52,247 nucleotides of DNA, from contig JACQVX010000178.1 of assembly GCA_016209495.1 (NCBI GenBank), forward strand, positions 1 to 52,247, written 5' to 3'. Below are positions 1-52,247 of this stretch, in pieces; positions within the stretch are counted from its first letter, which is position 1; every line of letters starts with the position of its first letter. This stretch comes from Planctomycetota bacterium (GTDB taxonomy: Bacteria > Planctomycetota > JACQVX01). A model generated the notes under the pieces. That model did not search any database, was not told the origin of the DNA, and saw only the letters and a program-made list of their open reading frames with translations. A program made the position numbers and the translations under genes.

Positions 1-417
1 AAGCCGCAGACCTACATGAACCTCAGCGGGGAGGCGGTCGGGGAGATGGTGGCGTTCTACAAGGTCGAGCCGCGAGACCTCCTGGTGGTCTGCGACGACA
101 TCGCCCTCCCCCTCGGCAGGCTGAGGGTCCGGGCGTCGGGTTCGAGCGGGGGGCAGAAGGGCCTGGACTCCATCCTACGGAGGCTGGGGCGGCGCGACGT
201 GCCCAGGCTGAGACTGGGCATCGGTGGCCCGCCGGGGAGGATGGACGCGACGGATTACGTGCTGGGGCGCTTCGGGGCCGCCGACCGGCAAGAGGTTGGT
301 GTCGCGGTGGAGGAGGCGGCCCTGGCCGTCGAGGTGTGGGTCCGCGAGGGCAGCGAGGCGACGATGAATCGGTTCAACGGGCCCCGCACAGCGGAGGACC
401 GTGAGGAGGAGGATTGA
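1..417 (+). CDS. pth: Peptidyl-tRNA hydrolase, C-terminal part (5' end outside window)
   Basis: Pth releases tRNA from peptidyl-tRNA that has dropped off the ribosome. The reading frame is open from base 1 and contains the family motif KPQTYMNLSG, where the Met-Asn pair contacts the substrate, followed by VVCDDIALPLG and GGQKGL. It ends with the DYVLGRF helix and a charged tail. The ORF-track start at 16 is an internal Met; the N-terminus with the catalytic His lies upstream of the window. The loop usually written GGHNG reads GGQKG here. The TGA stop overlaps the TTG start of rpsF, so the two genes are probably translationally coupled at the head of a ribosomal/replication operon. Confidence 0.93.
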   Translation, partial: KPQTYMNLSGEAVGEMVAFYKVEPRDLLVVCDDIALPLGRLRVRASGSSGGQKGLDSILRRLGRRDVPRLRLGIGGPPGRMDATDYVLGRFGAADRQEVGVAVEEAALAVEVWVREGSEATMNRFNGPRTAEDREEED

Positions 418-980
418 GGCTCTACGAGGCGTTGTTCCTGGTGGACCCCAAGGAGGCGGCCCAGGACTGGGACGGGCTGGTGCAGCACATCCTCGGGCTG
501 TTCGGGAAGCACGGGGCCACGGTGGTCCGGGCCGACAAGTGGCGGGAGCGGAAACTGGCCTACGACGTGGCCGGGAACAAGCGAGGGATCTACTACCTGG
601 CCTACTTCCGTTCCCCCGGCGAGGCCATCGCGGAGATCCTCCGCGACGCCAATCTCTCGGAGCGGATCCTACGGGTGCTCATCGTCAAGTACGACGGCAC
701 CGAGGAGCAGATCCAGCAGACCCTGATCTTCGGCGCCGCCGACGAGGAGGAGCGCGACTCGGATGGGGAGAGGGACGACAGCATCTACGACCGGCGGGGC
801 GGCCGGAGGTTCCGGGAGGATGACGGCGGGCCGGACGGCCGCCACCATCGCGACCGGTCGGATGAAGAGGCAGTACGCCCGGAGGCCGACGCCACGGTGG
901 ACGAGGAGGGCCTCGACGGTCCCCCTCCCGATGGCCGGCGACCGCCGCCGGGTCGCGTGCGTTCCCCGGCGGACGCCTAG
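414..980 (+). CDS. rpsF: 30S ribosomal protein S6 with charged C-terminal extension
   Basis: S6 binds 16S rRNA in the central domain of the small subunit together with S18, which is encoded two genes downstream. Residues 1-100 match the S6 fold (MRLYEALFLVDP, then YYLAYFRSPGEAIAEI and LRVLIVKYD). The last 80 or so residues are a hydrophilic tail rich in Asp, Arg and Gly, making the 188-residue protein much longer than the usual 95-140. The start is TTG at 414, overlapping the pth stop. The tail is probably disordered; its role is unknown. Confidence 0.92.
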   Translation: MRLYEALFLVDPKEAAQDWDGLVQHILGLFGKHGATVVRADKWRERKLAYDVAGNKRGIYYLAYFRSPGEAIAEILRDANLSERILRVLIVKYDGTEEQIQQTLIFGAADEEERDSDGERDDSIYDRRGGRRFREDDGGPDGRHHRDRSDEEAVRPEADATVDEEGLDGPPPDGRRPPPGRVRSPADA

Positions 981-998
981 GCCGCGAGAGGGCATGCC

Positions 999-1445
999 GT
1001 GACGGGTCTGAATCGAGTCTACCTCCTGGGGCGATTGACCCGGGACCCGGAGCTGCGCTACACGGGCCAGGGGGCGGCCGTCTGCGATTTCGGAGTCGCC
1101 GTCAACCGGGTCTACACGGATGCCCGGGGCGAGCGGAAAGAGGAGGCCTGCTTCGTGGACTGCGTCGCCTGGGCCCGGCTCGCCGAGGTGGTACACGGGC
1201 ATCTGACGAAGGGCCGCCGCGTCCTCCTGGAGGGCCGGCTCCAGTACGACCAGTACCAGAGTGCGCAGGGAGAGCGGCGCTCCAGGCTCCGGGTCGTGGC
1301 GGAGAACGTGCAGTTCCTCGACGGCCCCCCCGGCACCGCCCGTCCGGGCGAGCGGGGCTCGGAGGACGAGCGGACGGACCCCGCGGACGAGGCGTTGGCG
1401 GACCCGCCGACGGCGGGTCCGCCCGCGGTGGACTATCCATTCTGA
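999..1445 (+). CDS. ssb: Single-stranded DNA-binding protein
   Basis: SSB coats single-stranded DNA during replication and repair. The N-terminal 105 residues form the OB fold, with the typical opening LNRVYLLGRLTRDPELRYT and the CFVDCVAW strand. A flexible acidic linker follows. The protein ends in AVDYPF, the acidic tip through which SSB recruits partner proteins (DDDIPF in E. coli). The length of 148 residues is normal. The start is GTG, 18 bases after rpsF. Its position between rpsF and rpsR is the common bacterial arrangement. Confidence 0.95.
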   Translation: MTGLNRVYLLGRLTRDPELRYTGQGAAVCDFGVAVNRVYTDARGERKEEACFVDCVAWARLAEVVHGHLTKGRRVLLEGRLQYDQYQSAQGERRSRLRVVAENVQFLDGPPGTARPGERGSEDERTDPADEALADPPTAGPPAVDYPF

Positions 1446-1450
1446 TGCCC

Positions 1451-1494
1451 GGGGGGGAGGCCTCGGCCCCCCCCCCGATACGCCCCTCGGGGGG
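1451..1494 (+). other. GC hairpins between ssb and rpsR
   Basis: Two consecutive inverted repeats fill the ssb-rpsR gap. The first pairs a run of seven G plus AGGCC with GGCC plus a C run, with one mismatch. The second is CCCC-TCGG-GGGG. No T run follows, so this is not a standard intrinsic terminator. It could be an attenuator or an mRNA processing site inside the operon. Confidence 0.35.
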
Positions 1495-1520
1495 AATGCG
1501 ATGGCAATGGAGACGACGAG

Positions 1521-1748
1521 ATGATGCGAGGCGGGAATTTTGGCAAGGAATCCAGCCGGTGCCGGTTCTGTCGGGACAAGGTCTATCACATCGACCACAA
1601 GGACCTGCAGTCGCTGCAGAAGCTGTGCACCGCCCAGGGGAAGATCTTCTCCCGGAAGCGCTCGGGTAACTGCGCCTTCCATCAGCGCTCGGCCAAGGCG
1701 GCCTTCAAGCGCGCGAGGTACATGGCGCTCATGCCCTATGTGGGGTAG
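1521..1748 (+). CDS. rpsR: 30S ribosomal protein S18 (zinc-binding form)
   Basis: S18 forms a dimer with S6 on the platform of the small subunit. The 75-residue protein carries the family core (HKDLQSLQKLC, then GKIFSRKRSGNCAFHQR and AFKRARYMALMPY). Cysteines in CRFC together with C and H in CAFHQ form the zinc site of the so-called C+ paralogue; zinc-free versions lack them. An ATGATG pair marks the start; I use the first ATG. It lies 75 bases after ssb and 20 bases before rplI. Confidence 0.95.
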   Translation: MMRGGNFGKESSRCRFCRDKVYHIDHKDLQSLQKLCTAQGKIFSRKRSGNCAFHQRSAKAAFKRARYMALMPYVG

Positions 1749-1768
1749 GGGAAGGAGGCGATAGGGTC

Positions 1769-2314
1769 ATGGTGAAGGTCCTCTTGCGAGAGAACGTCGA
1801 GAAGCTGGGGCGGATCGGCGACGTGGTGGACGTGCGTCCCGGGTATGCCCGGAACTACCTCCTCCCCTATGGCGTGGCCATGGACGTGACGCCGGCGAAC
1901 GTTCGCCGCATGGAGAAGGAGAAGGCGCGGCTCCTGATCCTGGAGGAGCAGCGCAAGACGGACCTCACCCACGTGGCCGCACGGCTCGCCGAGGCGTCGG
2001 TGACCATCGTGGCGCAGGCCAACGAGGAGGGGCACCTCTACGGCTCCGTGACACCCCGCCAGATCGCCCATGCCCTGGAGGAACAGGGCTTCCCCGTGGA
2101 GGCCCGGATGGTGGTCCAGGAGAAGCCCATCAAGGAACTGGGCGTGGTCCGGGACGTGGAGATCCATCTGCACTCGGAGGTGGTGGCCCGGATCACCGTC
2201 TTCGTCGTCGAGGAGGGGCGTCCCCCCGACGCCGCGGCCCCCGTCGCGGGGTCCCTGGCGGCGGAAGGCACGTCCGTGGTGACCGAGACCGGAAAGGCCC
2301 CGGTCACGGCCTGA
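1769..2314 (+). CDS. rplI: 50S ribosomal protein L9
   Basis: L9 is a two-domain protein of the large subunit near the L1 stalk that helps maintain the reading frame. The N-terminal domain is seen in VKVLLRENVEKLGRIGDVV and the conserved GYARNYLLPYG. A long charged connecting helix (residues 45-80) leads to the C-terminal domain (GHLYGSVTPRQIAHAL, then the IHLHSEVVARITVFVV strand). The last 25 residues, rich in Ala and Pro, extend past the usual 150-residue length. The ATG start is preceded by GGAAGGAGG at a good distance. Confidence 0.95.
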   Translation: MVKVLLRENVEKLGRIGDVVDVRPGYARNYLLPYGVAMDVTPANVRRMEKEKARLLILEEQRKTDLTHVAARLAEASVTIVAQANEEGHLYGSVTPRQIAHALEEQGFPVEARMVVQEKPIKELGVVRDVEIHLHSEVVARITVFVVEEGRPPDAAAPVAGSLAAEGTSVVTETGKAPVTA

Positions 2315-2363
2315 GTCCGGGGACTGCTCGGTCCCCTCCAGCGTTCGTGCGCATCCGGCGGCC

Positions 2364-3815
2364 ATGGGCGACCCTCCCCACCGAGGGTTGACGGCCGCGG
2401 TCCAAGAGGCCGCCCTGGGCGCGGCCGTCCGGAGGGCTCCTTCCTTGCCTGTCGAAACGCTGTTCGACCGGGAACCCCCGCGCGACCTCGAGGCCGAGAT
2501 GTCCGTCCTGGGCGCCGTCCTCCTGGAGAACACCGTCGCGGACGTGGTCTTCCAGATCCTCCGACCGGAGCACTTCTACGACCTCAAGAACCGTCTCGTC
2601 TTCCAGGCCATGATGGCCCTGATCGAGGCGGGGCACCCCGTGGACGCCGTCACCTGCAAGGCCGAACTGGAGCGCACCGGGGACCTGGAGACGGCGGGGG
2701 GCGCCGCCTACCTGGCGGACCTCCTGGCGAGGGTGCCCACGGCGGCCAACGCGGAGCACTACGCGGGGATCGTCCGTGAGAAGGCGCTCCTGCGCTCGCT
2801 CATCCGATGCGCCACCGAGATCGTCAAGGACGCCTACGAATCCCCGGACCGGCCGGACGCGGTGGTGGACAAGGCGCAGCAGAGCATCTTCGACGTGGCG
2901 GGCCGGCGGCACGAGGCGGCCACCGAGGACCTGCGGCAGGTGCTCCACGACATCTTCCTCCAGATCGATGGAAAGGCCGAGGGGGAGGGGCTGTGCTCGG
3001 GCTTCTCGGTCCTGGACGAGCTGACCCAGGGTCTCCAGCCCGGGGAGCTCACCGTCCTGGCCGCCCGCCCCTCCATGGGGAAGACCACCCTCGCCCTGAA
3101 CGTCGTCGAGCACGTGGTCCTCCGTGAGCGGAAGGCCGTCGCCCTCTTCAGCATGGAGATGGGCCGGCACCAGGTGGCCAGGAACATGCTCTGCGGGCGG
3201 GCCCGGGTGGACTCCCATCGCTTCCGGAAGGGCCTGCTCAGCGACGTGGAGGTGGACAGGCTGCGGGACGCCGCGGGGGACTTCTACGAGGCGCCCCTCT
3301 ATATCGACGACACGCCCATGGGCCTCACCCCCATGGAGCTCCGGGCCAAGGCCCGGCGTCTGAGGGCCCAGCACGACATCGCCCTGGTGGTGGTGGACTA
3401 CCTGCAGCTCATGTCCTGTCCCGGCGAGGAGAACCGGGTCCAGGAGATCTCCAGGATCAGCCGCTCCCTGAAGGGGCTGGCGCGGGACCTGAAGCTCCCG
3501 GTGCTGGCCCTGGGGCAGCTCAACCGGGGCGTGGAGAGCCGCGAGAGCAACCGCCCCCGGATGAGCGACCTCCGGGAGTCCGGCTCCATCGAACAGGATG
3601 CGGATGTGATCCTCCTCCTGCACCGGGCCTCGTACTACAAGCACAAGGGGCGGGACGAGCAGGCCGACACCGATGAGGACCGGTCCGCCGAGCTCATCGT
3701 GGCCAAGCAGCGGAACGGCCCCACGGGCAACGTGGACCTGGTGTTCCTCCGGGAATTCATGCGCTTCGAGAGCCTCGCGCGGGAGCCGGTGCCCGTCGCG
3801 CCCCATGGGGGGTGA
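2364..3815 (+). CDS. dnaB: Replicative DNA helicase DnaB
   Basis: DnaB is the hexameric 5'-3' helicase that unwinds the replication fork. The N-terminal helical domain begins at PPRDLEAEMSVLGAVLLEN (residue 38 on). The RecA-like ATPase domain follows a linker near residue 190 and shows the Walker A motif ARPSMGKTTLAL, the VVVDYLQLMS Walker B region, and the DLRESGSIEQDADVILLLHR segment with arginine finger and DNA-binding loop. The 483-residue length is slightly long because of about 35 extra N-terminal residues; a later start cannot be excluded. No intein is present. The 3' end overlaps bamA by 11 bases. Confidence 0.95.
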   Translation: MGDPPHRGLTAAVQEAALGAAVRRAPSLPVETLFDREPPRDLEAEMSVLGAVLLENTVADVVFQILRPEHFYDLKNRLVFQAMMALIEAGHPVDAVTCKAELERTGDLETAGGAAYLADLLARVPTAANAEHYAGIVREKALLRSLIRCATEIVKDAYESPDRPDAVVDKAQQSIFDVAGRRHEAATEDLRQVLHDIFLQIDGKAEGEGLCSGFSVLDELTQGLQPGELTVLAARPSMGKTTLALNVVEHVVLRERKAVALFSMEMGRHQVARNMLCGRARVDSHRFRKGLLSDVEVDRLRDAAGDFYEAPLYIDDTPMGLTPMELRAKARRLRAQHDIALVVVDYLQLMSCPGEENRVQEISRISRSLKGLARDLKLPVLALGQLNRGVESRESNRPRMSDLRESGSIEQDADVILLLHRASYYKHKGRDEQADTDEDRSAELIVAKQRNGPTGNVDLVFLREFMRFESLAREPVPVAPHGG

Positions 3816-6168
3816 CCCCGTCAGGGGCGGCCCGCGCGTGGGACCGTGGCTCGCTCCCCTGCTGCTCGTGGCCGCCGGGGCCCTGAGCGCCTCCGCCCAG
3901 GACCGGGTGGTCCAGGGCGTGGAGTTCGCGGGGAACCGGAGGCTCACCGCGAGCCACCTCCGGACGCAGGTCAAGACCCGCGAGGGCCGGCGCTTCTCCC
4001 GGAGCGACGCCTACGAGGACGTCAACCGGCTCTACGGCCTGGGGGACTTCTCGTACGTGGACGTGAACCTCGACGAGGGGTACGAGGGTGGCGTGAGGGT
4101 CCGCTTCACCGTGGTGGAGAGGCTGAAGGTGGAGGCCATCTACCTGGAGGGGCGCCGGCATGTGCGGCGGACGGACGTCCTGGAACTGCTACAGACCGCC
4201 GAGGGGAAGCTGCTCAGCGACTATCTCCTGAAGGCGGACGCGGAGGCCATCGAGACCCTCTACCGGGAGAAGGGCTACCTCTTCGCCCGGGTCGAGCCCC
4301 GCATCTCCGAGGGGACCGAGGGGGCGGAGGTCACCTTCGCCATCTCCGAGGGGCCGCTGGTGCGGGTGGAGCGGCTCCACATCCGGGGGAACCGCGAGGT
4401 CACGGATAAGACCCTGGCCAAGCTGGCGGAGACGCGAGCCACCGGGTGGCTGGGCTGGCTCAACCCCACCACCTACGACCCGGAGGTCTTCGACGACGAC
4501 CTGGAGCGCCTGCGGGCCTATTACCGGTCCCAGGGCTACGTGGACGTCGAGGTGCGTTGCGACGGATTCCGTCTGAGCGAGGACAAGACCCGGTTGCACC
4601 TCACGGTGGGGATCCGCGAGGGGCCCCGCTACACGGTGGAATCCATCGAGATCCACGGGAACACGGTCTTCCCGACGCCCATCCTGATGGACGAGGTGAA
4701 GCTCAAGCCGGGCGACCCCTTCCTCGGGGACAAGCTGCAGGAGTCCCTGGACGCCATCGAGAGGCTCTACGGGAGGCGTGCCTACATCTTCGCGAGGCCC
4801 GTGGTCTCCGCCATCTACGCGGAGGGTGGCCCGAGGGTGGCGCTGCGCATCGACATGGAGGAGGGCGAGCGGATCTACGTGGAGAAGATCCGCTTCCGCG
4901 GCAACACCAAGACCCGGGACAAGGTCATCCGTCGGGAGCTGGTCTTCTACCCGGGCCAGGCCTACGACTCGGAGAAGGTGGACGAATCCCTGGCCCGGGT
5001 GGCGAAGCTGCGGGTCTTCAAGCCCGGCAGCGTGAGGCTGGACTTCGAGGAGGGGTCGGCGCCCAACACCCGCGACGTGGTGATGGAGGTGGAGGAGGAT
5101 CGGACCGGGGCATTCCTCTTCGGCGGGGGTGTGGCCTCCAACGTGGGGGCCTTCGGGAACATCGCCCTCACCCAGCGCAACTTCGACCTCTTCGACGTCC
5201 CCAGGTCGTGGGACGACTTCCTCGGCGGCCATTCCTGGGTCGGTGCCGGGCAGCAGCTCTCGCTCCGCCTCCAGCCCGGCTTCGATCGTTCCGTCTATCA
5301 GCTCCACTTCAGCGAGCCCTACCTCCTGGACCGGCCCGTGTCCCTCGCCACGGACTTCTATTTCTTCGACCGGTTCCGGAGGGACTACACGGAGCAGCGT
5401 CTGGGCGGGTCCGTGGGGCTGGGGCGGCGTTTCCAGCGCGACCTCTCGGTGGACCTCACCTACCGGCTGGAGGACGTGTCCATCTTCGACGTGGAGGTGG
5501 ACGCCCCCAGCGACGTGGTGGCGGTGGAGGGTCGGACCACCCTCTCCTCCCTCACCCTCGGAGCCGCCTACAACCGCCAGCGGCTGGACCCGCGCGCCGT
5601 CTTGCCCTACCAGGGATACGAGGTCTCCGCCTCCTGCGAGCTGGGGGGCAACTTCCTGGGCGGCGAGGTGGACTTCTCCAAGTGGGTGCTGGGGGCCGAG
5701 CAGGCCTGGACACTCTACCGGCGGGAGGACGAGCGCCGAACCATCCTCATGGCCCGGGCACGGGCCGGGTGGATGGAGCCCAACGGACGGACGGACGCCA
5801 TCCCCATCTACGAGCGCTTCTACATGGGGGGCCCCGGCACCGTCCGCGGCTTCGAGTATAGGGGCATAGGTCCGCGCGAGCTGGGAGAGCCCATCGGCGG
5901 CACGGTCACCACCTACGGCGGGGCGGAGCTCAGCCAGCCCCTCTACGAAGACGTGTTCCGCGCCATCGCATTCCTGGACGCCGGCAACCTGGCGGCGGAC
6001 GTGGAGGACTACGAGGCGGACGCCCTCCGGTCGGCCTACGGGGCGGGGTTGCGCATCTACGTCCCCATCTTCCCCCAGCCCATCGCCCTCGACTTCGGCT
6101 TCCCGATCCAGGAGGAGCCCGAGGACGAACGCAGGACCTTCCATTTCAGCATCGGGTTCGGGTTCTGA
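3805..6168 (+). CDS. bamA: Outer-membrane protein assembly factor BamA
   Basis: BamA inserts beta-barrel proteins into the outer membrane. The ORF track extends the frame back to 3673, but the ATG at 3805 is followed directly by a signal peptide (GPWLAPLLLVAAGALSASAQ), giving a 787-residue precursor. Five POTRA repeats run over about residues 33-430, each starting with a VxxIxxxGNxxV-like strand. A 16-strand barrel occupies 435-787. The VRGFEYRG motif of barrel loop 6 is intact and the protein ends in Phe, as outer-membrane barrels do. It overlaps dnaB by 11 bases; this pairing is unusual, since bamA often lies with skp or lpx genes. Its presence shows a diderm envelope. Confidence 0.93.
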   Translation: MGGDPVRGGPRVGPWLAPLLLVAAGALSASAQDRVVQGVEFAGNRRLTASHLRTQVKTREGRRFSRSDAYEDVNRLYGLGDFSYVDVNLDEGYEGGVRVRFTVVERLKVEAIYLEGRRHVRRTDVLELLQTAEGKLLSDYLLKADAEAIETLYREKGYLFARVEPRISEGTEGAEVTFAISEGPLVRVERLHIRGNREVTDKTLAKLAETRATGWLGWLNPTTYDPEVFDDDLERLRAYYRSQGYVDVEVRCDGFRLSEDKTRLHLTVGIREGPRYTVESIEIHGNTVFPTPILMDEVKLKPGDPFLGDKLQESLDAIERLYGRRAYIFARPVVSAIYAEGGPRVALRIDMEEGERIYVEKIRFRGNTKTRDKVIRRELVFYPGQAYDSEKVDESLARVAKLRVFKPGSVRLDFEEGSAPNTRDVVMEVEEDRTGAFLFGGGVASNVGAFGNIALTQRNFDLFDVPRSWDDFLGGHSWVGAGQQLSLRLQPGFDRSVYQLHFSEPYLLDRPVSLATDFYFFDRFRRDYTEQRLGGSVGLGRRFQRDLSVDLTYRLEDVSIFDVEVDAPSDVVAVEGRTTLSSLTLGAAYNRQRLDPRAVLPYQGYEVSASCELGGNFLGGEVDFSKWVLGAEQAWTLYRREDERRTILMARARAGWMEPNGRTDAIPIYERFYMGGPGTVRGFEYRGIGPRELGEPIGGTVTTYGGAELSQPLYEDVFRAIAFLDAGNLAADVEDYEADALRSAYGAGLRIYVPIFPQPIALDFGFPIQEEPEDERRTFHFSIGFGF

Positions 6169-6365
6169 TCCGGGTCCACCGCGGGGTCTGTCTGCTGGAG
6201 GTGCGCGAGGCCATCGCCCTCAAGGAGCTGGAACTCCGGCTGGGCCTGGAGGGGGCCATCCTGGCGCGCCTCTCCGAACGCGTGGTCGTCATCACCCCGG
6301 AGGCCGCTCGCGCGCTGAGGGAGCGTCTCGCCGCCCAGGGGCGGCCGCCCAGGGTGGCGCGCTGA
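6165..6365 (+). CDS. Small ORF resembling the end of a helicase-associated domain; CTG start proposed
   Basis: The ORF track omits this 66-residue frame because it has no ATG, GTG or TTG at the right place. A CTG overlaps the bamA stop (CTGA), like the CTG start proposed for gpmI. The predicted protein has an LLEVREAIAL strand/helix, then ARLSERVVVITPEAARALRE and a basic tail. That layout resembles the last segment of the helicase-associated (Helicase_C_3) domain carried in full by the next gene, but the resemblance is weak and judged by eye. No Shine-Dalgarno sequence is obvious, though coupling to bamA would compensate. It could instead be a decayed duplicate. GTG at 6201 is an alternative start. 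Confidence 0.4.
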   Translation: MIRVHRGVCLLEVREAIALKELELRLGLEGAILARLSERVVVITPEAARALRERLAAQGRPPRVAR

Positions 6366-6391
6366 GGGCGGGGGCCGAAGAGGTCGCCGAC

Positions 6392-7948
6392 GTGCAGGAG
6401 CCCGACCTGGACGCCCTCTCGCGGGACCTGGTCGTCCTGGTGCGGGCCGTCGAGAGGGAGCCACCCCGTCTCCTGGCCGACGGGCTCCCGGGCCGGCGGT
6501 TCCTGCGCCTCCTGGACCCGCTCCTGGGCCGTCCGGACGGGGCGCGGGGAGAGGGGCCCCTGGATTCCTTCCACCGGAGCGATCGGCCGCTCCTCGTCCT
6601 GGACCTGGCCATGGGGCTGGGGCTCGCGCGCGTGGAGGGCGCGCGACTGGTGGGCGCGGGCGAGGAGGCACTGCTCCGCCACCTGGGCCGTCCCCAGCGC
6701 GAGCGCGTGCAGGCTTGCTTCGAGGCCTGGCTGCGCCTGGGGCGCTGGCTGGACCTCTTCCACGTCCCGGAGCTCGTCTTCCTTCGCGAGGCGGCCTACT
6801 ACAGCGACGACCGGGAGCCCTTCGAGCGCCGGCACTCGGAGGCGAGGCGCCTGGTGGTCGCCATGCTCGACCCCCTGGGACCGTCGGTCTGGACGGCCGC
6901 GGCGGACGTGGCCCGCCGCGTGGAGACCCTCCACCCCTGGTTCCTCTTCGGCGAGCCCGCCCGGCACGGCCAGCACTATCGCTGGGTCTTCGAGAGGGAC
7001 GGCCCACGGGAGGGGAGGGGGCTCCCCCGGGAGGGTCACTGGCACCGGGTCGAGGGACGGTTCGTGCACAGGGTTCTCCTCGGCTCCCTCTTCGATCTGG
7101 GCCTCACTCGCCGGGCGCTGGCCGCGGACGGGCGTCCCGTCTTCGCCCTGACGCCGGAGGGGGCGTGGTGCCTGGGGCTGGGGCCGGAGCCCCCGCCGCG
7201 GGTCCGGGGGGCCGGTCCAGGCCTGGTGGTCCAGGCCGACTTCGAGGTCCTGGCCTACGCGGACAGCCTGGACCCCATGGACCTCGCCCGCCTCTCGCGC
7301 TTCGCGGAACAGCGGTCCGGAGGACCCGTGCCGGCCTTCCGGATCCACCGGGCGGGTGTCCTGCGGTCCCTGGGGGCAGGGGCCGGCGGCGACGAGCGTA
7401 GCCTCCTGGAGTCCCTTTCCGCGGCCCCCCTGCCGCCCAACGTCGCCTACGAGCTGGAGGCCTGGTCCCGCCAGCACGGCGACGTCACCCTGTGGCCATC
7501 GGCCACGGTCGTGGAGTTCGAGTCCGGCGCCGAGCGGGACGCCTTCGTGGCCGCCCGAGGGACCGCGCTGGGCGCGGCCCGAGCGCTGGGGGAGAGATGC
7601 CTCCAGGTCCCTGGCGAGGTGGACCTGCGCGGGGTCCTGGAGGGGCCGGTGGCCTGGCTGGCGTGCGACGACCCGGGACGCCGTCCCCTGGTGGTGAAGG
7701 AGGACGGGCAGGTGCTCCTGGCAAGGGACGAGGCCGACCTGGATACCCTGCACCGCCTGCGGCTCCTGGCCCAGTCCGCGTGGGAGGACGACGAGGAGCT
7801 GGCCTTCGAGCTGAACCCCGCAGCCCTCCGGCGCGCCCGCCGCCAGCACGGGCTGGACGCGGAGGCCGCGCGGGCCTTCCTGGAGGGCCGCTCGTGCACA
7901 GGGCTCCCGGGCCCCCTGGCGGAGCGCATCGAGAGGGAAATGGGGTAG
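6392..7948 (+). CDS. Helicase-associated (XPB-like, Helicase_C_3) domain protein
   Basis: The 518-residue protein has a helical N-terminal half of unknown function. The C-terminal half starts at LVVQADFEVLAY (near residue 275) and follows the pattern of the helicase-associated domain found N-terminal to bacterial XPB-like helicases: VPAFRIHRAGVLRSL, then LPPNVAYELEAWSRQHGDV, then a strand-helix tail. I see no Walker motifs, so it is not a helicase by itself, and no helicase partner gene is next to it. GTG at 6392 is the first plausible start. A role in DNA repair is possible from the family but is not shown by the context. Confidence 0.65.
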   Translation: MQEPDLDALSRDLVVLVRAVEREPPRLLADGLPGRRFLRLLDPLLGRPDGARGEGPLDSFHRSDRPLLVLDLAMGLGLARVEGARLVGAGEEALLRHLGRPQRERVQACFEAWLRLGRWLDLFHVPELVFLREAAYYSDDREPFERRHSEARRLVVAMLDPLGPSVWTAAADVARRVETLHPWFLFGEPARHGQHYRWVFERDGPREGRGLPREGHWHRVEGRFVHRVLLGSLFDLGLTRRALAADGRPVFALTPEGAWCLGLGPEPPPRVRGAGPGLVVQADFEVLAYADSLDPMDLARLSRFAEQRSGGPVPAFRIHRAGVLRSLGAGAGGDERSLLESLSAAPLPPNVAYELEAWSRQHGDVTLWPSATVVEFESGAERDAFVAARGTALGAARALGERCLQVPGEVDLRGVLEGPVAWLACDDPGRRPLVVKEDGQVLLARDEADLDTLHRLRLLAQSAWEDDEELAFELNPAALRRARRQHGLDAEAARAFLEGRSCTGLPGPLAERIEREMG

Positions 7949-8131
7949 GGGGTCGGTCCTGAACGGATACGGAGGTCGAACCGGAGGCCTCCAGGGAAGG
8001 ACTGGACTGGCGTGCAGGCGAACGTGTAGGGGAACGTGACGCCCACGCCCACGCCCTCGGCCACGCGGGATCGGTGCACTCTGCCCGTGAGGCGGCCCAG
8101 GAGTCGCGACGCCCCGGGGCGCCCGCCGCCC

Positions 8132-8160
8132 TTGACACCCCCACCACGCGGGGGTACACA
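8132..8160 (+). promoter_or_regulatory. Sigma70-type promoter of the mcsA-mcsB-clpC operon with palindromic spacer
   Basis: A perfect -35 (TTGACA, 8132-8137) and a -10-like TACACA (8155-8160) are exactly 17 bases apart. The spacer begins with CCCCC and ends with GGGGG, forming an inverted repeat centred between the two boxes, where a repressor could bind. No CtsR-type tandem heptad was seen. The rest of the 237-base gap before mcsA (7949-8131) holds nothing else I can name. Confidence 0.6.
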
Positions 8161-8185
8161 GTTGGCCTCTTGCCTGGAGATCCGC

Positions 8186-8692
8186 GTGATCTGCGAGGGT
8201 TGCAACCAGAACGTGGCGACGGTGCATCTCACCGAGATCGTCAAGCAGACGAAGAAGGAGGTCCACCTCTGCGAGGCCTGCGCGGAGGAGCGGGGGGTGA
8301 CGAAGAAGGCCCCGTTCAGCATCAGCGACCTCCTGGGCGGCCTGGCGGAGCCCCAGCCCGCGGAGAAGGAGGAGGCGGCGGCCCCGACCCAGGACTGCCC
8401 CCGCTGCGGCCTCAGCTACGCCGACTTCCGGGCCCATGGCCGCCTGGGCTGTCCGGAGGACTACCGGGTCTTCGGCAAGCTGCTCCTTCCGCTCCTGGAG
8501 AAGATCCATGGCAATACCCAGCACCTGGGCCGTGTCCCGAAGCGCGCGGGGGAGCGGGTCCTCCGGGAGAAGGAGCTGATGCAGCTCCGGGAGGAGCTGA
8601 GGCGCGCCATCGACCGGGAGGAGTATGAGCACGCCGCCGAGCTTCGGGACCGCATCTACCGGCTGAAGGAGCCCTCCGGTGGAAATAGCTGA
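8186..8692 (+). CDS. mcsA: McsA, zinc-finger and UVR-domain activator of the arginine kinase
   Basis: McsA activates the protein-arginine kinase McsB. The ORF track begins at 8036, upstream of the promoter, so that start is rejected. GTG at 8186 follows CTGGAGA and gives the family's usual beginning VICEGC. The 168-residue protein has zinc-binding pairs CEGC and CEAC near residues 3-33, a second cluster from CPRCG with a GC pair about 18 residues later, and a C-terminal UVR motif (LREELRRAIDREEYEHAAEL). It overlaps mcsB by 14 bases, so both are made together. Confidence 0.9.
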   Translation: MICEGCNQNVATVHLTEIVKQTKKEVHLCEACAEERGVTKKAPFSISDLLGGLAEPQPAEKEEAAAPTQDCPRCGLSYADFRAHGRLGCPEDYRVFGKLLLPLLEKIHGNTQHLGRVPKRAGERVLREKELMQLREELRRAIDREEYEHAAELRDRIYRLKEPSGGNS

Positions 8693-9725
8693 GCTGCAAC
8701 GCCAGGCCGGGGAGTGGCTCAGCGGGCAGGGGCCCGAGTCGGACATCGTCATGTCCAGCCGCGTTCGCCTGGCCCGGAACCTGGGGGGCCGTCCCTTCCT
8801 GACCCGGGCCACGGACGAGGTGAAGACGGAGATCGAGCGGACCTCCCGCGAGGCCCTCCTCTCGGCCGCCCTGGCGGAGGGGTTGCTCTACATCAACGTG
8901 ATGGACGCGACCCCCATCGAGCGGCTCTTCCTCGTCGAGCGTCACCTCATCTCCAAGGAGCACGCCAACGCCAGCGGGCAGCGAGGCGTGGCACTGGGGA
9001 AGAAGGAGCGCATCAGCATCATGGTGAACGAGGAGGACCACCTCCGTCTCCAGGTCCTGTGTTCGGGCTATCAGCTCCGGGAGGCCTGGGTCGAGATGGC
9101 CACCCTGGACGACAAGGTGGAGTCGCGGCTGGACTACGCCTTCTCCTCCCAGTTCGGCTACCTCACGGCGTGCCCCACGAACGTGGGGACGGGGATGCGC
9201 GTGAGCGTGATGCTGCACCTGCCGGCCCTGGTCATGACGCGGCAGATCGACAAGGTCTTCCATGCCGTCTCCAAGATCAACCTGGCGGTGCGTGGCCTCT
9301 ATGGCGAGGGGACCAATTCCAGCGGCGACTTCTTCCAGATCTCCAACCAGGTGACCCTGGGACGCGCGGAGGAGGACCTCATCCGGCAGATCGAGGACGT
9401 GGTCCCGCAGATCATCAAGTACGAGCGCAACGTCCGCGAGTCCCTCTTCAAGGACAACCCGAAGGGCCTGGAGGACCGGGTCTGGCGCGCCTACGGGATG
9501 CTGCGGTTCGCGAGGACCATCACCAGCAACGAGACCATGGAACTCCTCAGCCAGGTGCGCCTCGGCGTCAACATGAAGATCATCGAGGACCTGGACATCA
9601 ATACCGTTAACGAGCTCTTCATCCTCGCGCAGCCGGCGCACCTCCAGATGTGCAAGGGGAAGAAGCTGGACAGCCCGGAGCGGGACGTGGCCCGGGCGAC
9701 GTTCATCCGGAACTGGCTCGAGTAG
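8679..9725 (+). CDS. mcsB: McsB protein-arginine kinase
   Basis: McsB phosphorylates arginines of damaged proteins, marking them for ClpC-dependent degradation. It belongs to the guanido-phosphotransferase family: SSRVRLARNL near residue 27 is the ATP-binding start of the catalytic domain, and CPTNVGTGMRVSVMLHLP is the active-site Cys region typical of McsB. LEDRVWRAYGMLRFAR near the end corresponds to the phosphoarginine-sensing region. The length of 348 residues is normal. It starts at GTG inside mcsA and is followed 14 bases later by clpC. The regulator CtsR, which accompanies these genes in Firmicutes, is not present. Confidence 0.95.
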   Translation: MEIAELQRQAGEWLSGQGPESDIVMSSRVRLARNLGGRPFLTRATDEVKTEIERTSREALLSAALAEGLLYINVMDATPIERLFLVERHLISKEHANASGQRGVALGKKERISIMVNEEDHLRLQVLCSGYQLREAWVEMATLDDKVESRLDYAFSSQFGYLTACPTNVGTGMRVSVMLHLPALVMTRQIDKVFHAVSKINLAVRGLYGEGTNSSGDFFQISNQVTLGRAEEDLIRQIEDVVPQIIKYERNVRESLFKDNPKGLEDRVWRAYGMLRFARTITSNETMELLSQVRLGVNMKIIEDLDINTVNELFILAQPAHLQMCKGKKLDSPERDVARATFIRNWLE

Positions 9726-9739
9726 CGAAGGGAGCCCCC

Positions 9740-12211
9740 ATGTTCGATCGCTTCACCGACCGCGCCCGCAAGGTCATGGGCCTGGCCCGCCAGGAGGCCC
9801 AGCGGTTCAACCACGAGTACATCGGGACCGAGCACATCCTCCTGGGCCTGGTGCAGGAGGGCTCGGGGGTGGCCGCCAACGTCCTCAAGAACCTGGGGGT
9901 GGAGCTGACGAAGATCCGCCACGAGGTGGAGAGGATCGTCCAGAGCGGTCCGTCCATGGTCACCATGGGCCAGCTCCCCTTCACCCCGCGCGCCAAGAAG
10001 GTCCTGGAGCTTTCGGTGGAGGAGGCCTCCAACCTCGGCCACAACTACATCGGTACGGAACACCTGCTCCTGGGGCTCATCCGCGAGAACGACGGCGTCG
10101 CGGCCCAGGTCCTGCTCAACATGGGGCTGAAGCTCGAGGACGTGCGGGACGAGGTCCTGGAACTCCTGGGGGCCGACATGCCCGTGGACGCCCCGCCTCA
10201 GCAGCAGAAGCGCGCCGCGGGGAAGTCCAAGACCCCCGCCCTCGACTCCTTCGGCCGTGACCTCACGGAGCTGGCCCGGGAGGGCAAGCTCGACCCGGTC
10301 ATCGGCCGCGCCAACGAGATCGAGCGGGTGATCCAGATCCTCTCGCGCCGCACCAAGAACAACCCGGTGCTCCTGGGGGAGCCGGGCGTGGGGAAGACGG
10401 CCATCGTGGAGGGCCTGGCCCAGTCGGTCGTTAAGGGGACCGTCCCCGAGCTGCTCCGGGAGCGGCGCATCGTCGTCCTGGACCTGGCCATGATGGTGGC
10501 GGGGACCAAGTACCGCGGCCAGTTCGAGGAGCGTATCAAGGCGGTGATGACCGAGGTGCGGAGGGCCAAGAACGTGGTCCTCTACAGCGACGTGCTGCAC
10601 ACCGTGGTGGGGGCGGGCGGGGCGGAGGGGGCCATCGACGCCTCCAACGTCCTCAAGCCGGCCCTGGCCCGGGGCGAGGTCCAGTGCATCGGGGCCACCA
10701 CCCTGGACGAGTACCGGAAGTACATCGAGAAGGACGGGGCCCTGGAGCGCCGGTTCCAGACCATCATGGTGGACCCGCCGACCAAGGAGGAGACCCTGGA
10801 GATCCTCAAGGGCCTGCGGGACAAGTACGAGGCCCACCACCGGGTCCAGTACACGGACGTGGCCCTGGAGAACGCGGTGGAGCTCTCCACCCGCTACATC
10901 ACGGGCCGCTTCCTGCCGGACAAGGCCAACGACGTCATCGACGAGGCGGGGGCGCGGCTGCGCATGAAGAACATGACCCGCCCGCCGGACCTGCGCGAGC
11001 TGGACGACGAGATCAAGCGCCAGGAGAAGGAGAAGGAGGAGGCGGTGGCCGCCCAGGACTTCGAGCGGGCGGCGAGCCTCCGCGACCAGGCCGACAAGCT
11101 CAAGAAGAAGAAGGACGGGATCAAGAAGGAGTGGCGCGATACCCACAGCGAGTCCGGCGGGGTCGTGGATGAGGAGGTCATCGCCGAGACGGTCTCCAAG
11201 ATGACGGGCATCCCGCTCACCCGCATCGAGAAGGGCGAGGCGGAGCGGCTTCTCCAGATGGAGGCGGAGCTGCACAAGATGGTCGTCTCCCAGCACGAGG
11301 CCATCCGCACCATCGCCAATACGGTGCGCCGCTCGCGCTCCGGCCTCAAAGACCCGCGCCGCCCCACGGGCTCGTTCCTCTTCCTCGGCCCCACGGGGGT
11401 GGGCAAGACCCTCCTCGCCAAGGCCCTGGCCAAGTTCATGTTCGGCAGCGAGGACGCCCTCATCCAGATCGACATGTCCGAGTACATGGAGAAGCACAAC
11501 GTCTCCCGGCTGGTGGGCGCCCCTCCCGGCTACGTGGGCTTCGAGGAGGGCGGGCAGCTCACCGAGAAGATCCGCCGCCGCTCCTACGCGGTGGTCCTAT
11601 TCGACGAGATCGAGAAGGCCCACCACGACGTCTTCAACATGCTCCTCCAGATCATGGAGGAGGGGAAGCTCACCGACTCCTACGGGCGTCTGGTGGACTT
11701 CCGGAACACCGTCCTCATCATGACCAGCAACCTGGGGACGGACGTGATCAAGAACTCCGCCTCCCTGGGCTTCCGCCAGACGTCCAAGGAGCAGGACTAC
11801 GAGGCCATGAAGGCCCAGATCCTGGAGCAGCTCGAGAAGGAGTTCCGGCCGGAGTTCCTGAACCGTCTGGACGAGGTGGTGGTCTTCCGGCAGCTCGACC
11901 GGGAGGACGTGAAGAAGATCATCGACATCGAGGTGCGCCACGTGGCGGATCGGCTCGCGGACAGGGGCATACAGCTCGTCATCACCGACGAGGCGAGGGA
12001 GTTCCTCCTGGGCAAGGGCTACAGCGCGGACTTCGGCGCCCGTCCCATGAAGCGGGCCATCGAGCAGCTCATCGAGGACCCGCTCAGCGAGGAGATCCTC
12101 CGCGGGGCGCTCCCCCAGGGCGTGGTCCTGGAGGTGGGCGTCGCCGACGGACACCTGCACTTCCACCAGTCCGAGAAGGCGGCGGAGAAGGCCGTAGTTC
12201 CGGCCCACTGA
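9740..12211 (+). CDS. clpC: ClpC AAA+ unfoldase with altered first Walker B motif
   Basis: ClpC unfolds substrates, including phosphoarginine-tagged ones, and feeds them to ClpP (not in this window). ATG at 9740, after AAGGGAG, gives the usual [12 protein letters not shown] start; the ORF-track start at 9650 lies inside mcsB. The 823 residues comprise two N-terminal repeats ([10 protein letters not shown] and [10 protein letters not shown]), D1 with Walker [10 protein letters not shown], a UVR/M domain near 430-465, and D2 with GPTGVGKT and Walker [10 protein letters not shown]. In D1 the Walker B reads [10 protein letters not shown] where the family has an FIDEIHT-like segment: the catalytic Glu is Val (GTG codon). 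D1 may bind but hydrolyse ATP poorly. D2 looks intact. Confidence 0.95.
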
Positions 12212-12214
12212 GCC

Positions 12215-14887
12215 ATGACCGAGGACGCGCCGCAGGCCGGCCGCTACGACCCCGCGGCCGTGGAGGACCGCTGGTACCGGTTCTGGGAGGACGGGGGCTA
12301 CTTCCACGAGGAGCCGGACGCCCCCGGCGAACCCTTCTCCATCGTGATCCCCCCGCCCAACGTGACGGGGGTCCTCCACATGGGGCATGCCCTGGACAAC
12401 ACCTTCCAGGACCTCATCACGCGCCTGAGGCGCATGCAGGGCCGCAAGGTCCTCTGGCTCCCGGGGACCGACCATGCCGGCATCGCCACCCAGAACGTGG
12501 TGGAGCGCAAGCTCAAGAAGGAGGGCATGCGCCGGGCCGACCTGGGGCGCGAGCGCTTCCTGGAGAAGGTCTGGGAGTGGAAGGAGGAGCACGGGTCCAC
12601 CATCGTCCGCCAGCTCCGACGCCTCGGGGCCTCCTGCGACTGGAGCCGGGAGCGCTTCACCATGGACGAGGGGCTCTCCCGCGCCGTGGTGGAGGTCTTC
12701 TGCCGCCTCCACGAGAAGGGGCTCATCTATCGGGGCGAGTACCTGGTGAACTGGTGCCCCCGCTGCGCCACGGCCCTCACCATCGAGGAGGCGATCCACA
12801 AGGACGTCGCCGGGGCGATGTATTCCATCCGCTACCCCGTGAAGGGGGAGCCGGGCCGCCACGTCACCGTGGCCACCACGCGGCCCGAGACCCTCCTGGG
12901 CGACACGGCGGTGGCGGTCCACCCGGAGGACGTGCGCTACCGCGACCTGGTGGGCCGGACCGTGGTCCTCCCCTTCGTGGGTCGCGAGATCCCCGTGGTG
13001 GCGGACGCCTTCGTGGACCGGGCCTTCGGGACCGGATGCCTCAAGATCACCCCCGGCCACGACCCCAACGACTTCGAGCTGGGGCAGCGCCACGGCCTGG
13101 CCCGGGTCAACGTCCTGCGCGCCGACGGGACCATCAACGAGAACGGAGGCGAGTTCCAGGGCCTGGACCGCTTCGAGGCCCGCGAGCGCGTGGTCCAGCG
13201 GCTACAGGAAGAGGGGCTCTACGCGGGGCGGCAGGACCATGTCCACCCCGTGGCCCACTGCCAGCGCTGCGGGACCATCCTGGAACCCTGGCTCTCGACC
13301 CAGTGGTTCGTCCGCATGAAGCCCCTGGCGGGACCCGCCATGGCGGCGGTGCGCGAGGGCCGTGTGCGCTTCACGCCGGAGCGCTGGGAGCACGTCTATT
13401 TCCAGTGGATGGAGGGCATCCGCGACTGGTGCATCTCCCGCCAGCTCTGGTGGGGCCACCGCATCCCGGCATGGCACTGCCGCTCGCACGGCTGCGGGGG
13501 CATCACCGTGGCCCGCTCGACGCCCTCGGCCTGCGCGCGCTGCGGCGGTGGGGACCTGGAGCAGGACCCGGACGTCCTGGACACCTGGTTCTCGTCGTGG
13601 CTCTGGCCCTTCTCCACCATGGGGTGGCCCGGGGACACGGCGGACCTCCGCACCTTCTACCCCACGCGGACGCTGGTGACCGGGCCCGACATCATCTTCT
13701 TCTGGGTGGCCCGGATGATCATGGCCGGCATCGAGTTCACGGGCCAGGCCCCCTTCGACACCGTCTACCTCCACGGCATGGTCAAGGACGACCAGGGCCG
13801 CATCATGTCCAAGTCCCTGGGCAACGGCATCGACCCCATCGAGATGATCGAGCGTTACAGCGCCGACGCCCTGCGGTTCAGCCTGGTGATGCTTACCGCC
13901 GAGGGACAGGACGCGCGCCTCGCGGTCGAAAAGTTCGAGATGGGGCGCAACTTCACCAACAAGCTATGGAACGCGTCGCGGTTCGTGCTGGGGCGCCTGG
14001 AGGGCTGCCCGGGGCCGCTGGCCGCGCCGCGCCCCGGCGAAGGGCTCCTGGAGGAGGACCGCTGGATCCTCTCCCGCCTGCACCGCTCCGTCGCCCTGGT
14101 CACGGACCGCTTCGAGCGCTACCGCTTCAACGAGGGGCTGCACCTCCTCCACGCCTTCGTCTGGCACGACCTCTGTGACTGGTACATCGAGGCGGTCAAG
14201 CCTAGGCTGGCGGGCGGCGAACCGGGGCAGGCGAGGTCCGCCGGGGCCACCCTGGCCCACGTCCTGGACGTGGCCCTGCGTCTGCTGCACCCGGTGACGC
14301 CCTTCGTCACCGAGGAGGTCTGGCAGCGGCTCCGGCCCTACACCGGGGACCTGGCGACGGCCCTCATCGTGGCGGCCTGGCCGCGGTCGGACGCGGCCTG
14401 GGTGGACGACGCCCTCGAGACGGACATGGCACGGGTCCAGGAGCTGATCCGGGGCGTGCGCAACGTCCGCAAGCGCTACGAGCTCGCGCCCGGCGCGGGC
14501 CTGGACCTCGTGGTCTCGGCCCGGGACGCGGCGGTGGCCCGCGCCGTCTCGGCTCGCGCGGGCCTCCTGGAGCGCATGGCGGGGCTCGCCCGCCTGGAGG
14601 TGGGGACCGGACTCGCGCGGCCGCGGGCCTCGGCGGCCATCGTCCTCGGCGACGCGGCGGGCTACGTCCCCCTCGCGGGGGTCATCGACGTGGCGGCCGA
14701 GCGGCGGCGCCTCGAGGCGAGGGCGGGCGAGGAGCGGGCCCACCGGGACCGGATCGCCGCCAAGCTGGCGGAGCCCCGTTTCGTGGAGCGGGCCCCGGCG
14801 GCCGTGGTGGAGCGCGAGCGCGCCGGCCTGGCCCGCAGCGAGGAGGCCCTGGCCTCGCTCGCCGCCGCCATCGAGGAACTCGGCTGA
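12215..14887 (+). CDS. valS: Valyl-tRNA synthetase
   Basis: ValS charges tRNA-Val. The Rossmann catalytic core shows PPNVTGVLHMGHAL (HIGH motif) near residue 50 and the signature GRIMSKSLGNGIDP (KMSKS) near 533. Between them lies the CP1 editing domain with ATTRPETLLGDTAV. Zinc-ligand-like cysteine pairs (CQRCG, CARCGGG) are present. The anticodon-binding domain follows, and the last 65 residues form the ValS C-terminal coiled coil. The length of 890 residues is typical. It begins 4 bases after clpC and its TGA overlaps the proposed CTG start of gpmI. A tRNA-Val(GAC) gene sits far downstream in the same window. Confidence 0.96.
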   Translation: MTEDAPQAGRYDPAAVEDRWYRFWEDGGYFHEEPDAPGEPFSIVIPPPNVTGVLHMGHALDNTFQDLITRLRRMQGRKVLWLPGTDHAGIATQNVVERKLKKEGMRRADLGRERFLEKVWEWKEEHGSTIVRQLRRLGASCDWSRERFTMDEGLSRAVVEVFCRLHEKGLIYRGEYLVNWCPRCATALTIEEAIHKDVAGAMYSIRYPVKGEPGRHVTVATTRPETLLGDTAVAVHPEDVRYRDLVGRTVVLPFVGREIPVVADAFVDRAFGTGCLKITPGHDPNDFELGQRHGLARVNVLRADGTINENGGEFQGLDRFEARERVVQRLQEEGLYAGRQDHVHPVAHCQRCGTILEPWLSTQWFVRMKPLAGPAMAAVREGRVRFTPERWEHVYFQWMEGIRDWCISRQLWWGHRIPAWHCRSHGCGGITVARSTPSACARCGGGDLEQDPDVLDTWFSSWLWPFSTMGWPGDTADLRTFYPTRTLVTGPDIIFFWVARMIMAGIEFTGQAPFDTVYLHGMVKDDQGRIMSKSLGNGIDPIEMIERYSADALRFSLVMLTAEGQDARLAVEKFEMGRNFTNKLWNASRFVLGRLEGCPGPLAAPRPGEGLLEEDRWILSRLHRSVALVTDRFERYRFNEGLHLLHAFVWHDLCDWYIEAVKPRLAGGEPGQARSAGATLAHVLDVALRLLHPVTPFVTEEVWQRLRPYTGDLATALIVAAWPRSDAAWVDDALETDMARVQELIRGVRNVRKRYELAPGAGLDLVVSARDAAVARAVSARAGLLERMAGLARLEVGTGLARPRASAAIVLGDAAGYVPLAGVIDVAAERRRLEARAGEERAHRDRIAAKLAEPRFVERAPAAVVERERAGLARSEEALASLAAAIEELG

Positions 14888-16425
14888 TCCGTCCCGCCGT
14901 CCTCGTCATACGGGACGGCTGGGGCGTGGCCCCCGCGGGGCCCGGGAACGCCGTGAACCTGGCCCGCACCCCCGTCCTGGACCGGCTGCTGGGCGAGGCC
15001 CCCTGGGCCCTCCTGGCGTGCAGCGGCGAGGCCGTGGGGCTGCCTCGGGGCGTCATGGGCAACTCCGAGGTGGGCCACATGAACTTCGGGGCCGGGCGCC
15101 TGGTCCGGATGGACGTCACGCGCATCGACCGCGCCATCGCCGACGGCTCCTTCGCCTCCATCCCGGTCCTGTGCGACGCCATGGACCGTGCCCGCCAGGG
15201 AGCGCTGCACCTCGTGGGGCTGTGCTCCGACGGGCAGGTCCACTCCGCCATGGGCCACGTCCGGGCCCTGCTGGAGCTGGCCCGCTCGCGGGGCGTGGCA
15301 AGAGTCTGGCTGCACGCCATCACCGACGGGCGGGACACGGCCCCGGACTCCTCTCCCCGGTACCTCTCCGAGATCGAAGGCTGGTGCGACTCCCTGGGGG
15401 TGGGGCGCGTCGCCACGGTCTCGGGGCGCTACTTTGCCATGGACCGGGACCGGCGCTGGGACCGCGTGGGCCGTGCCTACGACGCCATGGTCCACGGGCG
15501 CGGGGAGACGGCCAGGTCGGCCGTGGAGGTCCTGCGGGTCTCCCACGCGGCGGGCGTCACCGACGAGTTCGTCGAGCCGCGGGTCCTGGTGGACGAGGGG
15601 GGCGCGCCCCTGGGCCCGGTGCACGGGGGGGACGTGGTGCTCTCGTTCAACTTCCGGGCGGACCGGATGCGGCAGCTCGCCCATGCCCTCACGGACGCCC
15701 GCTTCGAGGGCTTCGACCGTGGGGGCGCGCCCAGGCCCCGGCTCGTGTGCATGACGCGCTACGACGAGGCCCTGGACCTCCCGGTGGCCTTTGCGCCCCA
15801 GACGTTCCGGCGCACCTTCGCAGAGGTGGTGTCCGGGGCGGGGCTCCGGCAACTACGCATCGCCGAGACGGAGAAGTACGCCCACGTCACCTTCTTCTTC
15901 TCCTGCGGACGCGAGGAGCCCTGGGCGGGAGAGGAGCGCGTGCTCGTCCCCAGTCCCCGGGTGGCCACCTACGACCAGAGTCCCGCCATGAGCGCCGTGG
16001 AGGTCACCGACGTGCTGGTGGACCGGGTGCGGCGCTCGGCCCAGGAGGTGGTCATCGTCAACTACGCCAACGCGGACATGGTAGGCCATACCGGCTCGAT
16101 ACCGGCCGCCGTCGCGGCCTGCGAGGCGGTGGACGGCTGCATCGGCCGGGTCCTGGAGGCCGCGGCCGGCGCCGGGGCCGCGGTCCTGGTCACGGCGGAC
16201 CACGGCAACGCGGAGCAGATGATCGACCCGGTCACCGGAGGGCCTCACACCGCCCATACCACCCACCCGGTCCACGTCATCCTCGTGGACCCCTCGCGCC
16301 CCGGGGCGCGCCTCGCCCCGGGGGGGCGGCTCCTGGACGTGGCCCCCACGCTCCTGGACCTGCTGGGCGTGGAGAGGCCCCTGGAGATGGAGGGGCGGTC
16401 GCTGCGGGTGGGGACGGGGGAGTAG
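14884..16425 (+). CDS. gpmI: 2,3-bisphosphoglycerate-independent phosphoglycerate mutase; CTG start proposed
   Basis: The enzyme interconverts 3- and 2-phosphoglycerate in glycolysis using a phosphoserine and two Mn ions. The ORF track starts at 14926, which removes the metal-binding N-terminus. The frame extends back through LVIRDGWG, the family's opening motif, to CTG at 14884. That codon overlaps the valS stop and follows GAGGAA at 5 bases. No ATG, GTG or TTG is available. With this start the protein has 513 residues, the normal length. GNSEVGHMNFGAGR carries the catalytic Ser, and DGRDTAPDSS and TADHGNAEQM give further metal ligands. Confidence 0.93.
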   Translation: MIRPAVLVIRDGWGVAPAGPGNAVNLARTPVLDRLLGEAPWALLACSGEAVGLPRGVMGNSEVGHMNFGAGRLVRMDVTRIDRAIADGSFASIPVLCDAMDRARQGALHLVGLCSDGQVHSAMGHVRALLELARSRGVARVWLHAITDGRDTAPDSSPRYLSEIEGWCDSLGVGRVATVSGRYFAMDRDRRWDRVGRAYDAMVHGRGETARSAVEVLRVSHAAGVTDEFVEPRVLVDEGGAPLGPVHGGDVVLSFNFRADRMRQLAHALTDARFEGFDRGGAPRPRLVCMTRYDEALDLPVAFAPQTFRRTFAEVVSGAGLRQLRIAETEKYAHVTFFFSCGREEPWAGEERVLVPSPRVATYDQSPAMSAVEVTDVLVDRVRRSAQEVVIVNYANADMVGHTGSIPAAVAACEAVDGCIGRVLEAAAGAGAAVLVTADHGNAEQMIDPVTGGPHTAHTTHPVHVILVDPSRPGARLAPGGRLLDVAPTLLDLLGVERPLEMEGRSLRVGTGE

Positions 16426-16466
16426 GCTGCGGGCCGGGACCAGGGCCCCAGGCCCGTGCGCACGCC

Positions 16467-16494
16467 CACGCACACGGCCACGGCCGTGCGCGTG
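16467..16494 (+). terminator. GC-rich inverted repeat after gpmI
   Basis: Two 13-base arms (CACGCACACGGCC and its near-complement, one mismatch) lie almost back to back about 40 bases after the gpmI stop. There is no strong T run after the stem, only CCTTTA about 8 bases downstream. It probably slows or ends transcription of the mcsA-gpmI operon, but factor-independent termination is uncertain. Confidence 0.4.
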
Positions 16495-16502
16495 GAGGTC
16501 CC

Positions 16503-16531
16503 TTTACGCCCGAGCGCGCCGGTGATAGCTT
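16503..16531 (+). promoter_or_regulatory. Possible promoter for a leaderless arcC transcript
   Basis: TTTACG (16503-16508) and TAGCTT (16526-16531) are 17 bases apart. The -10 fits a TAnnnT pattern and ends 8 bases before the GTG at 16540, which has no Shine-Dalgarno sequence. Transcription would start at or next to the start codon. The match to consensus is weak. Confidence 0.35.
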
Positions 16532-16539
16532 CCCGCCCG

Positions 16540-17526
16540 GTGCACGGTCCCGGACCCAGCCTGCCGGCCGCTCTCTCGGTGGTCGCGATCGGAGGCAACT
16601 CCCTCATCGACCCCGCCATGCCCCCCACGGTGGACAGCCAGTTCCGGGTCACGGCGCGGGCCATGGCCCCCATCGCCGCGCTGATCGCCCGCGGGGAGCG
16701 CCTGGTGCTCACCCATGGCAACGGGCCCCAGGTGGGCTTCATGCAGATGCGGGTGGAGCTCTCCAGGGACCGGATCCACGAGGTACCGCTGGACTCCCTC
16801 GTGGCCGACTCCCAGGGGAGCCTGGGCTACATGATCCAGCGCGACCTCCGGCGCGAGCTTCGGCGACGCCGCGTGGACGCCGAGGTCGTGACCGTCGTCA
16901 CGGAGGTGGGGGTGGACCCGGGGGACCACGCCTTCCTGGCCCCCACCAAACCCGTCGGCAAGTTCTACTCGGCGGCGGAGGCCGAGTCCCTCCGGCGTGA
17001 GCGCGGCTGGCGGATGGTGGAGGACTCGCACCGCGGTTGGCGGCGCGTGGTGCCTTCCCCGCCCCCGGAGGACATTGTCCAGCTCGAGACCATCCGCCGG
17101 CTGATCCAGGCGGGGGCCACCGTGATCTGCTGCGGCGGCGGGGGGATCCCGGTCGCCCGGGGGGAGGATGGCCCCCTGCACGGCCTGGAGGCCGTCGTGG
17201 ACAAGGACCGGACCAGCGCCCTCCTGGCCCGTTCCCTGGGCGCCCGCCGTCTGGTCATGACCACGGGGGTGGACCGGGTCTACCGGGACTTCCTCACGGC
17301 CAGCCCCGTGTCCCTCCCGGAGGTGGGGCTCGCGGAGCTCCGGGCCCTGGCCCGGGAGGGGCAGTTCCCCCCCGGCAGCATGGGGCCCAAGGTGGAGGCG
17401 GCCATCGACTTCCTGGAGCACGGCGGGGGCGAGGTCCTGGTCTGCCGCCCGGAGGACCTGGTGGAGGCCTTCGATGGGCACACCGGGACGCGCATCACCC
17501 ACGACATCGTCCAGGAGAGGCCATGA
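16540..17526 (+). CDS. arcC: Carbamate kinase (ArcC/YqeA type)
   Basis: The enzyme transfers phosphate from carbamoyl phosphate to ADP, yielding ATP, CO2 and ammonia. Motifs of the amino-acid-kinase fold are clear: VVAIGGNSLI, THGNGPQVGFM, CGGGGIPV, the KFYS loop and PPGSMGPKVEAAI. The ORF track begins at 16456, adding 28 residues of low-complexity sequence that overlap a hairpin; GTG at 16540 gives 328 residues, close to the family norm. The stop overlaps the ATG of the knotted carbamoyltransferase (ATGA). Context suggests it makes ATP from carbamoyl phosphate released by the next enzyme rather than from arginine, since no arcA is present. Confidence 0.9.
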   Translation: MHGPGPSLPAALSVVAIGGNSLIDPAMPPTVDSQFRVTARAMAPIAALIARGERLVLTHGNGPQVGFMQMRVELSRDRIHEVPLDSLVADSQGSLGYMIQRDLRRELRRRRVDAEVVTVVTEVGVDPGDHAFLAPTKPVGKFYSAAEAESLRRERGWRMVEDSHRGWRRVVPSPPPEDIVQLETIRRLIQAGATVICCGGGGIPVARGEDGPLHGLEAVVDKDRTSALLARSLGARRLVMTTGVDRVYRDFLTASPVSLPEVGLAELRALAREGQFPPGSMGPKVEAAIDFLEHGGGEVLVCRPEDLVEAFDGHTGTRITHDIVQERP

Positions 17527-18671
17527 AGACCTCGGGGCACGACGTGGCGCCCCTGGCGCCGGAGCGGCTGGAGGCCCTGCTGGGCCGCAGCCTGCTCGCC
17601 ACCATGGACTGGTCCACCACCGAGCTGGAGACCCTCCTGGCGGTGGCGACCCGCCTGGAGGCCCTGGACCGCGCCCGACCCGGCACGCGGTCCGCCGCCC
17701 TGCTCCCGGACGAGCTGGCCTACGCGATCTTCTTCGACAATTCCACGCGCACCAAGTCCGCCTGGGCGGGGGCCGCGGCCCGGCTGGGGATGCGGCCGGT
17801 CATCGTGGACGGCTCGTCGACCCAGGTGGCGCATGGCGAGACGGCCGAGGAGACCGGGGCCATGCTGGGGATGAACGCCCACGCCCTGGGGGCGCGCCAC
17901 GACCTCATCCTGGGCGAGGGGAACCGCTTCATGCGCGAGCTGAAGCGCGGCATCGACGACTACCTGGCGGCCACGGGCGACCCCCGCAAGGTCCCCGTCG
18001 TCAACCTCCAGTGCGACGTGGACCACCCCACCCAGACCCTGGCGGACCTCCTCTGGCTGCGGGAGCGCCTGGGCCAGCTGGCGGGCCGGCGCATCGCCGT
18101 CTCCTGGGCCTATTCCCCCAGCTACGCCAAGCCCCTCTCGGTCCCCCAGGGGCTCATCACCCTCCTCACCCGGTTCGGGGCCCATGTCACCCTGGCCCAC
18201 CCGGAGGGCTACCGCCTCATGGACGAGTGCACCGGCGCCTCCGGGGCCAACGCCGGTGCCTCCGGCGGCTCCTTCCGGGTCGTCGCCTCCATGGATGAGG
18301 CCTTCCGGGGGGCCGAGGCGGTCTACCCCAAGAGCTGGGGTCCCCACGAGCTGATGCTGGAGCGCGTGGAGGCCCATCGGGCGCTTGACCGGCAGCGCAT
18401 GGCGGATATCGAGCGCAGGGCCCTGGAGCGGAACGCCCGCCACCGGGACTGGATCTGCGACGAGCGCCGCATGGGCCTCACCGCCGGTGGCGGCGCCCTC
18501 TACCTGCACTGCCTCCCGGCGGACATCGGCGCCGAGGTCTCGCCGGGGGTCATGGCCCGCCACCGGGTGGACGTGGCCCGGGAGGCGAACAAGAAGGTCT
18601 ACGTCATCATGGCCCTCCTGGCCGCCGCCAAGGTCCCGGACCTGGCGGCCCGGCTGGCGGGGCGCGTCTGA
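17523..18671 (+). CDS. ygeW: YgeW-type knotted carbamoyltransferase
   Basis: This is a member of the aspartate/ornithine carbamoyltransferase superfamily. FDNSTRTKSAW carries the carbamoyl-phosphate-binding STRT motif, QVAHGETAEETGAM follows, and LYLHCLPADIG is the HCLP motif. The long length (382 residues) and gene context match YgeW rather than OTC or ATC. The substrate of YgeW enzymes has been uncertain; a ureido compound arising in purine breakdown is likely. The ATG overlaps the arcC stop and follows AGGAGAGG. The ORF-track start at 17037 lies inside arcC and is rejected. Running toward carbamoyl phosphate, it would feed ArcC. Confidence 0.87.
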   Translation: MKTSGHDVAPLAPERLEALLGRSLLATMDWSTTELETLLAVATRLEALDRARPGTRSAALLPDELAYAIFFDNSTRTKSAWAGAAARLGMRPVIVDGSSTQVAHGETAEETGAMLGMNAHALGARHDLILGEGNRFMRELKRGIDDYLAATGDPRKVPVVNLQCDVDHPTQTLADLLWLRERLGQLAGRRIAVSWAYSPSYAKPLSVPQGLITLLTRFGAHVTLAHPEGYRLMDECTGASGANAGASGGSFRVVASMDEAFRGAEAVYPKSWGPHELMLERVEAHRALDRQRMADIERRALERNARHRDWICDERRMGLTAGGGALYLHCLPADIGAEVSPGVMARHRVDVAREANKKVYVIMALLAAAKVPDLAARLAGRV

Positions 18672-18685
18672 GCGCGGAGGTGCCC

Positions 18686-20236
18686 ATGTCTTCGAACCTG
18701 GATGGGAAGGTCGCCGACCTGGCGGAGAGGTATCGGCCCCTGGGGGCCGAGATCCTGAGGGAGGTCGTCCGGATCCCCGCGGACCACGTGGATCGGCCCC
18801 GCTCGGAGGGGGGAGACCCGGAGTGCGGGCTCTCGAATCACGAGGGCCCCCGGCTGGAGTACCTCCGGCGCCGGATCGCCGAGATCGGTGCGGTGCGCCG
18901 GGCAGAGGACGTGGGCTTCGACGACTACGGGAACCTGGTCTGGACGGTCGAGGACCCGGAGGACCGCACCCCGGCGGACCGGAAGCGGGTGGTCTACTAC
19001 GATGGCCATTCGGACACGGTGCGGGCGCTGCGTCCCCAGTGGACCTCCAAGATCGGCGGCGGCATCGACGCCTACCTGGGGCTGGTGGACCGGGAGCAAG
19101 TCAACCGGGACTTCCTGCGGCGGGAGCTGGGACACATCCCCGACGAGGCGGACTGGACTCACGTGGTCTTCGGGCGCGGCTCGGCCGATCAGCTCGGTGG
19201 GGTGGTGGCCCAGGTCCTCGCCACGAAGATCCAGGTGGAGCTGACGCGGGAGGGGGCCCTGCGCGGGGCCCTGGTCCGCTCCTACGCCACGGCGGCGGAG
19301 GAGGACAACGACGGAGGCGGGCCGCTGCACCTGGTGAACCGGGTATGGCCGGGGGCGCCAGCGGAGTGGATCCCCGACGCGGTCATCCTCACCGAGGGTA
19401 CGGGCGATGCCGACAAGGGGGCCCTGGGGATCTACCGCGGCCAGCGCGGACGCATGCAGATCGAGGTGGAGGTCACGGGCCGCTCCTGCCACGGGTCCAT
19501 GCCCTGGGAGGGGCTGAATCCCCTGGAGCACGGGGCCCGGATCCTGGTGGAGGCGGCGGGCCGCTACGAGCGGCTGGAGGGCTTCAAGGACGACCCCTTC
19601 CTGGGCCACGGGACGCGCACGGCCTCCTGGGCCCAGCTCGACACGCCCAGCGACTGCGCGGTGCCGGACCGCTTCACCTTCCGCTTCGACCGACGGCTCA
19701 CCCTGGGGGAGACCCCCGAGGAGGCCCTGGCGGACGTGGAGCGGTTCTCCGCCGTGGCCTCGGCCCGCCAGGCGGGGCTGCGGGTCCTGGTGAGAGTCCC
19801 CCGCTACGACCGGCCCACCTGGAAGGGCCAGGAGACCGGCAACCCCCAGTTCTATCGCGGCTGGGTCACCCCCGGGGACCACCCGGTGGTCCAGGCGGCC
19901 GTGGCCGCCTATCGCGGGACCGTCACGCCGCGGCTCCAGGAGCGGCCCTCCGGCTCCCGGAAGGGCTATCTCCGCCGGGAGCCACGGGTGGACCGCTGGA
20001 TCTTCTCCACGGACGGCGTGGGGTTCCACGTGGCCCGCGCGGCCAGCCGGATCCAGGTCCCGGGGCGCAAGCGCTGGGTCGAGAGCGGGGATACCTGGCA
20101 CCCCCCCATGTTCGGGGTGGGTCCGGGAATCGAGCAGAACACGCACAAGATCGGGGAGTGCGTGGACACCCGGGAGCTGCAGCACTGCGCCGCGGTCCTG
20201 GCGCGCTTCCCCAGCGCCCTGGTGGAACGGGGCTAG
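18686..20236 (+). CDS. ygeY: YgeY-type M20 family metallohydrolase
   Basis: M20 enzymes are di-zinc amidases or peptidases. Metal ligands are recognisable: YDGHSDTV, GRGSADQLGG and ATAAEEDNDGG (catalytic Glu pair), with a C-terminal THKIGECVD. The RSCHGSMPWEG segment belongs to the dimerisation lid. The protein is 516 residues, longer than the roughly 400 of plain YgeY because of inserts around residues 110-150 and 370-420. ATG at 18686 is preferred over GTG at 18680 because GGAGG (18676-18680) sits 5 bases ahead of it. It follows ygeW by 14 bases, as in enterobacterial purine loci where ygeW, ygeX and ygeY cluster. Confidence 0.82.
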   Translation: MSSNLDGKVADLAERYRPLGAEILREVVRIPADHVDRPRSEGGDPECGLSNHEGPRLEYLRRRIAEIGAVRRAEDVGFDDYGNLVWTVEDPEDRTPADRKRVVYYDGHSDTVRALRPQWTSKIGGGIDAYLGLVDREQVNRDFLRRELGHIPDEADWTHVVFGRGSADQLGGVVAQVLATKIQVELTREGALRGALVRSYATAAEEDNDGGGPLHLVNRVWPGAPAEWIPDAVILTEGTGDADKGALGIYRGQRGRMQIEVEVTGRSCHGSMPWEGLNPLEHGARILVEAAGRYERLEGFKDDPFLGHGTRTASWAQLDTPSDCAVPDRFTFRFDRRLTLGETPEEALADVERFSAVASARQAGLRVLVRVPRYDRPTWKGQETGNPQFYRGWVTPGDHPVVQAAVAAYRGTVTPRLQERPSGSRKGYLRREPRVDRWIFSTDGVGFHVARAASRIQVPGRKRWVESGDTWHPPMFGVGPGIEQNTHKIGECVDTRELQHCAAVLARFPSALVERG

Positions 20237-20256
20237 AAGCCGCGGCCCTGTGCGGG

Positions 20257-20262
20257 TAGGGT
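20257..20262 (+). promoter_or_regulatory. Possible -10 box for a leaderless molybdenum-hydroxylase transcript
   Basis: TAGGGT lies 10 bases before the ATG at 20273, which lacks a Shine-Dalgarno sequence. The spacing resembles that before arcC. A -35 at the expected distance (TAGAAG) is poor. Confidence 0.25.
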
Positions 20263-20272
20263 AGTCCGCGCC

Positions 20273-22906
20273 ATGTCCGTCACGTTCAGCCTGAACGGCG
20301 GGGCGCGGACCGTGGAGGCGGGACCCGGGGAGTCCCTCCTGGACGCCCTCCGGAACCGCTGCGGGATCCTCTCCCTCAAGGACGGTTGCCAGCCCCAGGG
20401 CCAGTGCGGCTGCTGCCTGGTCCTGGTAGACGGGAATCCCAAGGTGAGCTGCGCCATCCCCGCCCAGCGGGCCGAGGGTCGGGAGGTCCTCACCCTGGAG
20501 GGTCTCCCCCGGGAGGACCGCGCCCTCATCGCCAGGGCCTTCACGGCCACGGCGGGCCTCCAGTGCGGTTTCTGCATCCCGGGCATCGCGCTCCGGGCCT
20601 GGCACCTCACCGGGAAGGACCCCGCTCCCACGCGGGAGGCCATCGCCCGCGCCCTCGACGTCCACCTCTGCCGCTGCACGGGCTACGTGAAGGTCCTGGA
20701 CGCGGTGGAGGCGGTGGCGGCCGCGCGTAGGGGCGAGGCCACCGCGGGGCCCTGCGAGCGGGGCGGGGTGGGGGCCTCCCTGGCCCGGGTCCAGGCCCCG
20801 GAGCTGACCCTGGGGGTCCGGCCCTACGTGGCCGACCTGGCCAGGCCAGGGATGTTGCACGGGGCGCTCGTCCTATCGCCCCACGCCCGGGCCCGGGTCC
20901 TGCGCATCGATACGGGGCCCGCCCGGGGGCTCCCGGGGGTCCGCGCCGTGGCCAGGGCGGCGGACGTCCCCGGCGAGCGCTGGTACGGCCTCATCCTGGC
21001 CGACTGGCCCGGCTTCGTGGCCGAGGGCGAGGAGGTCCGCTGCGTGGGCGACGTCCTGGCGGCGGTGGCGGCGGACGACGAACCGACGGCGCGCCGGGCG
21101 GCGGCCCTGGTGCGGGTGGACTACGAGCGGCTCCCGCCGGTCTCGACCCCCGAGGCGGCCATGGAGGACGGGGCCCCCCGGGTGAACCCGAGGCACCCGA
21201 ACGTCATCTCCCACTCGGTCATCCGCCGGGGGGACGCGGCGGCGGCCCTCGCCGGGAGCGCGCACGTGGTGCGCGGGACCTGGCGGACCCAGCGGGTGGA
21301 GCACCTCTACCTGGAGCCCGAGAGCTGCCTCGCCGAGCCCCTGCCGGACGGCCGGCTCCACCTCCTTACCCAGGGCCAGGGGATCTTCGATGACCGGCGG
21401 CAGGTGGCCGGGTTCCTGGGCGTGAGCGCGGAGGCCATCCACGTGGAGCTGGTGCCCAACGGCGGGGCCTTCGGGGGCAAGGAGGACATGTCCGTCCAGG
21501 CCCAGACGGCGCTGCTCGCGCGGCTGACGGGCCGACCGGTGCGCCTCACCCTGAACCGGGAGGAGTCCATCCGGCTCCACCCCAAGCGCCACCCCATCGC
21601 CATGCGCTACGAGGTGGGCTGCGACGCCCAGGGCCGGCTCACGGCCGTGCGGGCCCGCATGGTGGGGGACACGGGGGCCTACGCCTCGGTGGGGGCCAAG
21701 GTCCTGGAGCGGGCCGCGGGCCACGCCTGCGGACCCTACCGGGTGGACCACGTGGACGTGGAGGCCCTGTGCGTCGCCACGAACAATCCCCCCTGCGGGG
21801 CCATGCGGGGCTTCGGGGCGAACCAGGCCCACTTCGCCATGGAGGGGGCGGTGGACCTGCTGGCGGCGCGGGTGGGGCTGGACGGCTGGGAGATGCGCTG
21901 GCGGAACGCCCTCCGGGTGGGGGACGTCTTCTCCACGGGGCAGGTCCTGGAGAAGTCCGTGGGACTGCGGCAGACCCTCACGGCCGTCAAGGAGGCCTAC
22001 TACGCGGCCCGGCGGGCAGGCAGGGCGGTGGGCATCGCCTGCGGGCTGAAGAACTCGGGCATCGGGAACGGGGCCCAGGAGTGGGGCCGGTGCCGCCTGG
22101 TGGTGGAGTCGGACGGCACCGTCTCCCTCTACAACGGCTACACGGAGATGGGCCAGGGCCTCCTCACGGTCCTGGTCCAGTTCGCCTCGGAGGTCACGGG
22201 TCTGGCCGCCTCCGCCTTCCGCCCGCGGGTGGACTCCACCTACCAGCTCGCCTGCGGCCAGACCACGGGCTCCCGTGCCACCCTCTTCGGGGGCCGTGCG
22301 GTCCTGAGCGCCGCCGGGAAGTTGCGCGCCGACTTGGACACGGGCCGGACCCTGGGCGACCTGGCGGGCAAGGTCTACGCCGCCGACGTCCTGGTGGACG
22401 ACACCACCCCGCTGGGGGCCCCGGGGCGGGTGAAGACCCATACGGCCTTCGGCTACGCCACGCAGGTGTGCGTCCTGGACTCGGACGGCCGGCTGGACCG
22501 CTTCGTCGCCGCCCACGACGTGGGCCGGGCGGTGAACCCCGCCCTCTGCGAGGGGCAAATCGAGGGCTCCATCCACATGGGCCTGGGCTACGCCCTCTCG
22601 GAGGAGCTGCCCTGCGAGGACGGGATGCCTGTCACCTTCAAGCTGCGGGACCTGGGCGTGCTCAGGGCCAGGGACATGCCGCGGTGCCAGGTGATCCTGG
22701 TGGAGGACCCGGAGCCGGAGGGCCCCTTCGGGGCCAAGGGGGTGGGAGAGATCGGCCTGGTGCCCACCGCCGGGGCGGTGGCCGGGGCCCTGGAGGCCTA
22801 CGACGGGGTGAGGCGCTACACCCTCCCCATGAAGGACTCCCCCGCCGCCCGGGCCCTGAGCGTGGGCCGCATCCGCTCGACGGGCGACCCCGCGAGGTGG
22901 TCGTGA
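20273..22906 (+). CDS. Molybdenum hydroxylase, 2Fe-2S and Mo domains fused (xanthine dehydrogenase-like)
   Basis: These enzymes hydroxylate purines or related heterocycles with a molybdopterin cofactor. Residues 1-155 form the two 2Fe-2S domains: DGCQPQGQCGCC (C-x5-CG-x-C spacing) and CGFC paired with CRCTG. Residues 165-860 form the Mo-binding part, with GGAFGGKEDMS, TGSRATLFGG and GAKGVGEIGL, whose Glu is the catalytic base. There is no FAD domain and no separate FAD subunit nearby. This layout matches the XdhD or selenium-dependent xanthine dehydrogenase type rather than the three-subunit form. Electrons may pass to another carrier. The position after arcC-ygeW-ygeY supports a purine-related substrate. 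Confidence 0.85.
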   Translation: MSVTFSLNGGARTVEAGPGESLLDALRNRCGILSLKDGCQPQGQCGCCLVLVDGNPKVSCAIPAQRAEGREVLTLEGLPREDRALIARAFTATAGLQCGFCIPGIALRAWHLTGKDPAPTREAIARALDVHLCRCTGYVKVLDAVEAVAAARRGEATAGPCERGGVGASLARVQAPELTLGVRPYVADLARPGMLHGALVLSPHARARVLRIDTGPARGLPGVRAVARAADVPGERWYGLILADWPGFVAEGEEVRCVGDVLAAVAADDEPTARRAAALVRVDYERLPPVSTPEAAMEDGAPRVNPRHPNVISHSVIRRGDAAAALAGSAHVVRGTWRTQRVEHLYLEPESCLAEPLPDGRLHLLTQGQGIFDDRRQVAGFLGVSAEAIHVELVPNGGAFGGKEDMSVQAQTALLARLTGRPVRLTLNREESIRLHPKRHPIAMRYEVGCDAQGRLTAVRARMVGDTGAYASVGAKVLERAAGHACGPYRVDHVDVEALCVATNNPPCGAMRGFGANQAHFAMEGAVDLLAARVGLDGWEMRWRNALRVGDVFSTGQVLEKSVGLRQTLTAVKEAYYAARRAGRAVGIACGLKNSGIGNGAQEWGRCRLVVESDGTVSLYNGYTEMGQGLLTVLVQFASEVTGLAASAFRPRVDSTYQLACGQTTGSRATLFGGRAVLSAAGKLRADLDTGRTLGDLAGKVYAADVLVDDTTPLGAPGRVKTHTAFGYATQVCVLDSDGRLDRFVAAHDVGRAVNPALCEGQIEGSIHMGLGYALSEELPCEDGMPVTFKLRDLGVLRARDMPRCQVILVEDPEPEGPFGAKGVGEIGLVPTAGAVAGALEAYDGVRRYTLPMKDSPAARALSVGRIRSTGDPARWS

Positions 22907-22940
22907 GGGCGCCCACGGCCACGACCACCTGGAAACGGCG

Positions 22941-22953
22941 CACTCTTTGAGTG
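22941..22953 (+). repeat. Short palindrome at the start of the flavin-reductase gene
   Basis: CACTC-TTT-GAGTG is a perfect inverted repeat that contains the TTG proposed as start codon. If translation instead begins at GTG 22989, the palindrome would sit in the upstream region as a possible operator. Confidence 0.3.
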
Positions 22954-23855
22954 AGACGGTCCAGAGTGCACGGCAAGGCGGCGGAACGGTGACGCGAAAG
23001 GCTCCGTACCCCATCGACAAGCGCGAGTGGCACCCAAGCCTCATCCCGGGACCCATCGCCCTTGTCTCCACCGTGGACGCGGGCGGCACACCCAACGTGG
23101 CACCGAAGAGCTGGCTCCAGATGGTCGCCTTCGAGCCGCCGACGCTGATGCTCTCCGGTTCCAAGGGCGGCCGGACCGAGACAGACGTGCTGGCCACGGG
23201 GTGCTTCGCGGTCAACATCGTCGACGGCTCCCTGGTCGAAAGGACCTTCGCCTGCGTCCAGTGGAGGGGCGAGGAGCGCATTCGACGGAGCGATTTCCGT
23301 CTGGTGCCGGCATCTACGATCCGCGCGCCGCTCGTGGACGACTGCAAGGCCCACCTCGAGTGCCGCCTAGTCGGCACCCAGGAGGTGGGGTCGGGCTTCG
23401 TGCTCTTCGGCGAGGTCGTTGCGGCTTCCATCCGGGACGACCTCCTCGCACTAGAGCCCCGCGCTCGCTACGCGCGCCTCGACCAGGCGCTGTTCCTCGA
23501 GGAGGGCCTCTACGCCGCCATGGACCGAGCCCGGCCGGCCACGTCCGAGTCCATGTCCGACCATTTCATCCGCTACGTGATCCTTCTCACCGTCGAGCGG
23601 CCGCAGCTCTTCCACGAGGACCTCGTCCGTGCGCACGTCGCTCACCTCAGGCGTCTCGAGGAGCAGGGGCGTCTGGAGCTGTGTGGTCCGTTCTGCGACA
23701 GAAAGGGCGGCATCGTCGTCCTCAGGGGCGTGTCCGAGACGGAGGCCCGCGCCATCGCCGAGGCTGACCCCTTCGTGTCGTCGGGAGCGGAGACCTGCGA
23801 ACTCCGGAAGCTCGAGGTCTCGTGCCGTGACAACCGCCACATGGGTATGGGGTGA
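22947..23855 (+). CDS. Flavin-reductase-like domain fused to a YCII-related domain
   Basis: Residues 20-200 follow the FMN-binding flavin-reductase-like fold ([20 protein letters not shown], then FEPPTLMLS and [10 protein letters not shown]). Residues 205-302 look like a YCII domain ([14 protein letters not shown], then [19 protein letters not shown] and the ISEADPF-like [11 protein letters not shown]). I know each domain separately; the fusion is less usual. It may be an oxidoreductase or monooxygenase helper acting on a small aromatic or dienelactone-type compound, but the substrate is unknown. TTG at 22947 is the track start; GTG at 22989 is also possible. Codon choice looks less GC-biased than in neighbouring genes, hinting at separate ancestry. 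Confidence 0.75.
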
Positions 23856-24691
23856 GACCGGCGTTGCTGGCGTCCTCCTCGGAGCGGCGGGGAATCGTTC
23901 GCAAGGGCTACCGGTCCGCATATCCGGAGCCCCTCGACGTGCGCGCCGGCGAGGCGCTGGTCGTTCACGACCGGAGAAGCGAATGGCCGGGCTGGGTGTG
24001 GTGCGTGAAGGAGACGGGGCGGGCCGGTTGGATGCCCCGGAGCCACCTCGAGGAGTCGGCAGGTTGCTGTCGGACGCGCGTGGACTACAACGCCACAGAG
24101 CTCACTGTCGAGCCGGGAGAGGTACTGGCCATCGAGGGCGAAGAGGCCGGGTGGCTCCTTTGCTCGACCGTCCGAGGCGACAAGGGGTGGGTGCCTCGCT
24201 CTCCTGTGGACGAGCGTGCCAGGCGCCCGGATCTCGACGTCGCGATGGCGCACAGCGGAGACATCCTGAACGTCCGTGTCCTCTTCCTGGAGTACGCAGA
24301 CGCGCTCGGCTTGGATCTCTGTTTCCAGGGCTTCGAGGAGGAGGTCGCGAGGCTTCCGGGTGAGTACGCACCCCCCGGCGGGACGCTGCTCCTGGCCTGG
24401 GACGGGGAGGACACCGCTGGCTGCGTCGCGCTTCGACGGCTCGGCGCAGCCTGCTGCGAGATGAAGAGGCTCTACGTTCGGCCTGCCTACCGGGGGCGCG
24501 GGCTCGGTCGCGATCTGGCCGAGGCCATCGTCACCGAGGCACGACGTCTGGGCTACCGCCGCATGCGTCTCGACACCCTGCCTTCCATGAAGGAGGCGAT
24601 CACCCTCTACCGCAGTCTCGGGTTCGTCGAGATTGCGCCGTACCGCCACAACCCCATCGAGGGCGCGCTGTTCATGGAGCGAGTGCTTTGA
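23852..24691 (+). CDS. Two SH3-like domains fused to a GNAT acetyltransferase
   Basis: Residues 15-135 contain two variant SH3 repeats, each with a GWVW or GWLL strand and a closing GWMPRSHLE or GWVPRSPVD segment. Residues 140-279 form a GNAT N-acetyltransferase: [23 protein letters not shown] is the acetyl-CoA-binding region with the R-G-x-G-x-G-type loop, followed by [19 protein letters not shown]. The substrate is unknown; SH3 modules may position a peptide. The GTG start overlaps the stop of the preceding gene (GTGA), and its own stop overlaps the TTG of thrC. Like its upstream neighbour it shows weaker third-position GC than the surrounding genes. Confidence 0.78.
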
Positions 24692-25962
24692 AGTCGAGGG
24701 CGACCGGGGCCGAGGACAAGGTGGCGGCCCTGCGCTGCGTGCGCTGCGGGGCCGCCTACGCCGAGGGCGAGGTCCCGTACACCTGCCCGCCCTGCGGCCT
24801 GGAGGGCGTCCTGGACGTGGAGTATCGCCCCGGGCCGCTGGAAGGCCTCGCGGCGCGGCTCCGGGCGGACCCGGAGCGCTCCATCTGGCGATACCTCGAC
24901 GTGCTCCCCGTCCGGGGGACCGCCGGGAGGCCCGGCCTGCATGTAGGTTGGACCCCGGTCTACGACTTCCCGGTCCTCGCCCGGCGCATGGGCCTGGGAG
25001 GCCTCCGCGTGAAGGACGAGGGGCGGCAGCCTACCGCCTCCTTCAAGGACAGGGCGAGCGCCGTGGGGGTGACCAAGGCCCTGGACCTGGGCTACCGGCA
25101 GATCGCCTGCGCCTCGACGGGGAACGCGGCGTCGTCCCTGGCCGGCATGGCAGCCAACACCGGACTGGAGGCGACCATCTTCGTCCCCGCTACCGCCCCG
25201 GAGGCCAAGGTGGCCCAGCTCCGGGCCTTCGGGGCGCGGGTCCTCCTGGTGGAGGCGCCCTACGAGGCGGCCTGGGCCCTCTGCCAGGAGGCGGTGGAGG
25301 CCTTCGGCTGGTACAACCGCAACGCCGCCGTGAACCCCTACCTGGTGGAGGGGAAGAAGACCTGCGGGCTGGAGATCGCCGAGCAATGTTCCTCCGACCC
25401 TCCGGACTGGGTCGCCGTGTCCGTGGGGGACGGATGCACCGTGGCCGGGGTCGGAAAGGGCATGGAGGAGATGCGACGGCTGGGGGTGTGGACCGGCGCG
25501 CCGCGGCTCCTGGCGGTGCAGGCGGCGGGGGCCGCCCCCCTGGCCGCCGCCGCCGCCCGCGGCCTGGAGGACTGCGAGCCCTGGCCCGAGCCACGCACCG
25601 CCGCCGACTCCATCAACTGCGGCGAGCCGCGCAACGGCCGCAAGGCCCTCCGGGCGGTGCGCGCCAGCGGCGGCCGTTGGGTCACCGTGGAGGACGCGGC
25701 CATCTTCGACGCGGCCCGGGACCTGGCAGCGGCCACGGGGGTCTTCGCCGAGCCCGCCGCCGCGGCGGCCTACGCCGGAGTGGTGTGCGCCAGGGCCCGG
25801 GGGTGGCTCACGGCTCGCGACCGGGTCCTGGTGGTGAGCACCGGCAACGGCCTGAAGGACGTGGCCGGCGCCGCCCGGGCCGCCCCCCCCGCGCGGCGGG
25901 TGGCCCCGCGGCTGGAGGCCGTCCGCGAGGCGCTGGCGCACCCGGGACTCGCGCAAGCTTGA
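24688..25962 (+). CDS. thrC: Threonine synthase
   Basis: This PLP enzyme converts O-phosphohomoserine to threonine. A short zinc-ribbon-like N-terminus ([10 protein letters not shown], then CPPCGLEG) precedes the catalytic domain. TASFKDRAS near residue 115 contains the PLP lysine, [14 protein letters not shown] binds the phosphate region, and [10 protein letters not shown] closes the active site. The 424 residues are normal. The TTG start overlaps the stop of the GNAT gene. Related PLP lyases such as diaminopropionate ammonia-lyase (YgeX), which would fit the purine module, lack this N-terminal ribbon, so threonine synthase is the better call. Confidence 0.88.
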
Positions 25963-25980
25963 ACGCATCGGACTCGCTCT

Positions 25981-26007
25981 CGCCGAGCCCCTTGCGGGCG
26001 CTCGGCG
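25981..26007 (+). terminator. Strong hairpin after thrC
   Basis: CGCCGAGC and GCTCGGCG pair perfectly, and the loop adds a further CCC/GGG pairing. It lies 18 bases after the thrC stop. There is no T run, so it may act as a Rho-assisted end or a 3' protecting stem. It separates thrC from the biosynthetic cluster. Confidence 0.5.
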
Positions 26008-26092
26008 GTCGGCGACAGCCCGGGCTACGTCCCGACCCGTTGCCAGGAGGACGAAGACAAGGTAGAAGAACGACGCAAACTACCGGTCGCCC

Positions 26093-26140
26093 CCCGGGGT
26101 CAATGCTCATGACGATGCCCGGGGTCAATGCTCGTGGCGA
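26093..26140 (+). repeat. Tandem 23-base direct repeat at the P450 start
   Basis: Two copies of a unit beginning CCCGGGGTCAATGCTC lie 25 bases apart (26093-26115 and 26118-26140) and differ at 2 positions. The second copy spans the P450 start codon. The arrangement could be a paired operator for the cluster or a recent small duplication. The rest of the 165-base gap before the P450 holds only the hairpin listed separately. Confidence 0.6.
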
Positions 26141-27513
26141 GTGACAGATGGAACGTGCATCACCAGACCTCTGCCCGCGCCAGGCCCCCGGGGCCGCGCG
26201 GGGTCCCCCTGGTCGGTCAACTGCTCGCCTTCCGCAGGGACCCCACGGGCTTCCTCCAGGACCTCGCCCGGAGGCATGGCGACCTGGTCCGCTTCCGGCT
26301 GGGGAGCCGGACCATCTACCTCCTCAACCACCCGGACCTCATCGAGGACGCCCTCGTCACCCGCGCCCAATGGCTCACCAAGAGCCGGGGCCTGGAGCGC
26401 GCCAGGCCCATCGTCGGGAATGGGCTGCTCACCAGCGAGGGCGAGTTCCACCTGCGCCAGCGCCGGCTCTGTCAGCCGGCCTTCCACCGCGCCCGCCTCG
26501 CCGTCTATGCCCGGGCCTTCGTGGACCACGCCGAGCGCGAGACCGCGCGCTGGGAGGACGGGGCGAACCTGGACATCGCGCGCGCCATGACGCGTCTGAC
26601 CATGGCCATCGTGGCGTGGACCCTCTTCCGGGTCGACGTGGAGGCCGAGGCCTCGGAGATCGGCGAGGCCCTGGAGACCGCCCTGGCCTGGCAGGGGCGG
26701 AGGTTCTACCCCTTCTACGACCTCCTGGCGCGTCTTCCCCTGCCGTCCAACCGGCGCTTCAGGGAGGCCATGGAGCGCCTGGACCGGACCATCCACCGGG
26801 TGATCGACGAGGGCCGGCGCGGCGGCGAGGAGCGCGGGGACCTGCTCTCCATCCTCCTGCGAGCCCGGGACGAGGAGGGGGACGGCCGGGGGATGAGCGA
26901 GGAGCAGCTCCGGGACGAGGCCATGACGGTCTTCCTGGCGGGCCACGGGACCATCGCCCACGCCCTCACCTGGACCTGGCACCTCCTCTCCATGCACCCG
27001 GAGGCCCAGGGGCGACTCCACGCGGAGCTGGACCGGGTACTGGGCGGCCGTGTCCCCACCCCCGAGGACGCGGATCGGCTGGACTTCACCCGCCGCGTCT
27101 TCGCCGAGTCCATGCGCCTCTATCCCCCCGCGTGGCTGCTGGGACGCCGGGCCGCCTCCGACTACCCCGTCGGCGACTATTGCCTGCCGCGGGGATCGAC
27201 CATCTTCCTCTGCCCCTATGTCACCCACCGCGACCCGCGCTTCTTCCCGCGACCGGAGGCCTTCGACCCGGACCGCTGGACCCCCGAGGCGGAGGCCGTC
27301 CGGCCGCGCTACGCCTACTTCCCATTCGGCGGAGGCAACCGGGTGTGCATCGGGGAGGCCTTCGCCTGGCTGGAGGGGGTCCTGGTGCTGGCCTGTGTCG
27401 CCCGGCGCTGGCGGGTGCGTCCCGCCCCTGGGGTCAGGGTCCGCATGGAACCGCGTCTCACCCTGGGCCCCCGCGGTGGACTGCGGGTGCTCCTCGAGGC
27501 CCGCCGTGGATGA
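26128..27513 (+). CDS. Cytochrome P450
   Basis: A soluble bacterial P450 that would oxidise a hydrophobic substrate using external redox partners, none of which is encoded nearby. The proline-rich start [14 protein letters not shown], the ExxR motif [10 protein letters not shown], and the haem loop [16 protein letters not shown] with its Cys ligand are all present in 461 residues. The I-helix reads [10 protein letters not shown]: the acidic residue of the usual A-G-x-E-T-T motif is Gly, which may alter oxygen activation. It is the first gene of the assembly-line cluster, so the substrate is probably the fatty acyl chain or the finished product. The start lies within the downstream 23-base repeat; GTG at 26134 is an alternative. 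Confidence 0.92.
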
Positions 27514-27520
27514 AGGAGGA
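27513..27520 (+). promoter_or_regulatory. Shine-Dalgarno sequence that decides a CTG start
   Basis: AAGGAGGA immediately follows the P450 stop and is 6 bases from CTG at 27527. No ATG, GTG or TTG lies at a suitable distance in that frame; GTG at 27506 is upstream of it, inside the P450 gene. Confidence 0.65.
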
Positions 27521-27526
27521 CGTCCC

Positions 27527-28819
27527 CTGAGCCCCATCGAGAAGGCCCTCTGGCGACTCAGCGACGGCGCCTCCATGAACTTCAGCCTCATGGCGCGGCT
27601 GCGCGGGCCGCTGTCCAGCGGGGCCCTGAGGGCGGCCCTGGACGCCGTCCAGGCCCGCCACCCGCTCCTGAGGGTGCGCATCGCCTCCGAGGGGGGCGGG
27701 GCCGGCGCGCCCGCCTTCCGTCCGGGAGGGGTCCCCCCGCTGCCGCTGCGGGAACTGGAAGGCGGAGAGGACTCCTGGGTCGAGCGGATGGAGGAGGAGA
27801 TCCACCGGGGCTTCCCCTGGGAGACCGGGCCCCTCTTCCGGTGCGTGCTCCTGCGCCACGGGGCCCAGGACGCCCGGGTGATGCTCACCTGCCACCACGC
27901 CGTCAGCGATGGGCTTTCCGCGGCCAAGTTGATGCAAGAGCTACTCCGGGTGGCCGGGGAGGGGGCGCGGCTCCCCCCCCTGGAAGACCGCGGACCCGTG
28001 GACGCGCGGCTGCCGCCGCAGGCGCTCGGTGCCGCCGGCCTCACCCTCCGGCTGCGCTTCGTCCTCCGGGAACTGTGGCGGGACCGCACCCTGGGACGCC
28101 CCGCCTTCCGGCTGGACCACGACGTCCCGCCCCACGAGCGCCGCACCCGCATCACCCCCCACCGCTTCGACGAGGCCTTCACGTCGGCCCTCCTGGAGCG
28201 CGCGCGGAGGGAGCGGGTGACGGTGCACGGCGTGGCCGCGGCGGCCCTGCTGCTGGCGGTGGCCCGGGACGCTGGGGCCGGCCAGGACGCGACGGTGGGC
28301 TGCGCCTCGCCCGTGGACCTGCGGCCGCAGCTCGTGCCCCCCGCGGGTGAGGAGGTGGGCTTCTTCGTGGCCATGTCGAAGTTCCGGCGGCGCATCCGGC
28401 GGGACACGGATCTCTGGGTGCTGGCACGGGCCATCCGCGAGGGACTCAAGCGGGACATGGCGACAAGGTTCCCCGCGGCCACCCTCCCGCTGGTAGCGCG
28501 GCTCTATCGCATGGCGGGCGGCGATGGTGCGAGCCCGCAGGAGCTGGCGCGGCGCTTCGCCGCCGCCACCCCCAACACCACCGGCCTCACGCACCTCGGA
28601 GGGCTGGACGCCCTGGGACGCTTCGGGGACCTGGAGGTGCAGGAGGTCCAGGGGGCGGCCGCCCTCTCGGCCCTGGGCCGGCTGGCGGGCGCCACGGCCC
28701 TCTTCCGCGGACGCCTCAGCTACTTCCTGCTCTGGCCGGAACCCAGCCTGGATCGTTCCCACGCGGAGGCCCTGGCCGGGGACATCCGGCGAGGGCTCCA
28801 GGAGTCGGTGACCCCGTGA
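27527..28819 (+). CDS. Stand-alone condensation-type acyltransferase (PapA-like); CTG start proposed
   Basis: The protein is a single condensation domain of 430 residues. [10 protein letters not shown] near residue 125 is the HHxxxDG catalytic motif, and [12 protein letters not shown] with GFFVAMSKF matches the latch region of the PapA/condensation superfamily. Such enzymes esterify hydroxyl groups with acyl chains carried on a carrier protein or CoA. The ORF-track start at 27050 lies inside the P450. CTG at 27527 has an ideal Shine-Dalgarno 6 bases away and yields LSPIEKALW, typical of the family; GTG at 27506 is the alternative. Its stop overlaps the GTG of the megasynthase (GTGA). A likely role is O-acylation of the beta-hydroxyl made by the assembly line. 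Confidence 0.8.
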
Positions 28820-31800
28820 CCTTGCCGGGCCTCGAGACCCTGGCGGACCTGGTGGAGCATCGCGCCGGGCTCCAGCCCGGGCAGACTGCCTTCCGCTTCC
28901 TGGAGGCGGATGGGGCCGAGATCGCCATCGACTACGACGGCCTGGCCCGGGAGGCCCGGAGGATCGCCGGGGTCCTCCTCCAGGCGGCGGGCCCCGGAGA
29001 CCGGGCCCTCCTCCTCTACCCGCCGGGTCTGGACTTCGTCCGCGCCTTCTTCGCCTGCCAGTACGCCGGCGTGGTCGCGGTCCCCCTGCACCTGCCCCAT
29101 ACCTTGCCCATGGTGGCGAGGTTGCAGGAGATCGCCCGGGACTCCGGGGCCACCGTGGGCCTGGCGACGGGCGAGGTCCTCCAGCGCCAGGGACCGAAGC
29201 TCTCCCAGGTGGCCCTGCTCAAGGAGCTGCGCTGGCTGGCGACGGACGCCGCCACGGAGGCCGCACCCGCGAGCCCGGCGGCCACGCGGCCCGGGGACCT
29301 GGCCCTCCTCCAGTACACCTCGGGCTCGACGGGCACCCCCAAGGGGGTGATGCTCGACCACCGCAACCTGCTGGGGCACGCCGCACAACTCCACGAGGGC
29401 TACGGCTCCCGCGAATGGCCCGGCACCCCCGTCGTCTCGTGGCTCCCCACCTTCCACGACATGGGCCTGGTGAGCGGCCTCCTCGCGCCCCTCTACTCGG
29501 GCCGTCCCTGCGTGATGCTCTCCCCCGCCTCCGTGGCCCATCGCCCGTTGCGCTGGCTGGAGGCCATCTCCCGGCACCGGGCCACCGGCAGCGGCGGGCC
29601 CAACTTCGCCTACGAGCTCTGCGTGCGGCGGGTCCCGCCGGAGGGGCGCCGGGGGCTCGACCTCTCCTGCTGGCGGGTGGCCTTCTGCGGCGCCGAACCG
29701 GTCCGCGCCCAGACCCTGGATCGCTTCGCCGAGGCCTACGCCCCCTTCGGCTTCCGCCGGGAGGCCTTCCTCCCCTGTTACGGCCTGGCGGAGGCAACCC
29801 TGGCGGTGACGGGTCGCGGGGCCCCGCCGCGGCCCGACGTCCCGCTGGAATCGCCGCTCTCCTGCGGGCGTCCGCTCGAAGGGGTCGAGGTGCGCATCGT
29901 GGACCCGGCGAGCGGCCGCCCCCGTCCCCCCGGGGGGGAGGGGGAGATATGGGTGGCCGGACCCGGCGTCGCCCGGGGCTACTGGGGGAGGGCGGAGGAG
30001 ACGGAACGCACCTTCCGGGCGCGCATCGAGGGCGAGGAGGGCGGCCCCTGGCTGCGCACCGGCGACCTGGGCTTCCTGCGGGAGGGTGAGCTGCACGTCA
30101 CCGGCCGCGCGCGGGACCTCATCATCATCCGGGGGGTGAACTACCACCCCCAGGACCTGGAGGCCACGGTGGAGGGCTGCCACCCGGCCCTGGAGTGGGG
30201 CGGCGCGGCGGCCTTCTCCATCGACGCCGACGGAGAGGAAGGGCTCGCCATCGTGGCCGAGGCGAGGCGCAGCGCCCGCCGGGCGGTGAAGGGGGCCGTG
30301 GACGACGTGCGGGCGGCGGTCACGGAAGCCCACGGTATCGTCCCGCGGGCGGTGGCGCTCTTGCAGCCGGGCCGTCTCCCCCGGACCTCCAGCGGGAAGG
30401 TGCGACGCGCGGCCTGCCGGGAGGCCTTCCTCGCCGGGACCCTCGAGGCCATCGAGGAGTGGCACGCCCCGGCGGTCCCATGCCCGCCGCCGCCGGAGGC
30501 CGGCGTCCGGTCGCCCGAGGCGGGCGCCGACGCCATCCGCGCCTGGCTCCTGGCAAGGGCGGCGCGGGAGCTGGGCCTGAGCGCCGCGGACCTGGACCCC
30601 CACGCCACCTTCGCGGCCCTGGGGCTGGACTCCCTGACGCTCGCCTCCCTGGCAGGGGAGCTGGAGGCCTGGCTGGGCAGACCGCTCCCGGTCACGTTGC
30701 TCTGGGACCACCCCACCCCCGACGCCCTGGCCCGGCACCTGGCGGCGGCTCAGGTGTCCTCGCCCGCCGAGACGCCAGCGCGGCCATGCGCCGCCGAAGA
30801 GCCCATCGCCGTGGTGGGGATGGCCTGCCGATTCCCCGGGGCGGACCACCCGGAGGCATTCTGGCGCCTGCTGCGGGAGGGGGTGGACGCCGTCTCGGAG
30901 GTCCCCGCGGACCGCTGGGACATCGAGGCCTGGTACGACCCGCGGCCGGCGACCCCCGGGAAGATGTCTACCCGCTGGGGCGGCTTCGTCGGTGGCATCG
31001 ATCGTTTCGACGCGGCCTTCTTCGGCATTGCGCCGCGGGAGGCGGCGGCCATGGACCCCCAGCAGCGCCTGCTCCTGGAGGTGGGCTGGGAGGCCCTGGA
31101 GGACGCCGGCCTCGCCCTGGAGCGGGCGGGCCAGGGCCGCGCCGGGGTCTACATCGGTATCTCCAGCAGCGACTACTCCAGGCACCTCCTCGGGGACGCG
31201 GGGCGGGTGGACGCCTACGCGGGCACGGGCAACGCCCACAGCATCGCCGCCAACCGCCTCTCCTACCTCCTGGACCTGCGGGGGCCGAGCCTGGCGGTGG
31301 ACACGGCGTGCTCCTCGTCCCTGGTGGCGATCCACCTGGCCTGCCAGGGCCTGCGCCAGGGCGAGTGCCGCATGGCCCTCGCGGGGGGCGTGAACGTCAT
31401 CCTCTCCCCGGAGCTCACCGTGGCCTTCTCCCAGGCCCGGATGATGGCCGCCGACGGCCGGTGCAAGGCCTTCGATGAGCGCGCCGACGGCTACGTGCGC
31501 GGGGAGGGCTGCGGGGTGGTGGTCCTCAAGCGCCTCGCCGACGCCCGGGCCGACGGCGACACGGTCCTGGCGGTCATCCGGGGCAGCGCCGTCAACCAGG
31601 ACGGCCGCAGCAACGGGCTGACGGCCCCCAGCGGTCTCGCCCAGCAGTCGGTCATCCGCGAGGCGCAGGGACGAGCCGGCGTGACCCCCTGGGAGATCGG
31701 CTACGTGGAGGCCCACGGCACCGGCACCCCCCTGGGCGACCCCATCGAGGTGGCGGCCCTGAGCGGGGTCTTCGCCGGGGCGCCCTGCGCCCTGGGGTCG

Positions 31801-34800
31801 GTGAAGACCAACCTGGGCCACCTGGAGGCCGCGGCGGGCATCGCCGGCCTCATCAAGGTGGTCCTGGCCCTCCTCCACGAGGAGCTCCCGCCGACGCTGC
31901 ACCTGCGGCGCGTCAACCCGCGCATTAAGAACCGGGGACTGCCGTTCATCTTCCCCGGCGTGGCCCTCCCCTGGGAGGCAGGGAGGGAGCGACGCATCGC
32001 GGGGGTCAGCTCCTTCGGCTTCGGCGGGACCAACGCGCACTTGGTGGTGGAGGAGGCGCCCGCATCGGGCGCTGCGGGGCCGGAGGCGGGGCCAGCGGCG
32101 GGCCCGGAGCGGCCCCGGCAGCTCCTGGCCCTCTCGGCCCGCAGCCCCACGGCCCTCGCCGCCCTGGCGCGGGCCATGGCGCGGGAGCTGGAGGCGGGTG
32201 CGCCCCTGGCGGACCTCTGCCACAGCGCCAACACAGGGCGCTCGGCCATGCCCCACCGCCTGGCCCTGACCGCCGGCTCCGCCGCGGAGCTGGCGGAGCG
32301 CCTGGAGGCCTTCGTCGCCTCGGGCGACCCGCGTCCTGCCTGTGGCGTTCCGCCTCGGGTGGCCTTCCTCTGCACGGGCCAGGGGGCCCAGCGCCCGGGG
32401 ATGGGCGCGGAGCTCTATCGTACCCAGCCCGTCTTCCACTCCGTCCTGGACCGATGCGAGGCCGCCCTCGCAGAGAGGCGAGGGCGGTCGCTCCTGGACG
32501 TCATGTTCGGCCGCACGCCCGATGCGGCGCTGCTCCTGGATCGCACCGCGTGGACGCAGCCCGCCCTCTACGCCCTGGAGGTGGCGCTGGCGGAGCTCTG
32601 GGCCTCCTGGGGCATCCGCCCCGCCATGGTCCTCGGCCACAGCGTCGGCGAGCTGGCGGCCGCCTGCGTCGCGGGTGCCCTGGACCTGGAGGAGGGTCTC
32701 CTCCTGGCGGCGGAGCGGGGCAGGCTCATGGACGCCCTCCCGGAGGGCGGGGCCATGGCGGCGGTCTTCGCCCCGCGGGCGGCGGCCCGGGAGGCCATCG
32801 AGCGGGCGGGCGCGGCGGGGGCCGTGGAGGTGGCGGCGGTGAACGCGCCCCGGCATACGCTCATCTCCGGTGAGGCCCCCGCGCTGGACCGGGTCCTGCA
32901 GGACCTCGATGCCGGCGGGATCGGACACCGGCGCCTGCGGGTCTCCCACGCCTTCCATACGCGGCTCCTGGAGCCCATGCTGGGCGAGCTGGAGGCGCTG
33001 GCGGGCCGGCTGCAGGCGCGCGAGCCGCGCCTGCCCTGGGCCTCCAACCTGGACGGGGCCTTCCTGCGCGGGGCGCCGGGGGGCGCCTACTGGCGGCGCC
33101 AGGCGCGGGACCCGGTGGAGTTCGCCGCGGGGGTGCGGACGATCCAGGCCGCTGGGGTGGACCTGTGGCTGGAGCTGGGGCCCGGGGCGACCCTCCTGGG
33201 CCTGGCCCGCGCCGCCGGTGCCTCCGGGGGCATGCTGGCCTCCCTGGCCCGGGACCGGGACGACTGGGACGTCCTCCTGGAGGGGCTCGGGCGCCTCTAC
33301 GAGGCGGGGGCGGCGGTGGACGGACGGGGCCTGGACCGGGGCTTCCACCGGCGGCGGATCCGGCTGCCGACCTATCCCTTCGAGCGGGTGCGGCACTGGA
33401 TCGAGGCGGCACCGCGCCGGGACGCGGGGCCACCGGATCGCCCGGTCCACGTCCTGGCCCTCTCGGCGGCGGGGGAGGACGCCCTGCGGGACCGCGCACG
33501 GTCCCTCGAGGGCTACCTGCAGGCGCCGTCGCTGCCGGCCCTGGGCGACCTCTGCGCCACGGTGAACGGGGCCGACCGTGGGGAGGCGCACCGGATGGCC
33601 GTCGTGGCCGCGGGCCATGAGGAGTTGAGGGAGGGGCTGGCTCGCTGGCTCGGGGCGCCTCCCGACCCGCCCGCGGAGGGGCGGCCCCGGCTGGCCTTCC
33701 TCTTCACCCCGATCGGATCCCAGTACCCCGGCATGGCCCGGCAGCTCCACCGCACCCAGCCGGCATTCCGTTCGGCCCTGGAGGAGTGCCTCGCGCACCT
33801 GGCCCCCGCCTCCTTCCCGGTGGCGGACTACCTCCTGGCGGCGGAGCCGCCCCGGCCCCTCCAGGTGGACGAGCCCTGGCGCACCTTCCCGGCCCTCTTC
33901 GCCTTCGACTACGCCCTCGCGCGGGTCTGGGAGTCCTGGGGGGTGCGGCCCGACGCGGTCCTGGGCTACAGCTTCACCGAGAACGTCGCCGCCTGCATCG
34001 CCGGGGTCCTTCCCCTGGAGGAGGCCACACGGATGCTCCTGGAAGAGGTGCGCCTCTTCGAGGAGCTCCCGCGGGGGGCCATGGCAGCGGTGGCCTGCTC
34101 CGAGGCCCGCCTCGCCCCCTGGCTGGGGCCCCTGGGCGGGCGCGTGCGCGTCGCCGTCCCCATGGCGCCGGAGGTGGTGGTGATCTCCGGCGAGGTCGAG
34201 GCCGTGGAGGCGGTGCTTCGCCGCTGCGAGGCGGAGGGGATCTGGACGCGGCGCTGGGAGGTGAGTCGCGCCTTCCACGGCCCCCTGGTGGACCCCATGC
34301 TGGAGGCCTGGACGGCCTTCCTCCGGGGGCTGCGCTTCACCCCTCCGCGCATGCGCTGGGTCACGAACCTCACGGGCGCCTGGTTCGACCCGGACGAGAC
34401 GCCGCCGGCGGCCTACTGGGCACGCCAGCCCCGGGACCCCACGCGCCTCGAGCCCTGCCTGCGCTTCCTCCGGGGGGAGGGCTACCGGTTCTTCCTGGAG
34501 ATCGGCCCCAGGCCGAATCTCTGCCGCCTCTTCGAACGGGCCATGCCCCCCGAGGCGGGGACTCGATTCATCCCGTCCCTGGGCGGCGAGCCTTCGGGCT
34601 CGACCTGGCGCGACCTGCTCTCGGCGACGGTCCGACTCTATACCGGGGGCGTCCCCCTCTCCTGGCGGGGCTTCGAGGAGGGCTACCGCCGCTCGCGGGT
34701 GCCCTTGCCGGTGGACCTCGCCGCCGCGGCCGGCGAGGCGGTCGAGGACGACCGTAGGGTCTCCCGGGGGCAGGTGCGCGGGCTCTTCTACGAGTTGACC

Positions 34801-37800
34801 CTTCGACCCAAGCACCGGGCGCACCGGGGCGGCGTCCTCGACGGATCCAGCGGGCCCTTGCTGGTCTTCGGCGACGGGGGACCGGTGGGCCACTTCCTCG
34901 TCTCCGCCCTGGAGGCCCGGGGTCTCGCCTGTGCCCAGGTCCACCCGGGGGAGGACTGGGAACAACTCGACGGCGGCGGCTACCGCTGCGACCCCACGCG
35001 GCCGGTGCACCTGGACGTCCTCCTGGCGTCCCTCCCGCGCCCGCCTCTGGCGGTCGTGGACCTGCGGGGCCTGGACCCGGGTCCCCCTGCGCTCGCCTGC
35101 GAGCGCCTCCTCGTCCTGGTGCAGGCGCTGCTGCGACGCGGGGGCCCGACGCCCCCGCGCCTGCACATCGCAACCCTCGGGGCCGTGGGCACCGGGCGCG
35201 AGGGCGCGTCGCTGGAATTGGGCTCGGCGCCCCTCTGGGGGCTGGCCCTGGGCATCGCCCTGGAGCGCCCGGAGTGCTGGGGAGGTGTGGTGGACCTGGA
35301 GGCGGGGCCTGGCGTGCAGCAAGCGCGGTGGCTCATACAGGAGCTGGCTCGCCCCGACGGGGAGACCCTGGTGGCCTATCGCCGAGGCCGGCGCCATGTG
35401 GTGAGGTTGGTCCCGGCGCCGGACCCGGACCCCGAGGGCCGCGCACCGTATTTCCAGTGCCGGCCGGACGGGACCTACCTCATCACCGGCGGGCTGGGCC
35501 GCCTGGGCCTGAAGCTGGCGCGGTGGCTGGCAGGCCGGGGGGCGAGGCGCCTCGTCCTGGTGGGCCGTCGCGGCCTCCCACCCCGCGTCGAGTGGGGACG
35601 GGAGGAGGCGGACCGCACGACGGCGGCGCGCATCGCCGTGGTGCGTGGCCTGGAGGCCCGCGGCGCCACGGTGCGCGTCCTGGAGGCGGACGTGGCGGAC
35701 GCCGAGGCCATGGGGAGGCTGCTGGGCCGGGTGCGCGAGGAGCTGCCCGAGCTGCGCGGGGTCTTCCACCTCGCGGGCGAGCTGCGGGCGCGGCCCCTGG
35801 AGTCGGTGGACGCCGGGGACCTGGATGCCGTCCTGCGGCCCAAGGTGCAGGGGGCATGGGTGCTGCACGAGCTCACCCGGGAGCTGCCCCTGGACGTCTT
35901 CGTACTCTACTCCTCGGGCGCAGCGGTCTGGGGTTCCCGCGACCTCGCCCCCTACGCCGCCGCCAACGCCTACCTCGGGGCCCTGGCCTGGCATCGCCGG
36001 GCCCTGGGCCTACCGGCGGTGGCCCTGGACTGGGGACCTTGGGCGCAGGGCGCCATGGGCGCCGGGCGCATGGAGGAGCTGGAGCGCTCCGGCGTGGGCG
36101 CCCTGGCGGACGGGCACGCCCTGGCGGCCCTGGGCCTCGCCCTCAGCACCGGGGGCGCCCGCTACGCGGTCGCGGAGCTGCGGCCCGCGCGCCTGCGCGC
36201 CCTCTACGAGGCCACAGCCCTGGCGCCCCTCGTGGAGGACCTCGCCCCGCCCGAGGCCGAGGGGGCCGGATCGGCCTCCCCGGCCGGGCCGGGGTCCGCG
36301 GCAGGGACCCTGGCGGGACGCATCCGCGAGGCCCCCGAGGAGGAACGGCGCGACCTGGTGGGGGACGCCCTGCGCACCCGCGTCGCACGGGCGCTGGGGG
36401 TGGACCCGGACCGGCTGGACCCGGTTCGACCCCTGGACACCCTGGGGCTGGACTCCCTCATGGCCATGGAGCTGAAGAAGGCCATCGAAGTGGACCTTGG
36501 GGTAGAGGTCCCCCTCGTGCGCCTCCTCCGGGGGACCGGCCTTGCGTCACTCACCGACGTCCTGCTCGCGGAGCTGGCCTCCGGCGAGGACGCCGGCCCG
36601 GCCCTGCCCGAGGCCCGTCCCGACCCGGCCTCGCGCTACGAGCCCTTCCCCCTCTCGGACATGCAGCAGGCCTACTGGCTGGGGCGGGGCGGCCACTTCG
36701 AGCTGGGGAACGTGGCGGCCCGTGGCTACATGGAGTTCGAGGCCGCGGGCCTGGAGCTTCCGCGGCTGGAGGCCTCCCTGCGCCGGCTCATCGACCGCCA
36801 CGACATGCTGCGGGCGGTGGTCCTCTCCGAGTCGGCCCAGCGCGTCCTTCCGGAGGTCCCGCCCTGCGTCATCGAGGCGGAGGACCTGCGCGACATGCCG
36901 GCCTCGGAGCGCGAACGCCGGCTGCTGGCGGCGCGGGGGCGCATGGTCGGCGCGGGCTCCCCCGATCCGTCTCGCTGGCCTCTCTTCGAGGTCCGCGCCC
37001 ACCTCCTCCCCGGGGGGCGGCTGCGGCTGCACGTCAGCGTGGAGAACCTGATCCTGGATGGCTGGAGCTTCCTCCTCCTGGTGGAGGAGTGGCGCCGGCT
37101 CTATGAGGCCCCCGACGACCCGCTGCCGCCCCTGGAGCTGGGCTTCCGGGACTACGTCCTCCACCTCGCAGCCCTGGAGGATCACCCCCTCTACCGCCGC
37201 GACCGGGACTGGTGGTGGGCGCGCCTGGAGTCTCTCCCCCCGGCCCCGGAGCTGCCCCTGGCCGCCCCGGTGAACGAGCTGCGGGCGCCCCGCTCGGTGA
37301 ACCGCACGGCGCGGCTCGACGAGGCCGCCTGGACGACCCTCAAGGCCCGCGCTGCCCGAGGGGGGCTGACGGCATCGGGGGCGGTCTGCTCCGCCTTCGC
37401 CGAGGTGCTCTCGACGTGGAGCGCCACGCCCCGCTTCACCATCAATTGCCTGCACTTCAACCGCCTCCCCGTCCACCCCCAGGTCCAGGCCATCGCCGGG
37501 AACTTCAGCTCCACGGGGCTCCTGGCCGTGGACTCCCAGGCCGACGCCTCCTTCCGGGAGCGGGCCCGGCAGGTCCAGGAGCAGCTCTGGGCCGACATGC
37601 ACCACGGACATGTCAGCGGTGTGCGAGTCCTTCGAGAGCTGAACCGGCTCCGGGGCGGGAGCACCCGAGCCTCCATGCCCATCGTCTACTCCAGCACCCT
37701 GGCACTGGACGCGGGGCGCGCCGGGAGTTCGCCCCTCGCCTGGCTCGGGGAGGTGGTCCATCGCGGGGTGCAGACCCCCCAGGTCCTCCTCGACCACCAG

Positions 37801-40407
37801 GTCTCGGAGCTGGGGGGCGAGCTGGTCTTGAGCTGGGACGTGCTGGAGGAGGCCTTCCCCCCGGGGATGATCTCCGCGATGTTCGAGGCCTACCTCGAGC
37901 TCCTCCGCCGCCTGGCAGGGGACGAGGCCGCCTGGGAGGCGGGGGCAGCGGCAGCCATCCCCGCAGGGCAGCGAAGGGTCCGGGAGGAGGCGAACGCCAC
38001 CGATGCGGCGGTCCCCACGGATCTGCTCCAGGGGCTCGTCCGCCGGCAGGCGCGGGACACCCCCGAGGCCTGCGCGGTGGTGGGCGGTGGGCGCAGGCTC
38101 AGCTACGGCGAGCTGGAGCGCCGGGCCGAGGCCCTGGGCCTGGAGCTTCGGGGACACGGCGTCGCGCCGGGCCGCCTGGTGGCCGTGGTCATGGAGAAGG
38201 GATGGGAGCAGGCGGTGGCGGTCCTCGCGGTGCTTCACGCCGGCGGCGCCTACCTGCCCCTGGACCCCGCCCAGCCGGCGGAGCGCCTGCGGCTCCTGAT
38301 GGCCGACGCGGAGGTGCGGGTGGCGCTCACCCAGCCCCACCTGGACGCGGCGCTCCCCTGGCCGGAGGGGGTGGAGCGCATCGCGGTGACGGGGGCGGAG
38401 CCGATCGACGTGGGTCCCATCGAGCCCGTGCAGGGGACCCGGGACCTGGCGTACGTCATCTACACCTCCGGGTCCACCGGCGTCCCCAAGGGTGTGATGA
38501 TCGAACACGAGGGGGCGGTCAACACCGTCCTCGATGTCAACCGACGCCTCGCCCTCGGGCCCACGGACAAGGTGCTGGCCATCTCCTCCCTGGGCTTCGA
38601 CCTCTCCGTCTGGGACCTCTTCGGAACCCTGGCCGCCGGCGGGACCGTCGTGTTCCCGCCCCCCGCGGCACTCCGGGAGCCCGCGGCCCTGGAGACGATC
38701 ATCCGCGAGGAGGGGGTGACGGTATGGAACTCGGTCCCCGCCCTCCTGGAGATGCTGGTGGAGCACGGCGAGGCCCTGCCGCCGACCCTGCGCCTCGCCA
38801 TGCTCAGCGGCGACTGGATCCCCCTCTCCTTGGCGGACAGGGTCCTGGCCCGCGACCCCCACGTGGAGCTGGTGAGCCTGGGCGGGGCCACGGAGGCCTC
38901 CATCTGGTCCATCGCCCACCCGGTGCGGCGCCTGGAGGCCGGCTGGGGCAGCGTCCCCTACGGTCGCCCCCTGGCGAACCAGCGTCTCCATTGCCTGGAT
39001 GGGCGCCTGGAGGCGCGCCCCGACCAGGTGCCGGGGGACCTCTACATCGCGGGGACCGGCCTGGCGCGCGGCTACTGGAGGGACCCCGCACGGACTGCGG
39101 CCGCCTTCATCCTGCACCCCCGCACCGGCGAGCGTCTCTACCGCACCGGCGACCTGGGGCGCTACCGGGAAGGGGGAGTCATCGAGTTCCTCGGCCGTGC
39201 CGACCAGCAGGTGAAGGTCCGAGGCTACCGGGTGGAGCTGGGGGAGGTGGAGGCGGCCCTGGCGCAGCACCCGGCAGTCAGGGCCGCGGCGGTGACGGCC
39301 GCAGGCGAGCGCCACCGCCGCAGACTTGTCGCCCACGTCGTGCCCTGGTCCGCCCCCGGTCCCGGGCACGAGGAACTGGCGGCATTCCTGGCGCAACGGC
39401 TCCCGGACTACATGTTGCCCACGGCCTTCCTGTCGCGGGAGGCACTCCCCCTGACGCCCAACGGGAAGGTGGACCGCAGGTCCCTCGAGTGCGCCGAGGG
39501 GCCTCCCGGGGACCCCGCGGAGCCGGTGGCCCCGCAGGGACATTGGGAACGCCTCCTGGCAGGGGTATGGGAGGATGTGCTGGAGGTGCATCCCATCGGC
39601 GCCACGGACGACTTCTTCCGCATGGGGGGGGACTCGCTCCAGGCCGTACGCGTCCTCGCCCGCGTGGAGGAGCTCACGGGGCGGCGCCTCCCGGTGGCGG
39701 CCCTCTTCGCCGACCCCACCGTGGTGCGACTGGCCCGGGCCCTGGAGCTACCCCGGTCGGCACCCACGTGCCTGGTCCCCATCCGCGAGGGGGGCACCGG
39801 CGCGCCGCTCGTCCTGGTGCACCCGGTGGGGGGCCACGTCCTCTGCTACAGGGACCTTGCCCTCGGCCTGGCGAGCGGACGACCGGTCCACGGCCTGCGC
39901 GCCCGCGGCCTGGACGGGGAGTGCGAGCCCCTGCGGGACCTGGTCGCCATGGCCGAGGCCTACGTCGGAGAGGCCCGCCGCGTCGTGGGCGAGGGGCCGT
40001 GGTTGCTGGCGGGCTGGTCTATGGGTGGGCTCGTCGCCTTCGAGATGGCCCGCCTGCTGCGTACGGCCGGGGAGGAGGTCGGGCTCCTCTGCCTGGTGGA
40101 CGCCCTGCCGCCGCGGCCGGGCGTCGATGTCGCCTCCTGGGACGGGGACGAGGTCACGCGACGCGTCTACGAGGCGAACGCGGAGGCCCTCCGTACCTGG
40201 CGGCCGCGGCCCTCTCCCGGCCCGGTCACGATCCTGGTGGCCCGGGACAGGCAGGGCGACCCACTCGCGGAGGCCGAGGCCCTGTGGCGGCCGCTGGTGC
40301 TCGGGCCACTGGTCCTGAGGCCCATCCCGGGCGATCACGACTCGGTGGTGCGTCCGCCCTGCGTGGCGGCCCTGGCCGAGGCACTGGACAGGCTCCTGGG
40401 GCCGTGA
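28816..40407 (+). CDS. Hybrid assembly line FAAL-ACP-KS-AT-AT'-KR-ACP-Cy-A-PCP-TE
   Basis: A 3863-residue fatty-acid/polyketide/peptide synthase. Domains in order: fatty-acyl-AMP ligase 1-555 (YTSGSTGTPKG; GGPNFAYELCVRR is FAAL-typical); ACP about 572-650 (Ser606); KS 661-1085 (Cys832, His967, His1002); AT1 about 1182-1500 (GHSVGEL Ser1276, HAFH motif, so malonyl predicted); AT2 about 1626-1935 (GYSFTEN Ser1719; degenerate); KR with TGGLGRLG near 2224, Ser2367/Tyr2380/Asn2384 and an A-type Trp; ACP (Ser2547); heterocyclisation-like condensation domain about 2608-3055 (ExxxxDxxS from Glu2743); adenylation about 3070-3560; PCP (Ser3607); thioesterase 3660-3863 (GWSMGG Ser3735, His3841). By hand the A-domain code reads DLWNMSLIW plus Lys, close to the cysteine code. 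No DH, ER or MT is seen. Predicted product: a beta-hydroxyacyl cysteine or thiazoline carboxylate. Confidence 0.93.
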   Translation: MTLPGLETLADLVEHRAGLQPGQTAFRFLEADGAEIAIDYDGLAREARRIAGVLLQAAGPGDRALLLYPPGLDFVRAFFACQYAGVVAVPLHLPHTLPMVARLQEIARDSGATVGLATGEVLQRQGPKLSQVALLKELRWLATDAATEAAPASPAATRPGDLALLQYTSGSTGTPKGVMLDHRNLLGHAAQLHEGYGSREWPGTPVVSWLPTFHDMGLVSGLLAPLYSGRPCVMLSPASVAHRPLRWLEAISRHRATGSGGPNFAYELCVRRVPPEGRRGLDLSCWRVAFCGAEPVRAQTLDRFAEAYAPFGFRREAFLPCYGLAEATLAVTGRGAPPRPDVPLESPLSCGRPLEGVEVRIVDPASGRPRPPGGEGEIWVAGPGVARGYWGRAEETERTFRARIEGEEGGPWLRTGDLGFLREGELHVTGRARDLIIIRGVNYHPQDLEATVEGCHPALEWGGAAAFSIDADGEEGLAIVAEARRSARRAVKGAVDDVRAAVTEAHGIVPRAVALLQPGRLPRTSSGKVRRAACREAFLAGTLEAIEEWHAPAVPCPPPPEAGVRSPEAGADAIRAWLLARAARELGLSAADLDPHATFAALGLDSLTLASLAGELEAWLGRPLPVTLLWDHPTPDALARHLAAAQVSSPAETPARPCAAEEPIAVVGMACRFPGADHPEAFWRLLREGVDAVSEVPADRWDIEAWYDPRPATPGKMSTRWGGFVGGIDRFDAAFFGIAPREAAAMDPQQRLLLEVGWEALEDAGLALERAGQGRAGVYIGISSSDYSRHLLGDAGRVDAYAGTGNAHSIAANRLSYLLDLRGPSLAVDTACSSSLVAIHLACQGLRQGECRMALAGGVNVILSPELTVAFSQARMMAADGRCKAFDERADGYVRGEGCGVVVLKRLADARADGDTVLAVIRGSAVNQDGRSNGLTAPSGLAQQSVIREAQGRAGVTPWEIGYVEAHGTGTPLGDPIEVAALSGVFAGAPCALGSVKTNLGHLEAAAGIAGLIKVVLALLHEELPPTLHLRRVNPRIKNRGLPFIFPGVALPWEAGRERRIAGVSSFGFGGTNAHLVVEEAPASGAAGPEAGPAAGPERPRQLLALSARSPTALAALARAMARELEAGAPLADLCHSANTGRSAMPHRLALTAGSAAELAERLEAFVASGDPRPACGVPPRVAFLCTGQGAQRPGMGAELYRTQPVFHSVLDRCEAALAERRGRSLLDVMFGRTPDAALLLDRTAWTQPALYALEVALAELWASWGIRPAMVLGHSVGELAAACVAGALDLEEGLLLAAERGRLMDALPEGGAMAAVFAPRAAAREAIERAGAAGAVEVAAVNAPRHTLISGEAPALDRVLQDLDAGGIGHRRLRVSHAFHTRLLEPMLGELEALAGRLQAREPRLPWASNLDGAFLRGAPGGAYWRRQARDPVEFAAGVRTIQAAGVDLWLELGPGATLLGLARAAGASGGMLASLARDRDDWDVLLEGLGRLYEAGAAVDGRGLDRGFHRRRIRLPTYPFERVRHWIEAAPRRDAGPPDRPVHVLALSAAGEDALRDRARSLEGYLQAPSLPALGDLCATVNGADRGEAHRMAVVAAGHEELREGLARWLGAPPDPPAEGRPRLAFLFTPIGSQYPGMARQLHRTQPAFRSALEECLAHLAPASFPVADYLLAAEPPRPLQVDEPWRTFPALFAFDYALARVWESWGVRPDAVLGYSFTENVAACIAGVLPLEEATRMLLEEVRLFEELPRGAMAAVACSEARLAPWLGPLGGRVRVAVPMAPEVVVISGEVEAVEAVLRRCEAEGIWTRRWEVSRAFHGPLVDPMLEAWTAFLRGLRFTPPRMRWVTNLTGAWFDPDETPPAAYWARQPRDPTRLEPCLRFLRGEGYRFFLEIGPRPNLCRLFERAMPPEAGTRFIPSLGGEPSGSTWRDLLSATVRLYTGGVPLSWRGFEEGYRRSRVPLPVDLAAAAGEAVEDDRRVSRGQVRGLFYELTLRPKHRAHRGGVLDGSSGPLLVFGDGGPVGHFLVSALEARGLACAQVHPGEDWEQLDGGGYRCDPTRPVHLDVLLASLPRPPLAVVDLRGLDPGPPALACERLLVLVQALLRRGGPTPPRLHIATLGAVGTGREGASLELGSAPLWGLALGIALERPECWGGVVDLEAGPGVQQARWLIQELARPDGETLVAYRRGRRHVVRLVPAPDPDPEGRAPYFQCRPDGTYLITGGLGRLGLKLARWLAGRGARRLVLVGRRGLPPRVEWGREEADRTTAARIAVVRGLEARGATVRVLEADVADAEAMGRLLGRVREELPELRGVFHLAGELRARPLESVDAGDLDAVLRPKVQGAWVLHELTRELPLDVFVLYSSGAAVWGSRDLAPYAAANAYLGALAWHRRALGLPAVALDWGPWAQGAMGAGRMEELERSGVGALADGHALAALGLALSTGGARYAVAELRPARLRALYEATALAPLVEDLAPPEAEGAGSASPAGPGSAAGTLAGRIREAPEEERRDLVGDALRTRVARALGVDPDRLDPVRPLDTLGLDSLMAMELKKAIEVDLGVEVPLVRLLRGTGLASLTDVLLAELASGEDAGPALPEARPDPASRYEPFPLSDMQQAYWLGRGGHFELGNVAARGYMEFEAAGLELPRLEASLRRLIDRHDMLRAVVLSESAQRVLPEVPPCVIEAEDLRDMPASERERRLLAARGRMVGAGSPDPSRWPLFEVRAHLLPGGRLRLHVSVENLILDGWSFLLLVEEWRRLYEAPDDPLPPLELGFRDYVLHLAALEDHPLYRRDRDWWWARLESLPPAPELPLAAPVNELRAPRSVNRTARLDEAAWTTLKARAARGGLTASGAVCSAFAEVLSTWSATPRFTINCLHFNRLPVHPQVQAIAGNFSSTGLLAVDSQADASFRERARQVQEQLWADMHHGHVSGVRVLRELNRLRGGSTRASMPIVYSSTLALDAGRAGSSPLAWLGEVVHRGVQTPQVLLDHQVSELGGELVLSWDVLEEAFPPGMISAMFEAYLELLRRLAGDEAAWEAGAAAAIPAGQRRVREEANATDAAVPTDLLQGLVRRQARDTPEACAVVGGGRRLSYGELERRAEALGLELRGHGVAPGRLVAVVMEKGWEQAVAVLAVLHAGGAYLPLDPAQPAERLRLLMADAEVRVALTQPHLDAALPWPEGVERIAVTGAEPIDVGPIEPVQGTRDLAYVIYTSGSTGVPKGVMIEHEGAVNTVLDVNRRLALGPTDKVLAISSLGFDLSVWDLFGTLAAGGTVVFPPPAALREPAALETIIREEGVTVWNSVPALLEMLVEHGEALPPTLRLAMLSGDWIPLSLADRVLARDPHVELVSLGGATEASIWSIAHPVRRLEAGWGSVPYGRPLANQRLHCLDGRLEARPDQVPGDLYIAGTGLARGYWRDPARTAAAFILHPRTGERLYRTGDLGRYREGGVIEFLGRADQQVKVRGYRVELGEVEAALAQHPAVRAAAVTAAGERHRRRLVAHVVPWSAPGPGHEELAAFLAQRLPDYMLPTAFLSREALPLTPNGKVDRRSLECAEGPPGDPAEPVAPQGHWERLLAGVWEDVLEVHPIGATDDFFRMGGDSLQAVRVLARVEELTGRRLPVAALFADPTVVRLARALELPRSAPTCLVPIREGGTGAPLVLVHPVGGHVLCYRDLALGLASGRPVHGLRARGLDGECEPLRDLVAMAEAYVGEARRVVGEGPWLLAGWSMGGLVAFEMARLLRTAGEEVGLLCLVDALPPRPGVDVASWDGDEVTRRVYEANAEALRTWRPRPSPGPVTILVARDRQGDPLAEAEALWRPLVLGPLVLRPIPGDHDSVVRPPCVAALAEALDRLLGP

Positions 40408-41537
40408 AGGTGGCCCTGGCCATCGTCGGCGCGGGACCGTACGGCCTGGGTCTCGCCGCCCACGCCCGCGGGGCGGGCATCTCCTGCCAGCTCTTCGGCC
40501 GGCCCATGTCCTTCTGGCGGGAGGGCATGCCCGAGGGGATGCCCCTGCGCTCGCCACCGGCCCTGACGCTGCTCTCCACGCCGGGGGCGGGTTACACACT
40601 GGAGGCGCACCTGGAGGCTCGGGGGGGCCCGGGCGCGGCGCGGGGACCCGTCCCCAGGGAGCTCTTCCTGGAGTACGCCGAGGAGTTCCGCCGTCGCGAG
40701 GGTCTGGAGTGCACCGCGGGTCGAGTGGACGTCCTCGCCCGGGAAGGCGACCGCTTTGTGTTACAGGCCGGCGGCGAGCGCCACGAGGCCACCGACGTGG
40801 TCCTGGCCACCGGCCCCGCCCTCCACCCATGGGTACCGCCCCAGGTGAGCGAATCGCTTGCGCGGTCCTCGTGGCGGCATAGCTCGGAGCCTCCGGGCCC
40901 GGAGGGGCTCGCCGGCGCCCGGATCCTCGTCCTGGGCGGGGGTCAGAGCGCCATGGAGGCCGCGGCCCTCTCGGCCCGCGCCGGGGCCAGGGTCACGGTG
41001 GTGGCACGCGCGCGTCGCCTGCGGGTCGTGGACAGCCGGGGAATCCCGGGGCGCGGGGCCATCGCCCTGGTGCATCGCTCTACGGCGGTCCTTCGCCGAC
41101 TCCCCGCGGGCCTGCGGCGGCCGCTGGCGCGGCTCCTCGCCCCCACCACCGTGGAGACCTGGTCGCACGGCGTCCTCCGGGGCCTGGGCGTGGGGTTCTG
41201 CCTGGGCGCGCGCGACGGCACCTTCGACGAGGGGCCCGGGGGGATCCACCTGCGCCTGGCGGACGGGCGCGGGCTAGCGGCGGACCGCGTCGTCTGCGGC
41301 ACCGGCTACCGGGTGGAACTCTCCCGGCACCCGCTCCTCGCGGGCAGCTCGCTCCTGGCGGCCCTGCGCACCCACGACGGGCTCCCGGTGCTGGATGACC
41401 GGGGCCGCTCCTCCGTCGAGGGGCTCTGGTTCGCGGGGCTGCTGGCCTGGGACCGCTTCGGGCCCGCCTCGAACTTCGTCTTCGGGGCGCCGGCCCAGTG
41501 TCGGGCCATCATCGACCGGGGCGTGGCGAGGCGGTAG
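40404..41537 (+). CDS. FAD-dependent monooxygenase-like oxidoreductase
   Basis: The 377-residue protein has two dinucleotide-binding motifs: VGAGPYGLG at the N-terminus (FAD) and LGGGQSAMEAAAL near residue 175 (NADPH). The intervening RHSSEP and the late GTGYRV motif fit flavin-containing monooxygenase/N-hydroxylase-like enzymes. The ORF track merges it with a long shadow frame from 37212; GTG at 40404 overlaps the megasynthase stop (GTGA) and gives the right N-terminus. It is therefore translationally coupled to the assembly line and probably tailors its product, for example by S-, N- or C-oxidation or by oxidising a thiazoline to a thiazole. The reaction cannot be read from sequence. Confidence 0.85.
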   Translation: MKVALAIVGAGPYGLGLAAHARGAGISCQLFGRPMSFWREGMPEGMPLRSPPALTLLSTPGAGYTLEAHLEARGGPGAARGPVPRELFLEYAEEFRRREGLECTAGRVDVLAREGDRFVLQAGGERHEATDVVLATGPALHPWVPPQVSESLARSSWRHSSEPPGPEGLAGARILVLGGGQSAMEAAALSARAGARVTVVARARRLRVVDSRGIPGRGAIALVHRSTAVLRRLPAGLRRPLARLLAPTTVETWSHGVLRGLGVGFCLGARDGTFDEGPGGIHLRLADGRGLAADRVVCGTGYRVELSRHPLLAGSSLLAALRTHDGLPVLDDRGRSSVEGLWFAGLLAWDRFGPASNFVFGAPAQCRAIIDRGVARR

Positions 41538-41546
41538 GCGGCCCCC

Positions 41547-43913
41547 TTGTACCGCCGACTCGCGGACCTGGTGCTGGGGCACCGCCTCCTGGCGACCGTG
41601 GCCCTGGCGACCGCGGTGGCCGTCGCCGCCGGGGGTCTGCATCGCCTGGCGGTGGACTTCAGCGTCAGCGCCTTCTTCGGGGATGATGACCCGGAGCGTC
41701 TCTTCCTCGATGGATTCCGGTCCCGCTGGGGGCCCGACGACGACGTCCTCGTGGTGGTGGTGGAGGCGGAGGACGGCGCGGGGCTCCTCGCGCCTGGGCG
41801 GCTGCGCCGCATCCAGGCGACGGTGGAGAGGCTGCGGCGGGTCCCGGAGGTCCTGGAGGTGGAGGCCATCACCACCGTCGCGCGCATGCGCAGTCCGGAG
41901 CCGGATACCCTGGACCTCCGGCCGCTCATCGAGTCCATGCCCGAGGGCGCGGCCTTCCATGCGTGGCGGCAGGAGGTCCTGGCGCACCCCATCGCCGTCC
42001 CGACGCTGCTCTCCCCGGACGGACGCACCGCCGCCATCGCCGTCGAGGTGGGCACGCGCACGGACGACCTGCAGGCGGTGCGGGGGCTGGTGGGGCGCAT
42101 CCACGCGGCCCTGGAGGACCTCCAGGGGATCGACGGCCTGCGCTACGCCGAGGCCGGCCTGCTGGCGCAGAGGTCGGTCTTCTACACCCAGCTCGTGCGG
42201 GACCAGGGGCGGTTCATCCCCCTGGCGGCGGGGATGGTCTGCCTGTGCCTGGCGCTCATCTTCCGGCGCCCCCACGGCGTCCTCGTGCCCGCCGTGGCGG
42301 CGGCCGTCCCCACGGTCATGGTCTTCGGCCTCATGGGCTGGTGCGGCGAGCCCGTGGGACTCCTCAACCAGGCCCTGTTCACCCTGCTGCCGGTCATCGC
42401 CGTCGCCGACGCGATCCACATGGTGGGCCGTTTCCACGAGGAGCTGCGCCTCCGCTCGCCGGGAGGCGGAGAACCGCCGTGGGAGGTACGCAGGGAGGCC
42501 CTCGCCCGGGCCTTCGCCAAGGTGGGCGTGGCCTGTCTGCTGACCAGCCTCACCACCGCCGTCGGCTTCCTCTCCCTCTGCGCCGGGGAGATGTCCATCC
42601 TCCGACGCTTCGGGGCCTACGCCGCCGCCGGGATCGTCATGGCCTACGGGACCGTGCTGCTCATCGTCCCGCTCTTGCTCTCCTCGACCCGGGGCCCGTC
42701 CCCGCGGCCGGTAGGCGTGGGCGGGGACGGGATCACGGCACGGTGGCTCCTGGCCGTCGCTCGTCCGGCCATGCGCCACCCCTGGCGCGTAATGGCCGTG
42801 ACGGCCGCCCTCGGCGCGGCCGGCGTCCTCCTGGGTGGCCGCGTGGTCGTGGACACCCGGCTCACGGGGATGCTCTCTCCGGGGCTCCCCATCAGCCACG
42901 CCAACCGAGTCGTGGATCGGCAGCTCGGTGGTTTCCTCGCACTCTACGCGGAGCTGCGAGGCGAGGGGCCGGTCCTGGAGGACCCCGCGCTGCTCGCCGC
43001 CCTCCGGGAGGTCGAGGAGTGGGCGCGAGGGCGGACCGGCGTGCGGGCCGTGACCTCGCCCGCGACCTACCTCGCCATGGTCGCGGAGCTCCTGACCGGG
43101 GAGCGGGCCGTCCCGGTGACCCCGGAGGCGGTCGCCCAGTACTACCTGATCCTGGAGGGAGACCGGGGGCTGGCGGAGACCGTGAGCACCGGGCGCGATG
43201 GCGGGCGGCTCCTTGTGCGGACGCAGGACCTGGGGGCGCGGGCCTTCGCGGAGCTGGCGGAGGCGCTCGATGGGAGGCTTCGCGGGGCCCTGGAGGGCCT
43301 ACCGGTGGAGGTCCGGGTGACGGGCACGAACCGCCTCGCCTACCGCGGCTTCAGCCACCTCACCCTGGACCTGCGGGACGGGCTGATCCTGGCCATCGGT
43401 GCCATGACGGCCGTCTTCGGCCTGCTCTTCCGGCGGCCGCGCATCGCGCTCGTCTGCCTGGTGCCCAACGTCCTGCCCCTGGTGGCGGGCCTGGGCCTCA
43501 TGGGGGCCCTCGGATGGCCCCTGGAGCTGACCCCTGCGGCCATCTTCACGGTGGTCCTGGGCCTCGCGGTGGACGACACCCTGCACTTGATGGCGCGGAC
43601 CCGGGAGGAGCTGCGGGGGGGAAGTGGTGCCGAAGAGGCGGTCCTGCGGGCGATCCGCCACACCGGCGACGCGGTGGTCATCACCTCGGTGATCCTCTGC
43701 GGCGGCCTGGGCGTCAACCTCCTCAGCTCCTTCCGGGCCCTGGTGGTGCTAGGCGCCCTGGGGACATGGATGATCTTCATCGCCCTGGTCTGCGACCTGG
43801 TCTTGCTCCCCGCCCTCCTTGCGGCCTTTGGCGGGGACGGAAGCTGGGGCCGCCTACGCGGTGGGGGTCCCCCGGCGCCATCGGTAGATCCGGCGTGGTT
43901 CCTCCGCGGGTAA
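41547..43913 (+). CDS. RND/MMPL-family exporter
   Basis: The 788-residue membrane protein has the RND layout: one N-terminal helix (LLATVALATAVAVAAGGL), a large periplasmic loop, a block of helices including PLAAGMVCLCLALIF, VADAIHMVGRFHEE and LTSLTTAVGFLSLCAGE, then the same order repeated (from about residue 400, ending in VDDTLHLMARTREEL and further helices). Proton-relay-type acidic residues sit in the VADAIH and VDDTLH segments. MMPL proteins often export lipids made by FAAL/PKS clusters. It starts at TTG 41547, 9 bases after the oxidoreductase, and is the last gene of the cluster, so it most likely carries the product out of the cytoplasm. Confidence 0.87.
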   Translation: MYRRLADLVLGHRLLATVALATAVAVAAGGLHRLAVDFSVSAFFGDDDPERLFLDGFRSRWGPDDDVLVVVVEAEDGAGLLAPGRLRRIQATVERLRRVPEVLEVEAITTVARMRSPEPDTLDLRPLIESMPEGAAFHAWRQEVLAHPIAVPTLLSPDGRTAAIAVEVGTRTDDLQAVRGLVGRIHAALEDLQGIDGLRYAEAGLLAQRSVFYTQLVRDQGRFIPLAAGMVCLCLALIFRRPHGVLVPAVAAAVPTVMVFGLMGWCGEPVGLLNQALFTLLPVIAVADAIHMVGRFHEELRLRSPGGGEPPWEVRREALARAFAKVGVACLLTSLTTAVGFLSLCAGEMSILRRFGAYAAAGIVMAYGTVLLIVPLLLSSTRGPSPRPVGVGGDGITARWLLAVARPAMRHPWRVMAVTAALGAAGVLLGGRVVVDTRLTGMLSPGLPISHANRVVDRQLGGFLALYAELRGEGPVLEDPALLAALREVEEWARGRTGVRAVTSPATYLAMVAELLTGERAVPVTPEAVAQYYLILEGDRGLAETVSTGRDGGRLLVRTQDLGARAFAELAEALDGRLRGALEGLPVEVRVTGTNRLAYRGFSHLTLDLRDGLILAIGAMTAVFGLLFRRPRIALVCLVPNVLPLVAGLGLMGALGWPLELTPAAIFTVVLGLAVDDTLHLMARTREELRGGSGAEEAVLRAIRHTGDAVVITSVILCGGLGVNLLSSFRALVVLGALGTWMIFIALVCDLVLLPALLAAFGGDGSWGRLRGGGPPAPSVDPAWFLRG

Positions 43914-43944
43914 CGCCTCCGTGCCCGTCTCGAGTGGGGCCAGC

Positions 43945-44058
43945 AGGACACAGAGGACGACGCGAAGCTGACCGGGCGTATCCTTGCGACGGGTATTGAG
44001 GTCCACCGCCACTTGGGTCCCGGTCTACTCGAACCGATCCCTGAAGAGGCCCCATGGC
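43945..44058 (+). pseudogene. Fragment of a GxxExxY family gene
   Basis: In one frame the sequence reads LTGRILATGIEVHRHLGPG followed by LLEPIPEEAP, which is the beginning of a GxxExxY protein. The motif tyrosine is Pro here and the similarity stops after about 40 residues, out of about 125 expected. There is no start codon in a good context. It is a remnant rather than a working gene. Confidence 0.65.
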
Positions 44059-44061
44059 ACT

Positions 44062-44253
44062 ACCCTGCGGGCACAGCGGGGGGATCTGCTGAAGGAGTGG
44101 GCCTACCTCGACACCTTCGACATGCTGGCGCCGCGCCACGACTTCCCCCAGACCCGTGCCACCCTCGGGCGCTGGCTCCAGGAGGCAGGCCTGGAGGCCG
44201 TCGACGTGCACTACGGCCACAACGGCCTCGAGGCCCGGGCACGGCGGTCCTAA
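44062..44253 (+). pseudogene. C-terminal remnant of a SAM-dependent methyltransferase
   Basis: The frame contains YLDTFDMLAPRHDFPQT followed by a WLQEAGLEAVDV helix-strand and ends at TAA 44251. This is the pattern at the end of class I methyltransferases. The SAM-binding N-terminal part is missing; the sequence just upstream belongs to the GxxExxY fragment in another frame. The ORF-track start at 43984 joins unrelated sequence to it. Its stop overlaps the stop of the convergent O-antigen-ligase gene. Confidence 0.6.
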
Positions 44254-46352
44254 GGCGCCCCCAACTCCGCCAGGTGCTGGCGCACCAGGTCCACCGCCCG
44301 GGGGTCAGCGCCGGGCATGGCGAGGAAGGCCCGGAACTCCCTCACGGCGTCCTCGTTCCGACCCAGGGCCCGGTAGGCGATGCCCAGGTTCAACGTGGCG
44401 GGGGCGTAGGACCAGAGATAGGCCCTGGAGGCCTCGTAGCAGCTCGCCGCCCGTTCCCACATCCCGAGGGCGCGGTACGTGGTCCCGAGGTTGAGGAAGA
44501 TCCGGTGCGTGATGAGCTCCGAGGGCGGAAGGGAGGCGGCGGTCTGGTAATAGGTCAGCGCCGCGTGGAGCCTCCCCTGGGCGTGGGCCACCAGGCCGAG
44601 CTGCTCGTATGCCGGCTGGAGATAGGGGTTCCATGCCGTGGCGAGGAGGAGGTCCTCGTAGGCCTCCTCGAGGCGGCCGAGCCGGACGAGGACCACGGCG
44701 CGATTGACCCGGCCGGTGAGCGAGAGGGGCCAGAGCTCCAGGGCGTGGTCCAGTTCGGCCAGGGCCTCCTCGGGCCTCCCGGCCTCCACCAGGGCCGAGG
44801 CCAGGTAGATGCGGTAGGTCGGCTCCCGCGGGGCGAGGACCGTGGCCCTCAGGGCCGGTGTCACCGCGTCCGCGAGACGTCCCGCGTCCCCCAGGTCCCG
44901 GGCCTCCAGGTAGTGCTGGTCCGCCTCCATGCGGCGCACGTGACCGCCGGCCGCCAGCACGGACGCGGCGCCGAGGACGAGGGCCAGGCCCACCCGCATC
45001 GGCGTGCCGCGCGGATGACGGTCCAGGGCGGGCCCCCGGGTGGAGCCGCCGGCCAGGGACAGCCCCTCCGCCATGCCGCAGAGGACCCAGAAGGAGCCAA
45101 GCCCCGCCGAGAGCTGGAAGGGGAAGTCCACGACGGCGTGGGCCAGCGCCCCCAGGGCCCCGGCAGCGGCCCCGGCCGCGACGGGACCGCCGGCCTCCGG
45201 CCCGGGCCCGGTGCCGGTTCGCAGGGCGCGCAGGTGGCCCGTCAGGCATGCGGCCACCGCCGCCACGAGGGCGGCCATGGCCCCCAGCCCCGGAGCGCCC
45301 AGCTCGGCCAGGACCTGGAGGTAGTCGTTGTGGGCCCGGCGGAACTGCATCGTCAGGTTGTAGACAGTCCCCTCGTTCTCCTCCAGGAGAACGGCGTAAC
45401 GGGGGATCTCCCGTTCCCACTGGCCCGGTCCGACCCCCCGGAGCGGGTGGTCCGCCGCCATGGCCAGGGTGGCGCGCCAGTACGGGAGCCGCGAGCGGTG
45501 AGCCCACCCGGAGCTTCCCAGAAGCCCGGTCACGCGCTCGAGGGCGGCGTGGGGGAGGGAGGTCCTCGAGGCCACCAGGGCGGCCGCCGCCAGGCCGGCG
45601 ACGACGAGGAGGACGCCTGGTACCCACCGTCTGGGAGGAGAACGCCAGGCGGTGAGCGCCAGGGAGGCCGTGGCCACGGCGGCCAGGGCCAGGGCCCCAC
45701 CGCGGCTCCCCAGGAGGAGGGCGAAGGCGGCCGCCGCGGGGACGGTGGTCCAGGCCAGGGCGCGAAGGACGCGCGGGGCGCCACGGTCCAGGGCCAGCCC
45801 CAGCGCCACGGGCAGCGCCTGGACGAGCCATTGGGCGGCGTGGTTGTAGTGCCCGAAGGACGACGCGGCCCCCTGGAGCTGGCGGTAGAGCCCCAGCTCC
45901 AGGCCCGCGACCTGAGCCAGGCCCAGGGCCGCGACGGTGGCCAGCGCGATGGTCATCGCCCCGGCCAGGACTCGTGCGCCGGAGCGGGTGCGGACCACCT
46001 GGCGCGCCACGAGGAAGAGCCCCAGGGCCGATGCCACGCGCAGGCCCTCCGCCAGGGCCCCTGGCTCGCCCCGCAGGCACCCTGCCCCGTTGAGGAGCCC
46101 CAGGGCGGCCGCCGGGCACGCGATGGGGGCGAGGCGACCCGTTCGTGCCAGGCCCCCCGTACCCCCCGCGGCGAGGGAGGCCACCCAGCAGGCCAGTGTC
46201 GCCAGGGCCCCGACCTCCAGGACGCAGGTCCGTGGGAGGTAGTAGCTCGAGTAGATCCCCGGGTGGACGGCCAGCGGAAGGAGCAAGAGCACCGCCGCCA
46301 GGCAGCCGAGGGCCAAACGCCCCCAGGCCGTCGCCGCGTCCAGGGCCTTCAC
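44250..46352 (-). CDS. O-antigen ligase/polymerase-like membrane protein with C-terminal TPR
   Basis: The first 470 residues form about a dozen hydrophobic helices. RAHNDYLQVLAELGAPG near residue 340 is the signature of the O-antigen ligase/Wzy C family, and GVGPGQWER just before it is also typical. Residues 480-700 hold TPR repeats (for example AALTYYQTAASLPP and GIAYRALGRNEDAVREF). Such proteins polymerise or ligate lipid-linked polysaccharide at the periplasmic face; the TPR part probably binds partners. It starts at GTG overlapping the stop of the upstream glycosyltransferase and is the last gene of the - strand operon. The + strand 796-residue ORF over it is a shadow. Confidence 0.85.
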   Translation of the reverse strand: MKALDAATAWGRLALGCLAAVLLLLPLAVHPGIYSSYYLPRTCVLEVGALATLACWVASLAAGGTGGLARTGRLAPIACPAAALGLLNGAGCLRGEPGALAEGLRVASALGLFLVARQVVRTRSGARVLAGAMTIALATVAALGLAQVAGLELGLYRQLQGAASSFGHYNHAAQWLVQALPVALGLALDRGAPRVLRALAWTTVPAAAAFALLLGSRGGALALAAVATASLALTAWRSPPRRWVPGVLLVVAGLAAAALVASRTSLPHAALERVTGLLGSSGWAHRSRLPYWRATLAMAADHPLRGVGPGQWEREIPRYAVLLEENEGTVYNLTMQFRRAHNDYLQVLAELGAPGLGAMAALVAAVAACLTGHLRALRTGTGPGPEAGGPVAAGAAAGALGALAHAVVDFPFQLSAGLGSFWVLCGMAEGLSLAGGSTRGPALDRHPRGTPMRVGLALVLGAASVLAAGGHVRRMEADQHYLEARDLGDAGRLADAVTPALRATVLAPREPTYRIYLASALVEAGRPEEALAELDHALELWPLSLTGRVNRAVVLVRLGRLEEAYEDLLLATAWNPYLQPAYEQLGLVAHAQGRLHAALTYYQTAASLPPSELITHRIFLNLGTTYRALGMWERAASCYEASRAYLWSYAPATLNLGIAYRALGRNEDAVREFRAFLAMPGADPRAVDLVRQHLAELGAP

Positions 46353-47494
46353 CGCGACGCCTCGCGCGAGCGGCGGCGGGCGTGGAGGAGGAGCCCCTCG
46401 TAGGCGGTGGCCACGTCCTCCCAGCGGTACTCGGTCCGGACGCGCGCCCGGGCGGCCTCGCCGATGGCGGCCACCCTCGAGGGGTCGCCGTCCAGCCCCT
46501 GCAGGACGCGCTGGAGGTCCACTGCGTCACCGCTCCGGAAGTAGAGGGCCGCGTCCCGGGCGACCACACGGTTCGCCTCGATGTCGCTGGCCACGACGCA
46601 GCGGGCGAGCCCCATGGCCACGAGCAGGGTCGGCGCCAGGCCCTCCGACTCGGAGGGCAGGCAGTGGACGTAGGCCCCGGCCACCAATCTCCGGAAGTCG
46701 TCCCCGTGGACGAAGCCCGGGAACAGGACGCGTCCGTCGCGGGTGGCCTGGAGCTCCGAGGCGTAGCGGCCCCCGTAGGGGTCGTGGCCCGCCACCACCA
46801 GGCGGCGCTCGGTCCGCAGGCCCTCGAAGGCCCTCATCAGGTGGTGCACGCCCTTCTCCGGGGAGAGGCGGCCGGCGTAGAGGTAGTAGCCGCCCCCCCG
46901 GAGCCCCAGCCGCTGGAGGGTGTCTCCCGGGGGCGGTTCCCCGGCATCGGCGCCGTAGGGAATGAACACCGTGCGCCGGCCGAAGGCCTCGCCGTAGTGG
47001 GTCTCCGCCTCCCGGTTGTCCACCACCACCGCGTCCGCCTGGCGCGCCGTGAGACGGGCCGCCAGCCGCTGGTAGAGGCGCGAGCCCCCCCCCCACTTCC
47101 GGCGCCTCCAATCCAGGCCGTCCACGGACACGACCACCCGCCGGCCGAAGGCCTGGAGGAGGGGCACGAAGACCCCGCTGACCCCTCCGTAGACATGCAC
47201 CACCTCGGCCGTGTCGAAGACCAGGACGTGCAGTGCCGAGAGGAGCGAGTGGGTGAGGGTGTCCAGGTGCTGCGAGTGCCAGGACGGGAGGAAGACGAGG
47301 CGCAACCCCCGGTAACCGAGTGGGCGCGCCGGGTAGAAGCGGCTGCGGTTGTAGACCGTGACCCGATGGCCCCGCGCGGCCAGCCGGCGTCCCACCTCGT
47401 CGGCGGCGTACTCCAGCCCCCCGTAGGTGGAGGGGACCCCCCGGATCCCGAGGACGGCGATGCGCAGCCGCCGCCGGACCTGGGACCCCGACAT
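46349..47494 (-). CDS. GT4-type glycosyltransferase with DUF1972-like N-terminus
   Basis: A GT-B-fold enzyme transferring a sugar to a lipid-linked acceptor. The N-terminal half shows RIAVLGIRGVPSTYGGLEY, characteristic of DUF1972 glycosyltransferases. The C-terminal half has the GT4 nucleotide-sugar-binding pattern: YLYAGRLSPEKGVHHL, FPGFVHGDDFRRL and PSESEGLAPTLLVAMG. The ORF track runs back to 48841 inside the sugar transferase; ATG at 47494 is 2 bases after that gene's stop and gives 381 residues, a normal size. It overlaps the O-antigen-ligase gene by 4 bases. Confidence 0.88.
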   Translation of the reverse strand: MSGSQVRRRLRIAVLGIRGVPSTYGGLEYAADEVGRRLAARGHRVTVYNRSRFYPARPLGYRGLRLVFLPSWHSQHLDTLTHSLLSALHVLVFDTAEVVHVYGGVSGVFVPLLQAFGRRVVVSVDGLDWRRRKWGGGSRLYQRLAARLTARQADAVVVDNREAETHYGEAFGRRTVFIPYGADAGEPPPGDTLQRLGLRGGGYYLYAGRLSPEKGVHHLMRAFEGLRTERRLVVAGHDPYGGRYASELQATRDGRVLFPGFVHGDDFRRLVAGAYVHCLPSESEGLAPTLLVAMGLARCVVASDIEANRVVARDAALYFRSGDAVDLQRVLQGLDGDPSRVAAIGEAARARVRTEYRWEDVATAYEGLLLHARRRSREASR

Positions 47495-47496
47495 CT

Positions 47497-49044
47497 CTAG
47501 TGTCCGCCCACCCCGGAGAGGATCGCCGGCAGCGTCCGGAGCAGGATGGCCAGGTCCATGCCCAGCGACCAGTTCTCGATGTAGTAGATGTCCAGGAGGA
47601 CCATCGGCTCGAAGCCGGTGCGGGTGCGCCCGCTCACCTGCCAGAGGCCCGTGATCCCGGGCAGGACCTCGAGGCGCCGGCGGTGCCACGCGTCGTAGAC
47701 CTCCACCTCGAAGGCCAGGGGCGGCCGTGGGCCCACCAGGCTCATCTCCCCCCGGAGGACATTGAGGAGCTGGGGCAGCTCGTCCAGGCTCCAGCGCCGG
47801 AGCCAGCGCCCCACGGGCGTCACCCGCGCGTCGCCCACCGGCTTGTGGACGAGCCCCCCCCGCCCGTCCGGCTGGGGGGGCGCGCTCCCCCGCACCACCT
47901 CCGTCATGTAGCGGCGGTAGCCCTCGTCGGGGGCCCCCTCGTACATGGTCCTGAGCTTGTAGATCCGGAAGGGCCGGCCGCACCGCCCCAGGCGTTCCTG
48001 GCGGTAGAGCACGGGACCGGGGGAACCCAGCCGGATGAGCGCGGCCGCCAGGGCCAGGAGGGGAGAGGCCAGCACGAGGGCCGGGACGGCCAGGGCCAGG
48101 TCGAGACCCCGCTTGGCCAGGCGGTCCAGGAGGCCGACGCGCCGCTCGCGGATGGGCACCAGCGGCAGGTTGCGCACCGTCTCGACCTGGACCTTGCCCG
48201 TGATGGTATCGAAGAAGTCCCCCAGGATGCGCACCCCGAGCCCCCGGGCCCTGAGGCGGTCGATGAGGGCGAGCATCTCGGCCCGTGGCAGACCCTCCAG
48301 GGTCACGAAGGCCTCCCGGGCGCCCTGGCGGGCCACGGCCTCGCCGGCCGAGGCCACGCCCCCCAGGACGGGGATGCCCCCGATCCTCGTCCCCTCGGGG
48401 ACCGCGTCGTCGAGAAAGCCCACCACGTCGAAGCCCGATCGGAGGTCCGAGGCGAGCTCCTCCGCGAGGAACTGCCCCCGCTCGCCGGCCCCGACGATGA
48501 CGGCGCGCCGGCGCCAGCGGGGGTGACGCAGGAGGTGACTGGCGGCCACGCAGCGCAGGAGGATCTCTCCCAGGCAGAGGGTGGCCCAGGCCACGGCCAG
48601 GATGGAGCGCCGCTCCATGAAGACGTTCCGCTTGGAGACGTACGAGACGGCCAGGAGGAGGAGCATCCCCAGGCTCACGGCGCGGAGTATCAGCCAGGCC
48701 TGGTGCAGGACCTGGGAGTAGACCTCCCGCCGGTAGAGGCCCGCCACGCGAAAGAGGTGCACGACCACCACGGAGTCGAGGGCCATGACCACCAGGTGGT
48801 CCGTGCCCAGGGAGATCCAGGGCGGGGTGGGGGGCGCCCACGGGGAGAAGAGGCGCATCCAGAAGCCGAAGAGGAGAGACCCGTTCACGAGGAGGAGGTC
48901 CGAGGCGAGGAGTCCGCCGAGTACCGCCATGTGCAGGCCACGGGCGGCGTCCAGCGGGACAGCCCGCGCGCCCGGCTCGCCGCCCCCGGCCGCCACCGGG
49001 CCGCGCGGCGCCTCGCGTTCCGTCCGACTCCCCGTCTGCTCCAT
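47497..49044 (-). CDS. Polyprenyl-phosphate sugar-1-phosphate transferase (WbaP/WcaJ type)
   Basis: This membrane enzyme starts exopolysaccharide or O-antigen synthesis by attaching the first sugar phosphate to undecaprenyl phosphate. Four hydrophobic helices cover residues 40-165, followed by a Rossmann-like domain ([16 protein letters not shown]). The bacterial sugar transferase domain spans about 310-512 with [40 protein letters not shown] and [11 protein letters not shown]. At 515 residues it is full length. The ATG at 49044 lies 18 bases after the upstream glycosyltransferase, and the next gene starts 2 bases after its stop. Confidence 0.93.
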
Positions 49045-49062
49045 GGTTGGCGCCGGGGGGGA

Positions 49063-50331
49063 TTATACACCGCGGCCCAAGGCCGCCTCGAAGAGGGCCT
49101 CCAGCCGCTCCAGGTGCCGCTCGGGGGAGTGTCTCTCACGCACCCTCCGGCGACCGGCCTCGCCCATGCGCCGGGCGAGCCCCGGCGTTCCGAGCACGGT
49201 CCCCAGGGCCGCGGCCAGGACCCCGGCGTCCCCCGGCGGGACGAGGATCCCCTCCACGCCCTCGTCCAGCGCCTCGGGGAGCGAGCCGAGGCGGCTTGTC
49301 ACCACCGGGCGTCCCCAGGCCATGGCCTCCAGGATCGCGTTGGGGAGGTTCTCGTAACAGAGGGAGGGCACGGCTACCGCGGCCGCGCAGCGGAATCGCT
49401 CGGCTAGGGCCTCGCCGTCCAGGGGACCGTGGAACCGCACCCCCGGCGAGCCCAGGCGCCGGGCCAGCTCCTCGAGGCGCTGCCGCTCGCCGGGGTCTCC
49501 CCCCCCCACCAGGTCGAGGCCTCCCTGGAAGGGACCCAGCCGGGCGTAGGCCTCGAGGAGCACCCCCAGGCCCTTCTCCGGGGAGAGTCGCCCCGCGTAG
49601 AGGATCCGCCCGCCCAGGGGCGGGGGGGGGGGCGGGTCCGGCGGTCCGGGCGGCTGGACGAAGGTCGGGATGTGGTGCACCCGCTCCGCCGGGAGGCCAG
49701 AGGCCACGAGGCGCTGGGCCATGAAGCGGCTCGGGGCCACGAAGGCCGCGACCCGCCGGTGGACCCGCGTGAAGCGGTGGGCCGTCATGGCGCCGGCCCG
49801 CACCAGGCTGGCCGCCAGGGAAGACTTCACGCAGCGGTGGCGGACCGCCGGCCAGGGTAGGCGTCCCAGGCACTCGTCGCAGGGGAGGTCGTCGCGTAGG
49901 TGGTCGGCACGGGCGCAGCTCAGGTGGTAGTCGCTCAGGCGCAGGATCACCGGGACCCCCTCGAGGACGGCAGCCTCGATGACTGCCGGGGAGAGCTTGT
50001 TCTGGTAGTGCAGGACGTAGGAGACCTGGGGCCGGAACCTCCGGATGGCCGCCCGGGCGGCGCTGCGAACCGCCGGGTCGTAGAAGGCCCGGCGCGCGAG
50101 ACGGAAGGCCGTGGCCAGGCCCAGTCGGTGTTCGTGGAGGTACCAGGCCTCCTCGTGGTCCGGCGGCGGGGCGAACCAGGGCGAGCACTCGCTGGGGCGG
50201 TTCCGGGTGGAGCGCAGGCTGAAGGGGAAGACCGGGTGGCCGCGGCGGCGCAAGGCCTCCTCCACGGCGAAGAGGTAGCGCTCGGGGCCACCCCCGGGGA
50301 AGTAGCGGTAGTGGGTCAGGAGGACGCGCAG
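49063..50331 (-). CDS. GT4-type glycosyltransferase; CTG start proposed
   Basis: A GT-B enzyme: LLTHYRYFPGGGPERYL at the N-terminus, a Cys-rich insert (CDECLGRLPW, typical of one GT4 subgroup), ILYAGRLSPEKGLGVLLEA, and CYENLPNAILEAMAWGRPVV with the donor-binding glutamates. The ORF-track start at 50409 is inside the tRNA gene, so its first residues are translated tRNA. Between the tRNA and the conserved N-terminus there is no ATG, GTG or TTG. CTG at 50331 follows GGGGG at 6 bases and gives a start (M)RVLLTHY typical of the family, for 422 residues. It is the first protein gene after tRNA-Val and leads the polysaccharide operon. Confidence 0.85.
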   Translation of the reverse strand: MRVLLTHYRYFPGGGPERYLFAVEEALRRRGHPVFPFSLRSTRNRPSECSPWFAPPPDHEEAWYLHEHRLGLATAFRLARRAFYDPAVRSAARAAIRRFRPQVSYVLHYQNKLSPAVIEAAVLEGVPVILRLSDYHLSCARADHLRDDLPCDECLGRLPWPAVRHRCVKSSLAASLVRAGAMTAHRFTRVHRRVAAFVAPSRFMAQRLVASGLPAERVHHIPTFVQPPGPPDPPPPPPLGGRILYAGRLSPEKGLGVLLEAYARLGPFQGGLDLVGGGDPGERQRLEELARRLGSPGVRFHGPLDGEALAERFRCAAAVAVPSLCYENLPNAILEAMAWGRPVVTSRLGSLPEALDEGVEGILVPPGDAGVLAAALGTVLGTPGLARRMGEAGRRRVRERHSPERHLERLEALFEAALGRGV

Positions 50332-50372
50332 CCGATGCCCCCGTGGGACGTCCCCCCCGCGGCCGCCAGCAC

Positions 50373-50449
50373 TGGTGGGCGTAACTGGACTCGAACCAGT
50401 GACCTCCACGATGTCAACGTGGCACTCTAACCAACTGAGCTATACGCCC
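50373..50449 (-). tRNA. tRNA-Val (anticodon GAC)
   Basis: Read on the - strand, the 77 bases fold into a full cloverleaf: acceptor GGGCGTA/TACGCCC, D arm GCTCAGTTGGTTAGAGT, anticodon stem CCACG/CGTGG with loop TTGACAT (anticodon GAC), variable loop AGGTC, and T arm ACTGG-TTCGAGT-CCAGT. The 3' CCA is encoded. It reads the valine codon GUC and GUU. Confidence 0.97.
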
Positions 50450-50461
50450 ACGGCAGGGCGC

Positions 50462-50490
50462 ACTATACGGGTGGGGCCGGGGGAGGTCAA
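50462..50490 (-). promoter_or_regulatory. Promoter of tRNA-Val
   Basis: On the - strand TTGACC (50490-50485) and TATAGT (50467-50462) are 17 bases apart, both near consensus. The start site would be about 6 bases before the mature tRNA 5' end. No other promoter is visible before the glycosyltransferase gene, so this one may also drive the polysaccharide operon. Confidence 0.75.
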
Positions 50491-50515
50491 TCTCGTCGGG
50501 CCCTGTTCGCCACGA

Positions 50516-50574
50516 CCTGTCACGGTGACGGCGGGCGGGGCCTGGAGGTGTTCACCCGGTGCCACGGTGACAGG
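50516..50574 (+). repeat. Separated inverted repeat upstream of the response regulator
   Basis: CCTGTCACGGTG (50516-50527) and CACGGTGACAGG (50563-50574) are complementary at 11 of 12 positions. The left arm sits within a perfect GTCAC-G-GTGAC palindrome. They lie between the divergently read tRNA and response regulator, where an operator could control either side. I see nothing else in 50575-50700. Confidence 0.35.
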
Positions 50575-50725
50575 AGGACCCGGGCAGGCGCCCCGGTCGG
50601 CGGACCCGCAAGGGTCATGTCCATGGACTCTTGCACCAGCCGGTGGACGCGCGGCCCAGCAGGCATGGGCGGTGACGGAGGGGCCCGCGACCACACCCCG
50701 GGGAGAGGCAAGGGTGCGTACCGGC

Positions 50726-51115
50726 ATGGCCAGCACGATCCTGGTCGCGGATGACGATGCGAGCTGCCGCGAGGCGCTGGTGGACGTCCTGGAGAGGGAC
50801 GGCTTCCAGGCCCACGGCGTCCCGTGCGGGATGGACGCGGTCGAGCTGGCCCGGGAAGTCCGCTTCGACCTCTCGATCCTGGACATGCATATGCCCGACC
50901 TCAACGGCCTGGAGACCTTTCTGGAGCTGCGGCGCATCCAGGTCGTCCTCCCCGGTGTGATCATGACGGCGGACGGCTCCGGCGAACTCCACCGCGAGGT
51001 GATTCGCGCCGGGGCCGTCACCCTGCTCTTGAAGCCGCTGGACCTGGGGGCCCTGCGACCCCTGATCTGGCGGATCCTCGGGCACGGGCCGGCCGGCAGC
51101 GGCCTTCCGGACTGA
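50726..51115 (+). CDS. Single-domain response regulator (CheY-like receiver)
   Basis: The 129-residue protein is one receiver domain without an output domain. VADDD near residue 7 is the acidic pocket, [11 protein letters not shown] carries the phosphorylated Asp, IMTADG has the conserved Thr, and LLLKPLD has the Lys. It would relay a signal by protein contact. The partner kinase is not in the window. ATG at 50726 is used; GTG at 50714 follows GGGAGAGG at 5 bases and is a serious alternative, adding four residues. It lies 41 bases upstream of groES, and no separate groES promoter is obvious, so they may be cotranscribed. Confidence 0.85.
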
Positions 51116-51156
51116 CGCAGAGAACCCAGTACACCCAATACAAGGAGTCCCAAGCC

Positions 51157-51498
51157 ATGGCGACGAAGAACAAGGCCGAGACCAAGTCCGAGCACAGGAC
51201 CGAGGGCAAGACCCGCCTTCGCCCCCTCAACGACAAGATCGTGATCAAGCGGCTCGAGGCGGAGGAGAAGACCAAGGGCGGCATCGTCCTCCCCGACACG
51301 GCGAAGGAGAAGCCCCGGGAGGGCCGCGTGGTGAGCCTGGGCGACGGCAAGCTGCTGGAGAGCGGCGAGCGGGCGGCCTTCCAGGTAAAGGAGAACGACC
51401 GCGTCCTCTTCTCCTCCTATTCCGGCACGGAGGTCAAGATCGACGGGCAGGAGTTCCTCATCGTCAACGAGGACGACATCCTCGCGGTCCTGGCCTGA
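51157..51498 (+). CDS. groES: Co-chaperonin GroES with N-terminal extension
   Basis: GroES caps the GroEL cage. [23 protein letters not shown] is the usual start of the fold (quoted parts: [23 protein letters not shown] mobile loop), and the end [22 protein letters not shown] is typical. About 19 charged residues precede it, making 113 residues instead of about 96. ATG at 51157 follows AAGGAG at 9 bases; the track start at 50824 overlaps the response regulator and is rejected. Similar extensions are known to me from planctomycete GroES proteins. groEL follows 35 bases later. No CIRCE element was found upstream. Confidence 0.95.
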
Positions 51499-51533
51499 GA
51501 CGGACGCGGAAGGGACAGGAGGAGAGCACCCCG

Positions 51534-52247
51534 ATGGCTGCCAAGAGAATCGCCTTCGATGCCGACGCCCGCGACAAGATCCGCTCGGGCGTCAGGAAGC
51601 TCGCGCGGGCCGTGAAGATCACCCTGGGACCCCGCGGCCGCAACGTCATCCTCGAAAAGACCTTCGGCGCCCCCACCGTCACGAAGGACGGGGTCACCGT
51701 GGCCAAGGAGATCGAGCTGGAGGACGCCTTCGAGAACATGGGCGCCCAGATGGTCCGCGAGGTCTCCTCCAAGACCAGCGACGTGGCCGGCGATGGGACC
51801 ACCACCGCCACCATCCTGGCGGAGGCCATCTTCGACGAGGGCCTCAAGAGCGTGGTGTCCGGGGCCAATCCGGTCCTGCTCCAGCGGGGGATCGAGAAGG
51901 CCGTGGCCCGGGTGGTGGAGGACCTGGGGCGGCAGAGCAAGGAGGTCAAGGGCGAGAAGGAGATCGCCCAGGTGGGCACCATCGCCGCCAACAACGACGC
52001 CGAGATCGGGCGGATGATCGCCGACGCCTTGCAGAAGGTGGGCAAGGACGGCGTCATCACCGTCGAGGAGGGCAAGGGCCTCGAGACCACCGTGGAGTGG
52101 GTCGAGGGGATGCAGTTCGACAAGGGTTACCTCTCCCCCCACTTCGTGACGGCCCCCGAGACCATGGAGTGCGTCCTGGAGAGACCCTACGTCCTGATCC
52201 ACGAGAAGAAGATCGGGAACGTCAAGGACCTCATCCCCCTCCTGGAG
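51534..52247 (+). CDS. groEL: Chaperonin GroEL, N-terminal part (3' end outside window)
   Basis: GroEL is the ATP-driven folding chamber. The first 238 residues are present and the frame is open to the window end. [16 protein letters not shown] and [14 protein letters not shown] are in the equatorial domain, [16 protein letters not shown] is the ATP-binding loop with the catalytic Asp, and [10 protein letters not shown] and [12 protein letters not shown] lead into the apical domain. It is missing from the ORF track in its true frame. ATG at 51534 follows a strong AGGAGGAG. The KLARAVK wording resembles planctomycete GroELs. Confidence 0.96.

Follow-up and report, generated by a model that had tools for sequence, protein, structure and literature searches.

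In mycobacteria, phthiocerol dimycocerosates arise from pathways in which a FAAL loads the chain, a PKS extends it, a PapA enzyme carries out esterification and an MMPL protein the export. These FAAL/PKS/PapA5/MmpL pathways follow the same logic as the locus described here, but have no NRPS cysteine step. A fatty-acid start and a cysteine thiazoline occur together in massiliachelin, micacocidin and agrochelin, from which a thiazoline acid with a single cysteine has been isolated; their assembly differs from that proposed here in its three extensions, aromatisation, methyltransferase (MT), second cysteine and thiazolinyl imide reductase, and the part of the source used here describes no AT', PapA-like or MMPL genes (PMC10291242). 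The massiliachelin synthase RS02200 of Massilia sp. NR 4-1 (compared by description) carries FAAL, ACP, KS, AT, KR, C, A and PCP in one protein and extends hexanoate three times to give a 6-pentylsalicyl unit, and the pathway releases 6-pentylsalicyl-thiazoline acid (PMC10291242). Thiolactomycin TlmB, also compared by description, has a PKS module and ACP followed by Cy-A(Cys)-PCP-TE in a single protein, and a clustered P450 (TlmD1). In that pathway the P450 is essential and cysteine is the proposed sulfur donor, but the PKS is iterative and uses methylmalonate, there is no FAAL, and a dedicated desulfurase is present (PMC5518548).

Two further sets of clusters share parts of this layout. A cluster on plasmid pNLP2 of Nostoc sp. 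‘Lobaria pulmonaria (5183) cyanobiont’, for which we found no characterisation, has FAAL-ACP, P450, KS-AT-..-ACP and Cy-A(Cys code)-PCP-TE, followed by an efflux gene, with identities to the synthase described here of 44% (FAAL), 57% (KS), 48% (Cy), 54% (A) and 33% (TE). It differs in being split into four separate genes, in having a C-methyltransferase in place of the KR (KS-AT-MT-ACP), an MFS transporter in place of MMPL and a haloperoxidase upstream, and in lacking both AT' and an adjoining PapA-like gene; its P450 matches at 26%, over a short stretch only. Myxobacterial clusters are likewise arranged as FAAL-ACP / P450 / PKS-NRPS-TE (KS-AT-AmT-Ox-C-A-PCP-TE), but with an ordinary C domain for the Cy, and with aminotransferase and luciferase-like oxygenase domains replacing AT'/KR.

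We analysed a 52,247-nucleotide stretch of DNA from a Planctomycetota metagenome-assembled genome (MAG), hereafter the window. As predicted, genes for a P450, an acyltransferase, a megasynthase, a flavoprotein and an MMPL protein are all present on the forward strand and closely packed (Table 1). The megasynthase gene is a single open frame with no frameshift and has 4-nt GTGA overlaps at both ends (28816–28819 and 40404–40407), again as originally described; the P450 gene runs 8 nt into the PapA-like gene, and 10 nt separate the flavoprotein stop from the MMPL start. By Pfam, the megasynthase has single KS, KR, Condensation and Thioesterase domains, two AMP-binding domains, two ATs and three PP-binding domains, all well over cut-off, and together with the motifs this confirmed the claimed 11-domain order FAAL-ACP-KS-AT-AT'-KR-ACP-Cy-A-PCP-TE.

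Table 1. Genes of the cluster and domains of the megasynthase, with positions in the window
Feature	Position	Strand	Evidence or details
P450	26128–27513	+	461 aa; PF00067 E 2.5e-80
PapA5-like acyltransferase, condensation superfamily	27506–28819	+	PF16911, PF00668; HHAVSDG intact
PKS-NRPS megasynthase	28816–40407	+	3863 aa, 11.6 kb; 11 domains (below)
FAAL-type loading ligase without FAAL-specific insertion	28816–30459	+	nearest solved relatives are FAALs
ACP1 (LGLDSL)	30544–30741	+	PF00550, motif
KS	30799–32070	+	PF00109, PF02801; DTACSSS / EAHGTGT / NLGH; tree
AT1, malonyl-type	32365–33216	+	PF00698; GQG / GHSVGE / RGR / HAFH intact
AT', AT fold with changed catalytic site	33436–34500	+	PIG, GYSFT, Glu for Arg; AlphaFold pLDDT 88.9 (AT assignment itself from sequence)
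KR	35470–36045	+	PF08659 E 9e-61; Tyr/Asn intact (YAAAN); motif comparison
ACP2 (LGLDSL)	36346–36549	+	PF00550 (three copies in megasynthase), motif
Cy (heterocyclization) domain	36616–37995	+	ENLILDGWS, VYSS, LLDHQ
A domain, cysteine-type code DLWNMSLIW(K)	38041–39468	+	Pfam, alignment to BmdB
PCP (GGDSL)	39523–39750	+	Pfam, motif
TE	39805–40395	+	PF00975 E 5.5e-23; GWSMGG, GDH
FAD/NAD(P)-dependent oxidoreductase (flavoprotein)	40404–41537	+	PF07992, PF13738
MMPL/RND (HAE3-type) transporter	41547–43913	+	PF03176 E 1.9e-25

All parts of the cluster are of known kinds, and their exact combination was not found elsewhere in the sampled data; the sampled genomes yielded no synthase with this exact domain order, AT' and TE included. 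The suggestion that no comparable system exists was nevertheless too strong, as the massiliachelin synthase, TlmB and the pNLP2 cluster are near precedents. Within the phylum, Cy domains occur in 7 of 343 genomes (this one included), and no FAAL was seen next to a Cy in the stretches of about 20 kb read from these genomes. The set searched held no further genome of the same class.

The domains, motifs and gene order were read directly, and from them we infer each chemical step. The most likely product is a beta-hydroxyacyl lipid joined to cysteine (as a thiazoline, or else as an N-acyl derivative), possibly O-acylated, oxidised and exported. The FAAL-type ligase would adenylate a fatty acid and load it onto ACP1, AT1 would place malonate on ACP2, the KS would extend the chain once, and the KR would convert the beta-ketone to a hydroxyl. 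The A domain would load cysteine onto the PCP, and the Cy domain would join the beta-hydroxyacyl chain to it and probably close a thiazoline, or leave an N-acyl-cysteine if the altered Cy merely condenses. Hydrolysis by the TE would release a carboxylic acid, the PapA-like enzyme may add a second acyl chain as an ester on the beta-hydroxyl, the P450 and flavoprotein would oxidise the product, and the MMPL protein would export the lipid. We are confident that the product would be a fatty acid–cysteine hybrid of some kind, and a single extension leaving a beta-hydroxyl seems reasonably probable. That the cluster makes and exports such a lipid by the full stepwise scheme we put slightly above an even chance, and a thiazoline product slightly below one.

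The loading ligase is closest to FAALs, not to CoA ligases or NRPS A domains, with PDB matches to FAALs at E values of 1e-141 to 1e-63 against 2e-53 or worse for the next class. The FAAL-specific insertion, present in all 11 comparison FAALs, is missing, and the YGLAE–IVDP spacing is 43 aa as against 61–68 aa in those 11. Because deletion of the insertion in FAALs enables CoA use only weakly (PMC8460268), we term the ligase FAAL-like and expect it to function as a FAAL. The predicted loading of a fatty acid by a FAAL is upheld by this grouping, but with the loss of the insertion seen in the comparison enzymes.

The catalytic motifs of the KS, AT1, KR, ACP, PCP and TE read as intact, and AT1 retains GQGxQ, GHSxG, the Arg and HAFH. 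As a correction to the original description, several residues conserved throughout ATs are gone from AT': Ser and His are kept, while the oxyanion Gln, the elbow Gly and the malonate-binding Arg are all lost. At the malonyl-AT motif positions AT' reads PIG, GYSFT, Glu and RAFH, which is not the malonyl-specific set, and the Arg replaced by Glu is kept by all 31 other ATs in the alignment. AT' is probably not a malonyl transferase, and is probably best regarded as a folded, catalytically changed AT without a role in malonyl transfer. An AT' orthologue with a tandem AT was looked for in one scan of GTDB contigs with the AT'-KR stretch, in 199 genomes of the same phylum, and in 297 and 195 genomes from the phyla to which an Acidobacteria MAG and a Myxococcus strain, respectively, belong. 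None was found, the best identity being 43–45%, to ordinary ATs. The myxobacterial ATs are 50–51% identical to AT1 and 43–44% to AT', and trees neither show nor reject an origin of AT' as a duplicate of AT1 (AU p 0.375).

Gene adjacency is the one ground on which we would assign the PapA-like, P450 and flavoprotein steps to this product. The PapA-like protein matches PF16911 (PapA_C) with an E value of 2.8e-23 (82.9 bits against a cut-off of 30), its nearest structure is the phthiocerol dimycocerosyl transferase 8s6l (E 7.6e-34), and it scores under the cut-off of the NCBIfam PapA5 model. Its PapA C-terminal domain and HHxxxDG motif (here HHAVSDG) place it in a PapA5-like family by sequence. 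The original prediction of a ‘free condensation acyltransferase’ was right as to the superfamily, and can be narrowed to a PapA-like enzyme. The flavoprotein is weakly similar to the monooxygenase 4usr (E 2e-8) and is possibly a flavin monooxygenase. The MMPL protein, of HAE3 type, scores under the mycobacterial model cut-offs, and its score of 184 bits against TIGR00921 is also under that model's cut-off. The solved chains nearest to the P450 are the bacterial P450s 7wzl and 3dbg; because its ATG falls within a 23-nt direct repeat, translation may actually begin further downstream.

The Cy domain matches solved Cy structures with E values of 7e-101 to 3e-60 (EpoB 7e-101, HMWP2 4e-84, BmdB 8e-78) and ordinary C domains at only about 1e-9, which bears out its prediction as a true heterocyclization domain. 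Its DxxxxDxxS motif reads ENLILDGWS, with the first Asp changed to Glu. This Asp has a structural role, forming a salt bridge with an Arg (PMC9547227), and Gln, Ser and Asn are also found at the position in other Cy domains. In the catalytic Asp-Thr dyad, the Asp is kept, as is the helper Gln (both in LLDHQ), and the Thr is Ser. Of the 23 Cy sequences compared, exactly four lack the dyad Thr, with Ser instead in this synthase and Ala in those of Nostoc pNLP2, Streptomyces NBC_00503 and Acidobacteria PL23a, and all four belong to Cy-A-PCP-TE ends. Thiazoline formation is plausible but not secure, given the Ser in place of the catalytic Thr here and the Ala at that position in three related TE-terminated Cy domains. 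The predicted coupling and ring closure hold to the extent that the Cy is genuine; with the Thr and first Asp both changed, closure does not share that security. The neighbouring A-domain code, DLWNMSLIW, is identical at seven of nine positions to that of the BmdB Cys module (DLYNLSLIW) when the two are aligned, and both differing states occur in other Cy-linked A domains; by comparison with the full code DLYNLSLIWK we read the domain as cysteine-type, in line with the predicted substrate. The predicted TE is present and its motifs look intact.

Were the Cy to condense without cyclising, the TE would free a linear N-(beta-hydroxyacyl)-cysteine lipid. The replaced Thr shared by four Cy-A-PCP-TE ends points this way, as does the severe effect of dyad mutation on cyclodehydration in studied Cy domains (PMC9547227); however, Ser retains a hydroxyl and the dyad Asp and helper Gln are present, and we consider this outcome unlikely. 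We also give only a small chance to the synthase being one of a so far unrecognised set of Cys modules that end in a TE, in which the Cy lacks the dyad Thr, the product is not an ordinary thiazoline, and AT' is changed and possibly hydrolytic or acyl-sensing. If that were true, the exported cysteine lipid would be of a new class, and its source a bacterial class represented by one genome in the searched set. On the preferred reading of a fatty acid–cysteine hybrid, the cluster would join mycobacterial-style exported-lipid logic (FAAL, PKS, PapA, MMPL) to cysteine NRPS chemistry, within one pathway short enough to be cloned, from a deep lineage that has barely been sampled. It raises the questions of what a Cy with a Ser or Ala dyad does ahead of a TE, and why an AT minus its malonate-binding Arg is retained.

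The predicted beta-ketoreduction agrees with one complete extension module and an intact KR, in which the Trp is present and LDD absent, suggesting an A-type KR. The predicted single malonate extension has the same module behind it, but one round is unproven because the massiliachelin FAAL-ACP-KS-AT-KR synthase extends hexanoate three times (PMC10291242). The corresponding alternative here, rather unlikely in our view, is an iterative PKS in which a medium-chain fatty acid would be extended three times, aromatised to a 6-alkylsalicyl unit and then coupled to cysteine, as happens for massiliachelin or micacocidin. Besides the domain order of RS02200 and its pathway's released thiazoline acid, plasmids of Rhizobium rhizoryzae and Serratia symbiotica with FAAL-ACP-KS-AT-KR-ACP-Cy-A (larger domains 38–52% identical) favour it, and the KR active-site stretches are alike; on motif comparison, KR residues fail to separate the alkylsalicylate reading from a single extension. 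The best KS tree, in which massiliachelin-like KSs stand in for MicC and RS02200, places the megasynthase KS apart from them, among KSs following a loaded ACP, one of them the FAAL-linked KS of Leptolyngbya (97/88), although grouping with the massiliachelin-like KSs is not rejected (AU p 0.336). Identity is 61–68% to the closer KSs against 49–52% to the massiliachelin-like ones. An MT domain, a second Cy and a thiazolinyl imide reductase are absent from the megasynthase and the window genes scanned, and siderophore uptake genes were not seen in the window.

It is very unlikely that cysteine on the PCP donates sulfur to a thiotetronate-like product, with the P450 readying the chain for sulfur insertion. 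The PKS-ACP-Cy-A(Cys)-PCP-TE end of TlmB and its essential P450 (PMC5518548) have the same elements as this cluster, but no cysteine desulfurase or sulfur transferase was found among the window genes scanned (thiotetronate sulfur can also be supplied from elsewhere in the genome, outside the cluster; PMC5518548), the active-looking KR would strip the keto group needed for a thiotetronic acid, and the cluster has no FabF-type resistance gene. A non-functional or decaying cluster is likewise very unlikely: AT', the Cy and the loading ligase carry unusual residues and two models detected no phosphopantetheinyl transferase in the MAG, but 11.6 kb stays open, the gene overlaps are kept, the other catalytic motifs (AT1 active-site positions included) are intact, and the missing transferase carries little weight because the MAG is only 86% complete.

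Upstream of the cluster lies a gene for a PLP enzyme; we considered a place for it in the pathway, in sulfur or amino-acid supply, but it instead resembles part of a selenium-linked purine operon.

The exact domain order of the megasynthase was found neither in a GTDB contig scan with the AT'-KR region as query nor in 199 genomes of its own phylum, 297 of the phylum of the Acidobacteria MAG and 195 of that of the Myxococcus strain, although this is a sample and cannot prove absence. Among known gene sets, the Nostoc pNLP2 cluster, the massiliachelin-type synthases and thiolactomycin TlmB come closest. The layout of the five genes and of their overlaps agrees with the original prediction, with slightly corrected starts, and Pfam and NCBIfam upheld every domain class. 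Catalytic motifs are present in KS, ACP1, ACP2, PCP, AT1, KR and TE. Ketoreductases that have the Trp and do not have the LDD motif are A-type by the usual rule; here Tyr and Asn are in position, with Trp in the preceding stretch and LDD absent, and the domain reads as A-type.

The best solved relatives of the loading domain are all FAALs. Its YGLAE-to-IVDP stretch has 43 residues, compared with 61–68 in eleven FAALs from cyanobacteria, myxobacteria, proteobacteria and one mycobacterium, and the shortfall spans the FAAL-specific insertion. Since removing the insertion from FAALs enables acyl-CoA formation only weakly (PMC8460268), and ACP1 is fused in cis, we would still expect this domain to put the acyl chain on ACP1.

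A linear reading of the domains suggests one extension. The chief danger to this reading is that the PKS is iterative, as in the massiliachelin synthase, where three rounds of hexanoate extension followed by aromatisation are proposed for the FAAL-ACP-KS-AT-KR protein (PMC10291242). Plasmid clusters of Rhizobium rhizoryzae and Serratia symbiotica share the general order of that protein, and an AU test is compatible with placing the megasynthase KS among such massiliachelin-like plasmid KSs. However, the KSs of these two clusters are 49–52% identical to it, whereas identity reaches 61–68% for KSs that follow a loaded ACP, and in the KS tree it groups with some of the latter (support 97/88).

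AT' can be aligned to type I ATs end to end, has its own KS-AT linker and is modelled with confidence as an AT (pLDDT 88.9). We compared it with 31 other ATs at sites that are invariant or nearly so among them. It retains Ser and the catalytic His, but Gly-Gln of GQG is replaced by Pro-Ile, Gln of TQP by Phe, His and Gly of GHSxG by Tyr and Thr, an Arg by Glu and an Asn by Met; AT1 has none of these substitutions. Of two AT trees, the first gives it one of the longest branches and the second the longest of all. The residue changes make a malonyl-loading role unlikely, and AT' may serve structurally or as an acyl hydrolase. Tandem ATs of which one is altered occur elsewhere too: a Streptomyces sp. 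NBC_00503 plasmid cluster has a KS-AT-AT-DH-ACP order with PYG for GQG in its first AT.

The Cy domain belongs to the heterocyclization subtype, with DxxxxDxxS reading ENLILDGWS. Ser stands in place of its dyad Thr, and both the Asp of the dyad and the helper Gln are retained. In published work the DxxxxD aspartates are described as structural and the Asp-Thr dyad as acting in cyclodehydration (PMC9547227). Only 4 of the 23 Cy sequences compared have lost the Thr, all four within Cy-A-PCP-TE ends; it is Ala in the TE-terminated modules of the Nostoc pNLP2, NBC_00503 plasmid and Acidobacteria PL23a loci. Cy domains among the 23 with no following TE keep it, as do one TE-terminated member of the set and another from a longer locus (L073). 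Because the association (Fisher p 0.015, scorable subset of the 23) was found after the fact among related sequences, a tie between Thr loss and TE-terminated ends is a lead only; the three modules with Ala may form a functional subclass. The A-domain code matches that of the BmdB cysteine module save for Tyr to Trp and Leu to Met; a Cy-linked A domain of Hyalangium has the Trp as well, and several others have the Met.

Analogy to PapA5 makes the PapA-like protein a good candidate for the enzyme that would O-acylate the beta-hydroxyl. No close characterised relatives of the P450 or flavoprotein were found in the sequences searched. The transporter is MMPL-like, of the HAE3 group. Adjacency and gene packing suggest that these four proteins act on the predicted product. 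A 23-nt direct repeat (two copies, 25-nt spacing) lies at the P450 start, and the P450 frame has its first ATG within the second copy.

The window comprises all of contig 151 of the 4.08 Mb, 86% complete MAG; no second genome of its class occurs in the genome set searched. The contig is chromosomal, since it carries genes for ribosomal proteins S6 and L9, DnaB, ValRS and ClpC. The megasynthase KS is the sole PKS-type KS found in the MAG; a second match is to a gene 32% identical, within a 460-aa frame. Carrier proteins require a phosphopantetheinyl transferase; searches of this incomplete MAG with PF01648 or TIGR00556 found none, and the enzyme may be missing from the assembly or divergent. 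On its upstream side the cluster adjoins an apparent selenium-linked purine catabolism operon; on the downstream side, a short degenerate stretch, which continues into another frame and probably represents gene remnants, precedes a likely exopolysaccharide locus. With these neighbours, the cluster is probably complete as tabulated, the transferase excepted.

Coordinates of the cluster, its neighbours and a comparison locus
Feature	Location	Strand	Remarks
Putative purine catabolism operon	window 16456-25962	+	adjoins cluster
YCII-flavin reductase gene	window 22947-23855	+	
SH3-GNAT gene	window 23852-24691	+	
Direct repeat	window 26093-26140		
Five-gene cluster	window 26128-43913	+	
Cluster-edge stretch	window 43920-44255		reads TGIEVHRHLGPGLLEPI; GxxExxY-type fragment by eye
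Polysaccharide genes	window 44250-50409	-	O-antigen ligase-TPR protein, polyprenyl sugar transferase, glycosyltransferase
Tandem-AT PKS, Streptomyces sp. NBC_00503 plasmid	L094 1146-6545		

The upstream operon encodes an amino-acid-kinase family protein, a YgeW-like carbamoyltransferase, a YgeY-like hydrolase, a xanthine dehydrogenase (TIGR03311, selenium-dependent type, 868 bits against a cut-off of 830), a flavin reductase, a GNAT protein and a PALP enzyme. The flavin reductase domain is fused to a YCII domain. The GNAT acetyltransferase is joined to N-terminal SH3 domains (SH3_2, two stretches, E 1.5e-16), an architecture that seems unusual for a bacterial protein.
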